Of a stretch of 64,000 nt of DNA, positions 1 to 64,000 are shown piece by piece. Under the pieces are notes generated by a model. That model had not been told where the DNA came from and made no database searches. It worked only from the letters and a program-made list of their open reading frames with translations. The stretch comes from Magnetospirillum sp. XM-1 (lineage in GTDB: Bacteria; Pseudomonadota; Alphaproteobacteria; Rhodospirillales; Magnetospirillaceae). The position numbers and the translations under genes are program-made. The DNA lies in NCBI RefSeq assembly GCF_001511835.1, contig NZ_LN997848.1, forward strand, positions 2,446,001-2,510,000, read 5' to 3'. Within the stretch, counting starts at the first letter, position 1. Every line of letters begins with the position of its first letter.

Positions 1-875
1 TCCACCTGGATGGCCTCGCGGTCGGCGTGGCGGCCCTGGTTGGTCTCGCGCCCCGCCTTGGCGACGGGGGCGAAGCGGGGCAGCTCGGTCAGCCGCCGCC
101 ACTGCACGTCCGAGCCGATGGCGACGAAGATGTAGCCGTCCGCCGTGGGATAGGCGTTGGTGGGGATGAACTTGCGGTGCTCGTTGCCGCAGCGCGTGAT
201 CTCGATGGGATCGCAGCCGAAATCCACCAGCGGCAGGGTGGTGATCAGCCAGGACGCTGCCGCCTGCAGCATGGAGACGTCGATGCGCGAGCCCTTGCCC
301 GTCTCGGCCCGCTCGGCCAGCGCCAGACAGACCCCGGCATAGACCTCGTCGCCGGCCTTGAGATCGATGATCGGCACGCCGGCCAGGGTGGGCGGGCCGC
401 CCGCCTCGCCGGTCAGCTCCATGTAGCCGGCCATGGCCTGCAGCGCCGGGTCGTAGCCGGGCACGTCGGGATAGTCCGGCCCCATGGCCGAGATGCCGGC
501 CCAGATCAGGTCGGGCTTCACCTTGGACAGGGTCTCGTAGTCGATGCCCAGCGGCTTATAGCGCGACGGCAGGGTGTTGGAGCAGAACACGTCGGCATTA
601 AGCGAGCGGACCAGATGGCGCAAGACCTCCTGGCCCTTGTCCTCCTTGAGGTTGATGGCCACCGCCTCCTTGCCCACGTTGGGGGCGACGAAGTAGGAGC
701 GGCGGTCGTCGTCGGCCACCACCGAGCCGATATAGCGGTTGGGATCGCCCGGCAGGCCGGGGCCCGCACCGAAGGATTCGATGCGGATCACCCGCCAGCC
801 CAGGTGGACGAAGCGCAGCGTCGCATAGGGCAGCGACAGCGCCTGTTCCATGGAGAGGACGACGCGCGGCTTCAT
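1..875 (-). CDS. CaiB/BaiF family CoA-transferase (3' end outside window)
   Basis: Family III CoA-transferases move CoA between carboxylic acids in the cytoplasm without a free intermediate. The leftward frame is open from ATG at 873-875 to the window edge (about 291 codons), so the C-terminus is missing. Visible family features are the N-terminal Rossmann-type start with [12 protein letters not shown], the [10 protein letters not shown] helix, and the segment [16 protein letters not shown], whose Asp aligns with the catalytic Asp that carries the acyl anhydride in formyl-CoA transferase. The start overlaps the stop of the upstream molybdopterin subunit by ATGA, so the two are translationally coupled. 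The likely role is activating the operon's substrate, or recycling CoA from a product acid such as succinate. The family call is firm; the substrate is unknown. Confidence 0.88.
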
Positions 876-3169
876 AGCGGCCGTCCTTTCAGCGCCGAAT
901 AGACCCGCTCGGGCGTGAAGGGCAGGCTGGAGATGCGCACGCCGGTGGCGTTCTCGATGGCATTGGCCACGGCCGCCGCCATGCAGATGGACGGGGCCTC
1001 GCCCACGCCCTTGGCGCCCTGGGGGCCCTCGCCGTCCATGGTCTCGATGAACTGAATGTCCATCTCGGGGATTTCCGGCGCGGTGATCAGCTTGTAATCG
1101 CGGAAGGCGGGGTTGACCAGATGGCCTTCGACCACCGGCATGTCCTCGCACAGCGCATAGCCCTGGCCCATGATGATGCCGCCCTCGATCTGGCCCTCGA
1201 TGCCCATCTCGTTCAAGACGCGGCCCACGTCGTGGGCGGCCCAGACCTTGAGCAGCTTGACGATGCCGGTGTCGGTGTCCACCTCCACCTCCACCACCTG
1301 GGTGGCCCAGGCGTAGGCGGCCGAGACGTCGCCCTTGAAGCCCTTGTCCTGGTGGACCGAGGGCGGCTCATAGTAGTTGGTGGTCATCACCAGTTCGGCC
1401 TTGTCCGAGAAGTGCAACTGGCGCAGCATCTTGCCCAGCGGCATGATCTTCTCGCCGTCGCTGGCGCGCACGATGTTGCCGCCCTTGAGGTCCATCTCCT
1501 CGGCCGCCATGTTGGACACGGTGGCGGCGGCGGCCAGGATCTTGTCCTTGGCCTTGCGCGCCGCGCCGATGGCCGAGTTGCCGGCGATGAAGGTGGTGCG
1601 GCTGGCATGCACGCCCACGTCCCACGGCGTGATGTCGGTGTCGTTGTTGACCACCGTCACCGCGCTCATGGGCACGCCCAGCTCCTCGCATACCAGCTGG
1701 GCCAGCACGGTCTCCGAGCCCTGGCCGATCTCGGACGCGCCGGTCATGATGGTGACGTGGCCGAAATCGTCGAGCTTCAGGATGGTGCCGCAGCCGTCTG
1801 AAGGGTAGATCTTGGCGCCGCCGCCCACGTGCAGCATGGAGGCCATGCCGACGCCCCGGCGAATGCCGGACAGCCCCTTGGCGGCGCCCAGCGCCTTGCG
1901 CTTCTCGGCATAGCCAGAGCGCCCGGCGGCGGTCTCCAGGCAATCCTTGAAGCCGCAGGTCTTGAAGTGCATGCCCTGGCCGGTGATCTCGCCCGCGACT
2001 TGCGCGTTCTTCAGGCGGAATTCATAGGCGTCGATGCCCAGCGCGTCGGCCAGCTTGTCCATCTGCTGCTCGATGGCGAAGGTGGCCTGCAGGTTGCCGT
2101 AGCCCCTGAACGACCCGGCGAAGGGGTTGTTGGTGTAGACCGCCTTGGTGTGGTAGCGGCAGTGGGGCACCCGGTAGAGCGAACTGAAGGTCTGCATCAT
2201 CACGAAGGGGATGGTCGCCCCCCACGAGGTGTAGCCGCCGTTGTCCAAGAGAACGTCCACGGTGCGGAAGGTCAGCGTGCCGTCCTTCTTCGCACCCGAG
2301 CGCAGGCGGATGATGGCCGGCTGGCGGGTGGGCGACGCGATGAACTCCTCTTCCCGGGTGAAGATCAGCTTCACCGGGCGGCGCGTCGCGCGGGCCAGAT
2401 AGACGGCGATGGGCTCGAAGGGATAGATGTCGAGCTTGGAGCCGAAGCCGCCGCCGATGGGCGGCTGGATGATGCGGATGCGCGACGGGTCCATGCCCAG
2501 CACCTCGGCGAACTCGCGCTTGTGCAGGAACGGCACCTGGGTGTTGGAGTACAGCGTCAGATTGCCCGACTGGGGCTCGAAATCGGCGATGACGCCCGAC
2601 ACGCCCATGCAGCAATGGGTGACGCGGTGGAGCGTGAACTCGTCCTCGACCACCACGTCGGATTCCGCCTCGCCCCGTTCAACGTCGCCATGGGCATAGT
2701 CGAAGGCCATGGCGACGTTGTCGGGCTTGCCCGCGTGGAGGACCGGGGCGCCTTCCTTGATGGAATCCCTGGGGTCGAACAGGGGGGGGAGATCCTCGTA
2801 TTCCACCTTGATCAGCTTGATGGCCGCCTGGGCGATCTCGAGGCTGTCGGCGGCCACGGCGGCGATCTCGTCGCGCTCGCAGCGCACCTTGTCGCCCTTC
2901 AAGGGCGGGTTGTCCTTGTTGACGCCGATGGGGTGGTTGGGAACGTCGGCGGCGGTCAGCACGGCGCGTACGCCGGGCAGCGCCTTGGCCGCCGAGGTGT
3001 CGATGGAGACGATGCGGGCATGGACCCGCTCGGTGCGGAGAATCAGGCCGTAAAGCTGGCCCGGCAGGTTGAGGTCCTGGATGTAGCGGGTCTTGCCCGC
3101 GACCTTTTCCGGCGCGTCCATCTTGGGGATGCGCTGGCCGATCAGGCTGGTGGATTGGGCGGCGTTCAT
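872..3169 (-). CDS. xanthine dehydrogenase-family hydroxylase, molybdopterin-binding subunit
   Basis: This is the large Mo-cofactor subunit (765 aa) of a three-subunit hydroxylase of the xanthine oxidase family, which inserts water-derived oxygen into an activated C-H bond or works in reverse as a reductase. Seen: the N-terminal a/b-hammerhead domain (GKTRYIQDL to about residue 125), the cofactor motif GGGFGSK, the stretch [29 protein letters not shown], and near the C-terminus [10 protein letters not shown], whose Glu matches the catalytic base. The copper/selenium loop of CO dehydrogenase (AYRCSFR) is absent; the equivalent reads AGSFRGYG. I start at ATG 3169 (MNAAQSTS); the frame is open further upstream only as a shadow inside the FeS gene. 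Close relatives by architecture include 4-hydroxybenzoyl-CoA reductase, furoyl-CoA dehydrogenase and nicotinate dehydrogenase. The acyl-CoA context favours a CoA-thioester substrate. Confidence 0.9.
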
Positions 3170-3179
3170 GGCGGCGTCC

Positions 3180-3662
3180 TTACTCGGCGGCTGACTGGGC
3201 GGCGGCGGCGGTGACCACCGCCTCGACGATCTTCTTGTAGCCGGTGCAGCGGCACAGATTGCCCTCGAGGCCGCGCTTGACCTCGTCCGGGCCGGCATGG
3301 GGGTGCTTGTCCAGCACGTGGCGGGATTGCACCACCATGCCCGGCGTGCAGAAGCCGCACTGGACGCCGCCCTTCTCGACGAAGGCCTGGCGCAGCGGGT
3401 CCGAGGCGTGGTCCACCGCCAGCCCCTCGATGGTGGTGATGGCGCGGCCATCGAAATCCACGGCGAACATCAGGCAGGAATTGACCGACACGCCGTCCAC
3501 CAGGATGGTGCAGGCGCCGCATTCGCCTTCGCCGCAGCCGTATTTGGTGCCGGTCAGGCCCAGATGCTCGCGCAGCAGGGCAAGCGCGCTGGTTTCGGCC
3601 GGCACCGCCAGCCGGGTGGGGGTGCCGTTGACGACACAGGAAATCTCAACGAGAGACGACAT
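3180..3662 (-). CDS. xanthine dehydrogenase-family [2Fe-2S] subunit
   Basis: Small electron-transfer subunit (160 aa, the usual family length) of the Mo-hydroxylase. The N-terminal plant-ferredoxin-type cluster shows YGCGEGECGACTI followed by NSCLM. The C-terminal four-helix domain carries CGFCTPGM and LCRCTGYKKIVEAV, the second cluster. Electrons pass from the Mo site through these two clusters to FAD. The gene sits between the FAD subunit (17-bp overlap at its start) and the Mo subunit (10-bp gap), so the three are one transcriptional unit in FAD-FeS-Mo order. The family call is secure; nothing in this subunit reveals the substrate. Confidence 0.93.
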   Translation of the reverse strand: MSSLVEISCVVNGTPTRLAVPAETSALALLREHLGLTGTKYGCGEGECGACTILVDGVSVNSCLMFAVDFDGRAITTIEGLAVDHASDPLRQAFVEKGGVQCGFCTPGMVVQSRHVLDKHPHAGPDEVKRGLEGNLCRCTGYKKIVEAVVTAAAAQSAAE

Positions 3663-4500
3663 CGCTCAGCACCTTTCCCAGGAGGTTGTGGACCAGCTCG
3701 CGGCGGTACCAGGCGCTGGCCCGCAGGTCGTCGATGGGCTTGATTTCATCGCGGGCGGTGATGGCCGCCTTGGCGATGGTCTGGGCGTCCAGGGACGCGC
3801 CCTCCAGCACGGCTTCGGTGGCCCGCCCGCGCAGCGGCGTCGGCCCCACCGCGCCGAACGCCACCCTGACGTCCGAGAGGCGTCCGCTTTCCAAGGTGGC
3901 GGCAAAGCCGATGGACACCGCCGAGATGTCGAGCGCCGGCCGCGTGCCGAACTTGACGAAGCGCGACACGGTGCGCAGCCGGGGCAGCGGAATGGAAAAG
4001 CCGGTGATCAGCTCGTCGGGGCGGCGCACTGTCCGTCCGGGTCCGGTGAAGAACTCGGCCATGGGCACCGAGCGGCGCCCCGAGGCCGACGCCAGCTCCA
4101 CCTCGGCGTCCAGCACCAAGAGCGGCACCAGGGTGTCGCCGGCCGGCGAGGCGTTGGCCACGTTGCCGCCGATGGTGCCCATGTTGCGCACCTGATCCGA
4201 GGCGAAATGGTCGGCGGCCTCGGCCAGCAGCGGCACCGCCTTGGCGATGACCGGATTGTCCTTCAGATCGTTGATGGTGGTGAGCGCGCCGATGGTGATG
4301 CGGCCCTGGGCGATGTCCACCGCCCGCAATTCAGGGATGCGGCGGATGTTGAGCAGGATGGGGCGGAAACTCACCTTGCCGGCATTGCTTTGCGGCATCA
4401 GGTCGGTGCCGCCGGCTAAGATGGTGGCGTTGCCGCCCGCCAACGCGGCAAGCGCGTCGTCCAGGCTGGCGGGGGCGAGGTAGCGTTCGATGGCGGTCAT
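3646..4500 (-). CDS. xanthine dehydrogenase-family FAD-binding subunit
   Basis: Medium subunit (284 aa) that binds FAD and hands electrons to or from an external carrier. FAD motifs are AGGTDLMP near residue 30 and TIGGNVANASPAGDT near residue 110, followed by the CO-dehydrogenase flavoprotein C-terminal domain. The protein contains no cysteine at all. It therefore lacks the extra [4Fe-4S] loop that distinguishes 4-hydroxybenzoyl-CoA reductase, which uses low-potential ferredoxin. The enzyme is more likely an ordinary dehydrogenase/hydroxylase feeding NAD or quinone than an aromatic-ring dehydroxylating reductase. It lies 14 bp downstream of the mutase large-subunit gene. Confidence 0.92.
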   Translation of the reverse strand: MTAIERYLAPASLDDALAALAGGNATILAGGTDLMPQSNAGKVSFRPILLNIRRIPELRAVDIAQGRITIGALTTINDLKDNPVIAKAVPLLAEAADHFASDQVRNMGTIGGNVANASPAGDTLVPLLVLDAEVELASASGRRSVPMAEFFTGPGRTVRRPDELITGFSIPLPRLRTVSRFVKFGTRPALDISAVSIGFAATLESGRLSDVRVAFGAVGPTPLRGRATEAVLEGASLDAQTIAKAAITARDEIKPIDDLRASAWYRRELVHNLLGKVLSDVVSR

Positions 4501-4514
4501 GCGTTTCCTCGGGG

Positions 4515-6122
4515 TTAGAACACGACGGGTTCGCGGTAGCGGCCGTAGACGGTGACCAGCCGGTCGGTGATCTCGCCGACGCTGGCATAGGCCTTCACCG
4601 CCTCGATCAGGGCGGGCATGACGTTGGTTCCGGCCCGGGCCTCGGCCTCGACCCGGTCGAGTGCGGCCTGGACCTTGCGGCCATCGCGCTCGGCCCGGAT
4701 GGCGTCGAGCGCCATGATCTGGGCCTTGGCGTCGTCCTCGTCATAGGGGTGGAACTCGACCTTGGCCTCTTCCTCCTCCTCGCGGTAGCAATTGACGCCG
4801 ACCTTGGGGAAGTCGCCCGATTCGATGCGCTTTTGCATCTCGTAGGCCTGGGCCGAGACGGCGGCCTGGGCCAGGCCTTGCGCCACCAGCGAGACGATGC
4901 CGCCCCTGCGGTCGATGTCGGCCATGGTCTCGACCATCTTGTCGCGCATCTGGTTGGTCAGCGTCTCGACGTACCAGGAGCCGCCCAGGGGATCGACCGT
5001 CTCGGTCAGGCCCATTTCCTCGATCAGGAGCTGCATGGTGCGAAGCGAGATGCGGGCCGAATGCTCGGTGGGGATGGTGTAGGCCTCGTCGAACGAGCAC
5101 AGCGCCATGGTCTGGGTGCCCGACAGGGCGCTGATCAGGGCGTAATAGGCGCCGCGCACGATGTTGTTCTCGGGCTGCTCCTTGGTCAGGCCGCCGCCGC
5201 CGCCGGCGGCGATCATGCGCATCCACATGGAGCCGGGGTCCTGGGCGCCGTATTCCTCCTTCATGATCTTGGCCCACAGGCCGCGGGCCGCGCGGAACTT
5301 GGCCACCTGCTCGAAGATGTTGCCGAAGATGTTGAAGTTGAAGGACAGCCGCCCGGCGAACTCGTCGATGGCCAGCCCGCGCTTCAAGGTCTCGTCGGCA
5401 TAGGCCTTGGCGATGCAGAAGGCGTAGGCCATCTCCTGGGCCGGGTTGGCGCCCGATTCGCGGATGTGATAGCCGCAGACGCTGACCGGGCTGTATTTGG
5501 GGGCATGCTGGGCGCAGTACTCGATGGTGTCGCCCACCAGCTTCATGGACGGTTCCACCGGGAAGATCCAGGTGCCGCGCCCGATGAACTCCTTCAGGAT
5601 GTCGTTCTGGGCGGTACCGCGCAGCTTGGCCACGTCATACCCGCGCTTTTCGGCCATCACCAGATACATGGCGATCAGGATGGCGGCCGAGCCGTTGACG
5701 GTCAGCGATACGGTGATCTGTTCCAGATCGATGCCGTCGAAGGCGACCTCGAAATCCCGCAATGTGTCCACCGCCATGCCGACGCGTCCCACCTCGCCCT
5801 CGGCCATGGGCGAATCGGAGTCGAAGCCGATCTGGGTGGGCAGGTCGAAGGCGACGTTGAGCCCCGTCTGGCCGTTGGCGATCAGGAACTTGAAGCGCCG
5901 GTTGGTGTCGGCCGCGTTGCCGAAGCCGGCATACTGGCGCATGGTCCAGGGGCGCTTGCGGTACATCTCGGCGTGGATGCCCCGGGTGAAGGGATACTTG
6001 CCCGGCTCGCCGATATGGCCGAAGCCCCCCGTCGCCTCCACGTCGGCGGCCGTATAGACCGTCTTGATCTCGACGCCCGACTCGTTGACCACGCGGCGCG
6101 GCTTCGTCTGTCGCTCGCTCAT
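4515..6122 (-). CDS. B12-dependent acyl-CoA mutase, large (substrate-binding) subunit, methylmalonyl-CoA mutase type
   Basis: TIM-barrel subunit (535 aa) of a split adenosylcobalamin acyl-CoA mutase, which rearranges carbon skeletons through radicals. Landmarks: RPWTMRQYAGFGNA, with Tyr64 at the methylmalonyl-CoA mutase Tyr (Phe in isobutyryl-CoA mutase, Ile in 2-hydroxyisobutyryl-CoA mutase); FIGRGTWIFP, with Arg182 at the carboxylate-binding Arg (Gln in isobutyryl-CoA mutase); and GYHIRESGA with the conserved His. These point to a 2-carboxyacyl-CoA substrate. Two usually strong motifs are altered. The (F/T)H(T/S)QT(A/S)G segment reads RMIAAGGGGGLT, and SLHTNSFDEA reads TMALCSFDEA, losing an active-site His. 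It is therefore a divergent member that may take a bulkier substrate. The start overlaps the small-subunit stop by ATGA. No MeaB-type chaperone gene is in the window. Confidence 0.88.
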   Translation of the reverse strand: MSERQTKPRRVVNESGVEIKTVYTAADVEATGGFGHIGEPGKYPFTRGIHAEMYRKRPWTMRQYAGFGNAADTNRRFKFLIANGQTGLNVAFDLPTQIGFDSDSPMAEGEVGRVGMAVDTLRDFEVAFDGIDLEQITVSLTVNGSAAILIAMYLVMAEKRGYDVAKLRGTAQNDILKEFIGRGTWIFPVEPSMKLVGDTIEYCAQHAPKYSPVSVCGYHIRESGANPAQEMAYAFCIAKAYADETLKRGLAIDEFAGRLSFNFNIFGNIFEQVAKFRAARGLWAKIMKEEYGAQDPGSMWMRMIAAGGGGGLTKEQPENNIVRGAYYALISALSGTQTMALCSFDEAYTIPTEHSARISLRTMQLLIEEMGLTETVDPLGGSWYVETLTNQMRDKMVETMADIDRRGGIVSLVAQGLAQAAVSAQAYEMQKRIESGDFPKVGVNCYREEEEEAKVEFHPYDEDDAKAQIMALDAIRAERDGRKVQAALDRVEAEARAGTNVMPALIEAVKAYASVGEITDRLVTVYGRYREPVVF

Positions 6123-6514
6123 TGCACCCCCTCCTTGATGAAATCGACGATGGCGGCGATCTTCGAACTGGTGGGGAAGATCCCGGTGAAGCCGAGCGCG
6201 CGCAGCTCGTCGAAATCGGGGGCCGGGATGTTGCCGCCGATCAGGCAGAGCTTGTCGCCCAATCCCCGCTCGTCGAGCAGGGGGCGCAGCTTGCGGCAGA
6301 AGGGCAGGTGGGACCCGGCCATGCTGGACAGGCCGATGACGTCGACGCCCTCTTCCAGGGCGGCGTTGGCCACGGCGATGGGGGTCTGGCGCAGGCCGGT
6401 GTAGATCACCTCGAAGCCTGCGTCGATCAGGCCGCGCACCACGATCTTGGCGCCCTGGTCGTGGCCGTCCAGGCCGGGCTTGGCCAGCAGGACGCGGATA
6501 CGGCGGTCACTCAT
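6119..6514 (-). CDS. B12-dependent acyl-CoA mutase, small (cobalamin-binding) subunit
   Basis: This 131-aa protein is a stand-alone cobalamin-binding domain. It shows the base-off signature KPGLDGHDQGAK (DxHxxG, with the His that ligates cobalt), then VIGLSSMAGSH and LIGGNIPAPDF, the usual SxL and GG loops that hold the nucleotide tail. Its length matches small subunits of archaeal-type methylmalonyl-CoA, isobutyryl-CoA and 2-hydroxyisobutyryl-CoA mutases (about 130-140 aa). I start at ATG 6514 (MSDRRIRVLL). The frame is open upstream but only as a shadow of the dehydrogenase gene, whose stop overlaps this ATG as ATGA. It pairs with the large subunit just downstream. Confidence 0.93.
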   Translation of the reverse strand: MSDRRIRVLLAKPGLDGHDQGAKIVVRGLIDAGFEVIYTGLRQTPIAVANAALEEGVDVIGLSSMAGSHLPFCRKLRPLLDERGLGDKLCLIGGNIPAPDFDELRALGFTGIFPTSSKIAAIVDFIKEGVQ

Positions 6515-7644
6515 GACGTCAGCTCCTTGCCGATGATGAGCTTGAGGATTTCGCTGGTGCCTCCCCCGATCAGGGTGAAGCGGATGTCGCGTAAGAAACG
6601 CTGCACCGGGTACTCCATGGCGAAGCCGTAGGAGGCCAGCACCCGGGCCGCCTGGTCGCAGGTCCGGGCGGCGGCTTCGGTGGCGAACAGCTTGGCCATG
6701 GCCGCCTGCTGGGCGTGGGGACGGCCCGCGTCCTTCAGCCAGGCGGCGTACCGGACCAGCTGTTCGGCGGCTTCCAGGTCGGTGGCCATCTCGGCCAGCT
6801 TGAACGACACCGCCTGGAAGGCGGCGATGGGCTTGCCGAACTGTTTGCGCTCGCCTGCATAGCGCACCGCCTCGGCCAGGGCGGCGCGGGCGACGCCGTT
6901 GGCCATGGCCCCGGTGATGATGCGGATCTCGGAGAGGATCTTGCGCAAGTGACCCTCGCCGTCGCCCACCTCCTTGCTCAGCATGTGGCTGTCGGGGACG
7001 AAGCATTCGTCGAAGGCCACTTCCGAGGTGGGCAGGGCCCACACCCCCATCTTCTCGATGGAGCGGCCGACGGTAAGGCCCGCAAAGCCCTTCTCCACCA
7101 GGAAGATGGTCAGCTTCTTCTCGGCGCCGGCGCGGGCGAACACCGTGAAGAAATCGGCCAGCGGCGCCGAGGTGATCCAGGTCTTCTGGCCGCTGATCTT
7201 CCAGCCGCCGTCCACCTTGACCGCGCTGGTGGCGATGCCGCCCAGGTCGGACCCGGCATTGGGCTCGGTCATGCAGATGGCGCCGATCTTCTCGCCCTTC
7301 AACGCCGGCTCCAGCAGGCGTCGGCGGATGTCGTCATTGCCCAGCAGCCACAGGAAGTTGGTGCCCATCAGCGCCTGCATGGCCGCCGCGCCTGCCAGTG
7401 ACAAAGAGCCTCGGGCGATCTCGGCCAGGGCCAGGCAGAAGGTGGAGAGGTCCACCCCGGCGCCGCCCACCTCCTCGGGGTAACGCATGGCGAAGAAGCC
7501 AAGGCCGCCCAGTTGGGAGAACAGCGCACGGGGGAACTGGTGGGCTTCGTCCAGCTCGGCCGCCACCGGGACCACCTCGCGATCGACGAAGCGGGCGAAG
7601 GTGTCCTGGATGGCGCGCTGGTCTTCGGTCAAATCGAAATCCAT
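6511..7644 (-). CDS. acyl-CoA dehydrogenase family protein
   Basis: FAD enzyme (377 aa) of the acyl-CoA dehydrogenase fold: an N-terminal helical domain from MDFDLTEDQRAIQDTF, a middle beta domain with ICMTEPNAGSDLGG and WKISGQKTWITSA (FAD and substrate contacts), and a C-terminal helical domain with ERKQFGKPIAAFQAVSF. The catalytic Glu of the medium/short-chain type (YEGT) is replaced in LIGGGTSEIL, as in isovaleryl-/long-chain-type enzymes where the base sits on another helix. Here that second position (before R in SEIRIITGA) reads Ile with a Glu one residue earlier, so the base is uncertain. It is probably an alpha,beta-dehydrogenase acting on a branched or cyclic acyl-CoA next to the mutase step. 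Confidence 0.9.
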   Translation of the reverse strand: MDFDLTEDQRAIQDTFARFVDREVVPVAAELDEAHQFPRALFSQLGGLGFFAMRYPEEVGGAGVDLSTFCLALAEIARGSLSLAGAAAMQALMGTNFLWLLGNDDIRRRLLEPALKGEKIGAICMTEPNAGSDLGGIATSAVKVDGGWKISGQKTWITSAPLADFFTVFARAGAEKKLTIFLVEKGFAGLTVGRSIEKMGVWALPTSEVAFDECFVPDSHMLSKEVGDGEGHLRKILSEIRIITGAMANGVARAALAEAVRYAGERKQFGKPIAAFQAVSFKLAEMATDLEAAEQLVRYAAWLKDAGRPHAQQAAMAKLFATEAAARTCDQAARVLASYGFAMEYPVQRFLRDIRFTLIGGGTSEILKLIIGKELTS

Positions 7645-7649
7645 GCCGG

Positions 7650-9326
7650 TCAGCCTTCCCAGCCGTAATCGGCGCGCGCCGCCTGGGCCGAGATGATGCC
7701 GTCTCTGACCTCGCGGGCCAGCAGGGCGCGGTCACGCTTCGATGCCGGGCCATAGCCGCCGCCGCCGCCCGCCAGCTGGCGGTAGGTGGTGCCCTTGGGC
7801 ACGCCGGTGATCAGGTCCTTGTTGCGCGGCACCACGCGGGTGCCGTCGGGATAGGTCAGCTCGATCAGGTTGAGCGTGCTGTCGCCGCCGCCGAACAGGC
7901 CGAAGGCCGGTTCGAAATCGCCGTCGCCGAAGGTCACCAGCTGGGTGTCGTCCGAGCCGATGGTGAACACCGTCTCGACCCCCAAGCCGCCCCGCCACTG
8001 GCCGGGACCGGCCGAGTCGGCCCAGTATTCGTGCTTGAGCAGCAGATGCGGCGTGGTCTGCTCGAACATCTCGTAATCCTGGTCGAGCAGGCCGCCCGAG
8101 GCGTCGATCATGCCGATATGGTCATAGCCGTCGGTGCCGTTCATGGCGCCCGAGCCGCCCTTCAGGCCCATGAAGCCGATATCCACGTATTTCTCGCCCT
8201 TTTCCGGGTCGATGCCGGTGGTGAGCGAGCACAGCAGGTTGTTCCAGCCGGCGGTGACCCGGTCGGGGATCACCGGGGCCAGCGCCCGGATGATGGCGTC
8301 GGCGTTGGGCGGGCACAGGTGGTTTCCGAAGGTGGTGGCCTTGGGATAGCTGGCGTTGAGGATGGTGCCCTCGGGGATGATGATCTCGATGGGCTGGATC
8401 ATGCCCTCGTTGTGGGGGATGTCGGGGTTGACCATCTGCAGCAGGGTCAGCACCGTGGCCGAGGCCGACGAGGTGAAGGTGCCGTTGACGAAACCGTCGG
8501 TCTGCGGGTCGGTGCGGGTGTAGTCGAAGCGCACCTTGCGGTCCTCGACGGTGATGTCGACCCGGATGGTGAACTCGCTGCCCACGTGGTGGCCGTCGTA
8601 ATAGACCATGCCCTCGCCGGAATAACGGCCGTTGGGGATCTTGGCGATCTCGGCCTCCATCATCCGGCGTGTGGCGTCGAACAGGGCCGTCTTGTGGGCC
8701 TTGAAGCTTTCCAGCCCGTACTTGGAGAGCAGTTCCAGGAAACGCCGCTCGCCCACGGTGCAGGCGCCCATCTGGGCGCGCATGTCGTGCTGGACGATGT
8801 CGAGGCGGATATTGGCGAAGATCAGGTCCCAGACGTCCTTGCGGAACACGCCCCGGTCATAGATCTTCACCGGCGGAATGCGCAGCGCCTCCTGCCACAC
8901 TTCCTTGGCGTTGGGGTTGTAGCCGCCGGGCACGTTGCCGCCGATATCGGCCTGATGGCCCTTCACCGCGGTCCAGCCCACCAGGGTGTCGCCCTGGAAG
9001 ATGGGCTTATAGACGGCGACGTCGTTGTTCTGGTTGCCCATGGAGAAGACGTCGTTGTGGAAGATGACGTCGCCCGGGTGAATGTCGCCCTCGAAGTATT
9101 TCAGGATGTACTTGCAGACCGGCGCCAGCGAGAAGGCCAGGATGGGCAGATTCTCGGTCTGCTCCAGCATGTTGCCCTCGGCGTCGTACAGCCCGGTGAC
9201 GAAGTCCTTGGCCTCGCACAGGATGGGCGAGCGGGTGGTCTTCTGCACCGAGATGCTCATCTCGTCGGTGATGGACTTGAAGGTGCGGGCGTAAACCGAC
9301 AGCAGGATGGGATCGATGGCGGTCAT
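7650..9326 (-). CDS. HyuB-type subunit (hydantoinase B/oxoprolinase/ketone carboxylase family)
   Basis: This 558-aa protein belongs to the hydantoinase B family, the partner of HyuA in ATP-dependent enzymes that open cyclic amides (oxoprolinase, N-methylhydantoinase, caprolactamase) or carboxylate ketones (acetone and acetophenone carboxylases). Recognisable stretches are SPILCEAKDFVTGLYD, PGDVIFHNDVFSMGNQNND, AVKGHQADIGG and the C-terminal glycine-rich LAGGGGGYGPASKR. The length is typical for bacterial HyuB. It is encoded 5 bp downstream of hyuA. The sequence alone does not separate lactamase from carboxylase. No small zinc-protein subunit like acetone carboxylase gamma or Apc2 is encoded nearby, which slightly favours the two-subunit hydrolase type. 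Confidence 0.87.
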   Translation of the reverse strand: MTAIDPILLSVYARTFKSITDEMSISVQKTTRSPILCEAKDFVTGLYDAEGNMLEQTENLPILAFSLAPVCKYILKYFEGDIHPGDVIFHNDVFSMGNQNNDVAVYKPIFQGDTLVGWTAVKGHQADIGGNVPGGYNPNAKEVWQEALRIPPVKIYDRGVFRKDVWDLIFANIRLDIVQHDMRAQMGACTVGERRFLELLSKYGLESFKAHKTALFDATRRMMEAEIAKIPNGRYSGEGMVYYDGHHVGSEFTIRVDITVEDRKVRFDYTRTDPQTDGFVNGTFTSSASATVLTLLQMVNPDIPHNEGMIQPIEIIIPEGTILNASYPKATTFGNHLCPPNADAIIRALAPVIPDRVTAGWNNLLCSLTTGIDPEKGEKYVDIGFMGLKGGSGAMNGTDGYDHIGMIDASGGLLDQDYEMFEQTTPHLLLKHEYWADSAGPGQWRGGLGVETVFTIGSDDTQLVTFGDGDFEPAFGLFGGGDSTLNLIELTYPDGTRVVPRNKDLITGVPKGTTYRQLAGGGGGYGPASKRDRALLAREVRDGIISAQAARADYGWEG

Positions 9327-9331
9327 GGCGT

Positions 9332-11443
9332 TCAGGCCCCCTTCAGGATGTTGGCCACCAGGTCTTCGCGGCCCTTGCGGTACAGCGCGAACGAACCGGT
9401 GCGGTCGCAGACCCCGTCGAACGAGGCCGAGACGAAGATGGCGGTGGTGATTTCCTCGATCATCGCCGGGCCGGCGACCCGGTTGCCGTGCTTGAGCTTG
9501 TGGCCGTCATAGACGGGGACGGAGCGGAAGGCCTTGTCCTCGGGGACGTAGACCATGCGCTCGCCCTTGATGGCCGCCGAGCCGTCGGGGCCGGCATAGG
9601 GCTCGCTCCGCCCGGCGGGCTTGTCGGTGACGCCCGAGGCCTGGACGCGGACGTTGATGATCTCGGCCGGGACCTTCTGCTCTTCCAGCGAATAGCCGTA
9701 GAGGCGGTTGTGCTCGGCATGGAACAGCCGGGTGACGGCTGCGGTGTCGCCCGCCTCGACGGCGGCCATGGGCACCTCGAACGACACCTCGTGGTATTGC
9801 TTGAGGTAGCGGCAGTCCAGCTTGACGGCGATGCTGCGGCGATCGGCGGCGATCCGCTCGGAATTCAGCAACTCGTCGCCCTCCTTGGCCATCTCGGCGA
9901 TCACCGCCTTCAGCCGCGACCAGTCCAGTCCGTCCAGGCGCGAGACGAAAGTGCGCACGAAGTCGTGCTTGATGTCGCCCATCAGCATGCCGTAGGCGCA
10001 CAGCACCGAGGATTCGCGCGGCACGATCTGGAAGGGCATCTCCAGCTCGTCGGCGATCAGGCAGGAATGGATGGGCCCGGCGCCGCCGGCCACGATCATG
10101 GGGAACTCGCGCGGGTCGAAGCCGCGCTTGATGGTCACCTCGCGCACGCCCTGGGCCATGTTGTTGCAGATGATGCGGTACATGCCCGCCGCCGCCTCGA
10201 CCACGGAGAGGCCCAGCGGCTTGGCCACGTGCTCGGCGATGGCCTGCTCGGCGGCGGCCAGGTCCAGGCTCATGCGGCCGCCGGCGAAGAAGCCGGGATT
10301 GAGGTAGCCCAGCACCAGGTTGGCGTCAGTGGAGGTGGGACGGGTGCCGCCCTTGCCGTAGCAGGCCGGGCCGGGATCGGCGCCCGCCGATTGCGGCCCC
10401 ATGCGCAGCATGCCGCCCTCGTCGATCCAGCCGATGGAGCCGCCGCCGGCGCCGATGGTGTGGATGCCCAGCATGGGCAGCGCGATGCGGTGGCGCGCGA
10501 TCTCGCCGTCATTGACCATGACGGGGGCGTCGACCGCCATGGAGGCCTCGAAGCTGGTGCCGCCCATGTCGGTGGTGATGCAGCGGTTCTGGCCGTGGAC
10601 GTTGGCGTAGGCGAGGCCCGCGCCGGGGCCGCCCGCAGGTCCCGACAGCAGGGTGAGCGCCGACTTCTCACGCGCCACCTCGGGCGCCATGACGCCGCCG
10701 TTGGACTGGGTGATCAGCAGCAGCCCGTCGAAGCCGATGCCCTTCAGTCGTCCGGTTAACTGGTCGAGATAATGGCTGAGCTTGGGCCCCACATAGGAAT
10801 TCAGCGCCGTGGTGCTGATGCGGTCGTAGAAGCGGATGGAGGGAAGCAGGTCGGTGGACACGGTGAGATAGGCGCCGGGCAGGTGCTTGCGCACCAGTTC
10901 GGCCGCCTTGCGCTCGTGCTCGGGGTTGGCGAAGGCGTTCATGAAGCAGATGGCCACCGCCTCGACCTTCTCGGCCTTGAACAGGGCGATGGACGCCTCG
11001 ATGTCGGCGAGCGACAGCGGCTCGATCTCGCGGCCCATGCGGTCCATGCGTCCGCCGACGCCCACGCGCAGATAGCGCTCCACCAGGGGCGGCACGTTGG
11101 TGTAGCGGTTGTTGTACTGCTCCTCGCGGATGCCGCGCCGCATTTCCAGCGCGTCGCGCACGCCCTGGGTGGTGATCAGTCCGCACTTGGCCCCGGTATG
11201 GGTCAGCGTGGCGTTGGTGGTCACCGTGGTGCCGTGGACGATGGTGTCGATGGTCTTGACGAAACCGGCGAAGTCCATGGCCGGCTTGCGGCTGGCGGCG
11301 ATCTCCTCCAGCCCCTGGATCACCGCGATGGACGGGTCGTGCGGGGTGGACAGGACCTTGTGGATCCTGGGCTCGCACCCGGCCTCGGCGACGAAGAAGT
11401 CGGTGAAGGTGCCGCCGACGTCGATACCGATCTTTGTGCTCAT
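9332..11443 (-). CDS. HyuA-type ATP-dependent subunit (hydantoinase A/oxoprolinase/ketone carboxylase family)
   Basis: ATP-binding partner (703 aa) of the adjacent HyuB. It has the duplicated actin-like fold: an N-terminal phosphate-1 loop IGIDVGGTFTDFFV (residues 5-18), VHGTTVTTNATL, and a second loop CITTDMGGTSFEASM near residue 290, then GGGSIGWID and a C-terminal beta domain. Such proteins phosphorylate a carbonyl or enolate oxygen so that HyuB can hydrolyse or carboxylate it. In this operon, placed between an acyl-CoA ligase and an acyl-CoA dehydrogenase, it could open a lactam or lactone made by the Mo-hydroxylase, or carboxylate a ketone before activation to CoA. The family is certain; the reaction is open. 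Confidence 0.88.
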   Translation of the reverse strand: MSTKIGIDVGGTFTDFFVAEAGCEPRIHKVLSTPHDPSIAVIQGLEEIAASRKPAMDFAGFVKTIDTIVHGTTVTTNATLTHTGAKCGLITTQGVRDALEMRRGIREEQYNNRYTNVPPLVERYLRVGVGGRMDRMGREIEPLSLADIEASIALFKAEKVEAVAICFMNAFANPEHERKAAELVRKHLPGAYLTVSTDLLPSIRFYDRISTTALNSYVGPKLSHYLDQLTGRLKGIGFDGLLLITQSNGGVMAPEVAREKSALTLLSGPAGGPGAGLAYANVHGQNRCITTDMGGTSFEASMAVDAPVMVNDGEIARHRIALPMLGIHTIGAGGGSIGWIDEGGMLRMGPQSAGADPGPACYGKGGTRPTSTDANLVLGYLNPGFFAGGRMSLDLAAAEQAIAEHVAKPLGLSVVEAAAGMYRIICNNMAQGVREVTIKRGFDPREFPMIVAGGAGPIHSCLIADELEMPFQIVPRESSVLCAYGMLMGDIKHDFVRTFVSRLDGLDWSRLKAVIAEMAKEGDELLNSERIAADRRSIAVKLDCRYLKQYHEVSFEVPMAAVEAGDTAAVTRLFHAEHNRLYGYSLEEQKVPAEIINVRVQASGVTDKPAGRSEPYAGPDGSAAIKGERMVYVPEDKAFRSVPVYDGHKLKHGNRVAGPAMIEEITTAIFVSASFDGVCDRTGSFALYRKGREDLVANILKGA

Positions 11444-11461
11444 GGGGACGGGTCTCCGGGC

Positions 11462-12994
11462 TTAAGAGGAGGAGGATTGCGGCGCCTGGCGCGCCAGCTT
11501 GCGGATGTCGGCCTTGATCAGCTTGCCGATGCTGGTGCGCGGCAATTGCTCGGCGAAGATCACGGCGCGCGGGTGCTTGTAGCGGGCCACCTTGTCCTTG
11601 AAGAGGGCCAGCACCCCCTCCTCGGTCAGGCGGGCGCCGGGGCGGGGCACCACCACCGCCACCGGGATCTCGCCCCAGCGGTCGTCGGGGCGGCCGACCA
11701 CGGCGGCTTCCTCGATGTCGGGGCACTCGCCCAGGATGGCTTCCAGGGCGGCGGGGAAGATGTTCTCGCCGCCCGAGATGATCATTTCCTTCTTGCGGTC
11801 GTCGATGACCAGATAGCCGTCGGCGTCCAGATGGCCGATGTCGCCGGTGGCGAACCAGCCGTCTTTCAGCGCCGCCCGGGTGGCGGCCTCGTCGCGCCAG
11901 TAGCCGGTCATGATGTTGCGGCCCTTGATCAGCACCTCGCCCGACTGGCCGGCGGGCACGTCGTTGCCCTCGCCGTCCACCAGGCGCATCTCGCAATGGA
12001 CGGCGCAATGGCCGGCGACGCCCACCCTGGCGCTGTCGGCCACCCGCTGGAACACCGCCACGGGGCCGGTCTCGGTGGAGCCGAAGATCTGGATCACCGG
12101 AATGCCGCGCGCCTGGATGGTGCGCACCAGCCCGGCGGGAATGATGGTCGAGCCGGTGGTGATGCAGCGCAAGGCCGACAGGTCGGCCCCCGCCCAGCCC
12201 GGTTCGCTCAGCAGCAGGTCCAACTGGGTGGGGACCAGCACCGCCAGGGTGATGCGCTCGCCCACCAGGGTGTTCAAGGTGGTGGCGGCGTCGAAGCGGC
12301 GGTGCAGGGTGACGGTGGCGCCCGCATGCAGCGCCGGCATGGTCTGGATGTTCAGTCCGCCCACATGGAAGATGGGCAGCGTGGTCAGCACCCGGTCCTG
12401 GCTGGTCAGGTCGTGCATCTGGGTGCTGTTGACGGCGTTCCACAGCATGCCGTCCTGGGTATGGATGGCGCCCTTGGGCAGGCCGGTGGTGCCCGAGGTG
12501 TAGCACAGCAGCAGCGGGTCCTCGGCGCGGCCCTCGCCGCCGCCCAGCAGCGGCGCGGCCTCGACCATGGAATCCCAGTCCAGCCAGCCGGCGCGCGGGC
12601 CGCCGGTGCAGGCCAGGCGGGGGCCGGTGACCACCACCTTCTTGGCAGCGATGGCGTCGGCGAACTCCGGCTCGACCACCAGCAGCGAGGGCTCGGAATC
12701 GGCCATCAGCGCCAGATGCTCTACGGGAGTGAGCCGCCAGTTCAGCGGCGTGAAGATGGCGCCGATGCGCGCGCAGGCGAACAGCAGGGCGATGCTCTCG
12801 GCGTTGTTGAGGCCCAGCCACGCCACCCGCTCGCCCTTGCGGATGCCGAGCGTGCCGGACAGGGCGCCGCTGATGCGGGCGATGTGGCGGGCGAGGCCGC
12901 CATAGCTGATCTCGGCGCCCTCGTAGCGGATGGCCGGCTTGTCGGCGGCAAATCCGGCCCAGCGTTCGATCCAGTCGGAGAGGTTCATGGTCAT
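11462..12994 (-). CDS. AMP-forming acyl-CoA ligase
   Basis: Member of the ANL superfamily (510 aa) that activates a carboxylic acid to its CoA thioester through an acyl-AMP. Core motifs are all present: LLCYTSGTTGLPKGAIHT (P-loop, residues about 165-180), IFGSTETGPV, WFATGDIGHLDADGYL, DDRKKEMIISGGENIFP, and the C-terminal RTSIGKLIKADIRK, whose Lys (GK) drives adenylation. A GGAG box lies 7 nt before ATG 12994. The N-terminal domain resembles medium-chain and aryl-CoA ligases, but I cannot read the acid from sequence. It is probably the entry step of the pathway, or the step that follows HyuAB. Confidence 0.92.
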   Translation of the reverse strand: MTMNLSDWIERWAGFAADKPAIRYEGAEISYGGLARHIARISGALSGTLGIRKGERVAWLGLNNAESIALLFACARIGAIFTPLNWRLTPVEHLALMADSEPSLLVVEPEFADAIAAKKVVVTGPRLACTGGPRAGWLDWDSMVEAAPLLGGGEGRAEDPLLLCYTSGTTGLPKGAIHTQDGMLWNAVNSTQMHDLTSQDRVLTTLPIFHVGGLNIQTMPALHAGATVTLHRRFDAATTLNTLVGERITLAVLVPTQLDLLLSEPGWAGADLSALRCITTGSTIIPAGLVRTIQARGIPVIQIFGSTETGPVAVFQRVADSARVGVAGHCAVHCEMRLVDGEGNDVPAGQSGEVLIKGRNIMTGYWRDEAATRAALKDGWFATGDIGHLDADGYLVIDDRKKEMIISGGENIFPAALEAILGECPDIEEAAVVGRPDDRWGEIPVAVVVPRPGARLTEEGVLALFKDKVARYKHPRAVIFAEQLPRTSIGKLIKADIRKLARQAPQSSSS

Positions 12995-13009
12995 GCTTCT
13001 CCGTTGCGC

Positions 13010-14221
13010 TCAGACCGGGCGTTCATCGACCAGGATCACCACCGCCATGGCGGTGTCGCCGGCGGCGCAGCCGGAGAACAGGCCGTAGCCGCCGCCCCGG
13101 ATCACCAGTTCCTCGATCAGCTCGATCACGCTCCTTGTGCCCATGGGCGCCTGGGGATGGCCCCAGACCAGGGACGAGCCGTAATTGTTGATCTCGGCCA
13201 GCTTGGCCCCGGTCTCCTCGGCGAAGACGATGTCGTTGACCGTGAAGGGATTGTGCAGCTTCACCGCCTTGACCTTGTCCATGCCGATGCCGGCCTGCTC
13301 CAGGGCGCGCTTGGCGGCCGGTACAGTGGCGCGGGGCATGAAGGCGGGCTCGACCCTTTCCAAGCCGAAGCCCATCAGCCGCACCCGGATCAGCGGGTCG
13401 CGGGACAGTTCGCGGGCCTTGCCCGGCGTGGCGACGATCAGGCAGGCGTTGCCGTCGGCGGGATGGGTCTGGGCGCCGAAGGTCACGCTGCCGCCCTCCA
13501 TCACCGGCTTCAAGGCGGCCAGTCCCTCGGGCGTCGATCGGCTGACGCCCTCGTCGGCGGCCATTTCCCCGGCGGTCTTCTTGAAATTGGGGCTGGGGAC
13601 CGAGAAAGGCAGGGTCATGAAGCGCTTGAGGAAGGCGCGATCGTCGGCCAGGGCAGCGGCATACTGCTCCTCGCGGCGCAGCACCACCTCGTGCTGGCGC
13701 TCCGTGCCGATCTTGTAGCGGGCGGCGACGTTCTCGGCGGTGGCCAGCATGGACTTGGCGGTGAACGGATCGTAGGAAAAGTTCTGCATCACCCAGTCCT
13801 CGGCGCTGCCGGTGCCGCCGGCTCCGCCGGGATCGGGGTAATAGAGATGCGGTCCGTTGGAGGTGCGGTCGCAGGTGGCCGACAGCGCCATTGTGGCCAG
13901 CCCGGCCTGAATCTCGGTGGCCGCCGTCAGCAGGCAGCGCACGCCGGTGGCGCAGGCCTGCGAGATGCTGGGGCCGCCCGCCTGGGCCGCGCCGATCATG
14001 CCCATCAGCCAGGGCGCGCCGTAGAAGCAGTGCTTTTGCGGCACTGAGGTGCCCAGCACGCCGAAATCGAACGCCCCGGCCGGGATGTCGCGCCGGGCCA
14101 GCTCGGCCTTGGCCACATGGGCGGCGAATTCCATGGAGTGAAGCCGCGCCAGGCTGCCCATCCATCGGGCGAAGGGCGTCGACCAGTAGCAGCCATAGGG
14201 AATCTCGGCGAGATAGGCCAT
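13010..14221 (-). CDS. thiolase-like acyltransferase with altered active-site motifs
   Basis: This 403-aa protein has the thiolase fold of the SCP-x/lipid-transfer branch. The nucleophile is Cys90 in SISQACATGV. The usual NEAF loop reads HNPF, the GGHPxGxTG loop reads WGHPQAPMG (His kept), and the second catalytic Cys lies in FSGCAAGDT rather than CxGxG. In SCP-x thiolases of steroid and branched-acid pathways such changes accompany bulky 3-oxoacyl-CoA substrates, sometimes with a DUF35 partner; none is encoded nearby. The likely role is the thiolytic release step at the end of the beta-oxidation part of this operon. It could also be a non-thiolytic condensing homologue. Confidence 0.85.
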   Translation of the reverse strand: MAYLAEIPYGCYWSTPFARWMGSLARLHSMEFAAHVAKAELARRDIPAGAFDFGVLGTSVPQKHCFYGAPWLMGMIGAAQAGGPSISQACATGVRCLLTAATEIQAGLATMALSATCDRTSNGPHLYYPDPGGAGGTGSAEDWVMQNFSYDPFTAKSMLATAENVAARYKIGTERQHEVVLRREEQYAAALADDRAFLKRFMTLPFSVPSPNFKKTAGEMAADEGVSRSTPEGLAALKPVMEGGSVTFGAQTHPADGNACLIVATPGKARELSRDPLIRVRLMGFGLERVEPAFMPRATVPAAKRALEQAGIGMDKVKAVKLHNPFTVNDIVFAEETGAKLAEINNYGSSLVWGHPQAPMGTRSVIELIEELVIRGGGYGLFSGCAAGDTAMAVVILVDERPV

Positions 14222-14232
14222 GGGACGCGCTC

Positions 14233-14652
14233 CTAGGCGGGCAGGGCGATGCGGGCCGAGCCGGCCAGGGTCTGCTTGCCGTCCTGGTTGACGGCGGCCA
14301 GCTCGAGATCGACCACGTTTTCGCCGTTCTCCTCGGACTTGGCGGTGACCACGCCCTGGCAGGTGATGGTGTCGCCGGGGAAGGCCATGGCGGTGAAGCG
14401 GGCCGAGAACGAGCGGATGGCCGATTGCGGCACCCAGCCGGTCAGCACCTGGCCCAGGAAGGCCATGGACAGCATGCCGTGGGCGATGACGCCGGGCAGC
14501 CCACCCGAGCGGGCCTGCTCGTCGTCCAGGTGGATGGGGTTGTGGTCGCCGGACGCCCCGGCGAACAGGGCCAGCTGGGTCCGGTCGATGGCCGGCTTGG
14601 CCAGGTCGGGAATGCGGTCTCCCACCTTGACCTCGGCGAAACGGATGGTCAT
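14233..14652 (-). CDS. MaoC-type enoyl-CoA hydratase, catalytic subunit
   Basis: Hot-dog fold protein (139 aa) carrying the hydratase-2 signature: GDHNPIHLDDEQAR contains the catalytic Asp and His, followed by GLPGVIAHGMLSMAFLG. Such enzymes add water to 2-enoyl-CoA to give (R)-3-hydroxyacyl-CoA. The upstream neighbour is a second hot-dog protein without the catalytic His, so the two probably form an active/inactive heterodimer, as known for mycobacterial HadAB and ChsH1-ChsH2. The gap between the two genes is 9 bp. In this pathway it would hydrate the product of the acyl-CoA dehydrogenase. Confidence 0.88.
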   Translation of the reverse strand: MTIRFAEVKVGDRIPDLAKPAIDRTQLALFAGASGDHNPIHLDDEQARSGGLPGVIAHGMLSMAFLGQVLTGWVPQSAIRSFSARFTAMAFPGDTITCQGVVTAKSEENGENVVDLELAAVNQDGKQTLAGSARIALPA

Positions 14653-14661
14653 GTCTGCCTC

Positions 14662-15105
14662 CTACCCCTGACGGACGATTATTACGGTCCGTAAATTCGC
14701 CACCGGCCGGGTGTGCTGATTTTTCAGCAGCGTTTCGGTGACGATGAAGCGCATGGCGCCGCCCTTCTTCTCGAAGGTCTCGACCACCCTTTGCACGCCG
14801 GTGATGGTGTCGCCGGCGCAGATGGGCTCGATGTAGTCGAAGATCTGCTCGCCATGCATGGAGCGGGTCTTGTCCACGCCCAGGTCTTCCAGCACCTTGA
14901 AGGGCTGCTCGGCGTCCATGGCGATGGAGAAGGCGAAGGTGGGAGGCGCCGGAAGCGAGGTGTAGCCTGCCTTTCGCGCCGCGCTCTCGTCGGTGTAGAC
15001 GGGGTTGGATTCACCGATGGCCTTGGCGAAAAGCCGCAACCGGCCCTTCTCCACATCCACGGTGAACGGGGCATAGACTTTGCCTACAAGCTCTTCGGCT
15101 TTCAC
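14662..15105 (-). CDS. MaoC-like dehydratase, HadA-type non-catalytic subunit
   Basis: First gene of the operon, 147 aa. It resembles the FAS1-type dehydratase N-terminal family: RLRLFAKAIGESNPVYTDES, then [13 protein letters not shown]. The hydratase Asp and His are replaced (GESNPVY against GDHNPIH in the next gene), so it is expected to be the substrate-binding, non-catalytic half of a heterodimer. I start at GTG 15105 (VKAEELVGKV) because GGGAGGA precedes it by 6-7 nt; a longer frame beginning MINRRN has no plausible ribosome site and no homologous look. A TTACGG-type inverted repeat sits within its last codons. Confidence 0.82.
   Translation of the reverse strand: MKAEELVGKVYAPFTVDVEKGRLRLFAKAIGESNPVYTDESAARKAGYTSLPAPPTFAFSIAMDAEQPFKVLEDLGVDKTRSMHGEQIFDYIEPICAGDTITGVQRVVETFEKKGGAMRFIVTETLLKNQHTRPVANLRTVIIVRQG
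14682..14694. promoter_or_regulatory. TTACGG inverted repeat inside the 3' end of the first gene
   Basis: The sequence TTACGGTCCGTAA is a perfect 13-bp inverted repeat with a one-base centre. It uses the same TTACGG half-site as the two repeats upstream of the operon. It lies about 30 bp before the second MaoC gene. Half-site spacing is one base shorter than in the intergenic pair, so binding by the same TetR dimer is doubtful. Confidence 0.35.
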
Positions 15106-15164
15106 GGCGGTTCCTCCCTCTCGTTGGGCCCGGCCGCCACGGATGTTCCTCCGATTGATCATTG

Positions 15165-15180
15165 CCGGACTTGGGTCCGG
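15165..15180. repeat. CCGGAC/GTCCGG hairpin in operon leader
   Basis: A perfect 6-bp inverted repeat with a 4-base loop (CCGGAC, TTGG, GTCCGG), 60 bp upstream of the first start codon of the operon. It could be a leader hairpin or a weaker protein site. It has no T-tract, so it is not an intrinsic terminator. Confidence 0.35.
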
Positions 15181-15215
15181 TCAACGTGCTGCCGTTGTTT
15201 GAACGCTAAAATAAT

Positions 15216-15231
15216 TTTACGGACCCGTAAA
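15216..15231. promoter_or_regulatory. putative TetR operator 1
   Basis: TTTACGGACCCGTAAA: perfect 7-bp arms (TTTACGG/CCGTAAA) around a 2-bp centre, typical in size for a TetR-family dimer site. Its centre is 23 bp, about two helical turns, from that of operator 2, so two dimers could bind the same face of the DNA. The assignment to the neighbouring tetR product is inference from position. Confidence 0.6.
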
Positions 15232-15235
15232 CAGC

Positions 15236-15257
15236 TTTTTTACGGTGGCGTAAAAAA
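15236..15257. promoter_or_regulatory. putative TetR operator 2
   Basis: A 22-bp inverted repeat with 9-bp arms: six T then ACG on the left, CGT then six A on the right, around GTGG. Its core TTTACGGTGGCGTAAA matches operator 1 at all arm positions but one. It lies about 68 bp before the tetR start and could repress both directions. Confidence 0.6.
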
Positions 15258-15325
15258 TTCCATTGTGCGTTGCGATGCTTCCGGCTAGGGTCTGACTTAG
15301 GGCAATACGTTAGGAATGGGCCGGG

Positions 15326-15967
15326 ATGAGCCGACGGATTCAGATATTGAGGCGGGCCACCGAGGTGTTCGAACGCCAGGGGGTCAACCGCACGTCCATC
15401 GAGGACATCGCCAACGCGGTCGGCATCAAGCGCGAGGCCATCTATTATTATTTCAAGAGCCGCGCCGACATCTTGCTGAAGATCATCCTGCCGCAGAGCA
15501 CCTCGCTGGTCATGGGGCTGGGCGCGATCATCAATTCCAACCTGCCGGCCGAGGAGAAGCTGGAAGCGGCCATCCGCAACCATCTCGACCGCTTCAATCC
15601 CAACTACCTGGAAATGACCGTGGCGCTCCGCGAGGACCATTTCCTCGAGGACGAGAGCAAGGCGGCGGAACTGCGGGGCGTGTGGAACGAATACACCCAC
15701 CTGTGGACCCGCCTGATCGAGGAGGGGCAGGAAAAGGGAATCTTCAAGCCGGGCCTCGACGCCCGCATGGTGGCCAACGGCGTGCTCGGCATGTGCAATT
15801 GGATGTCGCGCTGGTACGACCCCGGCAAATCCATCCCCATCGAGAAGATCCTGGAGATCTTCTTCACCATGGTGGCGCACGGCATCGTCGACCCCGCCGC
15901 CGCGACCAAACCCCCGACGGCGGCGAAGAAGCCCGGCCGGTCGCGCAAGGCCGCTCCCAAGGGCTGA
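15326..15967 (+). CDS. TetR/AcrR family transcriptional regulator
   Basis: DNA-binding regulator (213 aa) with a classic N-terminal TetR helix-turn-helix: ILRRATEVFERQGVNRTSIE, DIANAVGIKREAIYYYFKSR (residues 7-46). The ligand domain that follows has no diagnostic motif, and the C-terminus is a basic Ala/Lys/Pro tail. It is transcribed away from the catabolic operon across a 220-bp gap with two matching inverted repeats. It most likely represses the operon and itself until an acyl-CoA intermediate binds, as for many TetR proteins of CoA pathways. The inducer is unknown. The start codon has only a weak ribosome site (AGGA about 10 nt upstream). Confidence 0.9.
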   Translation: MSRRIQILRRATEVFERQGVNRTSIEDIANAVGIKREAIYYYFKSRADILLKIILPQSTSLVMGLGAIINSNLPAEEKLEAAIRNHLDRFNPNYLEMTVALREDHFLEDESKAAELRGVWNEYTHLWTRLIEEGQEKGIFKPGLDARMVANGVLGMCNWMSRWYDPGKSIPIEKILEIFFTMVAHGIVDPAAATKPPTAAKKPGRSRKAAPKG

Positions 15968-16110
15968 GGCGTCGACGGCATATATCCGCCATCACGCCTC
16001 CCTGAGATTCGGCATATTATTTTAGTTATAAACTGCTTCTGGCGGCCCGGGGCTATGCCCCTGGAGTGCGATGGCCATCGATGGAGACGGCTTCGCACCG
16101 GTGGCTTGCT

Positions 16111-17685
16111 CTAGCGGCAGGGGGCGGCCGGCGGGATGACGGCCCGTCCGAGCCGGATCGGGGCTTCCTGGACGGGGCCGGGATAATGCAGCGTCACGTC
16201 GGGCAGGGTGGTGATGGGGCCGAAGCGCGCTTCCAGGGCGGCAATGCCCGGGAACCAGTCGAGCGGTTCGCCCGGCCGGGGCGCATCCTGGTGGTCGATG
16301 TCGCGATAGCGTCCGTCCAGGGCCTGATCCCACAGGATCAGGGCGCCGGTGCGGCGGATGTCCTCGTCCGACAGCCAGGGAGCCATCTTGGAATCGGCTT
16401 CGCTGTAGACCCGGGGACGCTCGGGTAATTTCAGCGACGCGGTGCCGCCCAGCCAGGCGTCGCCGATGATCACCGGCACCGGGCTGTGACAGACCTGCTC
16501 CCAGCCGTCAGCGGCGGCGGCGCCCAGCTGATTGGCCGGGAAACGCGACCACTTGCCTTCGTCCATGTCGGCGATGACGCCGGTGAAGATCAGCACATAG
16601 GTGGCCGCCATGGCGACCATCAGGCCGCTGGTCCAGGCCAGCAGGCGGTTGACCCGCCACGGCGTGGGCGAGGGATAGAACAGATGCAGGAGCAGCAGCG
16701 GAAGGGGCAGGAAGAAGGACGAGGCCCACTCCACCCGCATGGCGCCGCCGGTGATGGCCGACAGCAGGATGACCAGGGCGACGGGGCCGAGGCTCATCAT
16801 CAGCAGGAAGCGGTCCCGGCGGCACAGCTGGCGCCGTTGCAGCCGGGGCAGCCCCAGGCCGCCCACCAGGGCGAGCAACAGCGAGGCGCACATGCCGGCC
16901 ATGATCAGCAGCGCCACGAGAGGATTGATCAGATGGCGCTCGATGAAGCTTTCATCGCTGAGGCCGGCGCCGCTGGACAGATAGCGCAGCGGCCCCAGAT
17001 CGTGGGTCAGCACCCACTGGGCATGGGGCGCAGCCACCGCCAGGCACAGGCCGGCCGCCGCCCAGGCGCGTGGCGAGCGCAGCACCCAGCGATGTTCCGG
17101 TGTCGCCAGGACGTGGACCAGCAGCAGCAGCGGCAGGATCAGGATGGTGTACTTGGTCAGGATGCCCAGGCCGAGCGTCAGCCCCAGCAGCGGCCACGCC
17201 CAGTTCCGCCGCTCCTCGATGGCGAGGTAGGCCAGCCAGATGCCGGCGCACCAGGGCAGGTTGAGTAGAATGTTATGGTTGAAATGTGGGACGACGTAGC
17301 TGTAATAGCCCAGCACCGGCAACGTCACCACCGCCAGGGCGGCGCTGGTGGAGTCCAGGTAGCGGCGCGCCAGCCGGTGGACGCAGGCGAAGGAGGCCAC
17401 CATCACCGCGACGCCCAGGCCGTAGACCACGCCGTCCGACGCCCGGAACAGCCTGAAGGCGATCTCGGTCATCCAGCTGATCAGCGGCGGATGCTTGAAG
17501 TAGCCGGCCTGCCACTCCATTCCCCAGTAGACAATCTGGATGGTATCGCGATTAAGAGTGGTGTTGACGGCTAGCGGCAGGCCAACCCACGTGAGGGCGT
17601 AGAGGCAGAACGACAAGGCCAGCAGGGCCTTCACCCCGATGACAAGCTTACGTTCCGATCTGGCGATGTCGAGCGACAGACCCAT
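16111..17685 (-). CDS. ArnT/PMT-family integral membrane glycosyltransferase
   Basis: Membrane protein (524 aa) with about a dozen hydrophobic helices, of the dolichyl-phosphate-mannose/ArnT (GT83-like) group. These move a sugar from a polyprenyl phosphate to lipid or protein on the periplasmic side. The first periplasmic loop reads NRDTIQIVYWGMEWQAGYFKHPPL in parts, matching the family pattern with the catalytic Asp and the KxPPL end. The C-terminal soluble part is short. I start at ATG 17685 (MGLSLDIARS); the upstream open frame has no protein-like character. No sugar-donor gene sits beside it, so the substrate is unknown. It converges on tetR. Confidence 0.8.
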   Translation of the reverse strand: MGLSLDIARSERKLVIGVKALLALSFCLYALTWVGLPLAVNTTLNRDTIQIVYWGMEWQAGYFKHPPLISWMTEIAFRLFRASDGVVYGLGVAVMVASFACVHRLARRYLDSTSAALAVVTLPVLGYYSYVVPHFNHNILLNLPWCAGIWLAYLAIEERRNWAWPLLGLTLGLGILTKYTILILPLLLLVHVLATPEHRWVLRSPRAWAAAGLCLAVAAPHAQWVLTHDLGPLRYLSSGAGLSDESFIERHLINPLVALLIMAGMCASLLLALVGGLGLPRLQRRQLCRRDRFLLMMSLGPVALVILLSAITGGAMRVEWASSFFLPLPLLLLHLFYPSPTPWRVNRLLAWTSGLMVAMAATYVLIFTGVIADMDEGKWSRFPANQLGAAAADGWEQVCHSPVPVIIGDAWLGGTASLKLPERPRVYSEADSKMAPWLSDEDIRRTGALILWDQALDGRYRDIDHQDAPRPGEPLDWFPGIAALEARFGPITTLPDVTLHYPGPVQEAPIRLGRAVIPPAAPCR

Positions 17686-17786
17686 TAATTGCGCTGCTGA
17701 CGAATTATGATTAAGGATGCCCCTACAGGATTGGCCCCACCCTACCTCAGTCCTGATACGAGGCAGAAGCAAAATCGGCGAAACTG

Positions 17787-18986
17787 TTACACTGCGTTAC
17801 AGTGCCTGACCGCCCCTAATCCGGCCCGGTGGCCGGTGGCGAAGCAGCCGGTGAGCAGATAGCCGCCGGTGGGGGCTTCCCAGTCCAGCATTTCCCCGGC
17901 CGCGAAGATTCCCGGCAGGCGCTTGAGCATCAGGGAATCGTCCATCTCCGCCAGCGCGATTCCCCCGGCGGTGGAGACGGCCTCGGCCAGGGGGCGGGGG
18001 CGGCGCAGCCGCAGGGGCAGGGCCTTGATCGCTTCGGCCAGGGCGGCGGGAGACGCGGCTGCCGGGGCGGCCTCGCGCAGCAGGGCCAGGGCGGCGGGCG
18101 ACAGGGGCAGGGCCTTCTTCAGGAAGGTGGACAGCGACTTCGAACCGCGCGGACGGGCCAGGGCCGCCGCCACCCGCTCGGCGCTCCAGTCGGGCATCAG
18201 ATCCACATGGGGCACCGCCTCGCCCAAGGCCTCCAGGCTGTTGCGCAATTGGGCGGCCAGCCCGTAGACGACGCCCCCCTCGATCCCGGTGGCGGTGAGC
18301 GTGATTTCCCCCCGCCGCCTTTGTCCGGCGAAGGACAGTTCCACCGTGCCGGTGCGGCCGCCGGCGAAGCGTTCGGCGAAGGAGGGGCTCCAGTCCAGGT
18401 CGAAGCCGCAATTGGCGGGCTTCAGCGGGGCGACCTCCACCCCCTTTGAGGCCAGCGGCGCGGCCCAGCCGCCGTCCGAGCCCAGATGCGGCCAGGAGGC
18501 GCCGCCCAGGGCCAGGACGCAGGCCCTGGCGTCCAGCGTTTCCTCGCCCTCGGGCCCAGCGAGCCGAAGACGGTGCTCGGCGTCCCAGCCCAGCCAGCGG
18601 CGGCGGGGGTGAAGGATGACGCCCAGCCCCCGCAGGCGGCGCACCCAGGCGCGCAGCAGCGGCGCGGCTTTCATCTGGGCCGGAAACACCCGGCCCGACG
18701 AACCGACGAAGGTCTCGATCCCCAGCCCCTCGGCCCAGGCTCGCAGATGCGTCGGCCCGAATTCGGCCAGCAACGGAGCCATGAAGCCGGCGGCGGCGCC
18801 ATAGCGGGTGACGAAGCGCTCCATCGGTTCGGAATGGGTGAGGTTCAGCCCCCCCTTGCCGGCCAGCAGGAACTTGCGCCCCGGCGACGGCATGGCGTCG
18901 TAGACCTGGACGGCAAGGCCGTGCCGCGCCATGACCTCGGCGGCCATCAGTCCGGCGGGTCCGGCTCCGATCACCACGGCGGTCAT
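17787..18986 (-). CDS. HI0933/BaiN-like FAD-dependent oxidoreductase (TIGR03862-type flavoprotein)
   Basis: Flavoprotein (399 aa) with an N-terminal dinucleotide-binding motif VVIGAGPAGLMAAEVMARHG, the family stretch SPGRKFLLAGKGGLNLTHSE, LALGGASWPHLGSDG, and a C-terminal FAD segment with PGIFAAGEMLDWEAPTGGYL and TGCFATGHRAG. The pattern fits the HI0933 family branch named TIGR03862. No physiological reaction is established for that branch; the related BaiN reduces bile-acid enones. The neighbours do not help: a glycosyltransferase follows and a gene remnant precedes it. Confidence 0.85.
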   Translation of the reverse strand: MTAVVIGAGPAGLMAAEVMARHGLAVQVYDAMPSPGRKFLLAGKGGLNLTHSEPMERFVTRYGAAAGFMAPLLAEFGPTHLRAWAEGLGIETFVGSSGRVFPAQMKAAPLLRAWVRRLRGLGVILHPRRRWLGWDAEHRLRLAGPEGEETLDARACVLALGGASWPHLGSDGGWAAPLASKGVEVAPLKPANCGFDLDWSPSFAERFAGGRTGTVELSFAGQRRRGEITLTATGIEGGVVYGLAAQLRNSLEALGEAVPHVDLMPDWSAERVAAALARPRGSKSLSTFLKKALPLSPAALALLREAAPAAASPAALAEAIKALPLRLRRPRPLAEAVSTAGGIALAEMDDSLMLKRLPGIFAAGEMLDWEAPTGGYLLTGCFATGHRAGLGAVRHCNAV

Positions 18987-19185
18987 GGGCCGTCACGCCT
19001 TGATGAGCGCCGGCATTGCGGAAGAATGGCGGGATGTCCGGACCTGATCATGCCGTCTGTCGATACTTCCTGTCCTATCGCGGCGTCAAGCCGCGCCGCG
19101 CCGGAATGCCCATGGGCGGGGACAAAATGAAGGCCGATTTCGGAAAAAATGGCGAGCAGCAGACCTGGCCGTCCTCGCGGCCCGC

Positions 19186-19496
19186 CTAGATCAAGCTGAT
19201 GAGGGACCTGATCTGGCGCTCGCGGATGTCGGCGGCGATGTCGGTCTGCGTCACGCCGCGCCCGCCGCCGTAATTGGCGATCAGCACCCGGTGGACGCGG
19301 TGGAACGAGCCGTAGCTGCTTTCCTCCCATTCCTCGACCCTGGGGCTGCCGTCGAAGGTGACGACCCGCCGCGCCTTGGAGGCGTTGCGGCGCACGGCGA
19401 AGATGGCCTCGGTGATCACCACGTAGATGCTGTCGGTGGTGAAATAGCCGGCCAGGGTGCCCAGGGCGGCGCCGGACGCCATGCCGATCCCCGCGC
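19186..19496 (-). pseudogene. C-terminal remnant of a TraT-like outer-membrane lipoprotein
   Basis: An open frame of about 100 codons reads AGAGIGMASGAALGTLAG, then a middle with TDSIYVVITEAIFAVRR, and ends DIRERQIRSLISLI. From memory this parallels the C-terminal part of TraT complement-resistance/surface-exclusion lipoproteins (glycine-rich membrane segment, then the conserved tail). The first roughly 140 residues, including the signal peptide and lipobox, are missing. The homology stops at about 19,490, exactly where the truncated ketosynthase begins in the other direction. An internal ATG at 19,482 exists, but the product would not be exported, so I treat it as a remnant. The TraT call is moderate. 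Confidence 0.55.
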
Positions 19497-20177
19497 CGGC
19501 TGATCCGGGCTGGGCTGGCCGATGCCGCCATCGCGGGCGGTGCCGATACCTTGTGCCGGCTGACGCTGACCGGCTTCGGCGCGCTGGAGGCGCTGTCGCC
19601 CGAGCCCTGCAATCCCTTCAGCGCCAACCGCCGGGGCATCTCCATCGGCGAGGGCGGCGGGCTGTTCCTGCTCGCCCCCGACCCGGCCGAGATCGAACTG
19701 GCGGGCCTGGGCGAGAGCTCCGACGCCCACCATGTCAGCGCCCCCGACCCGCAAGGGGCCGGAGCTTTGGCGGCCATGCGGGCGGCCCTGGACGACGCCG
19801 GCCTGTCGCCGGATCGGGTGGGCTATCTCAACCTGCACGGCACGGCCACCTCGCTCAACGATTCCATGGAGGCCACGGCGGTGGCGGCCCTGTTTCCCGA
19901 CGGAATCGCCTGCTCCTCGACCAAGGCGCTGACCGGCCATACCCTGGGCGCGGCCGGAGCGGTGGAGGCCGCATTCCTGTGGCTCGCCCTGTCGTCCGGC
20001 TGGAATCCCGATGGCCGCCTGCCGCCCCATGTCTGGGACGGTGTGGCCGATCCGTCCTTGCCGCGTCTGGAGTTCGCCACGGCCGGGCACCGGCTGGGGC
20101 CCAAGGCGGCCCTGTCCAATTCCTTCGCCTTCGGCGGCAGCAATTGCTGCCTGGCGTTGCGGAGGGCGAAAGTATGA
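19491..20177 (+). pseudogene. 5'-truncated beta-ketoacyl-ACP synthase (ApeO-like)
   Basis: The C-terminal half of a FabF-type ketosynthase. The frame is recognisable from RRLIRAGLADAAIAGGADTL onward and keeps both catalytic-His segments, LHGTATSLNDSMEATA and KALTGHTLGAAGA, and the terminal FAFGGSNCCLAL. The N-terminal half with the nucleophilic Cys is absent, so the product cannot condense. The first in-frame start is a TTG at 19,551 with no ribosome site. The stop overlaps the next gene by ATGA, so this was the head or middle of an operon. In E. coli-type aryl-polyene clusters the order ketosynthase, dehydratase, ketoreductase, ketosynthase is apeO-P-Q-R, matching this arrangement. Confidence 0.8.
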
Positions 20178-20617
20178 GCGCCTGTCCCTGGCCCATCGAG
20201 GATTTGCTGCCCCACGCCCGGCCCATGCTGTTGCTGGACGAGGCCTTGAGCTCGGACGGGGATGGGGCCTGCGCGGCGGTGAGCATCCGTCCCGACCACC
20301 TTTTCGCCCGCGCCGAAGGCGTGCCCGCCCATGTGGGCATCGAATTCATGGCCCAGACCTGCGGTATCTGGGCCGGAGGCGAGGCCAAGCGCGAAGGCGG
20401 CGCGGTGCGGCTGGGATTCCTTCTGGGGACCCGGCGCTACAAGGCGGCGCGGCCGTATTTTCATTTTGGCGAACGCCTGGAAATCACCGCCCGGCTGGTC
20501 TTTCGCGACCAGGGCATGGGGGTGTTCGACTGCCGGATCAGCGGCGCCGGGGGAGAGGTTCTGGCCGAGGCGCAACTCAGCGTCTACCAGCCCGGCGAGG
20601 AAGGGGAACAGACATGA
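20174..20617 (+). CDS. 3-hydroxyacyl-ACP dehydratase, ApeP-like
   Basis: Hot-dog fold dehydratase (147 aa) with LPHARPMLLLDE near the N-terminus, whose His fits the FabA/FabZ catalytic position, and the central helix VGIEFMAQTCGIWAG. It would remove water from 3-hydroxyacyl-ACP to extend a polyene. It overlaps the truncated ketosynthase before it and the ketoreductase after it, each by 4 bp (ATGA), so it depends on the operon's upstream promoter, which appears to be lost. Family assignment to the aryl-polyene dehydratases rests on gene order and size. Confidence 0.78.
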   Translation: MSACPWPIEDLLPHARPMLLLDEALSSDGDGACAAVSIRPDHLFARAEGVPAHVGIEFMAQTCGIWAGGEAKREGGAVRLGFLLGTRRYKAARPYFHFGERLEITARLVFRDQGMGVFDCRISGAGGEVLAEAQLSVYQPGEEGEQT

Positions 20618-21333
20618 CCGCCAGGACCATTCTCGTCACCGGGGCGGGGCGCGGCATCGGGCGCGCCATCGCTTTGAACCTGGCCGAGGGCGGCTTCACG
20701 GTGGTGGCGCATTACCATTCCGACCAGGCGGCGGCGCAGGCCACGCTGGAGTCCATGGGGGGCAACGGGCGGCTGATCCGCTTCGACACCGCCGACCGCG
20801 AGGGCTGCCGCGCCGCGCTCGAGGCCGATCTGGCGGCCTTTGGTCCCTATTGGGGGGCGGTTCTCAATGCCGGCATCGCCCGCGACACCGCCTTTCCCGC
20901 CATGGAGGACGAGGATTGGGATCAGGTGCTGGGGACCAATCTGGACGGCTTCTACAACGTCTTGCGGCCGCTGGTCATGCCCATGGTCTCGGCCCGCCGG
21001 GGCGGGCGCATCGTGACCTTGTCCTCGGTCTCGGGGCTGGCGGGCAACCGGGGGCAGGTCAATTACTCGGCGGCCAAGGCCGGCATCATCGGCGCCACCA
21101 AAGCCCTGGCCCTGGAACTGGCCAAGCGCTCCATCACCGTCAATTGCGTGGCCCCCGGCCTGATCGAGACCCAGATGATCGCCGAGGTACCCCTGGACGA
21201 GGCCATGAAGCTGATTCCCATGCGCCGGGTGGGACGGCCCGAGGAGGTGGCGGCGCTGGTCGGCTTCCTGTGTTCCGACGCGGCGTCCTACATCACCCGG
21301 CAGGTGATTTCGGTCAACGGAGGCATGGTCTGA
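20614..21333 (+). CDS. 3-oxoacyl-ACP reductase, ApeQ/FabG-like
   Basis: Short-chain dehydrogenase (239 aa) with the NADP motif VTGAGRGIGRAIALNLAEGG, the NAG motif (LNAGIARD), catalytic Ser in TLSSVSGLAGN and the YxxxK pair in NYSAAKAG, ending ITRQVISVNGGMV as FabG proteins do. It reduces 3-oxoacyl-ACP with NADPH. The start overlaps the dehydratase stop (ATGA), and its stop overlaps the start of the second ketosynthase (TGATG), so the three genes are coupled. All catalytic residues are present. Confidence 0.88.
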   Translation: MTARTILVTGAGRGIGRAIALNLAEGGFTVVAHYHSDQAAAQATLESMGGNGRLIRFDTADREGCRAALEADLAAFGPYWGAVLNAGIARDTAFPAMEDEDWDQVLGTNLDGFYNVLRPLVMPMVSARRGGRIVTLSSVSGLAGNRGQVNYSAAKAGIIGATKALALELAKRSITVNCVAPGLIETQMIAEVPLDEAMKLIPMRRVGRPEEVAALVGFLCSDAASYITRQVISVNGGMV

Positions 21334-22562
21334 TGCGCAGGGTGGTGGTTACCGGCATGGGCGGCATCACGGCGCTCGGACAGGATTGGCCGGCCATCAG
21401 CGCCGCGCTTCGCGACGGGCGTACCGCCATCCGCGCCATGAGCCCGGAATGGGACCGCTTCGAGGGCGTCAATACCCGGCTGGCGGCGCCGGTTCTCGAT
21501 TTTACCGTGCCGGAGCACTGGTCGCGCAAGAAGACCCGCACCATGGGCCGGGTGGCGAAACTGGCGGTGGCCGCCACGGAAAAGGCGCTGGCCGATGCCG
21601 GATTGCTCAATGATCCGGTGCTGACCGGCGGGCGGGCGGGAGCGGCCTTCGGCTCGTCGTTCGGCAGCCCGGATTCGGTGCTGGGCTTCTACGAGTTGAA
21701 GATGAGCGGCAAGTCCAAGAATCTCAACGCCACCACCTATATCCAGATGATGAGCCATACCGCTTTGGTGAATGTCGGCCTGTTCTTCGGGCTGAAGGGG
21801 CGGATGATTCCCACGTCCAACGCCTGCGCCTCGGCCAGCCAGGCCATCGGCTTTGCCGCCGAGGCCATCAAATGGGGCAAGGCCGACGTCATGATCGCCG
21901 GCGGGGCCGAGGAATTGGACATCACCGATTCCGCCGTGTTCGATACCTTGTTCGCCACCTCGATCCGCAACGACGCCCCCCATCTCAGCCCGCGCCCCTT
22001 CGACCGTGACCGCGACGGGCTGGTGATCGGCGAAGGCGCCGGCGCCCTGATCCTCGAGGAATACGAGCGGGCCCGGGCGCGCGGCGCCACAATCCATGCC
22101 GAGGTGGTGGGGTTTGGCACCAACGCCGACGGCAATCACGTCACCCAGCCGCAGGCCGAGACCATGGAGATCGCCCTGCGCCTCGCCCTCGAGGATGCCG
22201 GCCTGTCCGCCGATGCCATTGGAGTGGTCAACGGCCACGGTACCGCCACCGAGGGCGGCGACATCGCCGAGGCGGCGGCCACCGCGGCGGTGTTCGGCCG
22301 ACGGGTGGCGCTTCACTCGCTCAAGAGCTATTTCGGCCATTCCCTGGGCGCTTGCGGCGCTATCGAGGCCTGGCTGGGCATCGAGATGATGCGGGAAGGC
22401 TGGTGCTGCCACACCGCCAATCTGGACAATGTGGATCCGCGTTGCGCCGAGCTGGACTACATCATGGGGCGGCCCCGCCGCACCGAGGCCGAATACTTCA
22501 TGAGCAACAATTTCGCCTTCGGGGGCGTCAACGCGTCCCTGATCTTCCGGCGGACGCCATAG
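21333..22562 (+). CDS. beta-ketoacyl-ACP synthase, ApeR-like
   Basis: Complete ketosynthase (409 aa). It keeps the nucleophilic Cys in SNACASASQAIG (about residue 166) and both His residues in GHGTATEGGD and SYFGHSLGACG, so it should be active, unlike the truncated copy upstream. Decarboxylative condensation with malonyl-ACP is the expected reaction. It is the last gene of the four-gene ketosynthase, dehydratase, ketoreductase, ketosynthase set and converges on a response-regulator gene 66 bp away. No acyl carrier protein, ammonia lyase or acyltransferase of an aryl-polyene cluster is present in the window. Confidence 0.87.
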   Translation: MRRVVVTGMGGITALGQDWPAISAALRDGRTAIRAMSPEWDRFEGVNTRLAAPVLDFTVPEHWSRKKTRTMGRVAKLAVAATEKALADAGLLNDPVLTGGRAGAAFGSSFGSPDSVLGFYELKMSGKSKNLNATTYIQMMSHTALVNVGLFFGLKGRMIPTSNACASASQAIGFAAEAIKWGKADVMIAGGAEELDITDSAVFDTLFATSIRNDAPHLSPRPFDRDRDGLVIGEGAGALILEEYERARARGATIHAEVVGFGTNADGNHVTQPQAETMEIALRLALEDAGLSADAIGVVNGHGTATEGGDIAEAAATAAVFGRRVALHSLKSYFGHSLGACGAIEAWLGIEMMREGWCCHTANLDNVDPRCAELDYIMGRPRRTEAEYFMSNNFAFGGVNASLIFRRTP

Positions 22563-22628
22563 AGCCGAAATCCCGGCGATCCAATGACGGGGGCAACCAG
22601 CACGTCCCGGCATGACAAGCGGTGCCCG

Positions 22629-23336
22629 TCATTCGACCATGTAGCCCACATGGCGGACGGTGGCGATCAGCGCTTTTCCGGGATGGGGCGTCTCCAGCTT
22701 GCGCCGCAGGGCGGCGATGTGCTGGTCGAGGGCCCGGTCGTCCGGATTCCAGCTTCGTCCCAGCGCCCGCAAGGACAGCATGTCACGGGTCATGGGCGCA
22801 CCGCGATTGTCCAGCAGGGCCGACAGGACCTTGGCCTCGGTCCGCGACAGCGTCACCAGGGCGCCGTGGGGCAGGCTGACCTGCCGCGAACGCGGATTGA
22901 ACCGGAAGCCGGACGCCGTGATGGTCTCGGTCCGTGGCTCCGCCCCCGGCTCCTCGCCCAGCGAGGGGGGGTGTATGCGCCGCAGCACGCTGTGGATGCG
23001 GGCCAGCAATTCGCGTGCGAAAAACGGCTTCGACAGGCAGTCGTCCGCCCCCATCTCCAGATAGATGGTCCGGTCGATGGGATCCGATCGGGAACTGAGG
23101 AGGATGAGGCCGGGACGGGACGGCCGGGACATCAGCCAACGCGCGATGTCCAATCCTGAAATGTCGCCGAAATTGGTTCCCAGCACCACCAGGCTGGGAT
23201 TGCACCGGCCAATTTCCCGCTGCGCCGTCGCGGCGTCGTCGAGAAAAATCGCCTCGAACATTTCGTCGGCCAGGTATCCCGCCATGGTTTGCGCCGTCAT
23301 GCGGTCATTGTCGGCGAAGACGATTGTATGGTGCAT
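22629..23336 (-). CDS. OmpR/PhoB-type response regulator lacking the phospho-acceptor Asp
   Basis: Protein of 235 aa with an N-terminal receiver-like domain and a C-terminal winged helix (TLSRTEAKVLSALLDNRG, DQHIAALRRKLE, IATVRHVGYMVE). The receiver is degenerate. The phospho-acceptor position reads LVVLGTNFGD, with Gly53 (codon GGA) for Asp, and the acidic pocket reads ADND; the Lys in CLSKPF is kept. It should not be switched by ordinary phosphotransfer. I start at ATG 23336 (MHHTIVF) because GGGAG lies 5 nt upstream; a GTG 15 bp earlier is also in frame. No kinase gene is adjacent. Confidence 0.85.
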   Translation of the reverse strand: MHHTIVFADNDRMTAQTMAGYLADEMFEAIFLDDAATAQREIGRCNPSLVVLGTNFGDISGLDIARWLMSRPSRPGLILLSSRSDPIDRTIYLEMGADDCLSKPFFARELLARIHSVLRRIHPPSLGEEPGAEPRTETITASGFRFNPRSRQVSLPHGALVTLSRTEAKVLSALLDNRGAPMTRDMLSLRALGRSWNPDDRALDQHIAALRRKLETPHPGKALIATVRHVGYMVE

Positions 23337-23875
23337 CGTAGCTCCCGTCACGGGACCAAGCCTTAGATGAATATCTTATCGACAAGATTCAACTGCCGAC
23401 CTCTTCATTGTCAGTGAAAATCCTATTGAGATGTAATTGCCGTGTCAATATGCACAAGTAATTGTACGTATGCATCTGCAATCTGTTTCGTATACATCTT
23501 GATTTTCCTCACGAATCCCCATGCAGGCATGGCGAAATGTAAGGAAATTTACGCATTCCTTACGTTTTTCAGACTTTTGCCTTCGGCGCCCTATCACCAT
23601 GTGGTGCTGCCTCGGGGCGGTCCTCACAAAATGCATGTATGCCAAAGAGTAGGGAGGCGGCGCGCCGATCTCTGCATGTAAAGGAATGGTGAGATGGCTA
23701 CAAAGCAGAGGTTGAAACTCTTGCTATCGCGCATGACAATAATAGTAGCGCCCATGTCAAGGGCGCTGCGTAGGGGATTGTGCCTTCTGTAGGTTTGAAT
23801 ACTGATATAGATTTTTTGTGAACATCTTAAAACCATAAATTACAAAATCTCATCCAATGTTAATTGGGAGTAATC
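23337..23875. other. 539-bp AT-rich intergenic region
   Basis: This region separates the leftward response regulator from the rightward chemosensory operon. It is clearly richer in A and T than the flanking genes. Short open frames in it lack ribosome sites and protein-like composition. I see no RNA gene. It must hold the promoters for both directions, but no sigma-70 or sigma-28 boxes are strong enough to place. A GTAAGGAA/TTCCTTAC inverted repeat at 23,539-23,563 is the one clear structure. Confidence 0.5.
23539..23563. repeat. GTAAGGAA/TTCCTTAC inverted repeat
   Basis: Perfect 8-bp arms (23,539-23,546 and 23,556-23,563) with a 9-base loop, followed on the plus strand by GTTTTTC. It could be a regulator site for either flanking operon or a weak rightward terminator. 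There is no gene directly upstream on the plus strand that would need terminating, which favours a binding site. Confidence 0.35.
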
Positions 23876-24181
23876 ATGAAGACATCTTCAGCGGAGGTGG
23901 CGCCCATGGTTGTTTCCCTGGCCGCTGCCATTGACATACGAAATATCGGCGAACTGGCCGATCGGATCAAAGCATGCCTCGCCGGGGCGACGGCCGTGAA
24001 TGTGGATGCGCAAGCCTTCGAGACCGGCGACGTGACCCTGATCCAGGTTCTGGCGGCGGCCGGAAAGGCGGCGGCGGAGCGGGGAATTTCTTTCAAGATC
24101 GTCAATGCCGGCCCGGATCTGGCGGCTTTGTTCGATCGCTGCGGCGTCGAGGGCTTCATTCATTGCCAGCAGGAAGGGTGA
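23876..24181 (+). CDS. STAS-domain protein, first gene of chemosensory operon
   Basis: Small STAS protein (101 aa) resembling MlaB/anti-sigma-antagonist-like proteins found at the head of some chemotaxis operons. The core reads VNVDAQAFETGDVTLIQVLAAAGKAA. The usual phosphorylatable Ser/Thr after the Asp (as in VDTAALQLL) is Val here, so switching by serine phosphorylation looks unlikely. I start at ATG 23876 with GGGAG 5 nt upstream. The next gene, cheY, begins 3 bp after its stop. It is probably a scaffold or regulator for the kinase complex; no role is established. Confidence 0.75.
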   Translation: MKTSSAEVAPMVVSLAAAIDIRNIGELADRIKACLAGATAVNVDAQAFETGDVTLIQVLAAAGKAAAERGISFKIVNAGPDLAALFDRCGVEGFIHCQQEG

Positions 24182-24184
24182 ACC

Positions 24185-24550
24185 ATGCCCAAAACAGTGT
24201 TGTGTGTCGATGATTCGGCCAGCATGCGCCAGATGGTGCGCCTCGCCCTTACCAGCGATGGCTACGCGGTGGTCGAGGCGGTTGACGGGCGCGATGCCCT
24301 CGGCAAGGCTCGGGGGATGGTCGCCGACCTGGTGATCACCGATCTCAATATGCCGAACATGGACGGTCTGTCGTTCATCCGGGAGTTGCGGGGCGTCAGC
24401 GCTTACAAGGGCGTCCCCATCATCTTCCTGACCACCGAATCGGACGACGACAAGAAGGGCGAGGCCAAAAGCGCCGGCGCGACCGCCTGGATCACCAAGC
24501 CGTTCCAGCCCGAGCGCCTGCTGGCCATCGTCAAGAAGGTCCTGGGATGA
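24185..24550 (+). CDS. cheY: CheY-like single-domain response regulator
   Basis: Receiver-only protein (121 aa) with the full phosphorylation set: acidic pair Asp9-Asp10 in CVDDSASMRQ, acceptor Asp53 in VITDLNMPNMDG, Thr in IFLTTESD, and Lys in ITKPFQPERL. It accepts phosphate from the adjacent CheA and carries the signal to an effector, classically the flagellar switch. Its stop overlaps the cheA start (ATGA). Confidence 0.93.
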   Translation: MPKTVLCVDDSASMRQMVRLALTSDGYAVVEAVDGRDALGKARGMVADLVITDLNMPNMDGLSFIRELRGVSAYKGVPIIFLTTESDDDKKGEAKSAGATAWITKPFQPERLLAIVKKVLG

Positions 24551-26532
24551 CCCCCGGGGCTCCCGATCCCGCCGAGACGTTCCGGCAGGAGGCCCAAGAC
24601 CTGCTGATTCAGCTCGAGGACGTGCTGCTCGACCTGGACGGCAATCCCGGCGACCGCGAGTTGATCGACACCGCCTTTCGCGCGCTGCACACGCTCAAGG
24701 GATCGGGGGCGATGTTTGGCTTCGACGACCTCGCCCGGTTCGCCCATACGGTCGAGAACACCTTCGACCGCCTGCGCCGGACCGGCGCCGAGCCCAGCCG
24801 CGAACTGATCGCCGTCGCCCTGTCCGCCAAGGATTTCATGCGCCAGCTGATTCAATCCCCCGGCGAGGCGGAAGCCGCGATCGGAGACGGGCTGGTCCAG
24901 GACCTGCTGCGCCACGGGCCGCCCGCCTCGTTGCCCGAGACGACCGGTCCGTGCGCCGCGGCGCCGCGGCCGGCGGAGCCCAAGGCGGCTCCCGTCCTCT
25001 ACGACATCGTCTTCGCGCTGCCTCCGGACGCTCTGCTGCGCGGCACCAACCCGCTGCGGCTGCTGGACGAATTGCGCGACATGGGCGAATGCACGGTCGC
25101 CGCCGACCTTGGGCCGGTTCCGGCCATCGACGACCTCGATCCCGAGCGCAGCTACCTGAAGTGGCGGGTGCGCCTCGCCACCTCCCAGCCGCGCTCGGCC
25201 ATCGACGAGGTTTTCATGTTCGTGCTCGACGACATGGAACTGTCGGTGACGACCATGGCGCCCGAGGCGGCGGCCTCACCCCCCGAGCCCCACCCGGCGG
25301 CGGAGGCGCATCCCGCCGGCGAGCCGGTCTCGAACCGGGGCATGGCGAAGCGGGACCCGGCGGGGAACGGCATCCGCATTCCCGCCGAGCGAATCGACAA
25401 TCTCATGGACCGGGTCGGCGAACTGGTCATCGCGCAGTCCCGGCTGCGCCAGCTGGCCCAGGGCAGCCTCGATTCGACGCTGCGCTCGGTGTCGGAGGAT
25501 ATCGAGCGCCTGTCGTCGGAACTGCGCGTCACCACCATGGGCATCCGTATGGTCCCCATCGGGCAGCTGTTCGCCCGCTTCCGCCGCGTCGTCCACGACC
25601 TGTCGCGCGAACTCGGCAAGGACGTGCAGCTGGAGACGTCGGGCGAGGAGACCGAGCTGGACAAGACCGTCATCGAAAGCCTGAACGATCCCCTGGTCCA
25701 CCTGATCCGCAACGCCATCGACCATGGCCTGGAGACTGCGGCCGAGCGTGAGGCGGCCGGCAAGCCGCGGGCCGGAACCCTGTCGCTTGAAGCGCGCCAC
25801 GCCGGAGCGCAGGTGCTGATCACTATTCGTGACGACGGCCGGGGGATGAACCGCCAGCGCATCCGCGCCAAGGCGGTGGAGGCGGGGTGGCTGTCGGATA
25901 TGGGCGACGTTCCCGACGCCGAGCTGTTCCAGATGATCTTCCGGCCGGGCTTCTCGACCGCCGCGACGGTGACCAACGTTTCCGGGCGCGGCGTCGGCAT
26001 GGACGTGGTCAAGCGCACCATCGACGCCCTGCACGGCTTCATCGACGTCTCCAGCCCGCCCGGCCGGGGAGCCCAGGTCACCCTGAGGCTGCCCCTGACC
26101 CTGGCCATCATCGATGGGCTGCTGGTGCGCGTCGGCGGCGGCCGCTACGTCCTTCCCCTGTCGACGGTGGAGGAATGCGTCGAGCTGTCCGAGGCCGACA
26201 ATCAGCGCTCGACCGGCCGCTCCTTCCTCAACATCCGGGACGAGCTGGTTCCCTTTTTGCGCCTGCGCGACCTGTTCAAGGTCCAGGGACCCGCCGACCC
26301 ATACCCCAAGGTGGTGATCGTCACGGCCGGCGACCAGCGGGTCGGGCTGGTGGTCGACCAGATCATCGGCGACCACCAGACGGTCATCAAATCCTTGTCC
26401 AAGCTGCATGCGGACGTTGCCGCCTTTTCCGGCGCCACCATTCTGGGCGACGGCACGGTGGCCCTGATCCTGGACGTGGTCAACCTGATCGCGGCCGGCC
26501 GCATTCAGGAGATGCGGTTGAAGGCGTCCTAG
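24547..26532 (+). CDS. cheA: chemotaxis histidine kinase CheA
   Basis: Kinase of 661 aa. Domains in order: Hpt with phospho-His48 in RALHTLKGSGAMFG; a central linker/response-regulator-binding segment (about 140-260); a dimerisation helix pair from IRIPAERIDNLMDRVGELVI; an HATPase domain with LVHLIRNAIDHGLE (N box), IRDDGRGMN (G1) and VSGRGVGMDVVKRT (G2); and a C-terminal CheW-like domain with LPLSTVEECVELS. All catalytic boxes are intact. It autophosphorylates under receptor control and donates to CheY and CheB of the same operon. Confidence 0.95.
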   Translation: MTPGAPDPAETFRQEAQDLLIQLEDVLLDLDGNPGDRELIDTAFRALHTLKGSGAMFGFDDLARFAHTVENTFDRLRRTGAEPSRELIAVALSAKDFMRQLIQSPGEAEAAIGDGLVQDLLRHGPPASLPETTGPCAAAPRPAEPKAAPVLYDIVFALPPDALLRGTNPLRLLDELRDMGECTVAADLGPVPAIDDLDPERSYLKWRVRLATSQPRSAIDEVFMFVLDDMELSVTTMAPEAAASPPEPHPAAEAHPAGEPVSNRGMAKRDPAGNGIRIPAERIDNLMDRVGELVIAQSRLRQLAQGSLDSTLRSVSEDIERLSSELRVTTMGIRMVPIGQLFARFRRVVHDLSRELGKDVQLETSGEETELDKTVIESLNDPLVHLIRNAIDHGLETAAEREAAGKPRAGTLSLEARHAGAQVLITIRDDGRGMNRQRIRAKAVEAGWLSDMGDVPDAELFQMIFRPGFSTAATVTNVSGRGVGMDVVKRTIDALHGFIDVSSPPGRGAQVTLRLPLTLAIIDGLLVRVGGGRYVLPLSTVEECVELSEADNQRSTGRSFLNIRDELVPFLRLRDLFKVQGPADPYPKVVIVTAGDQRVGLVVDQIIGDHQTVIKSLSKLHADVAAFSGATILGDGTVALILDVVNLIAAGRIQEMRLKAS

Positions 26533-26544
26533 AAGGAGAGGGCC

Positions 26545-27009
26545 ATGGCGGCGTCCGAATCGGCACGGGAAGTGGTGACCCTGGAAATGCAGGGCGAAGT
26601 CTTCGCCATCGATGCCCATTGGGTCCGCGAGATCCTCGACATGGTGCCGGTCACCGAAGTGCCCAACGCTCGGCCGTTCGTCAGCGGATTGATCAACGTG
26701 CGCGGAAAGGTGGTGCCGCTGGCCGACCTGCGTCTGCGCTTCGGCATGCCGCAATCGCCGCCGACCGTCGACACCCGCGTCATCGTCATCGACGCCATGG
26801 TCGACGGCGAACCGACGGCGGTGGGAATTCTGGCCGACCGTGTCTACGAAGTCACCGAAATCGCCCCCGCCGCCATCGAGGAGACGCCTCGCATCGGCCT
26901 GCGCTGGCGGCCCGAATACATCAGCGGCATCGGCAAGCTGGGGGGCGATTTCATCATCATCCTCGACATGGAACAGGTCTTGGCCGTCGGGTCGGCAGCG
27001 GCGCAATAG
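26545..27009 (+). CDS. cheW: CheW coupling protein (first copy)
   Basis: Coupling protein of 154 aa that links receptors to CheA. Seen: VTLEMQGEVFAIDAHWVREI, PNARPFVSGLINVRGKVVPLADLR (the conserved inner beta-strand and Arg) and GDFIIILDMEQVL at the end. A second CheW is encoded after the receptor gene. Two couplers in one operon allow two array interfaces, or two receptor classes. AGAAGGAGA provides a ribosome site before the ATG. Confidence 0.92.
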   Translation: MAASESAREVVTLEMQGEVFAIDAHWVREILDMVPVTEVPNARPFVSGLINVRGKVVPLADLRLRFGMPQSPPTVDTRVIVIDAMVDGEPTAVGILADRVYEVTEIAPAAIEETPRIGLRWRPEYISGIGKLGGDFIIILDMEQVLAVGSAAAQ

Positions 27010-27036
27010 ACGGCGGCGGGAAAAGGAGATCTCGAT

Positions 27037-29142
27037 ATGCGCGTGACGATCAAATTGAAGTTGGTGGCCGCCTTTGGCGCAATCATCCTGCTGATGGCGA
27101 TTTCCGGCATGGTGGCCATCCAGGCGTCATCGGCCATTCGAGACCGTCTGGGCCTCATTGTCGATTCCTCGGCGGAAAAGGTGCGCCTCGCCATGGAGAT
27201 GCGCGACAACCTCGGCACCGTGGCGCGCAATCAGGCCCAGCTCATCATCGAGGAAACCGACGAGGGCATGCAGCGCGAGATCAACAGCATCGACGCGCAG
27301 GCCAAGGAGATCCGCCAGTTCGAGGTACAGCTGCGGAACATTTCCTCCCCCGAAGAGAAGGCCAAGCTGGATGAGTTCCTTCGGCTGCTGGACGCCTATT
27401 TCGGCGGCGTGTCCAAGGTCCGCGACATCGCCGTGCGCAACTCGGCGGTGCAGGGGCGCAAGTTGCTGGACGGCGATGGCAACCGCGCCTTCGACGCCGT
27501 CCGGGAGCCCCTTCTGGCCCTGGCCGGGCGCACCGACCTGCCGCAGGCGGCGCCCGTGGCGAACCGCATGCTCTCCCAGCTGGATCGCCTGCAAATGCTT
27601 GAACGCGACATCTTGCTCGAGGCCGACGACGCCGCCGTCGCCCGCCTGGACAAGACGGTGCAGGCGACGCTTCTGGAGATTTCCGGTCTGCGCGGCCAAT
27701 TGGACAAGGCGCTGACCGGCGAGGAGGACCGTCGGCGGTTCGAGGCGCTGGGCGAACGGCTGGCGCGCGCGCTTAAGATCGACGAGCAGATCCGCATCCT
27801 CGGCGCCGACAATTCCAATGCCCGCGCCTACGCTCTTTTGCGCAAGGAGGTTCGGCCGATCCGGCTGCAGGCCGAGAAGTTCATCGAGGAGGTGGTCGCC
27901 AGGGCCGAACAGGGCATGAAGGCGGACAAGGCCGAAAGCGACCGCGCCTATGAAACCGGCCGCACCGTGCTGATCGGCGTGCTGCTGGCGTCGCTGGTCA
28001 CCGCGATCGGAGCCGGAATTTGGATCATCTCCTCCATCAGCCGGGGCCTGGCCCGGGCGGGCGCGCTGGCGCAGGCGGTGGCGGGCGGCGACCTGACCGA
28101 AACCGCCGAGGTCGTCTCCCGCGACGAGATCGGCGATCTGCTCGGCCATCTCAATGAAATGGTCGATCGGCTGCGCACGGTGGTCGGCGAGGTGTCCAAT
28201 GCCGTCGGCAACGTCTCGGCCGGCAGCGAGGAACTGTCGTCCAGCGCCGAGGAACTGTCGCAGGGCGCCACCGAGCAGGCGTCGTCCACCGAGGAGGCCT
28301 CGTCGGCCATGGAGGAGATGGCCGCCAACATCAAGCAGAACGCCGACAATGCCGGCCAGACCGAGAAGATCGCCCGCCAGTCCGCCGCCGACGCCCAGAA
28401 CAGCGGCCTCGCGGTGGAGAAGGCGGTGCTGGCCATGCAGACCATCGCCGAGAAGATCGTCATCGTCCAGGAAATCGCCCGCCAGACCGATCTGCTGGCG
28501 TTGAACGCCGCGGTCGAGGCGGCCCGGGCCGGCGAACACGGCAAGGGCTTCGCCGTGGTCGCCTCGGAGGTGCGCAAACTGGCCGAACGCAGCCAGGCGG
28601 CGGCCACCGAGATCAGCTCGCTGTCCTCCGATACGGTGAAGAGCGCCCAGGATGCCGGCCAGATGCTGGCCCGGCTGGTGCCCGACATCAAGAAGACCGC
28701 CGATCTGATCGAGGAAATCTCCGCCGCCTGCCGCGAGCAGGACATCGGGTCCGAGCAGATCAACCAGGCCATTCAGCAACTCGACACCGTCACCCAGCAG
28801 AATGCCGGGGCATCCGAGCAGATGGCCGCCACATCCGAGGAACTGGCCGCCCAGGCCGAGCAATTGCTGAAGAGCATCGCCTTCTTCCATCTCGGCGGCG
28901 CGGAGGCGCCGGCGGCCGCGGCGATGGCGGCACGGCCGAAGGCGCCTCCGGCGCGTTCTGCCCAGGCCCCCGCCGCCCTCGGCAAGGCGGCGACGCCCGC
29001 CATGAAGAAAAAGCCGCCGACGCCCATGGGACCGGCGAAGCTCGGCGGTGGCGGCAACGGACGCGGACGCAAGGCCGGCATCCATCTCGACCTGGTCGGA
29101 GGAGCGCCGGACAGGACCGACGCCGAGTTTGAACGCTACTAG
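27037..29142 (+). CDS. methyl-accepting chemotaxis protein, four-helix-bundle sensor
   Basis: Transmembrane receptor (701 aa). Helix TM1 covers about residues 7-30 ([20 protein letters not shown]). A long periplasmic helical domain of the 4HB type follows, then TM2 at about 309-330 ([20 protein letters not shown]), HAMP, and a cytoplasmic signalling domain with the canonical tip [20 protein letters not shown], then [19 protein letters not shown]. The C-terminus is a Pro/Ala/Lys-rich tail ending without a CheR-tethering NWETF-type pentapeptide. As the only full receptor in the operon it is the probable dedicated sensor; the ligand cannot be read from sequence. Confidence 0.93.
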
Positions 29143-29178
29143 AGTCCGGCTCCCTTGGCCTTGATCACGGAGGTTCCC

Positions 29179-29666
29179 ATGCCGGCCCGCGCCGCGACCC
29201 TCTCGGCGGACAAATTCGTCACACTCGGCGTTGGCCGGGAGGTCTTCGCCGTCGGTGTCGATGCCGTCCGCGAGATCCTCGACCTGCAGCCCATGGCCGC
29301 CTTGCCCAACGCGCCGCCGTTCCTGATGGGGATCATCGACGTGCGCGGCGAGGTGGTGCCGATCATCAGCCTGCGGTGCAAGCTGGGACTGTCGCCCGAC
29401 GTTCCCGGCGAACACACCCGCATCCTCGTCACCGAGATTTCCATCGAGGGCCATGTGCTGTTGCTGGGATTGATGGCCGACCGGGTGTTCGAGGTCACCG
29501 CCCTCGACGAAAGCTGCATCGACACGCCGCCGGATATCGGCGTCCGCTGGCGCTCCGACTACATTCGCGCCATCGGCCGGCGGACCGGACAGTTCGTCAT
29601 CGTCTTCGACCTCGCCCGTCTGTTTTCCTCCGAGGATATCGCCTTGCTGGCGGAAGGGGCGGAAGG

Positions 29667-29670
<4 letters not shown>
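29179..29670 (+). CDS. cheW: CheW coupling protein (second copy)
   Basis: Second coupling protein (163 aa): VTLGVGREVFAVGVDAVREI, PNAPPFLMGIIDVRGEVVPIISLR, and TGQFVIVFDLARLFSSED. I start at ATG 29179, which has GGAGG 5 nt upstream, rather than a TTG at 29155. The stop overlaps the GTG start of cheR. It differs from the first CheW along its whole length, so it is not a recent duplicate. Confidence 0.9.
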
Positions 29671-33428
<3,758 letters not shown>

Positions 33429-33440
33429 GGAGAGGTCCCC

Positions 33441-34730
33441 ATGGACATCCATGCAGAGTTCTTTGCCGAATTGGATGCGGCGGTGGAGTTGGCCCGCACC
33501 GGCGGGAAGGGCAGCGCATTGCTGTTGGTGGGGCTGGGACGCCTGGATTTCATCGACCGCAACCTTGGGCTCGGGGGTGGCGACGCCGTGCTGCAAGCCG
33601 TGCAGGCCTTGCTGCGGAACCAGCTTTCCGGCATTTCGATCCATCGGCTGCGCGACGCCCGCTACGGCATCGTGGTGCCTTGCCGCGACGCCCCCGAGGT
33701 CATGAACCTGGCCCACCGGCTGGTCGCCCTTTGCTCCTCGCCCCACTGCTTCAACGGCCGCGATGTGTTCAGCCCGCCGTTCATCGGCGTGGCCATGGCG
33801 CGGTCCGACCAGGAAAACGGCACGGAATTGCTGAAGGACGCCCTGGCCGCCATGGACGAGGCCCGCCGCTCCCACCTCGGCTGCACCCGTCTCTACGATC
33901 CGGCCCTGGCCTCTCAAATGGACCGTGATTTCCACATCGAAAACAACATGCGCGCCGCCTTCGAGACCGACCAGTTCCATGTGGTCTACCAGCCCCTGGT
34001 CGATCTGACGTCGCCCGACACCAACCGCCTGATCGGATTCGAGGCGCTGTTGCGCTGGACCCGCCCGGACCTGGGGCCGATTCCGCCGGACCGCTTCATC
34101 CCGGTGGCGGAAACCTGCGGCCTGGTCATCGGGCTTGGGCATTACGTGTTGTGGACCGCCTGCCGCCAGCAGGTGGAGTGGGCCGCCAAGGGCCGGCCGG
34201 TCACCATGAGCGTCAACCTTTCCCCCGTCCAGCTGATGTCGGCCGGCATCGAGGAATCCATCACCGAAGTGGTGGCCGAGACCGGAATCGACCCGACCTT
34301 TCTCAAACTGGAACTGACCGAGACGGCCCTGGGCACCGACCCGCCGGTCATGGCGGAGAAATTGAGCCGCCTTCGGCGGATCGGCGTGTCGGTGGGGGTG
34401 GACGATTTCGGTTCCGGCTATTCGTCCCTGGGACAGCTGGACCTGTTCGGACTGGATTTCATGAAGATCGACAAAAGCCTGATCCAGCGGCTCGGCCCCG
34501 GTGGCCGCCAGGCCGAACTGGTCCGCCTCGCCGCCGCGCTGGCCAAGCACCTGGGGATGTCGGTCGTCGCCGAGGGAATCGAGGATGACGAGCATTTGCA
34601 GGCGCTGAGGAAACTGGGCATCGACGTGGGCCAAGGCTACCTGTTCGGCCGCCCCACGCCTCCGGACCAGATCAGCCAGTGGCTGCTGCCGAACGGCAGC
34701 ACATCAGGGGCAAAGTTCTCCCCGGCCTGA
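33441..34730 (+). CDS. EAL-domain cyclic-di-GMP phosphodiesterase with degenerate GGDEF
   Basis: Soluble protein of 429 aa. The N-terminal half has the GGDEF fold, but the signature position reads RLRDARYGIVV, so it should not make c-di-GMP. The C-terminal EAL domain is intact: GFEALLRW, MSVNLSPVQL, LKLELTETAL, VDDFGSGYSSL, MKIDKSLI, VAEGIEDDE and GQGYLFGRP carry the metal and catalytic residues. It should hydrolyse c-di-GMP to pGpG. It follows the previous gene by 12 bp and appears to be the last gene of the chemosensory operon, linking the pathway to c-di-GMP. Confidence 0.9.
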   Translation: MDIHAEFFAELDAAVELARTGGKGSALLLVGLGRLDFIDRNLGLGGGDAVLQAVQALLRNQLSGISIHRLRDARYGIVVPCRDAPEVMNLAHRLVALCSSPHCFNGRDVFSPPFIGVAMARSDQENGTELLKDALAAMDEARRSHLGCTRLYDPALASQMDRDFHIENNMRAAFETDQFHVVYQPLVDLTSPDTNRLIGFEALLRWTRPDLGPIPPDRFIPVAETCGLVIGLGHYVLWTACRQQVEWAAKGRPVTMSVNLSPVQLMSAGIEESITEVVAETGIDPTFLKLELTETALGTDPPVMAEKLSRLRRIGVSVGVDDFGSGYSSLGQLDLFGLDFMKIDKSLIQRLGPGGRQAELVRLAAALAKHLGMSVVAEGIEDDEHLQALRKLGIDVGQGYLFGRPTPPDQISQWLLPNGSTSGAKFSPA

Positions 34731-34892
34731 TGAGCGCGCTCGTTGCCGCTGCCGGCCTTTGCCGGCGGGGCCGCGTCATCGCTCGGCGCGCCTAAAAGTC
34801 ACAATCCCTCACTTCCACACACCATACTTTCAGCCTAATCTCAAGGGGTGGTCCAGATAAGGTGCCGGCAGAAATTGGCGGGCAACCCATAA

Positions 34893-36572
34893 ATGCTCAG
34901 CAAAGCCTCCGTGATGATGACCGGTCTGAGTGTCGTCATCGTGCTACTGGTATTCGTCGCATTCCTCCCCGGCCATGGGATGGCCAATGATGGCGGGGAA
35001 ATGCGGCCCGTGCGCTTGCAGTTGAAGTGGACGCATCAGTTCCAGTTCGCCGGCTATTATGCCGCCAAGGAGCTTGGCTACTATCGCGATGCCGGCCTTG
35101 ACGTCGAGTTCATCGAGGGCCAGCCCAACGTCAACCCGACCATTTCGGTTCTGAACGGGCAGGCCGAATTCGGCATCAGCAACTCCTCGCTGGTCATCGA
35201 GCGCAGCCAGGGAAAGCCCCTGGTCGCCTTGGCGGCGATCTTCCAGCACTCGCCCTACGTGCTTTTGTCGCGCAAGGGCGCCGATCTGCAAAGCGTCCAC
35301 GATCTGTCCGGCAAGACCCTGATGGTGGAGGAGCATGCCGACGAATTGCTGGCCTATCTGCACTACGAGCAGGTGCCGCTCAAGAACCTGAGGATCGTCC
35401 CCCACGAAGGGGGCGTCGAGGCGCTGACCGGGGGAAGGGTCGACGCGCTGAGCGCCTACAGCACCCTCGAGCCCTACCTGATGCAGCGCGAGGGCGTGGG
35501 CTACAGCCTGTTCAATCCGCGATCGGCCGGAATCGACTTCTACGGTGACCTTCTGTTCACGAGCGAAGCGATGCTCGAGAAGGATACCGCCTTGGTCGCC
35601 TCCTTCCGCGAGGCGTCCCTTCAGGGCTGGCGGTACGCCATAAGCCACCCGGAAGAGATCGCCGAGCTGATCCGGGTCAAGTACGCGCCCAAGCTGGATC
35701 CGGGAGTTCTCGCATTCGAGGCCGTGGAAACGCGCAAGCTTCTCGCCCCCGACCTGGTCGGCCTCGGCTACATGTACGAGGGCCGATGGCGGCACATCGC
35801 CGAGAGCTTCGCCGCGGCCGGCCTGATGCCGAGGAACTATCCGCTCAAGGGCTTCCTATACCAGCCGGCCGCGAAGCAGGATCTGACCCTGGTCTTCCAG
35901 ACCCTGGCGGGGGCGGGGGTGCTGCTGCTGTCCGCCGCTCTCGTCGTGATGCGCTTCAAGCGGCTGAACGACAGCCTGAGGCACGAAATCGCCAGGCGGA
36001 CCCAGCTCGAGGGCGAGTTGAGGGCCTTGGCCACCACCGACCCTTTGACCGGCCTTTACAACCGGCGAAAATTCTTCGACGTCGGCGAACAGGAAGCCAG
36101 CCTGCTCGACCGTTTCGACGACGGCTTTTCCGTTCTGATGATGGACATCGACCATTTCAAGGTGGTCAATGACCGCTTCGGCCATGCCGTCGGCGACGAG
36201 GTCCTGAAGCGGTTTGCCGGCACCTGCCTGTCCGTCGTGCGTGACGTCGATACCCTGGCTCGTTTGGGAGGGGAGGAGTTCGCTCTCCTGCTGCCCAAGG
36301 CCGATATCGGCAAGGCGACGGAAATCGCCGAACGAATCCGCCAGCTGGTCGAGACGATCGCCTTCAAGGGGCCGGACGGGACGCCATTTCGCGTTACGGT
36401 CAGTATCGGTGCCGCGTCCCTCGTGCATGGACAAGACACCCTGGACACCGTCCTGGCCCGGGCCGACGGGGCGCTTTACGCGGCCAAGCGCGACGGCCGG
36501 AACCGGGTCTCCGCGGCGACGGATGATGGGGCGCGGTCCCGGCTGATCGGGGAGGATCTGGAGGCGAGTTAG
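34893..36572 (+). CDS. NMT1/THI5-like periplasmic binding domain fused to GGDEF diguanylate cyclase
   Basis: Sensor cyclase of 559 aa. An N-terminal hydrophobic segment (about residues 8-28) acts as signal or anchor. A periplasmic NMT1/THI5-like domain follows (about 38-325; LQLKWTHQFQFAGYYAAKELGYY and FIEGQPNVNPTI are typical of pyrimidine/thiamine-precursor binding proteins), then a second membrane helix (about 331-352). The GGDEF domain keeps TTDPLTGLYNRRKF, MMDIDHFKVVND, GGEEF, and the inhibitory RxxD site exactly five residues before it (RDVDTLARLGGEEF). It should make c-di-GMP in response to a small heterocycle or similar ligand. A 162-bp gap separates it from the EAL gene. Confidence 0.9.
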   Translation: MLSKASVMMTGLSVVIVLLVFVAFLPGHGMANDGGEMRPVRLQLKWTHQFQFAGYYAAKELGYYRDAGLDVEFIEGQPNVNPTISVLNGQAEFGISNSSLVIERSQGKPLVALAAIFQHSPYVLLSRKGADLQSVHDLSGKTLMVEEHADELLAYLHYEQVPLKNLRIVPHEGGVEALTGGRVDALSAYSTLEPYLMQREGVGYSLFNPRSAGIDFYGDLLFTSEAMLEKDTALVASFREASLQGWRYAISHPEEIAELIRVKYAPKLDPGVLAFEAVETRKLLAPDLVGLGYMYEGRWRHIAESFAAAGLMPRNYPLKGFLYQPAAKQDLTLVFQTLAGAGVLLLSAALVVMRFKRLNDSLRHEIARRTQLEGELRALATTDPLTGLYNRRKFFDVGEQEASLLDRFDDGFSVLMMDIDHFKVVNDRFGHAVGDEVLKRFAGTCLSVVRDVDTLARLGGEEFALLLPKADIGKATEIAERIRQLVETIAFKGPDGTPFRVTVSIGAASLVHGQDTLDTVLARADGALYAAKRDGRNRVSAATDDGARSRLIGEDLEAS

Positions 36573-36669
36573 GGAAGGGGGCCGAAACCAACATGAAGAA
36601 CCCTTCATTTGCCCCAGGGGCCATGCCATGCTATCCGCACTTCCTGATTATGGCCCAAGGTAGCTTGAA

Positions 36670-37080
36670 GTGACCCGTCTGATCTCCACCCGTCCGGCTC
36701 GGAAGCTGGCTGCACTGCTCAGCCTGCTGATGATCCTGCTCGGTGGTCCGACGGGTGGCGCCTTCGCCCTGTGCCTGGGCGGTGACGGGCATATCGCCAT
36801 CGAGGCCGTTCAGGCCGCCCACGACCATGGGGCGGTACCCGGCGTCGCGGCCGACCACTCGGCCATATCGGCCGATTGCGTCGATATTCCGCTGGTCCAG
36901 GCCAGCCCGGCGATCGCCAAGAAGCAGCTGCTGGCCGGTCTCGACATCGCCCTGCCGGCGGCGTCTGCGGCCTGGAGCGCGCCTTTCACGGCCGAAGCCG
37001 CTCTCACCGTCGTTCCGGCGGCGGAGCCTTCGCTTGACCCGCGTCTGGTCAGCCATCGCACGGTCGTTCTTCTGAACTAG
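36670..37080 (+). CDS. small exported Cys/His protein upstream of RND pump
   Basis: Predicted exported protein (136 aa) starting at GTG 36670. The signal peptide runs through LAALLSLLMILLGGPTGGAFA, and the mature part begins with LCLGGDGHIAIE and AAHDHG, then one more Cys (ISADCVDI). Such His/Cys-bearing small proteins occur next to heavy-metal RND operons, where metal binding is suspected. It is the first of three small genes leading into the pump genes. I do not recognise a named family, and the function is inferred only from context. Confidence 0.6.
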   Translation: MTRLISTRPARKLAALLSLLMILLGGPTGGAFALCLGGDGHIAIEAVQAAHDHGAVPGVAADHSAISADCVDIPLVQASPAIAKKQLLAGLDIALPAASAAWSAPFTAEAALTVVPAAEPSLDPRLVSHRTVVLLN

Positions 37081-37172
37081 CCGTTTCTTCCGACAGATCC
37101 TTTTCGCGCCTGTCCGCCACCTTAATCCGGTGGCGGAGGGAACCCGAATGCTGTTTGCGGGAGAACATTTCC

Positions 37173-37628
37173 ATGCGTCCCCATATCCTGATCATCGCCC
37201 TGATGGCGGTGGGCCTGTCGGCCTGCGCCTCCACCCCCAGCGTCCCCCTGGCCCAGCGCCTGGAGGGCAAGACACCGGACGAGCGCCAGGAAACGCTCCG
37301 CCGCGCCTGCCTCGCCGAGGCCAACTGGAACCTCGACCAGACGGCGGCGCGCATGCCGGCCAACATGCAGCACCGCTACCGCGACTCCAATTCCACCCGC
37401 GAGACCAGCCACCTGAAGGCGCTGTGCCGCGAGATGGCCGACCTGCCCGCCATCGTCGGGCGTTCTCCACTGGAGACCAAGCGCAGGGCCGACCTGGCCG
37501 AGAAGTGCCGCCGGGAAACCGACGACCACCTCGACCTGCGCACCAAGGAAAGCGCCGCCCACATGGCCCGGGTGCAGGAGATCTGCGAGGCCATGACCGG
37601 GTTCGACCTTCCCACTCAGGCGAACTGA
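37173..37628 (+). CDS. small lipoprotein in RND efflux operon
   Basis: Predicted outer-membrane lipoprotein (151 aa): the signal MRPHILIIALMAVGLSACAS has a clear lipobox (LSAC). The mature protein is charged and helical with four further Cys residues (RRACLAEA, ALCREM, EKCRRE, EICEAM) spaced along it, which could form disulphides or bind metal. I start at ATG 37173, about 9 nt after GGGAG. I recognise no family. Its location between a His/Cys protein and the pump genes suggests a helper role in metal handling. Confidence 0.65.
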   Translation: MRPHILIIALMAVGLSACASTPSVPLAQRLEGKTPDERQETLRRACLAEANWNLDQTAARMPANMQHRYRDSNSTRETSHLKALCREMADLPAIVGRSPLETKRRADLAEKCRRETDDHLDLRTKESAAHMARVQEICEAMTGFDLPTQAN

Positions 37629-37700
37629 AGCCTTCCGGCCGGCATTCGCGTGCCGGCCGGCCAGCCGCCCCATCACCACACCTTAATGAGGAGATCTCGC

Positions 37701-37955
37701 ATGTCCCGTTCCATCGCCATTGCCGCCCTGGCTTCGCTGCTGCTGGCCACCCCCGCCTGGGCCGGTTCGTCCTGCGACCAGCTGCCCGAGCTGCGTCAGG
37801 CCCTGAGGCAGTTCCACGGCAAGCCCGCCGATCGCGATCGCGCCAAGTGGCAGGTCGAGAGCGCCGAGAAGCTGTGCAAGGACGGCAAGGAGGCCGAGGC
37901 CAAGACCTATATCGACCTGGCCCACGGCCTGCTGCTCAAGGATCACAAGCATTGA
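37701..37955 (+). CDS. small periplasmic protein in RND efflux operon
   Basis: Predicted periplasmic protein (84 aa) with a signal peptide ending TPAWAGSS, two Cys residues (SSCDQL and KLCKDG) and a His-rich end (KDHKH). GAGGAG precedes ATG 37701. Its stop overlaps the TTG start of the outer-membrane factor gene (TTGA), so it is translationally coupled to the pump. I recognise no family; metal binding by the terminal His residues is a guess. Confidence 0.65.
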   Translation: MSRSIAIAALASLLLATPAWAGSSCDQLPELRQALRQFHGKPADRDRAKWQVESAEKLCKDGKEAEAKTYIDLAHGLLLKDHKH

Positions 37956-39199
37956 GGCCCGCGACCATCCGCTGGGCCGGGCCATCGCTGCTGGCGGTGG
38001 CCCTGGCCTTCGCCGTCCCGGCCTGGGCCGAGCCCGCCCGCCTCGACGAACAGGCGGCCGTCGAGGCCGCCCGGGGACGTGGTGAGCTGCGCGACGCCAC
38101 CGAAGGGGCACTGGACGCCGCCCGCGCCGAAGCCGACGAGGCCGGGTTGTGGCCCAACCCCACCTTCGAATACGAACGCGACCGCACCAAGGAGGTGGGA
38201 GGCGCCGTCCTTCAGGACACCTACCGCCTGTCCCAGCCGGTGGACATCTCCGGACGCCGTTTCCTGCGCCAGGATGCGGCGCTGCGCCGCGCCGATTCCG
38301 CCCAGGCCGAGGGGCGCCAGCGCATGGCCGACGCCGGGGCCGAAGCCCGCCGGCTGTTCCATGCCGTACTGATGCGCACCCAGGCCCTGGACGCGGCGCA
38401 AGGCTGGGCCGCCCGCCTGGGCGAGGCGGAAACGGTGCTGACCAAACTGCGCCAGGGGCGCGAGGTCTCGGGCTACGACGCCCGCCGGCTGTCGCGTGAA
38501 AAGCTGGCCGCCGACGCCAAGGTTCGGGCCATGGGGGCCGATCTGGCCGAATCGTGGGAACGCCTGCGGGCGGTGATGGGCCTGCCCGCCGGCAGCCCCA
38601 TGCTCCGCCTGGACGGCAAGCTTCTGCCGCCGCCGCCCCTCGGTCTGGACGACCTGATGGGCCGCCTGGAAAGCCGCCCGGACCTCCAGGGCCTGCGCTC
38701 CAGGATCGCGGCGTCCGAGCTGGAGCGCCGCGCCGCCGACCGGGGCTGGATTCCCGAACTGACGGTGGGCGCCGGCCTCAAGCAGGTGGACCGGCCCGAA
38801 AGCCGCGACCAGGGCGTCCTGCTCACCGTATCCGCGCCCCTGCCCCTGTTCGACCGGGGACAGGCCTCCGCCCGCAAGGCCGAGGCCCAGACGCGGGCCA
38901 CCAGCGCCGATCTGGCCCTGGCCCGGATCAAGGCGGAGGGCGAGGTGCGCGGCTTATGGCGCCGGACCATCGAATTGCGCGACACCGCGCTGAAATTCCG
39001 TGAAAGCGCCGTGGCGCCGTCCAGGGATCTGGCGCGCATCGCCCAGGCCGCCTACCGGGCGGGCGAGATGAACGTGCTGGAACTGCTCGACGCCCACAAG
39101 GCCCTGTGGGAGGCCGAAACCACCGCCCTCGAACTGGAATTTGGCGCCCGCGAGGCCCATTCCGACCTTATTCTCGCCGCCGGGGAGCCGACGCCATGA
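37952..39199 (+). CDS. TolC/CzcC-like outer-membrane efflux protein
   Basis: Outer-membrane channel component (415 aa, the usual CzcC length). After a signal peptide (LLAVALAFAVPAWAEP) come the duplicated helical-hairpin repeats of the family, with GLWPNPTFEYERD and DISGRRFLRQDAA in the first half and RPDLQGLRSRIAASELE, GLKQVDRPES in the second. I place the start at TTG 37952 because it overlaps the previous stop and no ATG or well-placed GTG exists before the signal peptide. It forms the tripartite pump with the next two proteins. Confidence 0.87.
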   Translation: MRPATIRWAGPSLLAVALAFAVPAWAEPARLDEQAAVEAARGRGELRDATEGALDAARAEADEAGLWPNPTFEYERDRTKEVGGAVLQDTYRLSQPVDISGRRFLRQDAALRRADSAQAEGRQRMADAGAEARRLFHAVLMRTQALDAAQGWAARLGEAETVLTKLRQGREVSGYDARRLSREKLAADAKVRAMGADLAESWERLRAVMGLPAGSPMLRLDGKLLPPPPLGLDDLMGRLESRPDLQGLRSRIAASELERRAADRGWIPELTVGAGLKQVDRPESRDQGVLLTVSAPLPLFDRGQASARKAEAQTRATSADLALARIKAEGEVRGLWRRTIELRDTALKFRESAVAPSRDLARIAQAAYRAGEMNVLELLDAHKALWEAETTALELEFGAREAHSDLILAAGEPTP

Positions 39200-40761
39200 A
39201 GAAGCTGTTCACCGCGCTGGCCGTGGGCGCCGCCCTGGGTGGCGGCGCGATCTACGCCACCCTGTCGCGCGCCGTCGTCCCCGACACCGGCCATGCCCAT
39301 GCGGGCGAGCATGCCCATGCCGACGAACGCCAATCCTCGACCACGTTTGCCGCCGCGACCGAGCTGTTCATGGAACACCCGGTGCCGGTGGCGGGCGAAG
39401 CCGGCGACTTCGTCCTGCACCTCACCCGCCTGGCCGATTTCAAGCCGGTGAACGGCGCGGAGGTGATTCTGGCCCTGTCGGGCGGCGGCCAGCCCGACGA
39501 GAGCTTTCCAGCCATGGCGGACCAGCCCGGCATCTACCGCGCCCTGGTGATTCCCAAGGCCTCGGGCGAGCGCAGGCTGACCGTCACCCTGCGGGGCGAC
39601 GGGATCGAGGACCGTCACGAGATCGGGCAATTCCCAATCCATGCCGATGACGCCGCCGCCAAGGCGGCCGTGGAGGAGGCCGGACATTCCGAGGCCCCCG
39701 GCAGGATCGGCCTTGCCAAGGCGGTGCAGTGGAAGATCGGCTTCGCCACCGCCGAGGTGCGATCCCGGCTGATGCGCGAATCCGTGGCCGCTACCGGCAC
39801 CATCCGGGCGCGGGCCTCGGACGAGGCGATCATCGCGGCGCCGGGGGTGGGCGTGCTGGCCCCGTCGCCCGACTTCCCCCGCATCGGCCAGAGCGTGGAG
39901 AAGGGGCAGGTGCTGGCCTGGCTGGTGCCGCAACTGGGCGGCGAGACCGATTCCGCCACCCTGGAACTGGGAACCCGCAAGGCCCGCCTCGCCCTCGATC
40001 TGGCCTCCCAGGAGCGCCGGCGCCTGGAAGGGCTGCTGGCCCTGGAAGCCGTGCCCGAACGCCGGCTGATCGAGGCCCGCAACCAGGAGGCCACGGCGCG
40101 CGCCGAACTGGACGCCGCCACCAGGCGGTCCGCCCCCTATCAGGGGGCCAAGGGCGGCATCGCCCTGCGTTCGCCGGTGTCGGGCCGCGTCGCCGCCGTC
40201 AACACCCAGCCGGGCGGAGCCGTCGGCCAGGGGCAGGTGCTGTTCCATGTGGCCGGCCTCGCCACGCTGTGGCTGGAGGCGCAGATCCCCGAATCCCAGG
40301 TGGGACGGGTGCGCGACCCATCGGGGGCCTGGTTCACCGCCGACGGCTTCGACGGCGCCCATGTGATCGAGCAGGGCAAGAACGGCCGCCTGATCGCGCT
40401 GGGCGGCGTGGTGGACAAGGAAAGCCGCACCGTCCCCGCATTGTTCGAGTTCGACAATCCCGACCAACGCTTCCGCATCGGCATGTATGCCCAGACCCGC
40501 GTCTTCACCGGGGCGGGCGAGGAATTGCCCGCCGTGCCCGCGTCCGCCCTTGTCGACGACAACGGCCAGCCGGTGGTGTTCGTCCAGAATACGGGCGAAT
40601 CCTTCGAGCGCCGGCCGGTGATTCCCGGCATGCGCGACGGCGATCTGGTCGCCATCCGGGACGGCGTCCGGCCGGGCGAACGGGTGGTGTCGAAGGGCGT
40701 CTATCAGGTGAAGCTGGCGGCATCGAGCCCGGCCCAGCTGTCCCACGGCCACGCGCACTGA
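39196..40761 (+). CDS. RND efflux periplasmic adaptor, CzcB-like, His-rich ends
   Basis: Membrane-fusion protein (521 aa). The N-terminal anchor is followed by a His-rich stretch GHAHAGEHAHADE, and the C-terminus ends SHGHAH, as in heavy-metal adaptors. An extra N-terminal beta domain (about residues 50-160) precedes the barrel/lipoyl/helical hairpin core; lipoyl halves read PGVGVLAPSPDFPRIGQSVE and SPVSGRVAAVNTQPGG. It connects the inner-membrane pump to the outer-membrane channel and may deliver or sense metal. The start overlaps the previous gene by ATGA. Confidence 0.88.
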   Translation: MKKLFTALAVGAALGGGAIYATLSRAVVPDTGHAHAGEHAHADERQSSTTFAAATELFMEHPVPVAGEAGDFVLHLTRLADFKPVNGAEVILALSGGGQPDESFPAMADQPGIYRALVIPKASGERRLTVTLRGDGIEDRHEIGQFPIHADDAAAKAAVEEAGHSEAPGRIGLAKAVQWKIGFATAEVRSRLMRESVAATGTIRARASDEAIIAAPGVGVLAPSPDFPRIGQSVEKGQVLAWLVPQLGGETDSATLELGTRKARLALDLASQERRRLEGLLALEAVPERRLIEARNQEATARAELDAATRRSAPYQGAKGGIALRSPVSGRVAAVNTQPGGAVGQGQVLFHVAGLATLWLEAQIPESQVGRVRDPSGAWFTADGFDGAHVIEQGKNGRLIALGGVVDKESRTVPALFEFDNPDQRFRIGMYAQTRVFTGAGEELPAVPASALVDDNGQPVVFVQNTGESFERRPVIPGMRDGDLVAIRDGVRPGERVVSKGVYQVKLAASSPAQLSHGHAH

Positions 40762-40775
40762 AGGAGCATCACTCC

Positions 40776-43907
<3,132 letters not shown>

Positions 43908-43917
43908 GGAGGCGGAG

Positions 43918-44415
43918 ATGATGCGGACACTCGCCGCCTGCCTCCTTTGCGCCGTCCTGCTGTCGTCGCCGGTCGCGGCGCGGCAGCAGGTGGCCGGTCC
44001 CGCCGGGGCGGCGCCCCCCGCCCCGGCGGGCCGCGAGCATCTGGCCAACACCCGCGCCCTGCCGCTGTCGCGCCTTTTGGGGCTGTGCGGCGAGGTGAAG
44101 CGGATGTTCGCCCTGGAGCGGGAACTGGGGACGCGCCCGCCGACTCGGGACGACATCCAGGTGGTCAGCAACGCCACCAAGTGCCTGGCCGCCACCGCAG
44201 CCATCTTCGAGACCATCCGCGCCATGGAGCCCCTCTATGGCGAGCGGGTGGTCTGCATCCCGTCGGGGGTCAGGGACCAGGACCTGCTGGAAGGCATGCT
44301 GCAATGGCTGGAGGAGCGGGACCGCCAGGGGGGCGACGACATCTTCCGCCTGGCCGCGCCCCGGGCCTTCATCATCTATATCCGCCAGGCTTACCCTTGC
44401 GGGGCGGGCCAATAG
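43918..44415 (+). CDS. Rap1a/Tai-like secreted protein
   Basis: Exported protein (165 aa) with a signal peptide (LAACLLCAVLLSSPVAAR). The mature part ends with a pattern like Rap1a immunity-type domains: VVCIPSGVRDQDLLEGMLQWLEERD, a central helix, and AFIIYIRQAYPC, with Cys residues at the positions that form disulphides in that fold. Rap1a proteins neutralise type VI amidases in Serratia, but many homologues occur without toxins. None is seen here, so it may be a general periplasmic accessory of the pump operon. Two adjacent ATGs are possible; I use 43918, 6 nt after a GGAGG box. Confidence 0.65.
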   Translation: MMRTLAACLLCAVLLSSPVAARQQVAGPAGAAPPAPAGREHLANTRALPLSRLLGLCGEVKRMFALERELGTRPPTRDDIQVVSNATKCLAATAAIFETIRAMEPLYGERVVCIPSGVRDQDLLEGMLQWLEERDRQGGDDIFRLAAPRAFIIYIRQAYPCGAGQ

Positions 44416-44609
44416 CGCCTGCCACCGGAAATATCGAAATGCGTCAAATGGAATCAAGGAGTTAATGGGTATTTTGAGGGTTGGTGAGTGTGGTTGTTTA
44501 AATAATGGTCCATATGCCGCGTTGAATCGGCCTCCTCCCCAAGATCATCCAGAGTTCGTCAGCCGGAATGACGAGAAATGTGATTAACCATCAGTAAGGC
44601 TACTTATGT

Positions 44610-44615
44610 TATAAT
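44610..44615 (+). promoter_or_regulatory. possible -10 box for the RTX gene
   Basis: A perfect TATAAT lies 61 bp upstream of the RTX start, in an AT-rich 261-bp gap (44,416-44,676) that otherwise shows no structure. The best -35 candidate is TTAACC at 44,584, but the spacing of 20 bp is long, so this promoter is only suggested. Confidence 0.35.
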
Positions 44616-44676
44616 CTGTGCATAGGCATATCTGCTGCGCCTCTCTCGCGGCGGAAGGTTGGGAAGGCCGGATGAA

Positions 44677-47600
44677 ATGGCTGTCGGGGCGAATGGCCTG
44701 AATGGCGATATGGGTGCCGAGCGCACGCTGTTCGATGATCTGACGGTTTTGGCGCAATCGGGGCCGGTCGGCAGTGCTTCTGCCGGTGCCTCGCAAGCCC
44801 CCAATGATGGCGCAAGCCACAATGACGATTCGCTGGCCAACAGCTTGGCCTCCCTCTCCACCGTGCATGCCGGCTCGCCGCCGCCGACCCAGGTTGGCAC
44901 GCCGCAGACGGTGATCGAGACGGTGGAGGTCGCTTCCATCGATCCGGCGTCTCGTTCCAGTGGGCAGCAGGCCCAGGGGCGGGACAGGAATGGCGAGGGG
45001 CAGGTTTTGTCCACCGCCGAGGATAGAACCTCCAGGGCCGAGACCTCAGCCACGACGACACTGACCGTCGACAAGCCGCGTGCGCCGACGGAAGCGCCCG
45101 CCGCAGAGCTTAGTCGCTCCAGCATATCCGATGATGGTTCGGTGCCACAGGCGCGTAGCGACGGGGCGCCGATTACGCTGGTCGGCCAGGACAACGCGGC
45201 GGTGTCTCCGCCCGCCACGGCCTCGGAGCCCAGCACCGCGGATAAGCCGCTTGCCGCCGAGACCAAGGCCGAGCCCGAGCCCGAGCCAGACGTGCAGATC
45301 ATACCGGAGGCACTTCCGGCCGTGGGCGACGGAGTGGTTCTGACCGTGTCCCCTGCCCAGGGTGACGAAGATCATGCCATCGCCCTGTCCATTTCCGCCG
45401 CGTTGATCGACAGCGCCGACACGATGGGCTCCGTGACCATCCGGGGCGTCCCCGATGGCGCCACCTTGTCCGCCGGCGTGGTTCAGGCAGATGGTTCCTG
45501 GGTGTTGTCCGCCTCCGATCTGGGCGGGCTGAGCTTGCGCCCGGCCGCCGATGCCCATGGCAGCTTTGATCTGACCATCGAGAGCTATTCGACGGAAGGC
45601 GGAGTCCAGTCGGGTATCGCATCGGCCACCCTTCATGTGACCGTGGATGCCGCCAACGACGCGCCGGCCCTCAGCGGGACGGCGAGCCTGCCGGGCGGGA
45701 CCGAGGATACCTCCTACGTGATCCGCGCCGCCGACCTGCTGTCCAAGGCGTCGGACGTGGACGGCGACACAATGTCGGTGGCCAATCTGGCGGCCAGCAG
45801 CGGAACTTTGGTCAATAACGGCGACGGCACCTGGAGCCTGACGCCGGCGGCCAATGCCAACGGCGCCGTGACGCTTTCCTACGACGTGGTGGACGGCAAT
45901 GGCGGTAGCGTCGCCACCTCCACGTCCGTGACCTTCGCCGCCGTCAACGACGCGCCGGCGCTGAGTGGGACGGCGAGCCTGCCGGGCGGGACCGAGGACA
46001 CCTCCTACGTGATCCGCGCCGCCGACCTGCTGTCCAAGGCGTCGGACGTGGACGGCGACACAATGTCGGTGGCCAATCTGGCGGTCAGCAGCGGGACTCT
46101 GGTCAATAACGGCGACGGCACCTGGAGCCTGACGCCGGCGGCCAATGCCAACGGCGCCGTGACGCTTTCCTACGACGTGGTGGACGGCAATGGCGGTAGC
46201 GTCGCCACCTCCACGTCCGTGACCTTCGCCGCCGTCAACGACGCGCCGGCGCAGAGTGGGACGGCGAGCCTGCCGGGTGGGACCGAGGATACCTCCTACG
46301 TGATCCGCGCCGCCGACCTGCTGTCCAAGGCGTCGGACGTGGACGGCGACACAATGTCGGTGGCCAATCTGGCGGCCAGCAGCGGAACTTTGGTCAATAA
46401 CGGCGACGGCACCTGGAGCCTGACGCCGGCGGCCAATGCCAACGGCGCCGTGACGCTTTCCTATGACGTGGTGGACGGCAATGGCGGTAGCGTCGCCACC
46501 TCCACGGCGGTGACCTTCGCCGCCGTCAACGACGCTCCCACCAATGCCGCCCTCAATCTGGGGACCAAGCAGGGCGACCAGACCCTGATTCTCACCAAGG
46601 CCCAATTGCTGGCCAATGCCGGCGACGTGGATGGCGATACCCTGTCGGTGACCGGCCTTTCCGCCAGCGCCGGCACCTTGACCGCCAATGCCGATGGGAC
46701 CTGGAGCCTGACCACGGTTGCCAACCAGCCCGCCGACATCACTTTGTCCTATACGGTGGATGACGGTCACGGCGGAACGGCCGCCGGCAGCGCATCGATC
46801 ACCGTCATCCCCGTTTCGGTTCAGATCACCGGCGGAGCGGGCAACGACACCCTGACCGGTACGGCCGGCAACGACCTGATCGACGGCGGGGCGGGCAACG
46901 ACATCCTTAACGGCGTGGGGGGCGCCGATACCGTCCTCGGCGGTGTCGGTAACGACACCATCGATGCCGGAGCGGGCGACGACCTGCTGTCGGGTGGCGC
47001 GGGGGGCGACAAACTGAACGGCAACACCGGCACCGACACGGCGACCTATGCCGATTCCGCCGCCGGGGTGACGGTCAACCTCTCCCTTGCCACCGCGCAG
47101 ACCAGCACCGGCGACGCCTCGGGCGATATCCTGTCGGGTATCGAGAATGTCACGGGCAGCGCACTCAACGACACTCTGACCGGCAACGCCTCGGCCAACG
47201 TCATCGACGGCCTGGCGGGCAATGACGTGCTGGCCGGGTTGGCCGGCGCCGATACCCTGATCGGCGGGGCGGGGGCGGATACGGCCTCCTACGCCGCGTC
47301 GAGCGGCGCGGTGACGGTCAATCTGGCGACGGGGACCGGCAGCGGCGGCGACGCCGAGGGTGACGTCCTGTCCGGCATCGAGAATGTCACCGGCGGGGCC
47401 GGCAACGATGTGCTGACCGGTGACGCCGGCGCCAACCGTCTCGACGGCGGTTCCGGCGACGACTTGCTGGTGGGCGGTGGTGGCGCCGATTCCCTGGTGG
47501 GCGGCGCGGGGACCGACACGGCCTCCTATGCTTCCTCCTCGGCGGGCGTGACCGTCAATCTGGCCCTTGCCACGGCGCAGGTCAGCGGCGGCGATGCCTC

Positions 47601-50600
47601 GGGTGACGTGCTCAACACCATCGAGAATGTGGTGGGCAGCGCCTTCGACGATACCTTGACCGGCAATACCGGCAACAACGTGCTGACCGGTGGCGCCGGG
47701 GCCGATACCCTGGCGGGTGGCACCGGAAGCGATACCGTCGATTATTCCGCGTCCGGCGCAGGCGTGACGGTGAACCTTGCGCTGGCCACGGCCCAGGTGA
47801 GCGGCGGTGACGCGGGTGGCGACATGCTGTCCGGCATCGAGAACCTCACCGGCAGCGCCCAGGCCGACGTCCTGACCGGCGATGCCAATGCCAACCTGCT
47901 GCAGGGCGGGGCGGGTGCCGACACCTTGGACGGCGCGGCGGGCAACGATGTGCTGCGCGGCGGAGCGGGGGCCGATACCCTGATCGGCGGCGCGGGCACC
48001 GACAGCGTGACCTATTCGGATTCTTCGGCGGGTGTCGCCGTCAGCCTCTCGCTGTCCACGGCGCAGAGCGGTGGCGATGCCGAGGGTGACGTACTGTCCG
48101 GCATCGAATACCTGACCGGCAGCGCGCTCGCCGACACTTTGACGGGCGACGCCAATGCCAATCTGCTGGACGGCGGCGCCGGCAACGACGTGATCGATGG
48201 CGGCGCCGGCAACGACCAATTGGTGGGCGGCGCCGGGGCCGACACCTTGATGGGCGGCGTGGGAATCGATCTGGCCAATTATTCCTCGGCCACTATTGCG
48301 GTGACGGTTGACCTTTCCACCGGGGCGGGAACGGGCGGCGACGCCCAGGGCGACGTGCTTTCCGGCATCGAGAATCTGACCGGCGGCACCGGCGGCGATG
48401 TGCTGACGGGCGATGGCGCGGCCAATGTGCTCGATGGCGGCACGGGCAACGACACTCTGTCGGGCGGGGCCGGGGCCGACACTCTGGTGGGCGGTGCGGG
48501 CAACGACGTGCTGGACGGCGGGGCCGACAACGACACCCTGACCGGCGGCGCCGGGGCCGATACGCTGACGGGTGGGACGGGCAATGACACCGCGTCCTAT
48601 GCCGGCGCGACGGCGGCTCTCTCGGTCGATCTGGAGACCGGCACGGGCAGCGGCGGCGATGCGGCCGGCGACGTGCTGTCTGGCATCGAGAACATCATCG
48701 GCGGCAATCTGGCTGACGTGCTGACCGGCGACGGCGCGGCCAATGTGCTCGATGGCGGCGCCGGCAACGATACCCTGACCGGCGGAGCGGGGGACGACCT
48801 GCTGCGCGGCGGTGCCGGAGCCGATGTTCTTGCCGGCGGCGATGGCAACGACACGGCCAGCTGGTCCAGTTCCACCGCCGCGGTGAGCGCCAATCTGAGT
48901 GCCGGCACCGGCACCCTGGGCGATGCCCTGGGCGATGTGCTGAGCGGCATCGAGAACCTGACCGGCGGCAGCGGGGCCGACATCCTGACCGGTGACGGCG
49001 GCGCCAATATCCTGACCGGCGGTACCGGCAACGACACCCTGGACGGCGGAAACGGCAACGATCTGCTGGCCGGCGGGGCGGGCGCCGACAAGCTGACCGG
49101 GGGCACGGGAACCGATACGGCGGACTATTCCGCCTCCACGGCTGCCGTGACGGTCAACCTGACCACCGGCACCGGCACGGTGGGCGACGCCTCGGGCGAC
49201 GTGCTGTCCGGTATCGAGAACCTGACCGGCGGCGCGGGAGCGGACATCCTGAGCGGCGACGCGGGCGTCAACGTCATTGACGGCGGCGCGGGCAACGACA
49301 CCCTGAGCGGCGGAGCCGGGGGCGACACCCTGATCGGTGGCGCTGGTACGGATACCGCCAGCTATGCGGGCTCGGGCGCGGCGCTGAGCGCGGATCTGGC
49401 GGCGGGCACCCTGTCGGGCGGCGATGCCGACGGCGACGTGCTGAGCGGCATCGAAAGCATCACCGGCACCAATTTCAACGACCTGCTGGCCGGTGACGGC
49501 AACGCCAACCGCCTGGACGGCGGCGCGGGCGACGATTCCTTGCGCGGCAGCGCCGGGGCGGATTCGCTGATTGGCGGCACTGGCACCGACACGGTGGGCT
49601 ACGAGACTTCGGCGGCGGGCGTCACCGTCAACCTGTCGCTGACCACGGCGCAGGTGAGCGGCGGCGACGCCTCGGGCGACGTGCTGGCGACCATCGAGAA
49701 CGCGGTGGGCAGCGCCTTCGGCGACACCCTGACCGGCACCACCGGCGTCAACATCCTGACCGGCGGCGACGGCGACGACGTGCTGATCGGTCTGGCCGGG
49801 GCCGACACCCTGGTGGGCGGCGCCGGCATCGATACCGCCAGCTACGCCCCGTCCACGGCTGCCGTGACGGTCAACCTGACCACCGGCACCGGCACGGTGG
49901 GCGATGCCTCGGGCGACGTGCTGTCCGGTATCGAGAACCTGACCGGCGGCGCGGGAGCGGACATCCTGAGCGGCGATGCGGGCGTCAACGTCATTGACGG
50001 CGGCGCGGGCAACGACACCTTGAGCGGCGGGGCCGGGGGCGACACCCTGATCGGTGGCGCTGGTACGGATACCGCCAGCTATGCCGCCTCGGGCGCGGCG
50101 CTGAGCGTGGATCTGGCGGCGGGCACCGTATCGGGCGGCGATGCCGACGGCGACGTGCTGAGCGGCATCGAAAGCATCACCGGCACCAATTTCAACGACC
50201 TGCTGGCCGGTGACGGCAACGCCAACCGCCTGGATGGCGGGGCGGGTGATGATTCCTTGCGCGGCGGGGCCGGGGCGGATTCGCTGATCGGCGGCACTGG
50301 CACCGACACGGTGGGCTACGAGACTTCGGCGGCGGGCGTCACCGTCATTGACGGCGGCGCGGGCAACGACACCCTGAGCGGCGGAGCCGGGGGCGACACC
50401 CTGATCGGTGGCGCTGGTACGGATACCGCCAGCTATGCGGGCTCGGGCGCGGCGCTGAGCGCGGATCTGGCGGCGGGCACCCTGTCGGGCGGCGATGCCG
50501 ACGGCGACGTGCTGAGCGGCATCGAAAGCATCACCGGCACCAATTTCAACGACCTGCTGGCCGGTGACGGCAACGCCAACCGCCTGGATGGCGGGGCGGG

Positions 50601-51639
50601 TGATGATTCCTTGCGCGGCGGGGCCGGGGCGGATTCGCTGATCGGCGGCACTGGCACCGACACGGTGGGCTACGAGACTTCGGCGGCGGGCGTCACCGTC
50701 AACCTGTCGCTGACCACGGCGCAGGTGAGTGGCGGCGACGCCTCGGGCGATGTGCTGGCGACCATCGAGAACGCGGTCGGCAGCGCCTTCGGCGACACCC
50801 TGACCGGCACCACCGGCGTCAACGTCCTGACCGGCGGCGACGGCGACGACGTGCTGCGCGGTCTGGCCGGGGCCGACACCCTGGTGGGCGGCGATGGCAT
50901 CGACACCGCCAGCTATGCGGCGGCCACCGTGGCGGTCAACGTCAACCTGGCCACCGGCACCGGATCGGGCGGCGACGCGGCGGGCGACGTGCTGTCCGGC
51001 ATCGAGAACCTGCTGGGCGGCAATGCGGCCGATATCCTGACCGGTGACGGCGGGGCCAACGTCCTGAACGGTGCGGCGGGCAACGACACCCTGTCGGGCG
51101 GCGCCGGAGCCGACACCTTGATCGGCGGGGCCGGCGCGGACAGCCTGATCGGCGGGACCGGCAGCGATACCGCGGACTATTCGGCGTCCACCCTGGCGGT
51201 GAATGTCGATCTGACCCGTGCCACCGCCCAGAGCGGCGGCGACGCCGCGGGCGATATCCTGGCGGGCATCGAGAATCTGACGGGCGGTGGCGGCAACGAC
51301 GTGCTGACCGGTGATTCCGGCGCCAACATCCTGATCGGCGGCGGTGGCTCCGACACTCTGACCGGCGCGGCGGGCGACGACCTCCTGGTGTTCCGGGCCT
51401 CGGATTTCCCGGCCGGATCTGGTGGCACCCTGGCGGATTTCGTCTATGGCGGCGGAGGCGTCGACACGGTGGACATTTCGGCCGTGGGCCAGAGCTTCCA
51501 GTTGCTGATCAACGGGGTGGAACAGCCTTTGCCGGCCGGATCACATGAATATGTGGATACCCAGGGTATTCAGGGCGATATCCGGTTTGGCGACAACTCG
51601 GTCATCCACCTGGATGGCATCGAGAAGATCATCTACTGA
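44677..51639 (+). CDS. giant RTX protein with cadherin-like repeats, type I secreted
   Basis: Secreted or surface protein of 2,320 aa. Order: a low-complexity Ser/Thr/Pro/Glu-rich N-terminus without a Sec signal (1-215); a VCBS-like domain (about 220-325); three almost identical 97-residue cadherin-like repeats (about 327-617); a fourth diverged copy; then about 1,500 residues of nonapeptide RTX repeats (GGxGxDxLx) alternating with beta segments such as [10 protein letters not shown] and [12 protein letters not shown]; and a C-terminal type I secretion end ([10 protein letters not shown] to DGIEKIIY). RTX repeats fold on calcium outside the cell. It is probably an adhesin or S-layer/biofilm protein; no enzymatic domain is seen. 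I use ATG 44677, with GGAAGG about 9 nt upstream; TTG 44659 is the alternative. Exporter genes follow. Confidence 0.9.
45655..46527 (+). repeat. three tandem 291-bp repeats (cadherin-like units)
   Basis: Units begin at 45,655, 45,946 and 46,237, each starting at the AAC-GAC codons of NDAPA. They differ by only a few bases, including shared silent positions, so they were copied or homogenised recently. A fourth unit from 46,528 is clearly diverged. Copy number is likely to vary between strains. Confidence 0.92.
49141..50910 (+). repeat. long near-identical repeats inside the RTX region
   Basis: A 717-bp block starting at 49,141 is repeated at 49,858. The second copy is cut at 50,346 in GVTV and joins directly to IDGGAGND, the point 135 bp into the block, giving a third copy from 50,347. 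The third copy carries sequence variants of copy 1 at its beginning and of copy 2 further on (for example the Gly-Gly instead of Gly-Ser after SLRG), so it is a recombinant. Confidence 0.85.
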
Positions 51640-51669
51640 CGGGGCGTCTTGGATAGAGCTCGACATAGG

Positions 51670-54600
51670 ATGGCAGAGGACGAGGGGATGCGTCGGTCCC
51701 GACGCAGAAGGCCGCTGTGGCTCCGTCTGGCCCGCTCGCTGTATCTGCGCAGTTTGCCGCCCCGCTGGTTCCGCAGCGAGCTGAAAGGGTTCTGGCGCGC
51801 CCTGGTCAAGCCGCCCGAGGCCATTCTGGAGGTTTCGGGGCTCCGCCGTTGTCTTGCTGACCTGATCGCGGCAACGGTGGTGCTGAACCTGCTGGGGCTG
51901 GCGCTGCCGTTGATCCTGCTGCAGGTCTACGACCGCATCTTGCCCAACGCGGCCATGGATACCCTGGGAGCCCTGGTGGCGGGTATCGTGGTGGCGGTCA
52001 GCCTGGAGATGGTGCTGCGAATCGCCCGCTCGGCGGTCACGGCCTGGACCAGCGGCCGCTTCGAGCACATGGCCGCCAGCCGGGTCTTCCGCTCGTTGCT
52101 GCACGCTCCGCTCGGTGTCTTCGAACAGAGCGGGGTGGGAGCTCATCTCGAGACGCTCAACGCCATCGGGCGGCTCAAGGATTTTTACGCAGGCCAGGCC
52201 TTTCTGACCGTCTTCGACATTCCCTTCGCCCTGGTGTTCATCGGGTTGCTGGCCTTGTTCGGCGGATGGCTGGCCCTGGTCCCGGTGGTCCTGCTGGTGG
52301 GCATGGGCGTGGTTGGCGTGGTGGCGGGCTATCGCCTGCGCATGCTGCTGAAGCGCCGCATGCTGTTCGACCAGAGCCGCAGCAATTTCATCCTGGAAGT
52401 TCTGTCGTCCATCCAGACCGTCAAGTCGCTGGCCATGGAGGCGCAGTTGCAGCGCCGCCACGACCGGCTGCAGGAAAACAGCGCCCTGGCCGAGTTCCAC
52501 TCCGCCGACCTGTCTCATGGCACCGCGGCATTGGGGCGGCTGTTCACCAGCCTCAACACCATCCTGGTGGTGGCCCTGGGCAGCCTGATGGTCATCGAGG
52601 GCGACATGTCCACCGGCGTGCTGGCGGCCTGTTCGCTGCTGGCGGGCCGTGCCGCCCAGCCCATCCAGCTGGCGCTGGACCGCTGGACCCGGTTCCAGGC
52701 CGCCCGTCTGGCCGAGGAACGGCTGGAGGGGCTTCTGGGGAGCGGGGAAGACGACGGGGAAGCCAAGCCGGACTTGCCGCAGATCAGCGGCCAGATGACC
52801 TTGGCCGGAGTGCATCTGTGCTACGGGCATGGCGGCGAGGTGATCGTCGATGCCGATCTCACCATCGCCCCCGGGGAAATGATCGGCATCACCGGCGACA
52901 GCGGGACGGGCAAGAGCAGCCTGTTGGCCTTGATGGGGGGGCTGGTGGTCCCCACCCGGGGTACGGTCGAGGTTGACGGAAATGACCTGAGCGACTTCGC
53001 CCGGGACAGCTACCACACCCGCATCGGCTATATCGCGCAGCGTTCCGAGCTTTATCGCGGCACCATCATCGAGAACCTGTCCAGCTTCGACAGCGCCAGG
53101 GTCGAGGCCGCGCGCGAGGTGGCCAGGGAGCTGGGGATCGAACGCTTTGTGTCGCGCCTGCCGCTCGGCTATTCCACCCCGGTGGCCAGCGGCCCGCAGG
53201 ATTCCCTGCCGCGTGGCATTCGCCAGTTGATCGCCATCGGCCGCATTCTGGCGAACCGGCCCGACATCATCTTGTTCGACGAGGCCAATACCGCCGTCGA
53301 CGGCGCCGGCAATCAGGCGCTTCGCGACGTGCTGGAACGGCTGAAGGGCAAGGTGACCATCATCTTGGTGTCGTCGCGCCCGTCGCTCCTCAATCTGGCG
53401 GATCGCAGCTTCGAACTGGTGGATGGGCGGCTGTGCCCCGCCGGGCTGGCGTCGCTGCGTCCGGCGCCCGAGACGTCCGCCGCCGCCGCCGCCATGGCGG
53501 GACCCATGATCCTGGCCTCGCTGGCGGCCGAGGAGGAGAGCGAATCCTCCTCGCTGGCCGATGCGGACTTCCTGCGCGTCCTGCGTCAGGCGTCGCCCCT
53601 GGGACGCTGTCTGGTCCCCATGCTGGAAGCCATGCGGTGGTGCAACGATCCGCGCCGGCTGGCCGAGGCCATGCCCCATATCCAGTCCAAGCTGGACATC
53701 GTCTCGTTCCGCAACGTGATGGCCAATCTGGGGTTCGGCAGTTCCTCCATCGCCATGCGCGGCGAGCCGGTCGAGCCCCGGCTGCTGCCCTGCCTGTTCA
53801 TGGCGGCGGATGGAACGCCCATGGTGCTGCTGGACGCGGACCATGGCCACGTCACCGCCTATGACGGTACCGATGGAAGCACCAGAACCATATCCCATGG
53901 CCGTCTGTGGGGAACCGCCTATTTCTTCAACCCCGTCGATACGGCCGCCGCGCGGCCGGGACAATGGTTTCAGTCCCTCATGGACCGTTTCCGTGGGCTG
54001 ATCTGGGCTATCCTGGCGCAGAGCTTCCTGATCAACATCCTGTCGTTGGGCGTGCCGCTGTTCACCATGTCGGTCTACGACAAGGTGATCGGCAGCGGCG
54101 ACGCCCGCATGCTGGTCGGCATCCTGGGCGGTGTCGGCATCGTCGTGGTCGCCGAGCACGTGCTGCAGGAATTGCGCAGCCGGGCCAATGCCTATATGGG
54201 CGTCCGCCTCAGCTATATCGTCTCGGCCATGGTGTTCGAGCGGACCCTGGCGCTGCCGCTCCAGGTGACCGAGCGGGTCGGCATCGCCAGCCAGTTGGCC
54301 CGCTTCCGCGAACTGGAGAGCTTTCGGACCCTGTTCACGGATGGACTGGCGGTGGCCCTGCTGGATCTGCCCTTCGTCTTTGTCTATGTGGTGGTGCTGT
54401 TCATGCTTGGCGGGCCGGTGGCCCTGGTCCCGGTTCTGGCCCTGGGCGCGTTCCTGCTGGTGCTGACCGCCCTGATGCCGCTGGTGCGGTCGCGGGTTGC
54501 CGCCATGGCCCGCATGAGCAATCAGCGCCAGGAATTCGTGGTCGAGACCCTGACCAAGATGCGGTCGCTGCATTCCGATGGCCTGCTGGATATCTGGGAG

Positions 54601-55641
54601 CAACGCTTTCGCGCCTATTCCGCCGATGCCGCCATGGCGGGACGTTATGCCGCCTCGCTGTCGGGGGCGCTGACCGCCCTGTCCCAGGCCATGGTCATCG
54701 CCGCCGGCATCGCCACCATGACCGTGGGGGTCACCCAGGTCCTGGGCGGGCGCATGAGCGCGGGTGCCCTCATCGCCTCCATGATGGTGGTCTGGCGGGT
54801 GCTGGCGCCCATGCAGGCCGGATTCTGGCTGCTGCAGCGCCTGGAGCAGGCGCGCGCCACCATCCGCCAGGTGGAAGGGCTGATGGGGTTGAAGGTCGAA
54901 GCCGACGACCGCCCCATGGGCAACGCCGCCCTGCGGCTGAAAGGGGCGGTGAGCTTCTCGCGGGTCTCCATCCGCTATTCCAACGACGCCGATCCCGCCC
55001 TTCTGGGCGTTTCGTTCCAGGCCAATCCGGGCGAGGTGATCGCGGTGGTGGGGCCCGACGGCTCGGGCAAATCCACCTTGCTGAAGCTCATCGCCGGGCT
55101 TTATCAGGCCCAGGCCGGCAATGTGGTCATCGACGACATGGATATCCGCCAGATCGACCCCGTGGCCCTGCGCAAGGCCATCGCCTATGCCCCCCAGGTG
55201 CCGGAACTGCTGTTCGGTTCCATTGCCCAGAATTTGCGGCTCGCCCATCCCAATGCCAGCGAGGCCGACCTGTGGCACGCCCTGGACATGGCCGGGGTTC
55301 GCGACGAGGTGGAGCACCTTCCCGCCGGCCTGGACACAAGGGTGGGCGACGCCCGCAACAACCTCATTCCCGGCGCCCTGGCCCAGGGGCTTTCCCTGGC
55401 CCGGGCCTATCTGAAGCGCAGCCCCATCATCCTTCTGGACGAGCCGGTGACCGGCCTGGATTCCGAGGGTGACCGCAGGTTCCGCGAATTCATCGAATGG
55501 ACCCGGGGGTTGGCCACCATCTTCCTGGTGACCCACCGTCCCAGCCATCTGTCGCTGGCCGACCAGATCCTGGTCCTGGACAAGGGGGCGCTCCGCATTT
55601 CCGGTCCGGCCTCCGAGGTCCGGGCCAAGTTGGCGGGGTAG
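51670..55641 (+). CDS. double type I secretion ABC exporter (two TMD-NBD units in one protein)
   Basis: Single protein of 1,323 aa containing two complete T1SS-type exporters. Unit 1: membrane domain about 55-340; NBD with Walker A GDSGTGKSS (about 409), signature region SGPQDSLPRGIRQL instead of LSGGQ, Walker B IILFDEAN, and Ser where the H-loop His belongs (LVSSRPS). Unit 2: a C39-like domain without catalytic Cys (about 640-760), membrane domain about 775-1070, Walker A GPDGSGKST (about 1130), signature GALAQGLSLARAY, Walker B IILLDEPVTGLD, H-loop LVTHRPS. It probably works as an intramolecular pseudo-dimer with one weakened site. It follows the RTX gene by 30 bp and is the obvious exporter. 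ATG 51688 is an alternative start. Confidence 0.9.
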   Translation: MAEDEGMRRSRRRRPLWLRLARSLYLRSLPPRWFRSELKGFWRALVKPPEAILEVSGLRRCLADLIAATVVLNLLGLALPLILLQVYDRILPNAAMDTLGALVAGIVVAVSLEMVLRIARSAVTAWTSGRFEHMAASRVFRSLLHAPLGVFEQSGVGAHLETLNAIGRLKDFYAGQAFLTVFDIPFALVFIGLLALFGGWLALVPVVLLVGMGVVGVVAGYRLRMLLKRRMLFDQSRSNFILEVLSSIQTVKSLAMEAQLQRRHDRLQENSALAEFHSADLSHGTAALGRLFTSLNTILVVALGSLMVIEGDMSTGVLAACSLLAGRAAQPIQLALDRWTRFQAARLAEERLEGLLGSGEDDGEAKPDLPQISGQMTLAGVHLCYGHGGEVIVDADLTIAPGEMIGITGDSGTGKSSLLALMGGLVVPTRGTVEVDGNDLSDFARDSYHTRIGYIAQRSELYRGTIIENLSSFDSARVEAAREVARELGIERFVSRLPLGYSTPVASGPQDSLPRGIRQLIAIGRILANRPDIILFDEANTAVDGAGNQALRDVLERLKGKVTIILVSSRPSLLNLADRSFELVDGRLCPAGLASLRPAPETSAAAAAMAGPMILASLAAEEESESSSLADADFLRVLRQASPLGRCLVPMLEAMRWCNDPRRLAEAMPHIQSKLDIVSFRNVMANLGFGSSSIAMRGEPVEPRLLPCLFMAADGTPMVLLDADHGHVTAYDGTDGSTRTISHGRLWGTAYFFNPVDTAAARPGQWFQSLMDRFRGLIWAILAQSFLINILSLGVPLFTMSVYDKVIGSGDARMLVGILGGVGIVVVAEHVLQELRSRANAYMGVRLSYIVSAMVFERTLALPLQVTERVGIASQLARFRELESFRTLFTDGLAVALLDLPFVFVYVVVLFMLGGPVALVPVLALGAFLLVLTALMPLVRSRVAAMARMSNQRQEFVVETLTKMRSLHSDGLLDIWEQRFRAYSADAAMAGRYAASLSGALTALSQAMVIAAGIATMTVGVTQVLGGRMSAGALIASMMVVWRVLAPMQAGFWLLQRLEQARATIRQVEGLMGLKVEADDRPMGNAALRLKGAVSFSRVSIRYSNDADPALLGVSFQANPGEVIAVVGPDGSGKSTLLKLIAGLYQAQAGNVVIDDMDIRQIDPVALRKAIAYAPQVPELLFGSIAQNLRLAHPNASEADLWHALDMAGVRDEVEHLPAGLDTRVGDARNNLIPGALAQGLSLARAYLKRSPIILLDEPVTGLDSEGDRRFREFIEWTRGLATIFLVTHRPSHLSLADQILVLDKGALRISGPASEVRAKLAG

Positions 55642-55662
55642 AGGAGAGTGGAGAAAACAGCC

Positions 55663-57666
55663 ATGACCCTTCTGGACAGCCTTCCCCTGCTCGGCGCCCT
55701 TCAGGCGGCCATCCTGCTGGGCTATCTGTTGCTGCGCCGACGGGTGGATTTCGGCCGTACCGCGCTGGAACTCGCCCTGCTGGTCGGTGTCGCGCTGGGC
55801 CAATTCGCCGTTCCCGGCGGCATCAATCGCCTGGGATTGGGGGCGTGGGGCGGTCTGTCCTGGGTGATCGCCGTCCCGGCGGCATTGCTGTTCGCCTATG
55901 AGCTCCTGGGGCTTCGCCACGATCGCTGGGCCCGCTTCATCGGCTGGCTGGCCCTTGGACCGGCCATGGTTCTGGCCGTCGCCGTCTTCGGTATCGACGG
56001 CTGTCCGGCAGACGCGCAATGCGGCTGGCTGTGGGTGGTCCAGTCGGCCTGGGTCATGACCATGGCTTTCGGCGGCCTTTGGCTGATCGGGCGGCGCATG
56101 GAATCGGTTTCGGTGATGCTGCTGAACCGTTCCCTGGGCGGCACGCGCCTGTTCGCCGCCGGCGCCCTGGCAGCCATCCTCGGGGTGCGCGGACTGGTGG
56201 AACTGGCCTATCTCGGCAGCCCCGGCATGGCGGCGGAGGCCGCCCGCTGGGGGGCGCTGGGCTGTTTCGTCTGCCTCAGCCTGCTGATGGTCGCTCTGAC
56301 CCGCATCTATCCCGAGACGGCGGAATCCGCCCTTGAACTCAATAACCACGAGAATATCGACCGTTTCCGCCGCCATCTGGCCCATGCGGTGGTCTTCGAG
56401 GAGGGCGGCGTCGATCCGCTGGCGCGGGCTTCTGTGCTGACGACCATTCTTACCGTCCTGGCGCTGCTGGGCTGGAGCGCGGTCACGCCGGTCAAGGAAG
56501 TGGCCGCCACCAGCGGCCAGGTGGTGCCGTCCAGTCAGATCCGACCCATCCAGCATCTGGAAGGCGGCATCGTCGCCGAGGTTTTGGTGCGCGAGGGGCA
56601 ATTGGTGCAGAAGGGGGAGGTGCTGCTGCGCCTCGATCCCGCCCAGGCCGTGGCAGAGCTTGAGCAGATCAAGGTCCGCGAGGCCGGTCTGGAATTGCGT
56701 TCCGAGCGTCTTCGTGCCTTCGCCGAGGGGCGTGGCCCGGACTTTTCCCGCGCCGGCGGCGGGGGGGAGGATTCCCAGGTCAGCGACCAGAACATCATCT
56801 TCAAGGCGCAGGAAGCCTCGCGACTGTCCGCCGTCACCGTGCTGGAAAGCCTGATCGCCCAGCGCCGCTCCGACATCAGCCAGTACGAAGGCCAATACGC
56901 CGCCCTGGGCGAACAGCTCAAGCTGGTGGAACGTGAAGTGGGCATCCGCGAGGATCTGCTGGCCAAGGGGCTGAATTCCCAGGTGTCGTTCCTGGTCATC
57001 AAGCGCGAATCCGAGCGCCTGAAGGGCGAGCGCGCCCGCCTGCAGGCCCAGATCAGGACCTCGCGCGAGGCGCTGGCCGAGGCCGAATCGCGTTTGCAGG
57101 ACCAGCGCAGCAAGCTGGCCCAGGAGGCCTTCACCGAAATGGGCACGGCCGGTGCCGAACTGGCCCAATTGCGCGAGACGCGGGCCAAGCTGGAAGACCG
57201 GGTCCAACGGCTGGCCGTGGTCGCGCCGGCCCGCGGCATCGTGCAGGAACTCAACGTCGCCAGCCCCGGCGCCGTGATTCCCCAAGGCGGATTGATCACC
57301 AAGATCGTCCCGGTGGACGACACCTTGCTGGTGGAGAACCAGATCCAGCCCCGCGACGTGGGCCATGTGCAGCCGGGCCAGGCCGTGCGGATCAAGGTAT
57401 CGAGCTACGATTTCGCCCGTTTCGGCGCGGTGGACGGCATGTTGACCCAGATCTCACCCTCGACCTTCCTCGACGAGGACAAGCTGCCCTACTACAAGGG
57501 GGTGGTGACCTTGGCCAAGGGCTATGTGGGTGACGATCCCGACCGCAACCGCATCCTGCCCGGCATGACCGTCCAGGCCGACGTGGTCACGGGGGAAAAG
57601 ACCATTCTGCAATACCTGCTGAAACCGATCCAGCTGGCCGCCTCCCAGGCGTTCCGCGAACGCTAG
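55663..57666 (+). CDS. HlyD-type secretion adaptor with N-terminal seven-helix membrane domain
   Basis: Adaptor of 667 aa. Residues about 255-667 are an ordinary HlyD/LapC protein: a single anchor helix (VLTTILTVLALLGWSAV), lipoyl half HLEGGIVAEVLVREGQLVQKG, a long coiled coil, second lipoyl half VVAPARGIVQELNVASPGAV, and the beta-barrel end. In front of it lie about 240 residues with seven clear hydrophobic helices, a domain not normally present in HlyD proteins and reminiscent of seven-helix sensor regions of histidine kinases. It could sense a signal and gate secretion. I use ATG 55663 (GGAG 9 nt upstream). It is the last gene of the RTX secretion operon; no TolC gene follows. Confidence 0.87.
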   Translation: MTLLDSLPLLGALQAAILLGYLLLRRRVDFGRTALELALLVGVALGQFAVPGGINRLGLGAWGGLSWVIAVPAALLFAYELLGLRHDRWARFIGWLALGPAMVLAVAVFGIDGCPADAQCGWLWVVQSAWVMTMAFGGLWLIGRRMESVSVMLLNRSLGGTRLFAAGALAAILGVRGLVELAYLGSPGMAAEAARWGALGCFVCLSLLMVALTRIYPETAESALELNNHENIDRFRRHLAHAVVFEEGGVDPLARASVLTTILTVLALLGWSAVTPVKEVAATSGQVVPSSQIRPIQHLEGGIVAEVLVREGQLVQKGEVLLRLDPAQAVAELEQIKVREAGLELRSERLRAFAEGRGPDFSRAGGGGEDSQVSDQNIIFKAQEASRLSAVTVLESLIAQRRSDISQYEGQYAALGEQLKLVEREVGIREDLLAKGLNSQVSFLVIKRESERLKGERARLQAQIRTSREALAEAESRLQDQRSKLAQEAFTEMGTAGAELAQLRETRAKLEDRVQRLAVVAPARGIVQELNVASPGAVIPQGGLITKIVPVDDTLLVENQIQPRDVGHVQPGQAVRIKVSSYDFARFGAVDGMLTQISPSTFLDEDKLPYYKGVVTLAKGYVGDDPDRNRILPGMTVQADVVTGEKTILQYLLKPIQLAASQAFRER

Positions 57667-57691
57667 GGCATGCACGCCCAGCGCCCTGGGC

Positions 57692-60295
57692 TCAATGTCC
57701 GGCCTGGCAGTACAGGACATAGGTGACGAGAGAGCGCAGGCGGGCCGGATTGATCGGCTTGGGCAGGAATTCCAGGCCGCGCCGCTGCAGCTGTTCGGGA
57801 ATCTCTTTCGACAGGTCCGCCGAAATGACCAGGGCCGGCTTTTCCTGTCCGGCATGCTTTCTGAGCGTGTCGAGAACGTCGAGCGCGGTCAGCCCTTCAT
57901 CCAGATGATAATCGATGATCAGCAGGTCGGGGCGCTTCCTGGACAGGGAGAGGGCCTCGTCCACGGTGGCGGCGGCCAGTGTCTCGCAGCCCCATCCGCC
58001 CAGAATGGTGGCGAGGGCTTCCCGGGACGCGGCATCGTCGTCGAGAACCAGCACACGCTGTCCGACCAGGGTCGCCGCCGCGCCCTGGGGAAGGGAGGCG
58101 CCGCCCGCCGCCCGCCGCAGGTGGCCGGAGGGGACGCGCACGGCGAAGCACGAGCCGCGGCCTTCGGTGGAGCGGACCACCAGCTTCAGGCCGAGGATGT
58201 CGGCGAAGTTCTTGGCGATGGTCAGGCCCAGTCCCGAGCCGTGGGTGTCGTTGGGGCCGCCGATGGCCAGACTGCGGTAGGGTTCGAAGATGTCCTGCAG
58301 CCGGTCTTGCGGAATGCCGATGCCGGTATCGTGGACCTCGACCATGATCTCGCCGTCGACCCGCCGGCATCCGACCAGAATCCGGCCGGAGCGGGTGTAG
58401 CGGATGGCGTTGGCGAGGAAATTGCGCAAGATGCGTTGCAGCAAGCCCTTGTCGGTGTGCAGCACCGCCTCGCTTGGGACGATGCGCAGCGACAGGCCCT
58501 TGCGGCGGGCCTGCGGCGCGTATTCGGCCTCGAGCTGGGCCAGTTGGGGGCCGATGGCGAAGTGGGAGAGGTGGGTGGCGAATCCCCCGGCCTCCAGCTT
58601 CGACACGTCCAGGAAATCGGCCAGCATCTCCTCGGCGGCTTCCAGCGCCCCTTCGATGCGGCCCAGCAGCGACATGCCGGACGACGAGAGGTCCTCGTCC
58701 ATCAGCGCCCCCAGCAGCAGCCGGGCGGCGTTCAGCGGCTGCTGCAGGTCGTGGCTGACCGAGGCGAGAAAGTTGGTCTTGCTGAGATTGGCCCGCTCGG
58801 CTTCGGCCTTGGCCGCCGTCAGGGCGACCTCGACCTCGCGTCGCGCGATCAGTTCCTGGCTGAGCTTGCGGTTCAGCTCGACGATGTCCTCGGTCCGCAA
58901 CTGGACGGTCTTTTCCAGCAGCACGTTGTTCTGGAACAGCGAGAACGTGTCGCTGGGGATGGTCATGCTGCGCTCGATGCGGCGCAGCAGAACCTGGATG
59001 GTCTTGCGCAGCTTGGCGTTTTCCTGCTCCAGCCGCCCGCATTCGGTCTGCGTGTCGGGGGAGGCGGCCTGGATGGAGCCCGCCTCGGGCCGCTCGATCC
59101 CCACCGATTGTCCGAAGGCTATGCCGGTGAAGGTGTTGTTGAGGTGCATGCCGTTGATCTGTTCGCCATAGGCGGAAAAGCCGATCACCCGGTTTTCCTC
59201 GAACAGCCTGGCGATGTCGGGTCCCAGGTCGAGCGACGTCGCCTCGACGCGGCGCATGACGCAGTCGATGCCCAGCACCGCCACCGGCGATCCGATGGCC
59301 GCCTGGACCGCCTCGAAGGATCGCTTGAGGTTGGGGATCATGCCGGTGTTGCGTCCGATGCTCAGCGGCACGCCCTCGTCGATGGCGCAGGCCATCTTCA
59401 GGCTGTTGTCGTCCATGATGCCGCTGGGGCTGCGGGCGTACCACGAGCCGCCGATGCGCACCACCAGGGGCGGCAGCAGCATCTTCTTGGCCCGCAATTC
59501 CTCGATGTCGCATTCCACCATGCGGGCGTATTCCAGCCCGGCGCTGTCGCCGTTCAGCTCGGTGATGATCCGGCGGTCGGGGTCGGCGCCGGTGACGATG
59601 GCCTGCTCGCCGTTGCCGACGAAATGCTGGGATGAGAACACCCGGAACGGCAGCACGGTGTGGACCAGGGTAAGGGTCGCGGCGTTGGAATAGAAGCGGC
59701 CCCGGTACAGGACCTGGGTGGCGGCGATCCGCATGTCGTCGCCGGCCGAGCCGCCGAACAGCGGCAGGCCGCCCAGGGCGGTGTTCAGCGTGCTGATCAC
59801 CTGCTCCTCGGCGCAGCACATGCCGTCGATCAGCATCAGGGCGAAGGTGTTGTGCGAGGCGGGTTCGATGCCGCGCTGGCGCAGCTGGTTCTGCAGGTCC
59901 TCGACCACCACCCGGATCTGGGCCGGCTTGAAATGGGAGACGTCGAGGATGATGTCCGAGACGGCGACGCAAGCCTCCTCGGCGATGCTGAGGCCGGTCA
60001 TGCCGCCATCGGTGTAGCCGGCGGTGGAAATCTCGCCGGCGGTGGTGCAGCCCACCAGCGCCGTGCCGCCGAAGAATTCCCGGAAGGCCTGTTCCAGCAG
60101 GGGCTGGTAGTAGCGCTTGGAGCAGAACACCGCGGTGAACTCGGCGCGCGGACGGGCCAGGGCGTCGTGAATCTCGCGGACGGCCTCGAAAGGGTCCGAT
60201 TTCGTCGAAGTCGCCTGGCGGATCATCGAATTGAGCGCTCCCAAACCGTGGTCTCTCCTTCGTGCGAACCTTCCGGCCGCCCCTTCCCGGCTCAT
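57692..60295 (-). CDS. FIST-domain hybrid histidine kinase with C-terminal receiver
   Basis: Cytosolic sensor kinase (up to 867 aa). N-terminal FIST and FIST_C domains (about 45-390; LVGCTTAGEIS, LPLFGGSAGDD, GFSAYGEQING) are followed by a coiled coil (about 410-500), HisKA with SVSHDLQQPLNAARL, HATPase (NFLANAIRYT, DTGIGIP, HGSGLGLTIA), and a receiver with acceptor Asp in LLIIDYHLDEG and Lys in FLPKPINP. In Pseudomonas, a FIST haem protein (NosP) acts through a separate kinase (NahK) with a very similar HDLxQPLNA box; here both parts are one chain. The start is uncertain: ATG 60295 overlaps the upstream stop (ATGA), TTG 60244 follows AAGGAG by 10 nt, and ATG 60226 is also in frame. Confidence 0.9.
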   Translation of the reverse strand: MSREGAAGRFARRRDHGLGALNSMIRQATSTKSDPFEAVREIHDALARPRAEFTAVFCSKRYYQPLLEQAFREFFGGTALVGCTTAGEISTAGYTDGGMTGLSIAEEACVAVSDIILDVSHFKPAQIRVVVEDLQNQLRQRGIEPASHNTFALMLIDGMCCAEEQVISTLNTALGGLPLFGGSAGDDMRIAATQVLYRGRFYSNAATLTLVHTVLPFRVFSSQHFVGNGEQAIVTGADPDRRIITELNGDSAGLEYARMVECDIEELRAKKMLLPPLVVRIGGSWYARSPSGIMDDNSLKMACAIDEGVPLSIGRNTGMIPNLKRSFEAVQAAIGSPVAVLGIDCVMRRVEATSLDLGPDIARLFEENRVIGFSAYGEQINGMHLNNTFTGIAFGQSVGIERPEAGSIQAASPDTQTECGRLEQENAKLRKTIQVLLRRIERSMTIPSDTFSLFQNNVLLEKTVQLRTEDIVELNRKLSQELIARREVEVALTAAKAEAERANLSKTNFLASVSHDLQQPLNAARLLLGALMDEDLSSSGMSLLGRIEGALEAAEEMLADFLDVSKLEAGGFATHLSHFAIGPQLAQLEAEYAPQARRKGLSLRIVPSEAVLHTDKGLLQRILRNFLANAIRYTRSGRILVGCRRVDGEIMVEVHDTGIGIPQDRLQDIFEPYRSLAIGGPNDTHGSGLGLTIAKNFADILGLKLVVRSTEGRGSCFAVRVPSGHLRRAAGGASLPQGAAATLVGQRVLVLDDDAASREALATILGGWGCETLAAATVDEALSLSRKRPDLLIIDYHLDEGLTALDVLDTLRKHAGQEKPALVISADLSKEIPEQLQRRGLEFLPKPINPARLRSLVTYVLYCQAGH

Positions 60296-61329
60296 CCCGC
60301 CTGCGCGAGGAGGGGATCGGGGCGGTAGCGTTCGATGACCTCCCGGTAATAGCACATGTAGCCGGTGGCGCAGAGATCCTGTCGCGCCCGCAGCCCCTGG
60401 GCGAAGGCCGCCACCTGGGCGCCGCCTTGCCTTGCGCCCAGCCGGTCGAGGGTGGCGCGGACCATCTCGACGCTCTTCAGCTTGCGGTCGAGCGGCCCCT
60501 CGCGGCCGGCGATCTTGACCGCCGCCAGTCCCGCCTCGGCCAGGGCGGGAACGGCGCACAGGCCGCAGGGGCCGAACGGCAGGCCGTTGGCGGTGACCGA
60601 AAAGCCGCAGCCGAAGCGGTACCACAGCCATTCCTCGTGGCGGGCGTCGTTGGCGGCCAGCGCCTCGGCCTCGGAAGCGCTCAGCGTCCGTCCGTCCACC
60701 CGGGTGTATTCGGTGGCGTAGCGGTCGAGGCAGATGGGGCCGCCCAGCCGGCCGGGCAGGTGGATGGTGTGGCAGTTGCCCTCCTCGAAGACGCAGCCGT
60801 CGTTGAGGACGAAGGCCTCGAATTCCAGCTGGGGCAAGGCCGCGGCCATGGCGGTGATCTCGCCCAATCCGAGGTCGCGCGGCAGCACCACGCGGCAGGC
60901 TCCCAATTCTCCCAGCAGGGCCGCCGTTCCGGCGTTGCGGCAGGCCAGCAGCGAGCTGGCGTGCAGGCGGATGCCCAGGTCCTGGCGCCCTAGCCGGGCC
61001 AGCAGGCCGATATCGCCGACGATCAGGGCGTGGCCGCCCATTCCGGCGAAGCGTTCCGCCAGTTCCAGCAGCGCCTCGACCTGCGCGTCGGCATAATGCT
61101 GGGCGTTCATCACCAGCGAGACGGTGGAGCCGTGCCCGGCGGCGATGGCGACGGCCTCGGCAAGCTCCTCGTAGCGGGTGAGGTTGCCGAACGCCCGGCG
61201 ATTGACCCCGGCGCTGCGGAAGCGCTCGGTCCAGTCGGTTGGCACGATGCCGCAATAGATCTCGCCGGCGCCGGCCGCCGCCATTGCGGCCACCTCGTCG
61301 ACGCGGCTAATGGGGGCGACGATTTTCAT
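60292..61329 (-). CDS. peptidase U32-family protein, UbiU-like Cys pattern
   Basis: U32-family protein (345 aa), beginning MKIVAPISRVDEVAAMAAAGAGEIYCG, the usual TIM-barrel start. Cys residues cluster in NDGCVFEEGNCHTIHLPG and GGPICLDRY, then FGCGFS and FGPCGLCAV. UbiU, which with UbiV hydroxylates ubiquinone precursors without oxygen, has a similar Cys set holding [4Fe-4S], but spacing here differs after the second Cys, so I do not give the symbol. It overlaps the next U32 gene upstream by 23 bp and the kinase gene downstream by 4 bp. A pair of different U32 proteins suggests an Fe-S heterodimer. Confidence 0.8.
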   Translation of the reverse strand: MKIVAPISRVDEVAAMAAAGAGEIYCGIVPTDWTERFRSAGVNRRAFGNLTRYEELAEAVAIAAGHGSTVSLVMNAQHYADAQVEALLELAERFAGMGGHALIVGDIGLLARLGRQDLGIRLHASSLLACRNAGTAALLGELGACRVVLPRDLGLGEITAMAAALPQLEFEAFVLNDGCVFEEGNCHTIHLPGRLGGPICLDRYATEYTRVDGRTLSASEAEALAANDARHEEWLWYRFGCGFSVTANGLPFGPCGLCAVPALAEAGLAAVKIAGREGPLDRKLKSVEMVRATLDRLGARQGGAQVAAFAQGLRARQDLCATGYMCYYREVIERYRPDPLLAQAG

Positions 61330-62197
61330 TCCAGTCTCCGTTGAGGACCAGCCGGTCGATCCAGCCCTCGGCCAGGGCCAGGGATAGCGCCGCGATCATG
61401 GCGGGCGAATGGCGGTAGAACACCGTGTTGCCCCGCTGGAAGGTGGGCAGGTCGCCCGTTCCCGCATCGCCTCGCGACAGCCCGCCCACATAGACCAGGC
61501 ATTCCCGCCGGCACTTCTGTTCCGCGGTGAACTTGCCCTCGGGCGGCTGGGCCAGCGAGCCGATGCGGCAGGCGCGGCCCTTGACCGAGAAACCGTAAGG
61601 GGCGTGGACCGCCACCCTTGCGGTGCTCGAGCGGAAGTCCTCGGCCTCGGCGAAGGGCGGGACGTCCATCTCGATGCGCTGGACGCCCATGCGCTCCAGG
61701 ATGGCGCCGAACGGGCCGGAATGGACGCCGTGGGGGTACAGGCGGGCCCATTCGGCCGAGGGCAGCCTGGGATCCTTGACCATCTTGCACAGCAGGCGCC
61801 CGGCGACGGGCGTCAGGTCGGGGCGATGGTCGCGGAGCAGGCGCAGCGTCCCCCAGTCGTTGGCCACCACCTCGGTCCCGGCGGGCAGATGGGGCAGCAG
61901 GGCGGCCAGCGCCGCCAGTCCGCCATCGGACAGGGAGGGGGTCAGCAGGGCGAAACCCAGCCCCGCCGCCGCGGCCCATCCCGCCGCCTGGGCGAGTTGG
62001 GTCTCGGTCGGCAGCAGGGTCTCGCAGAATTCCGAGCCCAGATGGAGGCGGGTCACCGCCTCGTCCTCGACGCCATGGGGGAGCGGCGGCGCCGACCAAC
62101 CCAGCGCCCCGGCGCAATCGGCCACCCGGAGCGGCCCATTGGCCGGCAGCCGCTCCAACTCCTTCGCCTGGGTCAAGGCCAGGGCGATGCCGCTCAT
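61307..62197 (-). CDS. peptidase U32-family protein, second (UbiV-like) subunit
   Basis: Second U32 protein (296 aa, close to UbiV length). It has VVANDWGTLRLLRDHRPDLTP in the barrel, typical of the UbiV-like branch, and Cys residues in ADCAGALG, KGRACRIG and EQKCRRECLVY; the final CxxxC matches UbiV, but the distance from the preceding Cys is longer (about 18 residues). It may bind Fe-S together with its neighbour. GAGGAGG lies just before ATG 62197, which overlaps the stop of the haem-lyase-like gene (ATGA). The substrate is unknown; the context suggests anaerobic or cofactor chemistry. Confidence 0.78.
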   Translation of the reverse strand: MSGIALALTQAKELERLPANGPLRVADCAGALGWSAPPLPHGVEDEAVTRLHLGSEFCETLLPTETQLAQAAGWAAAAGLGFALLTPSLSDGGLAALAALLPHLPAGTEVVANDWGTLRLLRDHRPDLTPVAGRLLCKMVKDPRLPSAEWARLYPHGVHSGPFGAILERMGVQRIEMDVPPFAEAEDFRSSTARVAVHAPYGFSVKGRACRIGSLAQPPEGKFTAEQKCRRECLVYVGGLSRGDAGTGDLPTFQRGNTVFYRHSPAMIAALSLALAEGWIDRLVLNGDWNENRRPH

Positions 62198-64000
62198 CTT
62201 TGCCTCCTCGCATGGAATCCCATGGCCAGGGCCGACAGCAGGGTGAGCGCAAGGCCGCCCCACAGCCACGATACCAGGGGAAAGGTCTTCACCACCACCG
62301 GCAGGTCATGGGACGCGCCGGAGTCCAGGGCCGGGAGCCAGACCTGGACGTCCCGCCACAGGCCGCGATGGATGAAGGGATCGATCATGTGGCCGCGTCC
62401 CGAGATCTGCCGGGCATAGCGGTAGTCGAGGATCTCGCAGACCATCCGCTGCGATCCCCGCTGCCCGGCGGGAAACGGCGTGTCGTCGCGGACATGGACC
62501 AGCCCCTCGGCCCGTTCCGTCTCGACGCCGTCGCGTTCCAGCCGCCAGACGGCGCGGGCGGTCGCGGGCGCTCCGGCGGCGGGGGGAAAGATCCCGACGC
62601 TCTGGCCGTCGGGCAGGGCGACCAGGGCGCCCGCCTGGTCCGGCCAGCGGATGATCCGCTGGGCGATTCCGTCGAAGACCGTGGCGGCCAGCAGCGCGGC
62701 CAGCGCCACGGCGATGCCCAGGTGCAGCCCGGCCGCCAGGGCGGGCCTCGCCTGCCGTTGGCGCAGCGCCGTCCCCAGCCGCGCCAGCGCCGCCAGCCCG
62801 AGATAGGCCATCGCCGCCCACAGGCCGCCGATCAAGTCCAGATGGGCGACGGTGCCGGCGGCGGTGATGCCGGAGCCGTCGAAGCGGGCGGTCACCGGAT
62901 CGACGACGATGGCCAGGACCACCGCCAGGACCGCCGCCACTGTCGCCGGACGGCGGAAGCGGGGCAGCAGGGCATGGCCCCCGGCCAGCCCCAGGGCGGT
63001 GGCCGGGGGCAGCAGCCAGAGGTTGACGGCCACCGGATCGGGCTCCCATTGGGCGAAGGCCTGCCGCAGGGCTTCGGCCTCCGTGGGGGTAGCCCAGCGC
63101 AGCAGCATGTCGAGGAACGGCTTCAGGCCGTCCGGGCGGGGCAGGTGCAGCAGTGCGGCGGCCAGGGAATGACCCAGATGCAGCACCGCCACGGCCGCTG
63201 CGACCATCATCAGCGCCACCGCCACATCAAGGGCGTCGCGGGGCGCCGTCGCCCGGCCGGCGGGGCGCCGCCAGACGGCCAGCGCCGTCGCCATTGCCAG
63301 GAGGACGGCCAGACCGGCCAGCAGCGGCGCCGAGGTGTCGCCCACATAGCGGTGCGAGGAGGCCAGCATGGGTAGGCGGATGACCGCCATGGCGGCCAGG
63401 GCCAGGACGGCGGCGACCAGCCCCAGCAGGGGGTGCAGGACGGCGAAGCGCCGCCCATTGCTGCGGCGGTGGGCCTCGTGGGTATGGATCTGGGCGGTCA
63501 GCGCCATCCACACCGCGAAGATGGCGGTCTGGGCCGGGTCCCAGTGCCAGAACTGCCCGAAGGTGAAATCCTGGTAGGCCCACCACATCCCGGCGGCGAG
63601 GCCGGCGCCCAGGATGATCCAGGCCGCCCTGACGCAGCCGCCGGCCAGTTCGCTCCATTGAGTCTGGCCGGGCCGGGCCAGGGCCTGGCAGGCGGCGCCG
63701 GCCGGGGCGATGACCAGGGCCAGGGCGGCCAGCAGCAGCGGGGGATGGATCACCATCCACGGGGTGGCGAGGTGGGAGTTGTGGCGGGGCGGCGGCCCGG
63801 CCAGCGCCTCGGGGGAGGTGGCGTCGAAGGGATTCCACAGCACCGTGCCGATGGTGAAGGCCAGGGCCAGCGCCTGGGCGCCGCGAGCGGCCCAGCCGTC
63901 ACCGCCGCTCCACCGCGCCCCCATCCCGGCCAGCATCAGGGCCATCAGCAGCAGGGTTCCCTGGTCGCTGGCCCACAGGCCGGCCAGCCGCAGCGGCCAC
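62194..64000 (-). CDS. CcmF/NrfE-like cytochrome c haem lyase relative (5' end outside window)
   Basis: Large membrane protein, C-terminal 602 codons visible; the start lies beyond the right edge. It follows the CcmF plan: LWASDQGTLLL, PPLLLAALALVIAP, and a WWD-type periplasmic segment GMWWAYQDFTFGQFWHWDPA, then many helices and a C-terminal periplasmic domain with RYARQISGRGHMIDP and a final helix. In ordinary CcmF the WWD segment reads like WGWGGWWFWDPVEN; here Tyr/Phe/His substitutions and PAQT replace PVEN. It is likely a variant that attaches haem to an unusual c-type cytochrome or handles haem for another purpose. Coupled to two U32 genes and a FIST kinase. Confidence 0.82.
   Translation of the reverse strand, partial: WPLRLAGLWASDQGTLLLMALMLAGMGARWSGGDGWAARGAQALALAFTIGTVLWNPFDATSPEALAGPPPRHNSHLATPWMVIHPPLLLAALALVIAPAGAACQALARPGQTQWSELAGGCVRAAWIILGAGLAAGMWWAYQDFTFGQFWHWDPAQTAIFAVWMALTAQIHTHEAHRRSNGRRFAVLHPLLGLVAAVLALAAMAVIRLPMLASSHRYVGDTSAPLLAGLAVLLAMATALAVWRRPAGRATAPRDALDVAVALMMVAAAVAVLHLGHSLAAALLHLPRPDGLKPFLDMLLRWATPTEAEALRQAFAQWEPDPVAVNLWLLPPATALGLAGGHALLPRFRRPATVAAVLAVVLAIVVDPVTARFDGSGITAAGTVAHLDLIGGLWAAMAYLGLAALARLGTALRQRQARPALAAGLHLGIAVALAALLAATVFDGIAQRIIRWPDQAGALVALPDGQSVGIFPPAAGAPATARAVWRLERDGVETERAEGLVHVRDDTPFPAGQRGSQRMVCEILDYRYARQISGRGHMIDPFIHRGLWRDVQVWLPALDSGASHDLPVVVKTFPLVSWLWGGLALTLLSALAMGFHARRQR

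Follow-up and report, generated by a model that had tools for sequence, protein, structure and literature searches.

A probable iaa operon for oxygen-independent indole-3-acetate degradation in Magnetospirillum sp. XM-1

The window analysed here is a stretch of 64,000 nucleotides from Magnetospirillum sp. XM-1 (contig NZ_LN997848.1, positions 2,446,001 to 2,510,000). Profile searches of the window and its left extension recovered on the minus strand all the enzyme families that a preliminary description had placed in one operon, namely acyl-CoA ligase, HyuAB, acyl-CoA dehydrogenase, MaoC, thiolase, mutase, Mo hydroxylase and CoA-transferase. From the promoter end, the genes encode a MaoC pair, a thiolase, an AMP-dependent acyl-CoA ligase, HyuA, HyuB, an acyl-CoA dehydrogenase, the B12-binding and large subunits of a mutase, the FAD, 2Fe-2S and Mo subunits of a hydroxylase, and a family III CoA-transferase (Table 1). 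The tight packing reported for these 13 genes was confirmed, with spacing that ranges from a 17-base overlap to an 18-base gap. The operon is cut by the left edge of the window and continues 2.6 kb beyond it: the CoA-transferase gene extends 324 bases past the edge (L002:9676-10875) and is followed on the same strand, after 28 bases, by an SDR gene (L002:8817-9647) and, after a gap of 228 bases, by a gene for a branched-chain-type substrate-binding protein (L002:7425-8588), both outside the window. For the first MaoC gene we prefer the GTG start at 15105, with a GGAGG-like site ahead of it, recurring in three relatives (alignment judged by eye); the alternative is the ATG at 15162.

Table 1. 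Features annotated in the window, listed from the regulator to the left edge
Feature	Positions	Strand	Basis
TetR-family regulator, divergent from the operon	15326..15967	+	Pfam TetR_N, TetR_C_24
Two inverted repeats, putative TetR operator, divergent promoter region	15215-15232 and 15235-15258	.	Palindrome scan of the window
MaoC-type hydratase subunit 1 (FAS1_DH_region / HadA-like)	14662..15105	-	Profile searches; start from alignment
MaoC-type hydratase subunit 2 (MaoC_dehydratas / HadB-like)	14233..14652	-	Profile searches
Thiolase	13010..14221	-	Profile searches; 69-70% identity, six Aromatoleum loci
AMP-forming acyl-CoA ligase, candidate indoleacetate-CoA ligase (IaaB-like)	11462..12994	-	Profile searches; 51-53% identity, six Aromatoleum loci
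HyuA, ATP-binding subunit of predicted 2-oxoindoleacetyl-CoA lactam hydrolase (IaaCE-type)	9332..11443	-	Profile searches; 72-74% identity in Aromatoleum
HyuB, second subunit of predicted lactam hydrolase, 558 aa	7650..9326	-	Profile searches; 81-83% identity in Aromatoleum
Acyl-CoA dehydrogenase, predicted IaaF (decarboxylating benzylmalonyl-CoA dehydrogenase)	6511..7644	-	GGG motif; L042 ortholog with EbN1 primer sites
B12-binding small subunit of acyl-CoA mutase (predicted IaaGH)	6119..6514	-	Profile searches; B12 His conserved
Large subunit of acyl-CoA mutase (predicted IaaGH)	4515..6122	-	Profile searches; Tyr64, Arg182, His219
FAD subunit, Mo hydroxylase	3646..4500	-	Profile searches
2Fe-2S subunit, Mo hydroxylase	3180..3662	-	Profile searches
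Mo-binding subunit, hydroxylase	872..3169	-	Profile searches; active-site Glu
Family III CoA-transferase (IaaL-type), rest outside the window	1..875	-	CoA_transf_3; catalytic-type Asp

The operon was compared with 80 fetched loci, six of them from Aromatoleum, by means of eleven core genes (thiolase, ligase, HyuA, HyuB, acyl-CoA dehydrogenase, two mutase subunits, three Mo hydroxylase subunits and CoA-transferase). All eleven are present in 45 of the 80 loci, and 39 of these 45, including that of A. evansii KB740, keep both order and strand; the six Aromatoleum loci all carry the complete core in the same order. The block of six genes that runs from the dehydrogenase through the Mo subunit retains order and strand in every locus with the full block (73/73, from 80 fetched), which excludes a chance assembly. 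Per-gene identity to the six Aromatoleum loci ranges from 51 to 83%; the thiolase, HyuAB, dehydrogenase, mutase and CoA-transferase lie at 69-83% (the CoA-transferase itself at 69-72%), and the Mo-enzyme subunits, at 52-73%, fall between the ligase and the rest.

The iaa operons of A. aromaticum EbN1 and A. evansii KB740 share with the present operon the core gene set and its order, the GGG motif of IaaF, a hydantoinase-like HyuAB, the mutase, the Mo hydroxylase, a family III CoA-transferase, a ligase and a binding protein. They differ in that the MaoC pair and the SDR lie inside the operon here, that a divergent TetR gene takes the position of their upstream GntR-type gene, and that the ligase has diverged and the binding protein is only distantly similar. 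A. evansii KB740 is one strain in which the indoleacetate pathway was found (PMC9613470), and the gene-by-gene iaa assignment is taken from later papers. The preliminary description had stated that no described pathway contains all these enzymes. Under the refuting condition given there, this claim of novelty is refuted, since the Aromatoleum iaa operon (PMC8360864, PMC9613470) is an already characterised pathway with the core set; the MaoC pair and the SDR are absent from the six Aromatoleum loci. Judged by gene content and similarity, the locus very probably represents an iaa operon for the oxygen-independent degradation of indole-3-acetate (auxin). The unusual combination of enzymes does exist but already has an explanation, with a few local variations, and the earlier interpretation as a whole is partly supported.

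HyuA and HyuB (703 and 558 aa) are close in size to IaaCE of EbN1 (707 and 564 aa), and the P1 (DVGGTFTD) and P2 (DMGGT) motifs of HyuA are intact. Their best models are those of caprolactamase, at 685 and 393 bits, each below the curated cut-off of 1000. Membership in a family of ATP-dependent lactam opening, subunit sizes and phosphate motifs are shared with the branch of caprolactamase CapAB, 5-oxoprolinase and hydantoinase, whereas the scores under the curated cut-offs and an operon context of auxin rather than caprolactam set the present pair apart from CapAB. The HyuAB superfamily also includes acetone and acetophenone carboxylases, and it had been proposed, as a second hypothesis, that HyuAB carboxylates a ketone, which is then activated by the ligase and degraded. 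However, HyuB has the length of EbN1 IaaCE-beta, whereas the carboxylase subunits taken as examples measure 684 and 776 aa; no third or further carboxylase subunit occurs among the operon's genes; HyuA scores 685 bits with caprolactamase alpha and 333 with ApcC; and the Mo hydroxylase and the mutase would have no role in a carboxylase route. Ketone carboxylation is rejected on HyuB length, the lacking extra subunit and the family scores, with the context also opposed, and we consider it extremely improbable. The first hypothesis, in which a heterocyclic acid is hydroxylated, ring-opened by HyuAB and passed through a 2-carboxyacyl-CoA rearrangement, is essentially the known iaa chemistry.

The Mo hydroxylase, which we take to be the catalyst of C2 hydroxylation in the iaa pathway, has the three-subunit layout of the 4-hydroxybenzoyl-CoA reductase / xanthine dehydrogenase family but stays below the curated cut-offs of every listed model. 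The best NCBIfam model of the Mo subunit is 4-hydroxybenzoyl-CoA reductase alpha (629 bits against a cut-off of 994.6), the other reductase subunit scores are 111 against 404.6 and 159 against 257.8 bits, and the FAD subunit reaches 239 bits with XdhB and only 111 with the reductase beta model. An identity as 4-hydroxybenzoyl-CoA reductase was rejected, all three subunits being under the curated cut-offs. The glutamate of what we assume to be the active-site motif of the Mo subunit is present in all 70 loci in which the position is covered, and the aspartate that is presumably the catalytic-type residue of the family III CoA-transferase in all 69 loci with that gene.

The large mutase subunit keeps Tyr64, Arg182 and His219 in 80/80 loci, residues that we take to be Y89, R207 and H244 of 1REQ, and the B12-binding histidine of the small subunit is conserved in all 78 loci with the gene. 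In methylmalonyl-CoA mutase, the Tyr/Arg pair holds the free carboxylate; our literature search turned up no publication that describes what the Tyr89/Arg207 pair does. The retained Tyr, Arg and His predict a mutase of the type for dicarboxylic acyl-CoA (IaaGH). The enzyme belongs to the fold family of the methylmalonyl- and 2-hydroxyisobutyryl-CoA mutases, with a split B12 subunit as in the latter; its top PDB match is the large subunit of 2-hydroxyisobutyryl-CoA mutase (540 bits, while human methylmalonyl-CoA mutase reaches 411). This two-subunit layout and this match would suit the isomerisation of a non-carboxylated branched acyl-CoA of the pivalyl-, isobutyryl- or 2-hydroxyisobutyryl-CoA type, but 2-hydroxyisobutyryl-CoA mutase (4r3u) has Ile and Gln where all 80 loci retain the pair that, to our understanding, holds the carboxylate. 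A pivalyl- or 2-hydroxyisobutyryl-type mutase, for which we assumed that the pair would be lost, is rejected and has almost no likelihood. The predicted IaaGH shares 74-97% identity with the mutases encoded at the 80 loci and only 42% and 37% with the two other mutases of its own genome.

The dehydrogenase carries the sequence LIGGGTSEI, and GGG occurs in 76/76 loci with the gene. GGG in place of YEG is stated to be common to all IaaF members (PMC8360864). Both sites of the published EbN1 iaaF primers occur without mismatch in L042 (A. buckelii), within the orthologous gene between HyuB and the mutase. As for a redox partner of IaaF, genes for ETF alpha/beta were found in 0/80 loci over the flanks covered (tblastn, E 1e-8, one own-genome pair as query), a search that a divergent or distant ETF could escape. 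A gene for an NnrS membrane protein lies near the operon, on either side, in 11/80 loci, and in 10 of the 63 loci that have the CoA-transferase and 2.5 kb or more of downstream sequence; this recurrence is too rare to provide an argument for the partner.

By orthology, the following route would operate in this organism. Indoleacetate would be taken up with the substrate-binding protein and converted by the ligase to indoleacetyl-CoA, from which the three-subunit Mo enzyme would form 2-oxoindoleacetyl-CoA by introducing oxygen from water at C2. HyuAB would open the lactam at the expense of ATP, yielding (2-aminophenyl)succinyl-CoA; the CoA-transferase would shift CoA onto the other carboxylate, the B12 mutase would produce (2-aminobenzyl)malonyl-CoA, and IaaF would oxidise and decarboxylate this to 2-aminocinnamoyl-CoA. 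In the excerpts consulted (PMC8360864 / PMC9613470), the IaaF step is demonstrated with purified Aromatoleum enzyme and a surrogate substrate, earlier measurements of IaaB and IaaL activity are cited, the mutase is identified as IaaGH and the lactam opening is termed proposed. For the final steps, we infer from the present analysis that hydration by the MaoC pair, oxidation by the SDR and cleavage by the thiolase would lead to 2-aminobenzoyl-CoA and acetyl-CoA, and that further degradation may fall to the benzoyl-CoA reductase pathway, whose genes lie elsewhere in this genome. The bcrABCD and oah genes of this genome score above NCBIfam cut-offs.

The ligase, of the AMP-binding family, occupies the same place as Aromatoleum IaaB at 51-53% identity, and the binding protein ends the operon, its relatives in L003-L005 matching the Aromatoleum-type one at 28-30%. 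Because these two proteins are poorly conserved, the ring-opening core is assigned with more certainty than the precise acid that is imported. The same core might serve another indolic or N-heteroaryl acetic acid, with specificity set by the ligase, which is so much more divergent than the proteins at 69-83%, and by a binding protein about 28-30% identical to its Aromatoleum-type counterpart. Against this, the core chemistry would require an aryl-acetic acid in which a ring nitrogen adjoins the attachment carbon. Genes of the indolepyruvate ferredoxin oxidoreductase type occur in the flanks covered at 20/80 loci, and the present genome has an IorA-like gene slightly below its cut-off. Indolepyruvate ferredoxin oxidoreductase would feed indoleacetyl-CoA, and such genes beside related loci point to this intermediate. 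We regard another substrate as unlikely and retain indoleacetate.

Among the local variations, the MaoC pair and the SDR occur as built-in beta-oxidation genes in 7/80 loci. A fused hydratase/3-hydroxyacyl-CoA dehydrogenase is found in 18 other iaa loci, and Aromatoleum carries neither type beside the operon. As members of their families, the MaoC and SDR proteins would work via (R)-3-hydroxyacyl-CoA, whereas the fused enzyme would follow the (S)-route. A GntR-type gene lies near 48/80 loci, including all six from Aromatoleum; it was not found in L003-L005, the three of the 80 loci that have the TetR protein at 40% identity or more, and TetR stands in its place here. Visual inspection of an alignment with L114, L115 and L116 shows both TTTTACG...GTAAA units of the probable TetR operator; no sigma-70-like site was found next to the double palindrome.

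L004 (Paramagnetospirillum caucaseum SO-1) and L005 (Magnetospirillum sp. SS-4) have this cassette too, and the present genome falls in the genus of P. caucaseum. The cassette edges are sharp, with IS elements nearby. Homology to L003, L004 and L114 stops at the tetR stop codon, and the right flank is chromosomal backbone: a 2.9-kb flank query matched 17/17 genomes of the genus, mostly only partly, with matches beginning at window positions 16107-16112 in three relatives. A search for an empty insertion site with 30 kb left of the window gave no match beside the right flank, except one of 77 bases in one of the three relatives; the left flank thus could not be joined to the right, and an insertion event is not proven. 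We give even odds to the view that a laterally moved iaa cassette, with its own MaoC and SDR branch and controlled by a TetR switch that acts through a double operator, entered the Paramagnetospirillum group. A limited literature search returned, among the matches listed, no earlier report of iaa genes in Magnetospirillum, and we do not claim a first report. The new features are modest: the MaoC pair with the SDR, the divergent TetR with its conserved double palindrome, and the sharp cassette edges. An enzyme combination that looked orphan would turn out to be the anaerobic auxin pathway, now located in a genome from the Paramagnetospirillum group. The 80 loci available for comparison bear on the question of the IaaF electron acceptor and on the exchangeability of two Mo hydroxylases and of beta-oxidation modules.

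The gene cluster of the preliminary description is real: it forms a minus-strand run from which a TetR gene diverges, and its first thirteen genes are as tightly packed as had been claimed, with spacings of -17 to +18 bases. The left edge of the window cuts this operon, and the remainder lies immediately to the left on the same contig. Two palindromes in the intergenic region are visible in all four aligned Paramagnetospirillum-group sequences; a sigma-70-like site was looked for beside them and none was found.

Features of the operon and of the stretch adjoining the left edge of the window (L002)
Feature	Sequence	Coordinates	Strand	Remark
Operon genes	window	1-15105	-	
TetR	window	15326-15967	+	divergent from the minus-strand run
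CoA-transferase end	G000:C1 (own contig)	left of window		324 bases
SDR and substrate-binding protein	G000:C1	left of window		
IS5 copies (two)	L002	3073-4360 and 5073-6360		inverted; 1,288 bases; 99.9% identical
Integrase (tyrosine recombinase) and IS91 transposase	L002	339-2406		

It had also been held that no described pathway unites these genes, and the high interest placed in the cluster rested on that supposition, which fails: a precedent exists in the iaa operon of Aromatoleum for anaerobic indoleacetate degradation, a pathway in which we take the Mo enzyme to participate. A scan with the mutase large subunit of a collection of one genome per species (84,980 species) yielded 266 relatives; the best 80, taken with their flanks, are the basis of the locus counts, core genes being called present by tblastn at an identity of at least 40%. 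The proposed check of co-occurrence placed all eleven core genes together in 45 of the 80 loci, with the same order and strand in 39 of these; among the other six, the best ligase match (42-46%) follows the CoA-transferase in five, and the CoA-transferase stands ahead of the Mo genes in one. Many of the 35 loci without the full set are short or cut contigs; despite long flanks, some lack a core gene at the threshold, such as the thiolase in L055 and L070, the ligase in L056 and HyuAB in L066 and L076. All six fetched Aromatoleum loci are among the 39 syntenic ones, including that of A. evansii KB740, which is, along with A. aromaticum EbN1, one of the two strains in which anaerobic breakdown of indoleacetate to 2-aminobenzoyl-CoA and its iaa locus were discovered (PMC9613470). 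PMC8360864 places in the EbN1 operon the ligase IaaB, the CoA-transferase IaaL, the mutase IaaGH, the dehydrogenase IaaF, the binding protein IaaM and the regulators IaaQ and IaaR. In PMC8453981, IaaCE (707 and 564 aa) is a hydrolase resembling hydantoinases, with a proposed role in the ATP-dependent opening of 2-oxoindoleacetate.

GGG, which replaces YEG in all IaaF proteins according to PMC8360864, is present in the window dehydrogenase (LIGGGTSEI) and in 76 of the 76 loci having this gene among the best 80 of 266. Exact sites for both of the published EbN1 iaaF primers are present in the A. buckelii locus (L042, 8455-8476 and 9564-9585), inside the dehydrogenase gene, which HyuB and the mutase flank; across the 82 loci searched, L039 had just the second of the two sites, and the remaining 80 had neither. 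In the mutase, Tyr, Arg and His are kept in 80 of 80 loci at positions 89, 207 and 244 of the methylmalonyl-CoA mutase structure 1REQ, a numbering and a role of these residues that we assume, whereas 2-hydroxyisobutyryl-CoA mutase has Ile and Gln in place of this Tyr and Arg. By score, however, the best PDB match of the mutase is 2-hydroxyisobutyryl-CoA mutase, which counts against the residue evidence. HyuA, found in 56 loci, has both ATP phosphate motifs in the window, and where the position is covered P1 is present in 52 of 52 loci and P2 in 54 of 54.

Of the 80 loci, 7 carry MaoC and/or SDR genes and 18 a full-length fused 3-hydroxyacyl-CoA dehydrogenase/enoyl-CoA hydratase, the two never together (0 of 80); at these thresholds neither module is found in the other 55, five of which match the fused gene in part. 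All six Aromatoleum loci belong to these 55, whereas the window operon has a MaoC pair and an SDR. Since the flanks are cut in many loci, it is only suggested that the two modules replace each other. TetR and the window-type binding protein each occur in 3 of the 80 loci. Six loci (L066, L076, L078, L057, L063 and L079) have no iaa-type HyuAB between ligase or thiolase and dehydrogenase; in three of them a HyuA of 35-37% identity lies on the opposite strand, and the remaining three end too soon upstream to show a substitute. In these loci another protein may have taken the place of the lactam-opening enzyme. The Mo subunit falls into two types (below 60% identity to that of the window in 22 of the 80 loci, above 63% in 53), varies even among Aromatoleum species (e.g. 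L042 versus L045) and is adjoined by a ThiS/MoaD-like gene in 11 loci, every one of the type below 60%.

Genes of the indolepyruvate ferredoxin oxidoreductase families, an assignment made on the representatives L033, L063 and L078 only, lie within the flanks examined in 20 of 80 loci, and in 19 of the 63 where the CoA-transferase is present and followed by 2.5 kb or more of sequence. Because this enzyme makes indoleacetyl-CoA, these neighbours independently support indolic chemistry. According to PMC8360864, the acceptor that takes electrons from IaaF under anaerobic conditions is unknown; ETF genes near the operon were searched for in 80 loci with one ETF pair as query, and none was found. 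A gene for an NnrS-family membrane protein recurs in the neighbourhood of the operon in 11 of the 80 (L005, L037, L047, L063, L066, L075-L079 and L081).

In the own genome, benzoyl-CoA reductase A, B, C and D and 6-oxocyclohexenecarbonyl-CoA hydratase score above their NCBIfam cut-offs at 2.886-2.893 Mb. A second, divergent benzoyl-CoA-reductase-like set, with subunits A, B and C under curated cut-offs, adjoins an ETF pair (L120, G000:C1 about 2,276,700-2,283,000). At 4.123 Mb an IorA-like gene (647 bits, cut-off 650.9) is followed by an IorB-like gene, with a further ETF pair some 3 kb away; the IorA model also gives a weak match (126 bits) to a reading frame of roughly 1,150 codons at 2.533 Mb. 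Two further mutases are 42% and 37% identical to that of the operon and are presumably methylmalonyl-like and ethylmalonyl-like, respectively.

IaaF matches at E 1e-100 or better occur in 7 of 55 family genomes and 4 of 17 genus genomes, own genome included, and number two in the P. caucaseum-like genome G034. Its contig C38 (L117) carries a second, divergent iaa cluster, with a dehydrogenase 80% identical and two CoA-transferase genes in tandem. DNA homology to L003 and L004, which share the window-type TetR, runs from just beyond the binding protein up to the TetR stop codon and ends there; in the family genome G046, a further 2.8 kb compared past the TetR-side edge gave no match. The IS5 pair, tyrosine recombinase and IS91 transposase are located just past the binding-protein end of the operon, on its left side. 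Because of these nearby elements and the sharp ends of homology, the operon has, judging from sequence, likely moved laterally. The operon in the window is thus of a known kind, found in a new host and differing in its beta-oxidation module and its regulator.
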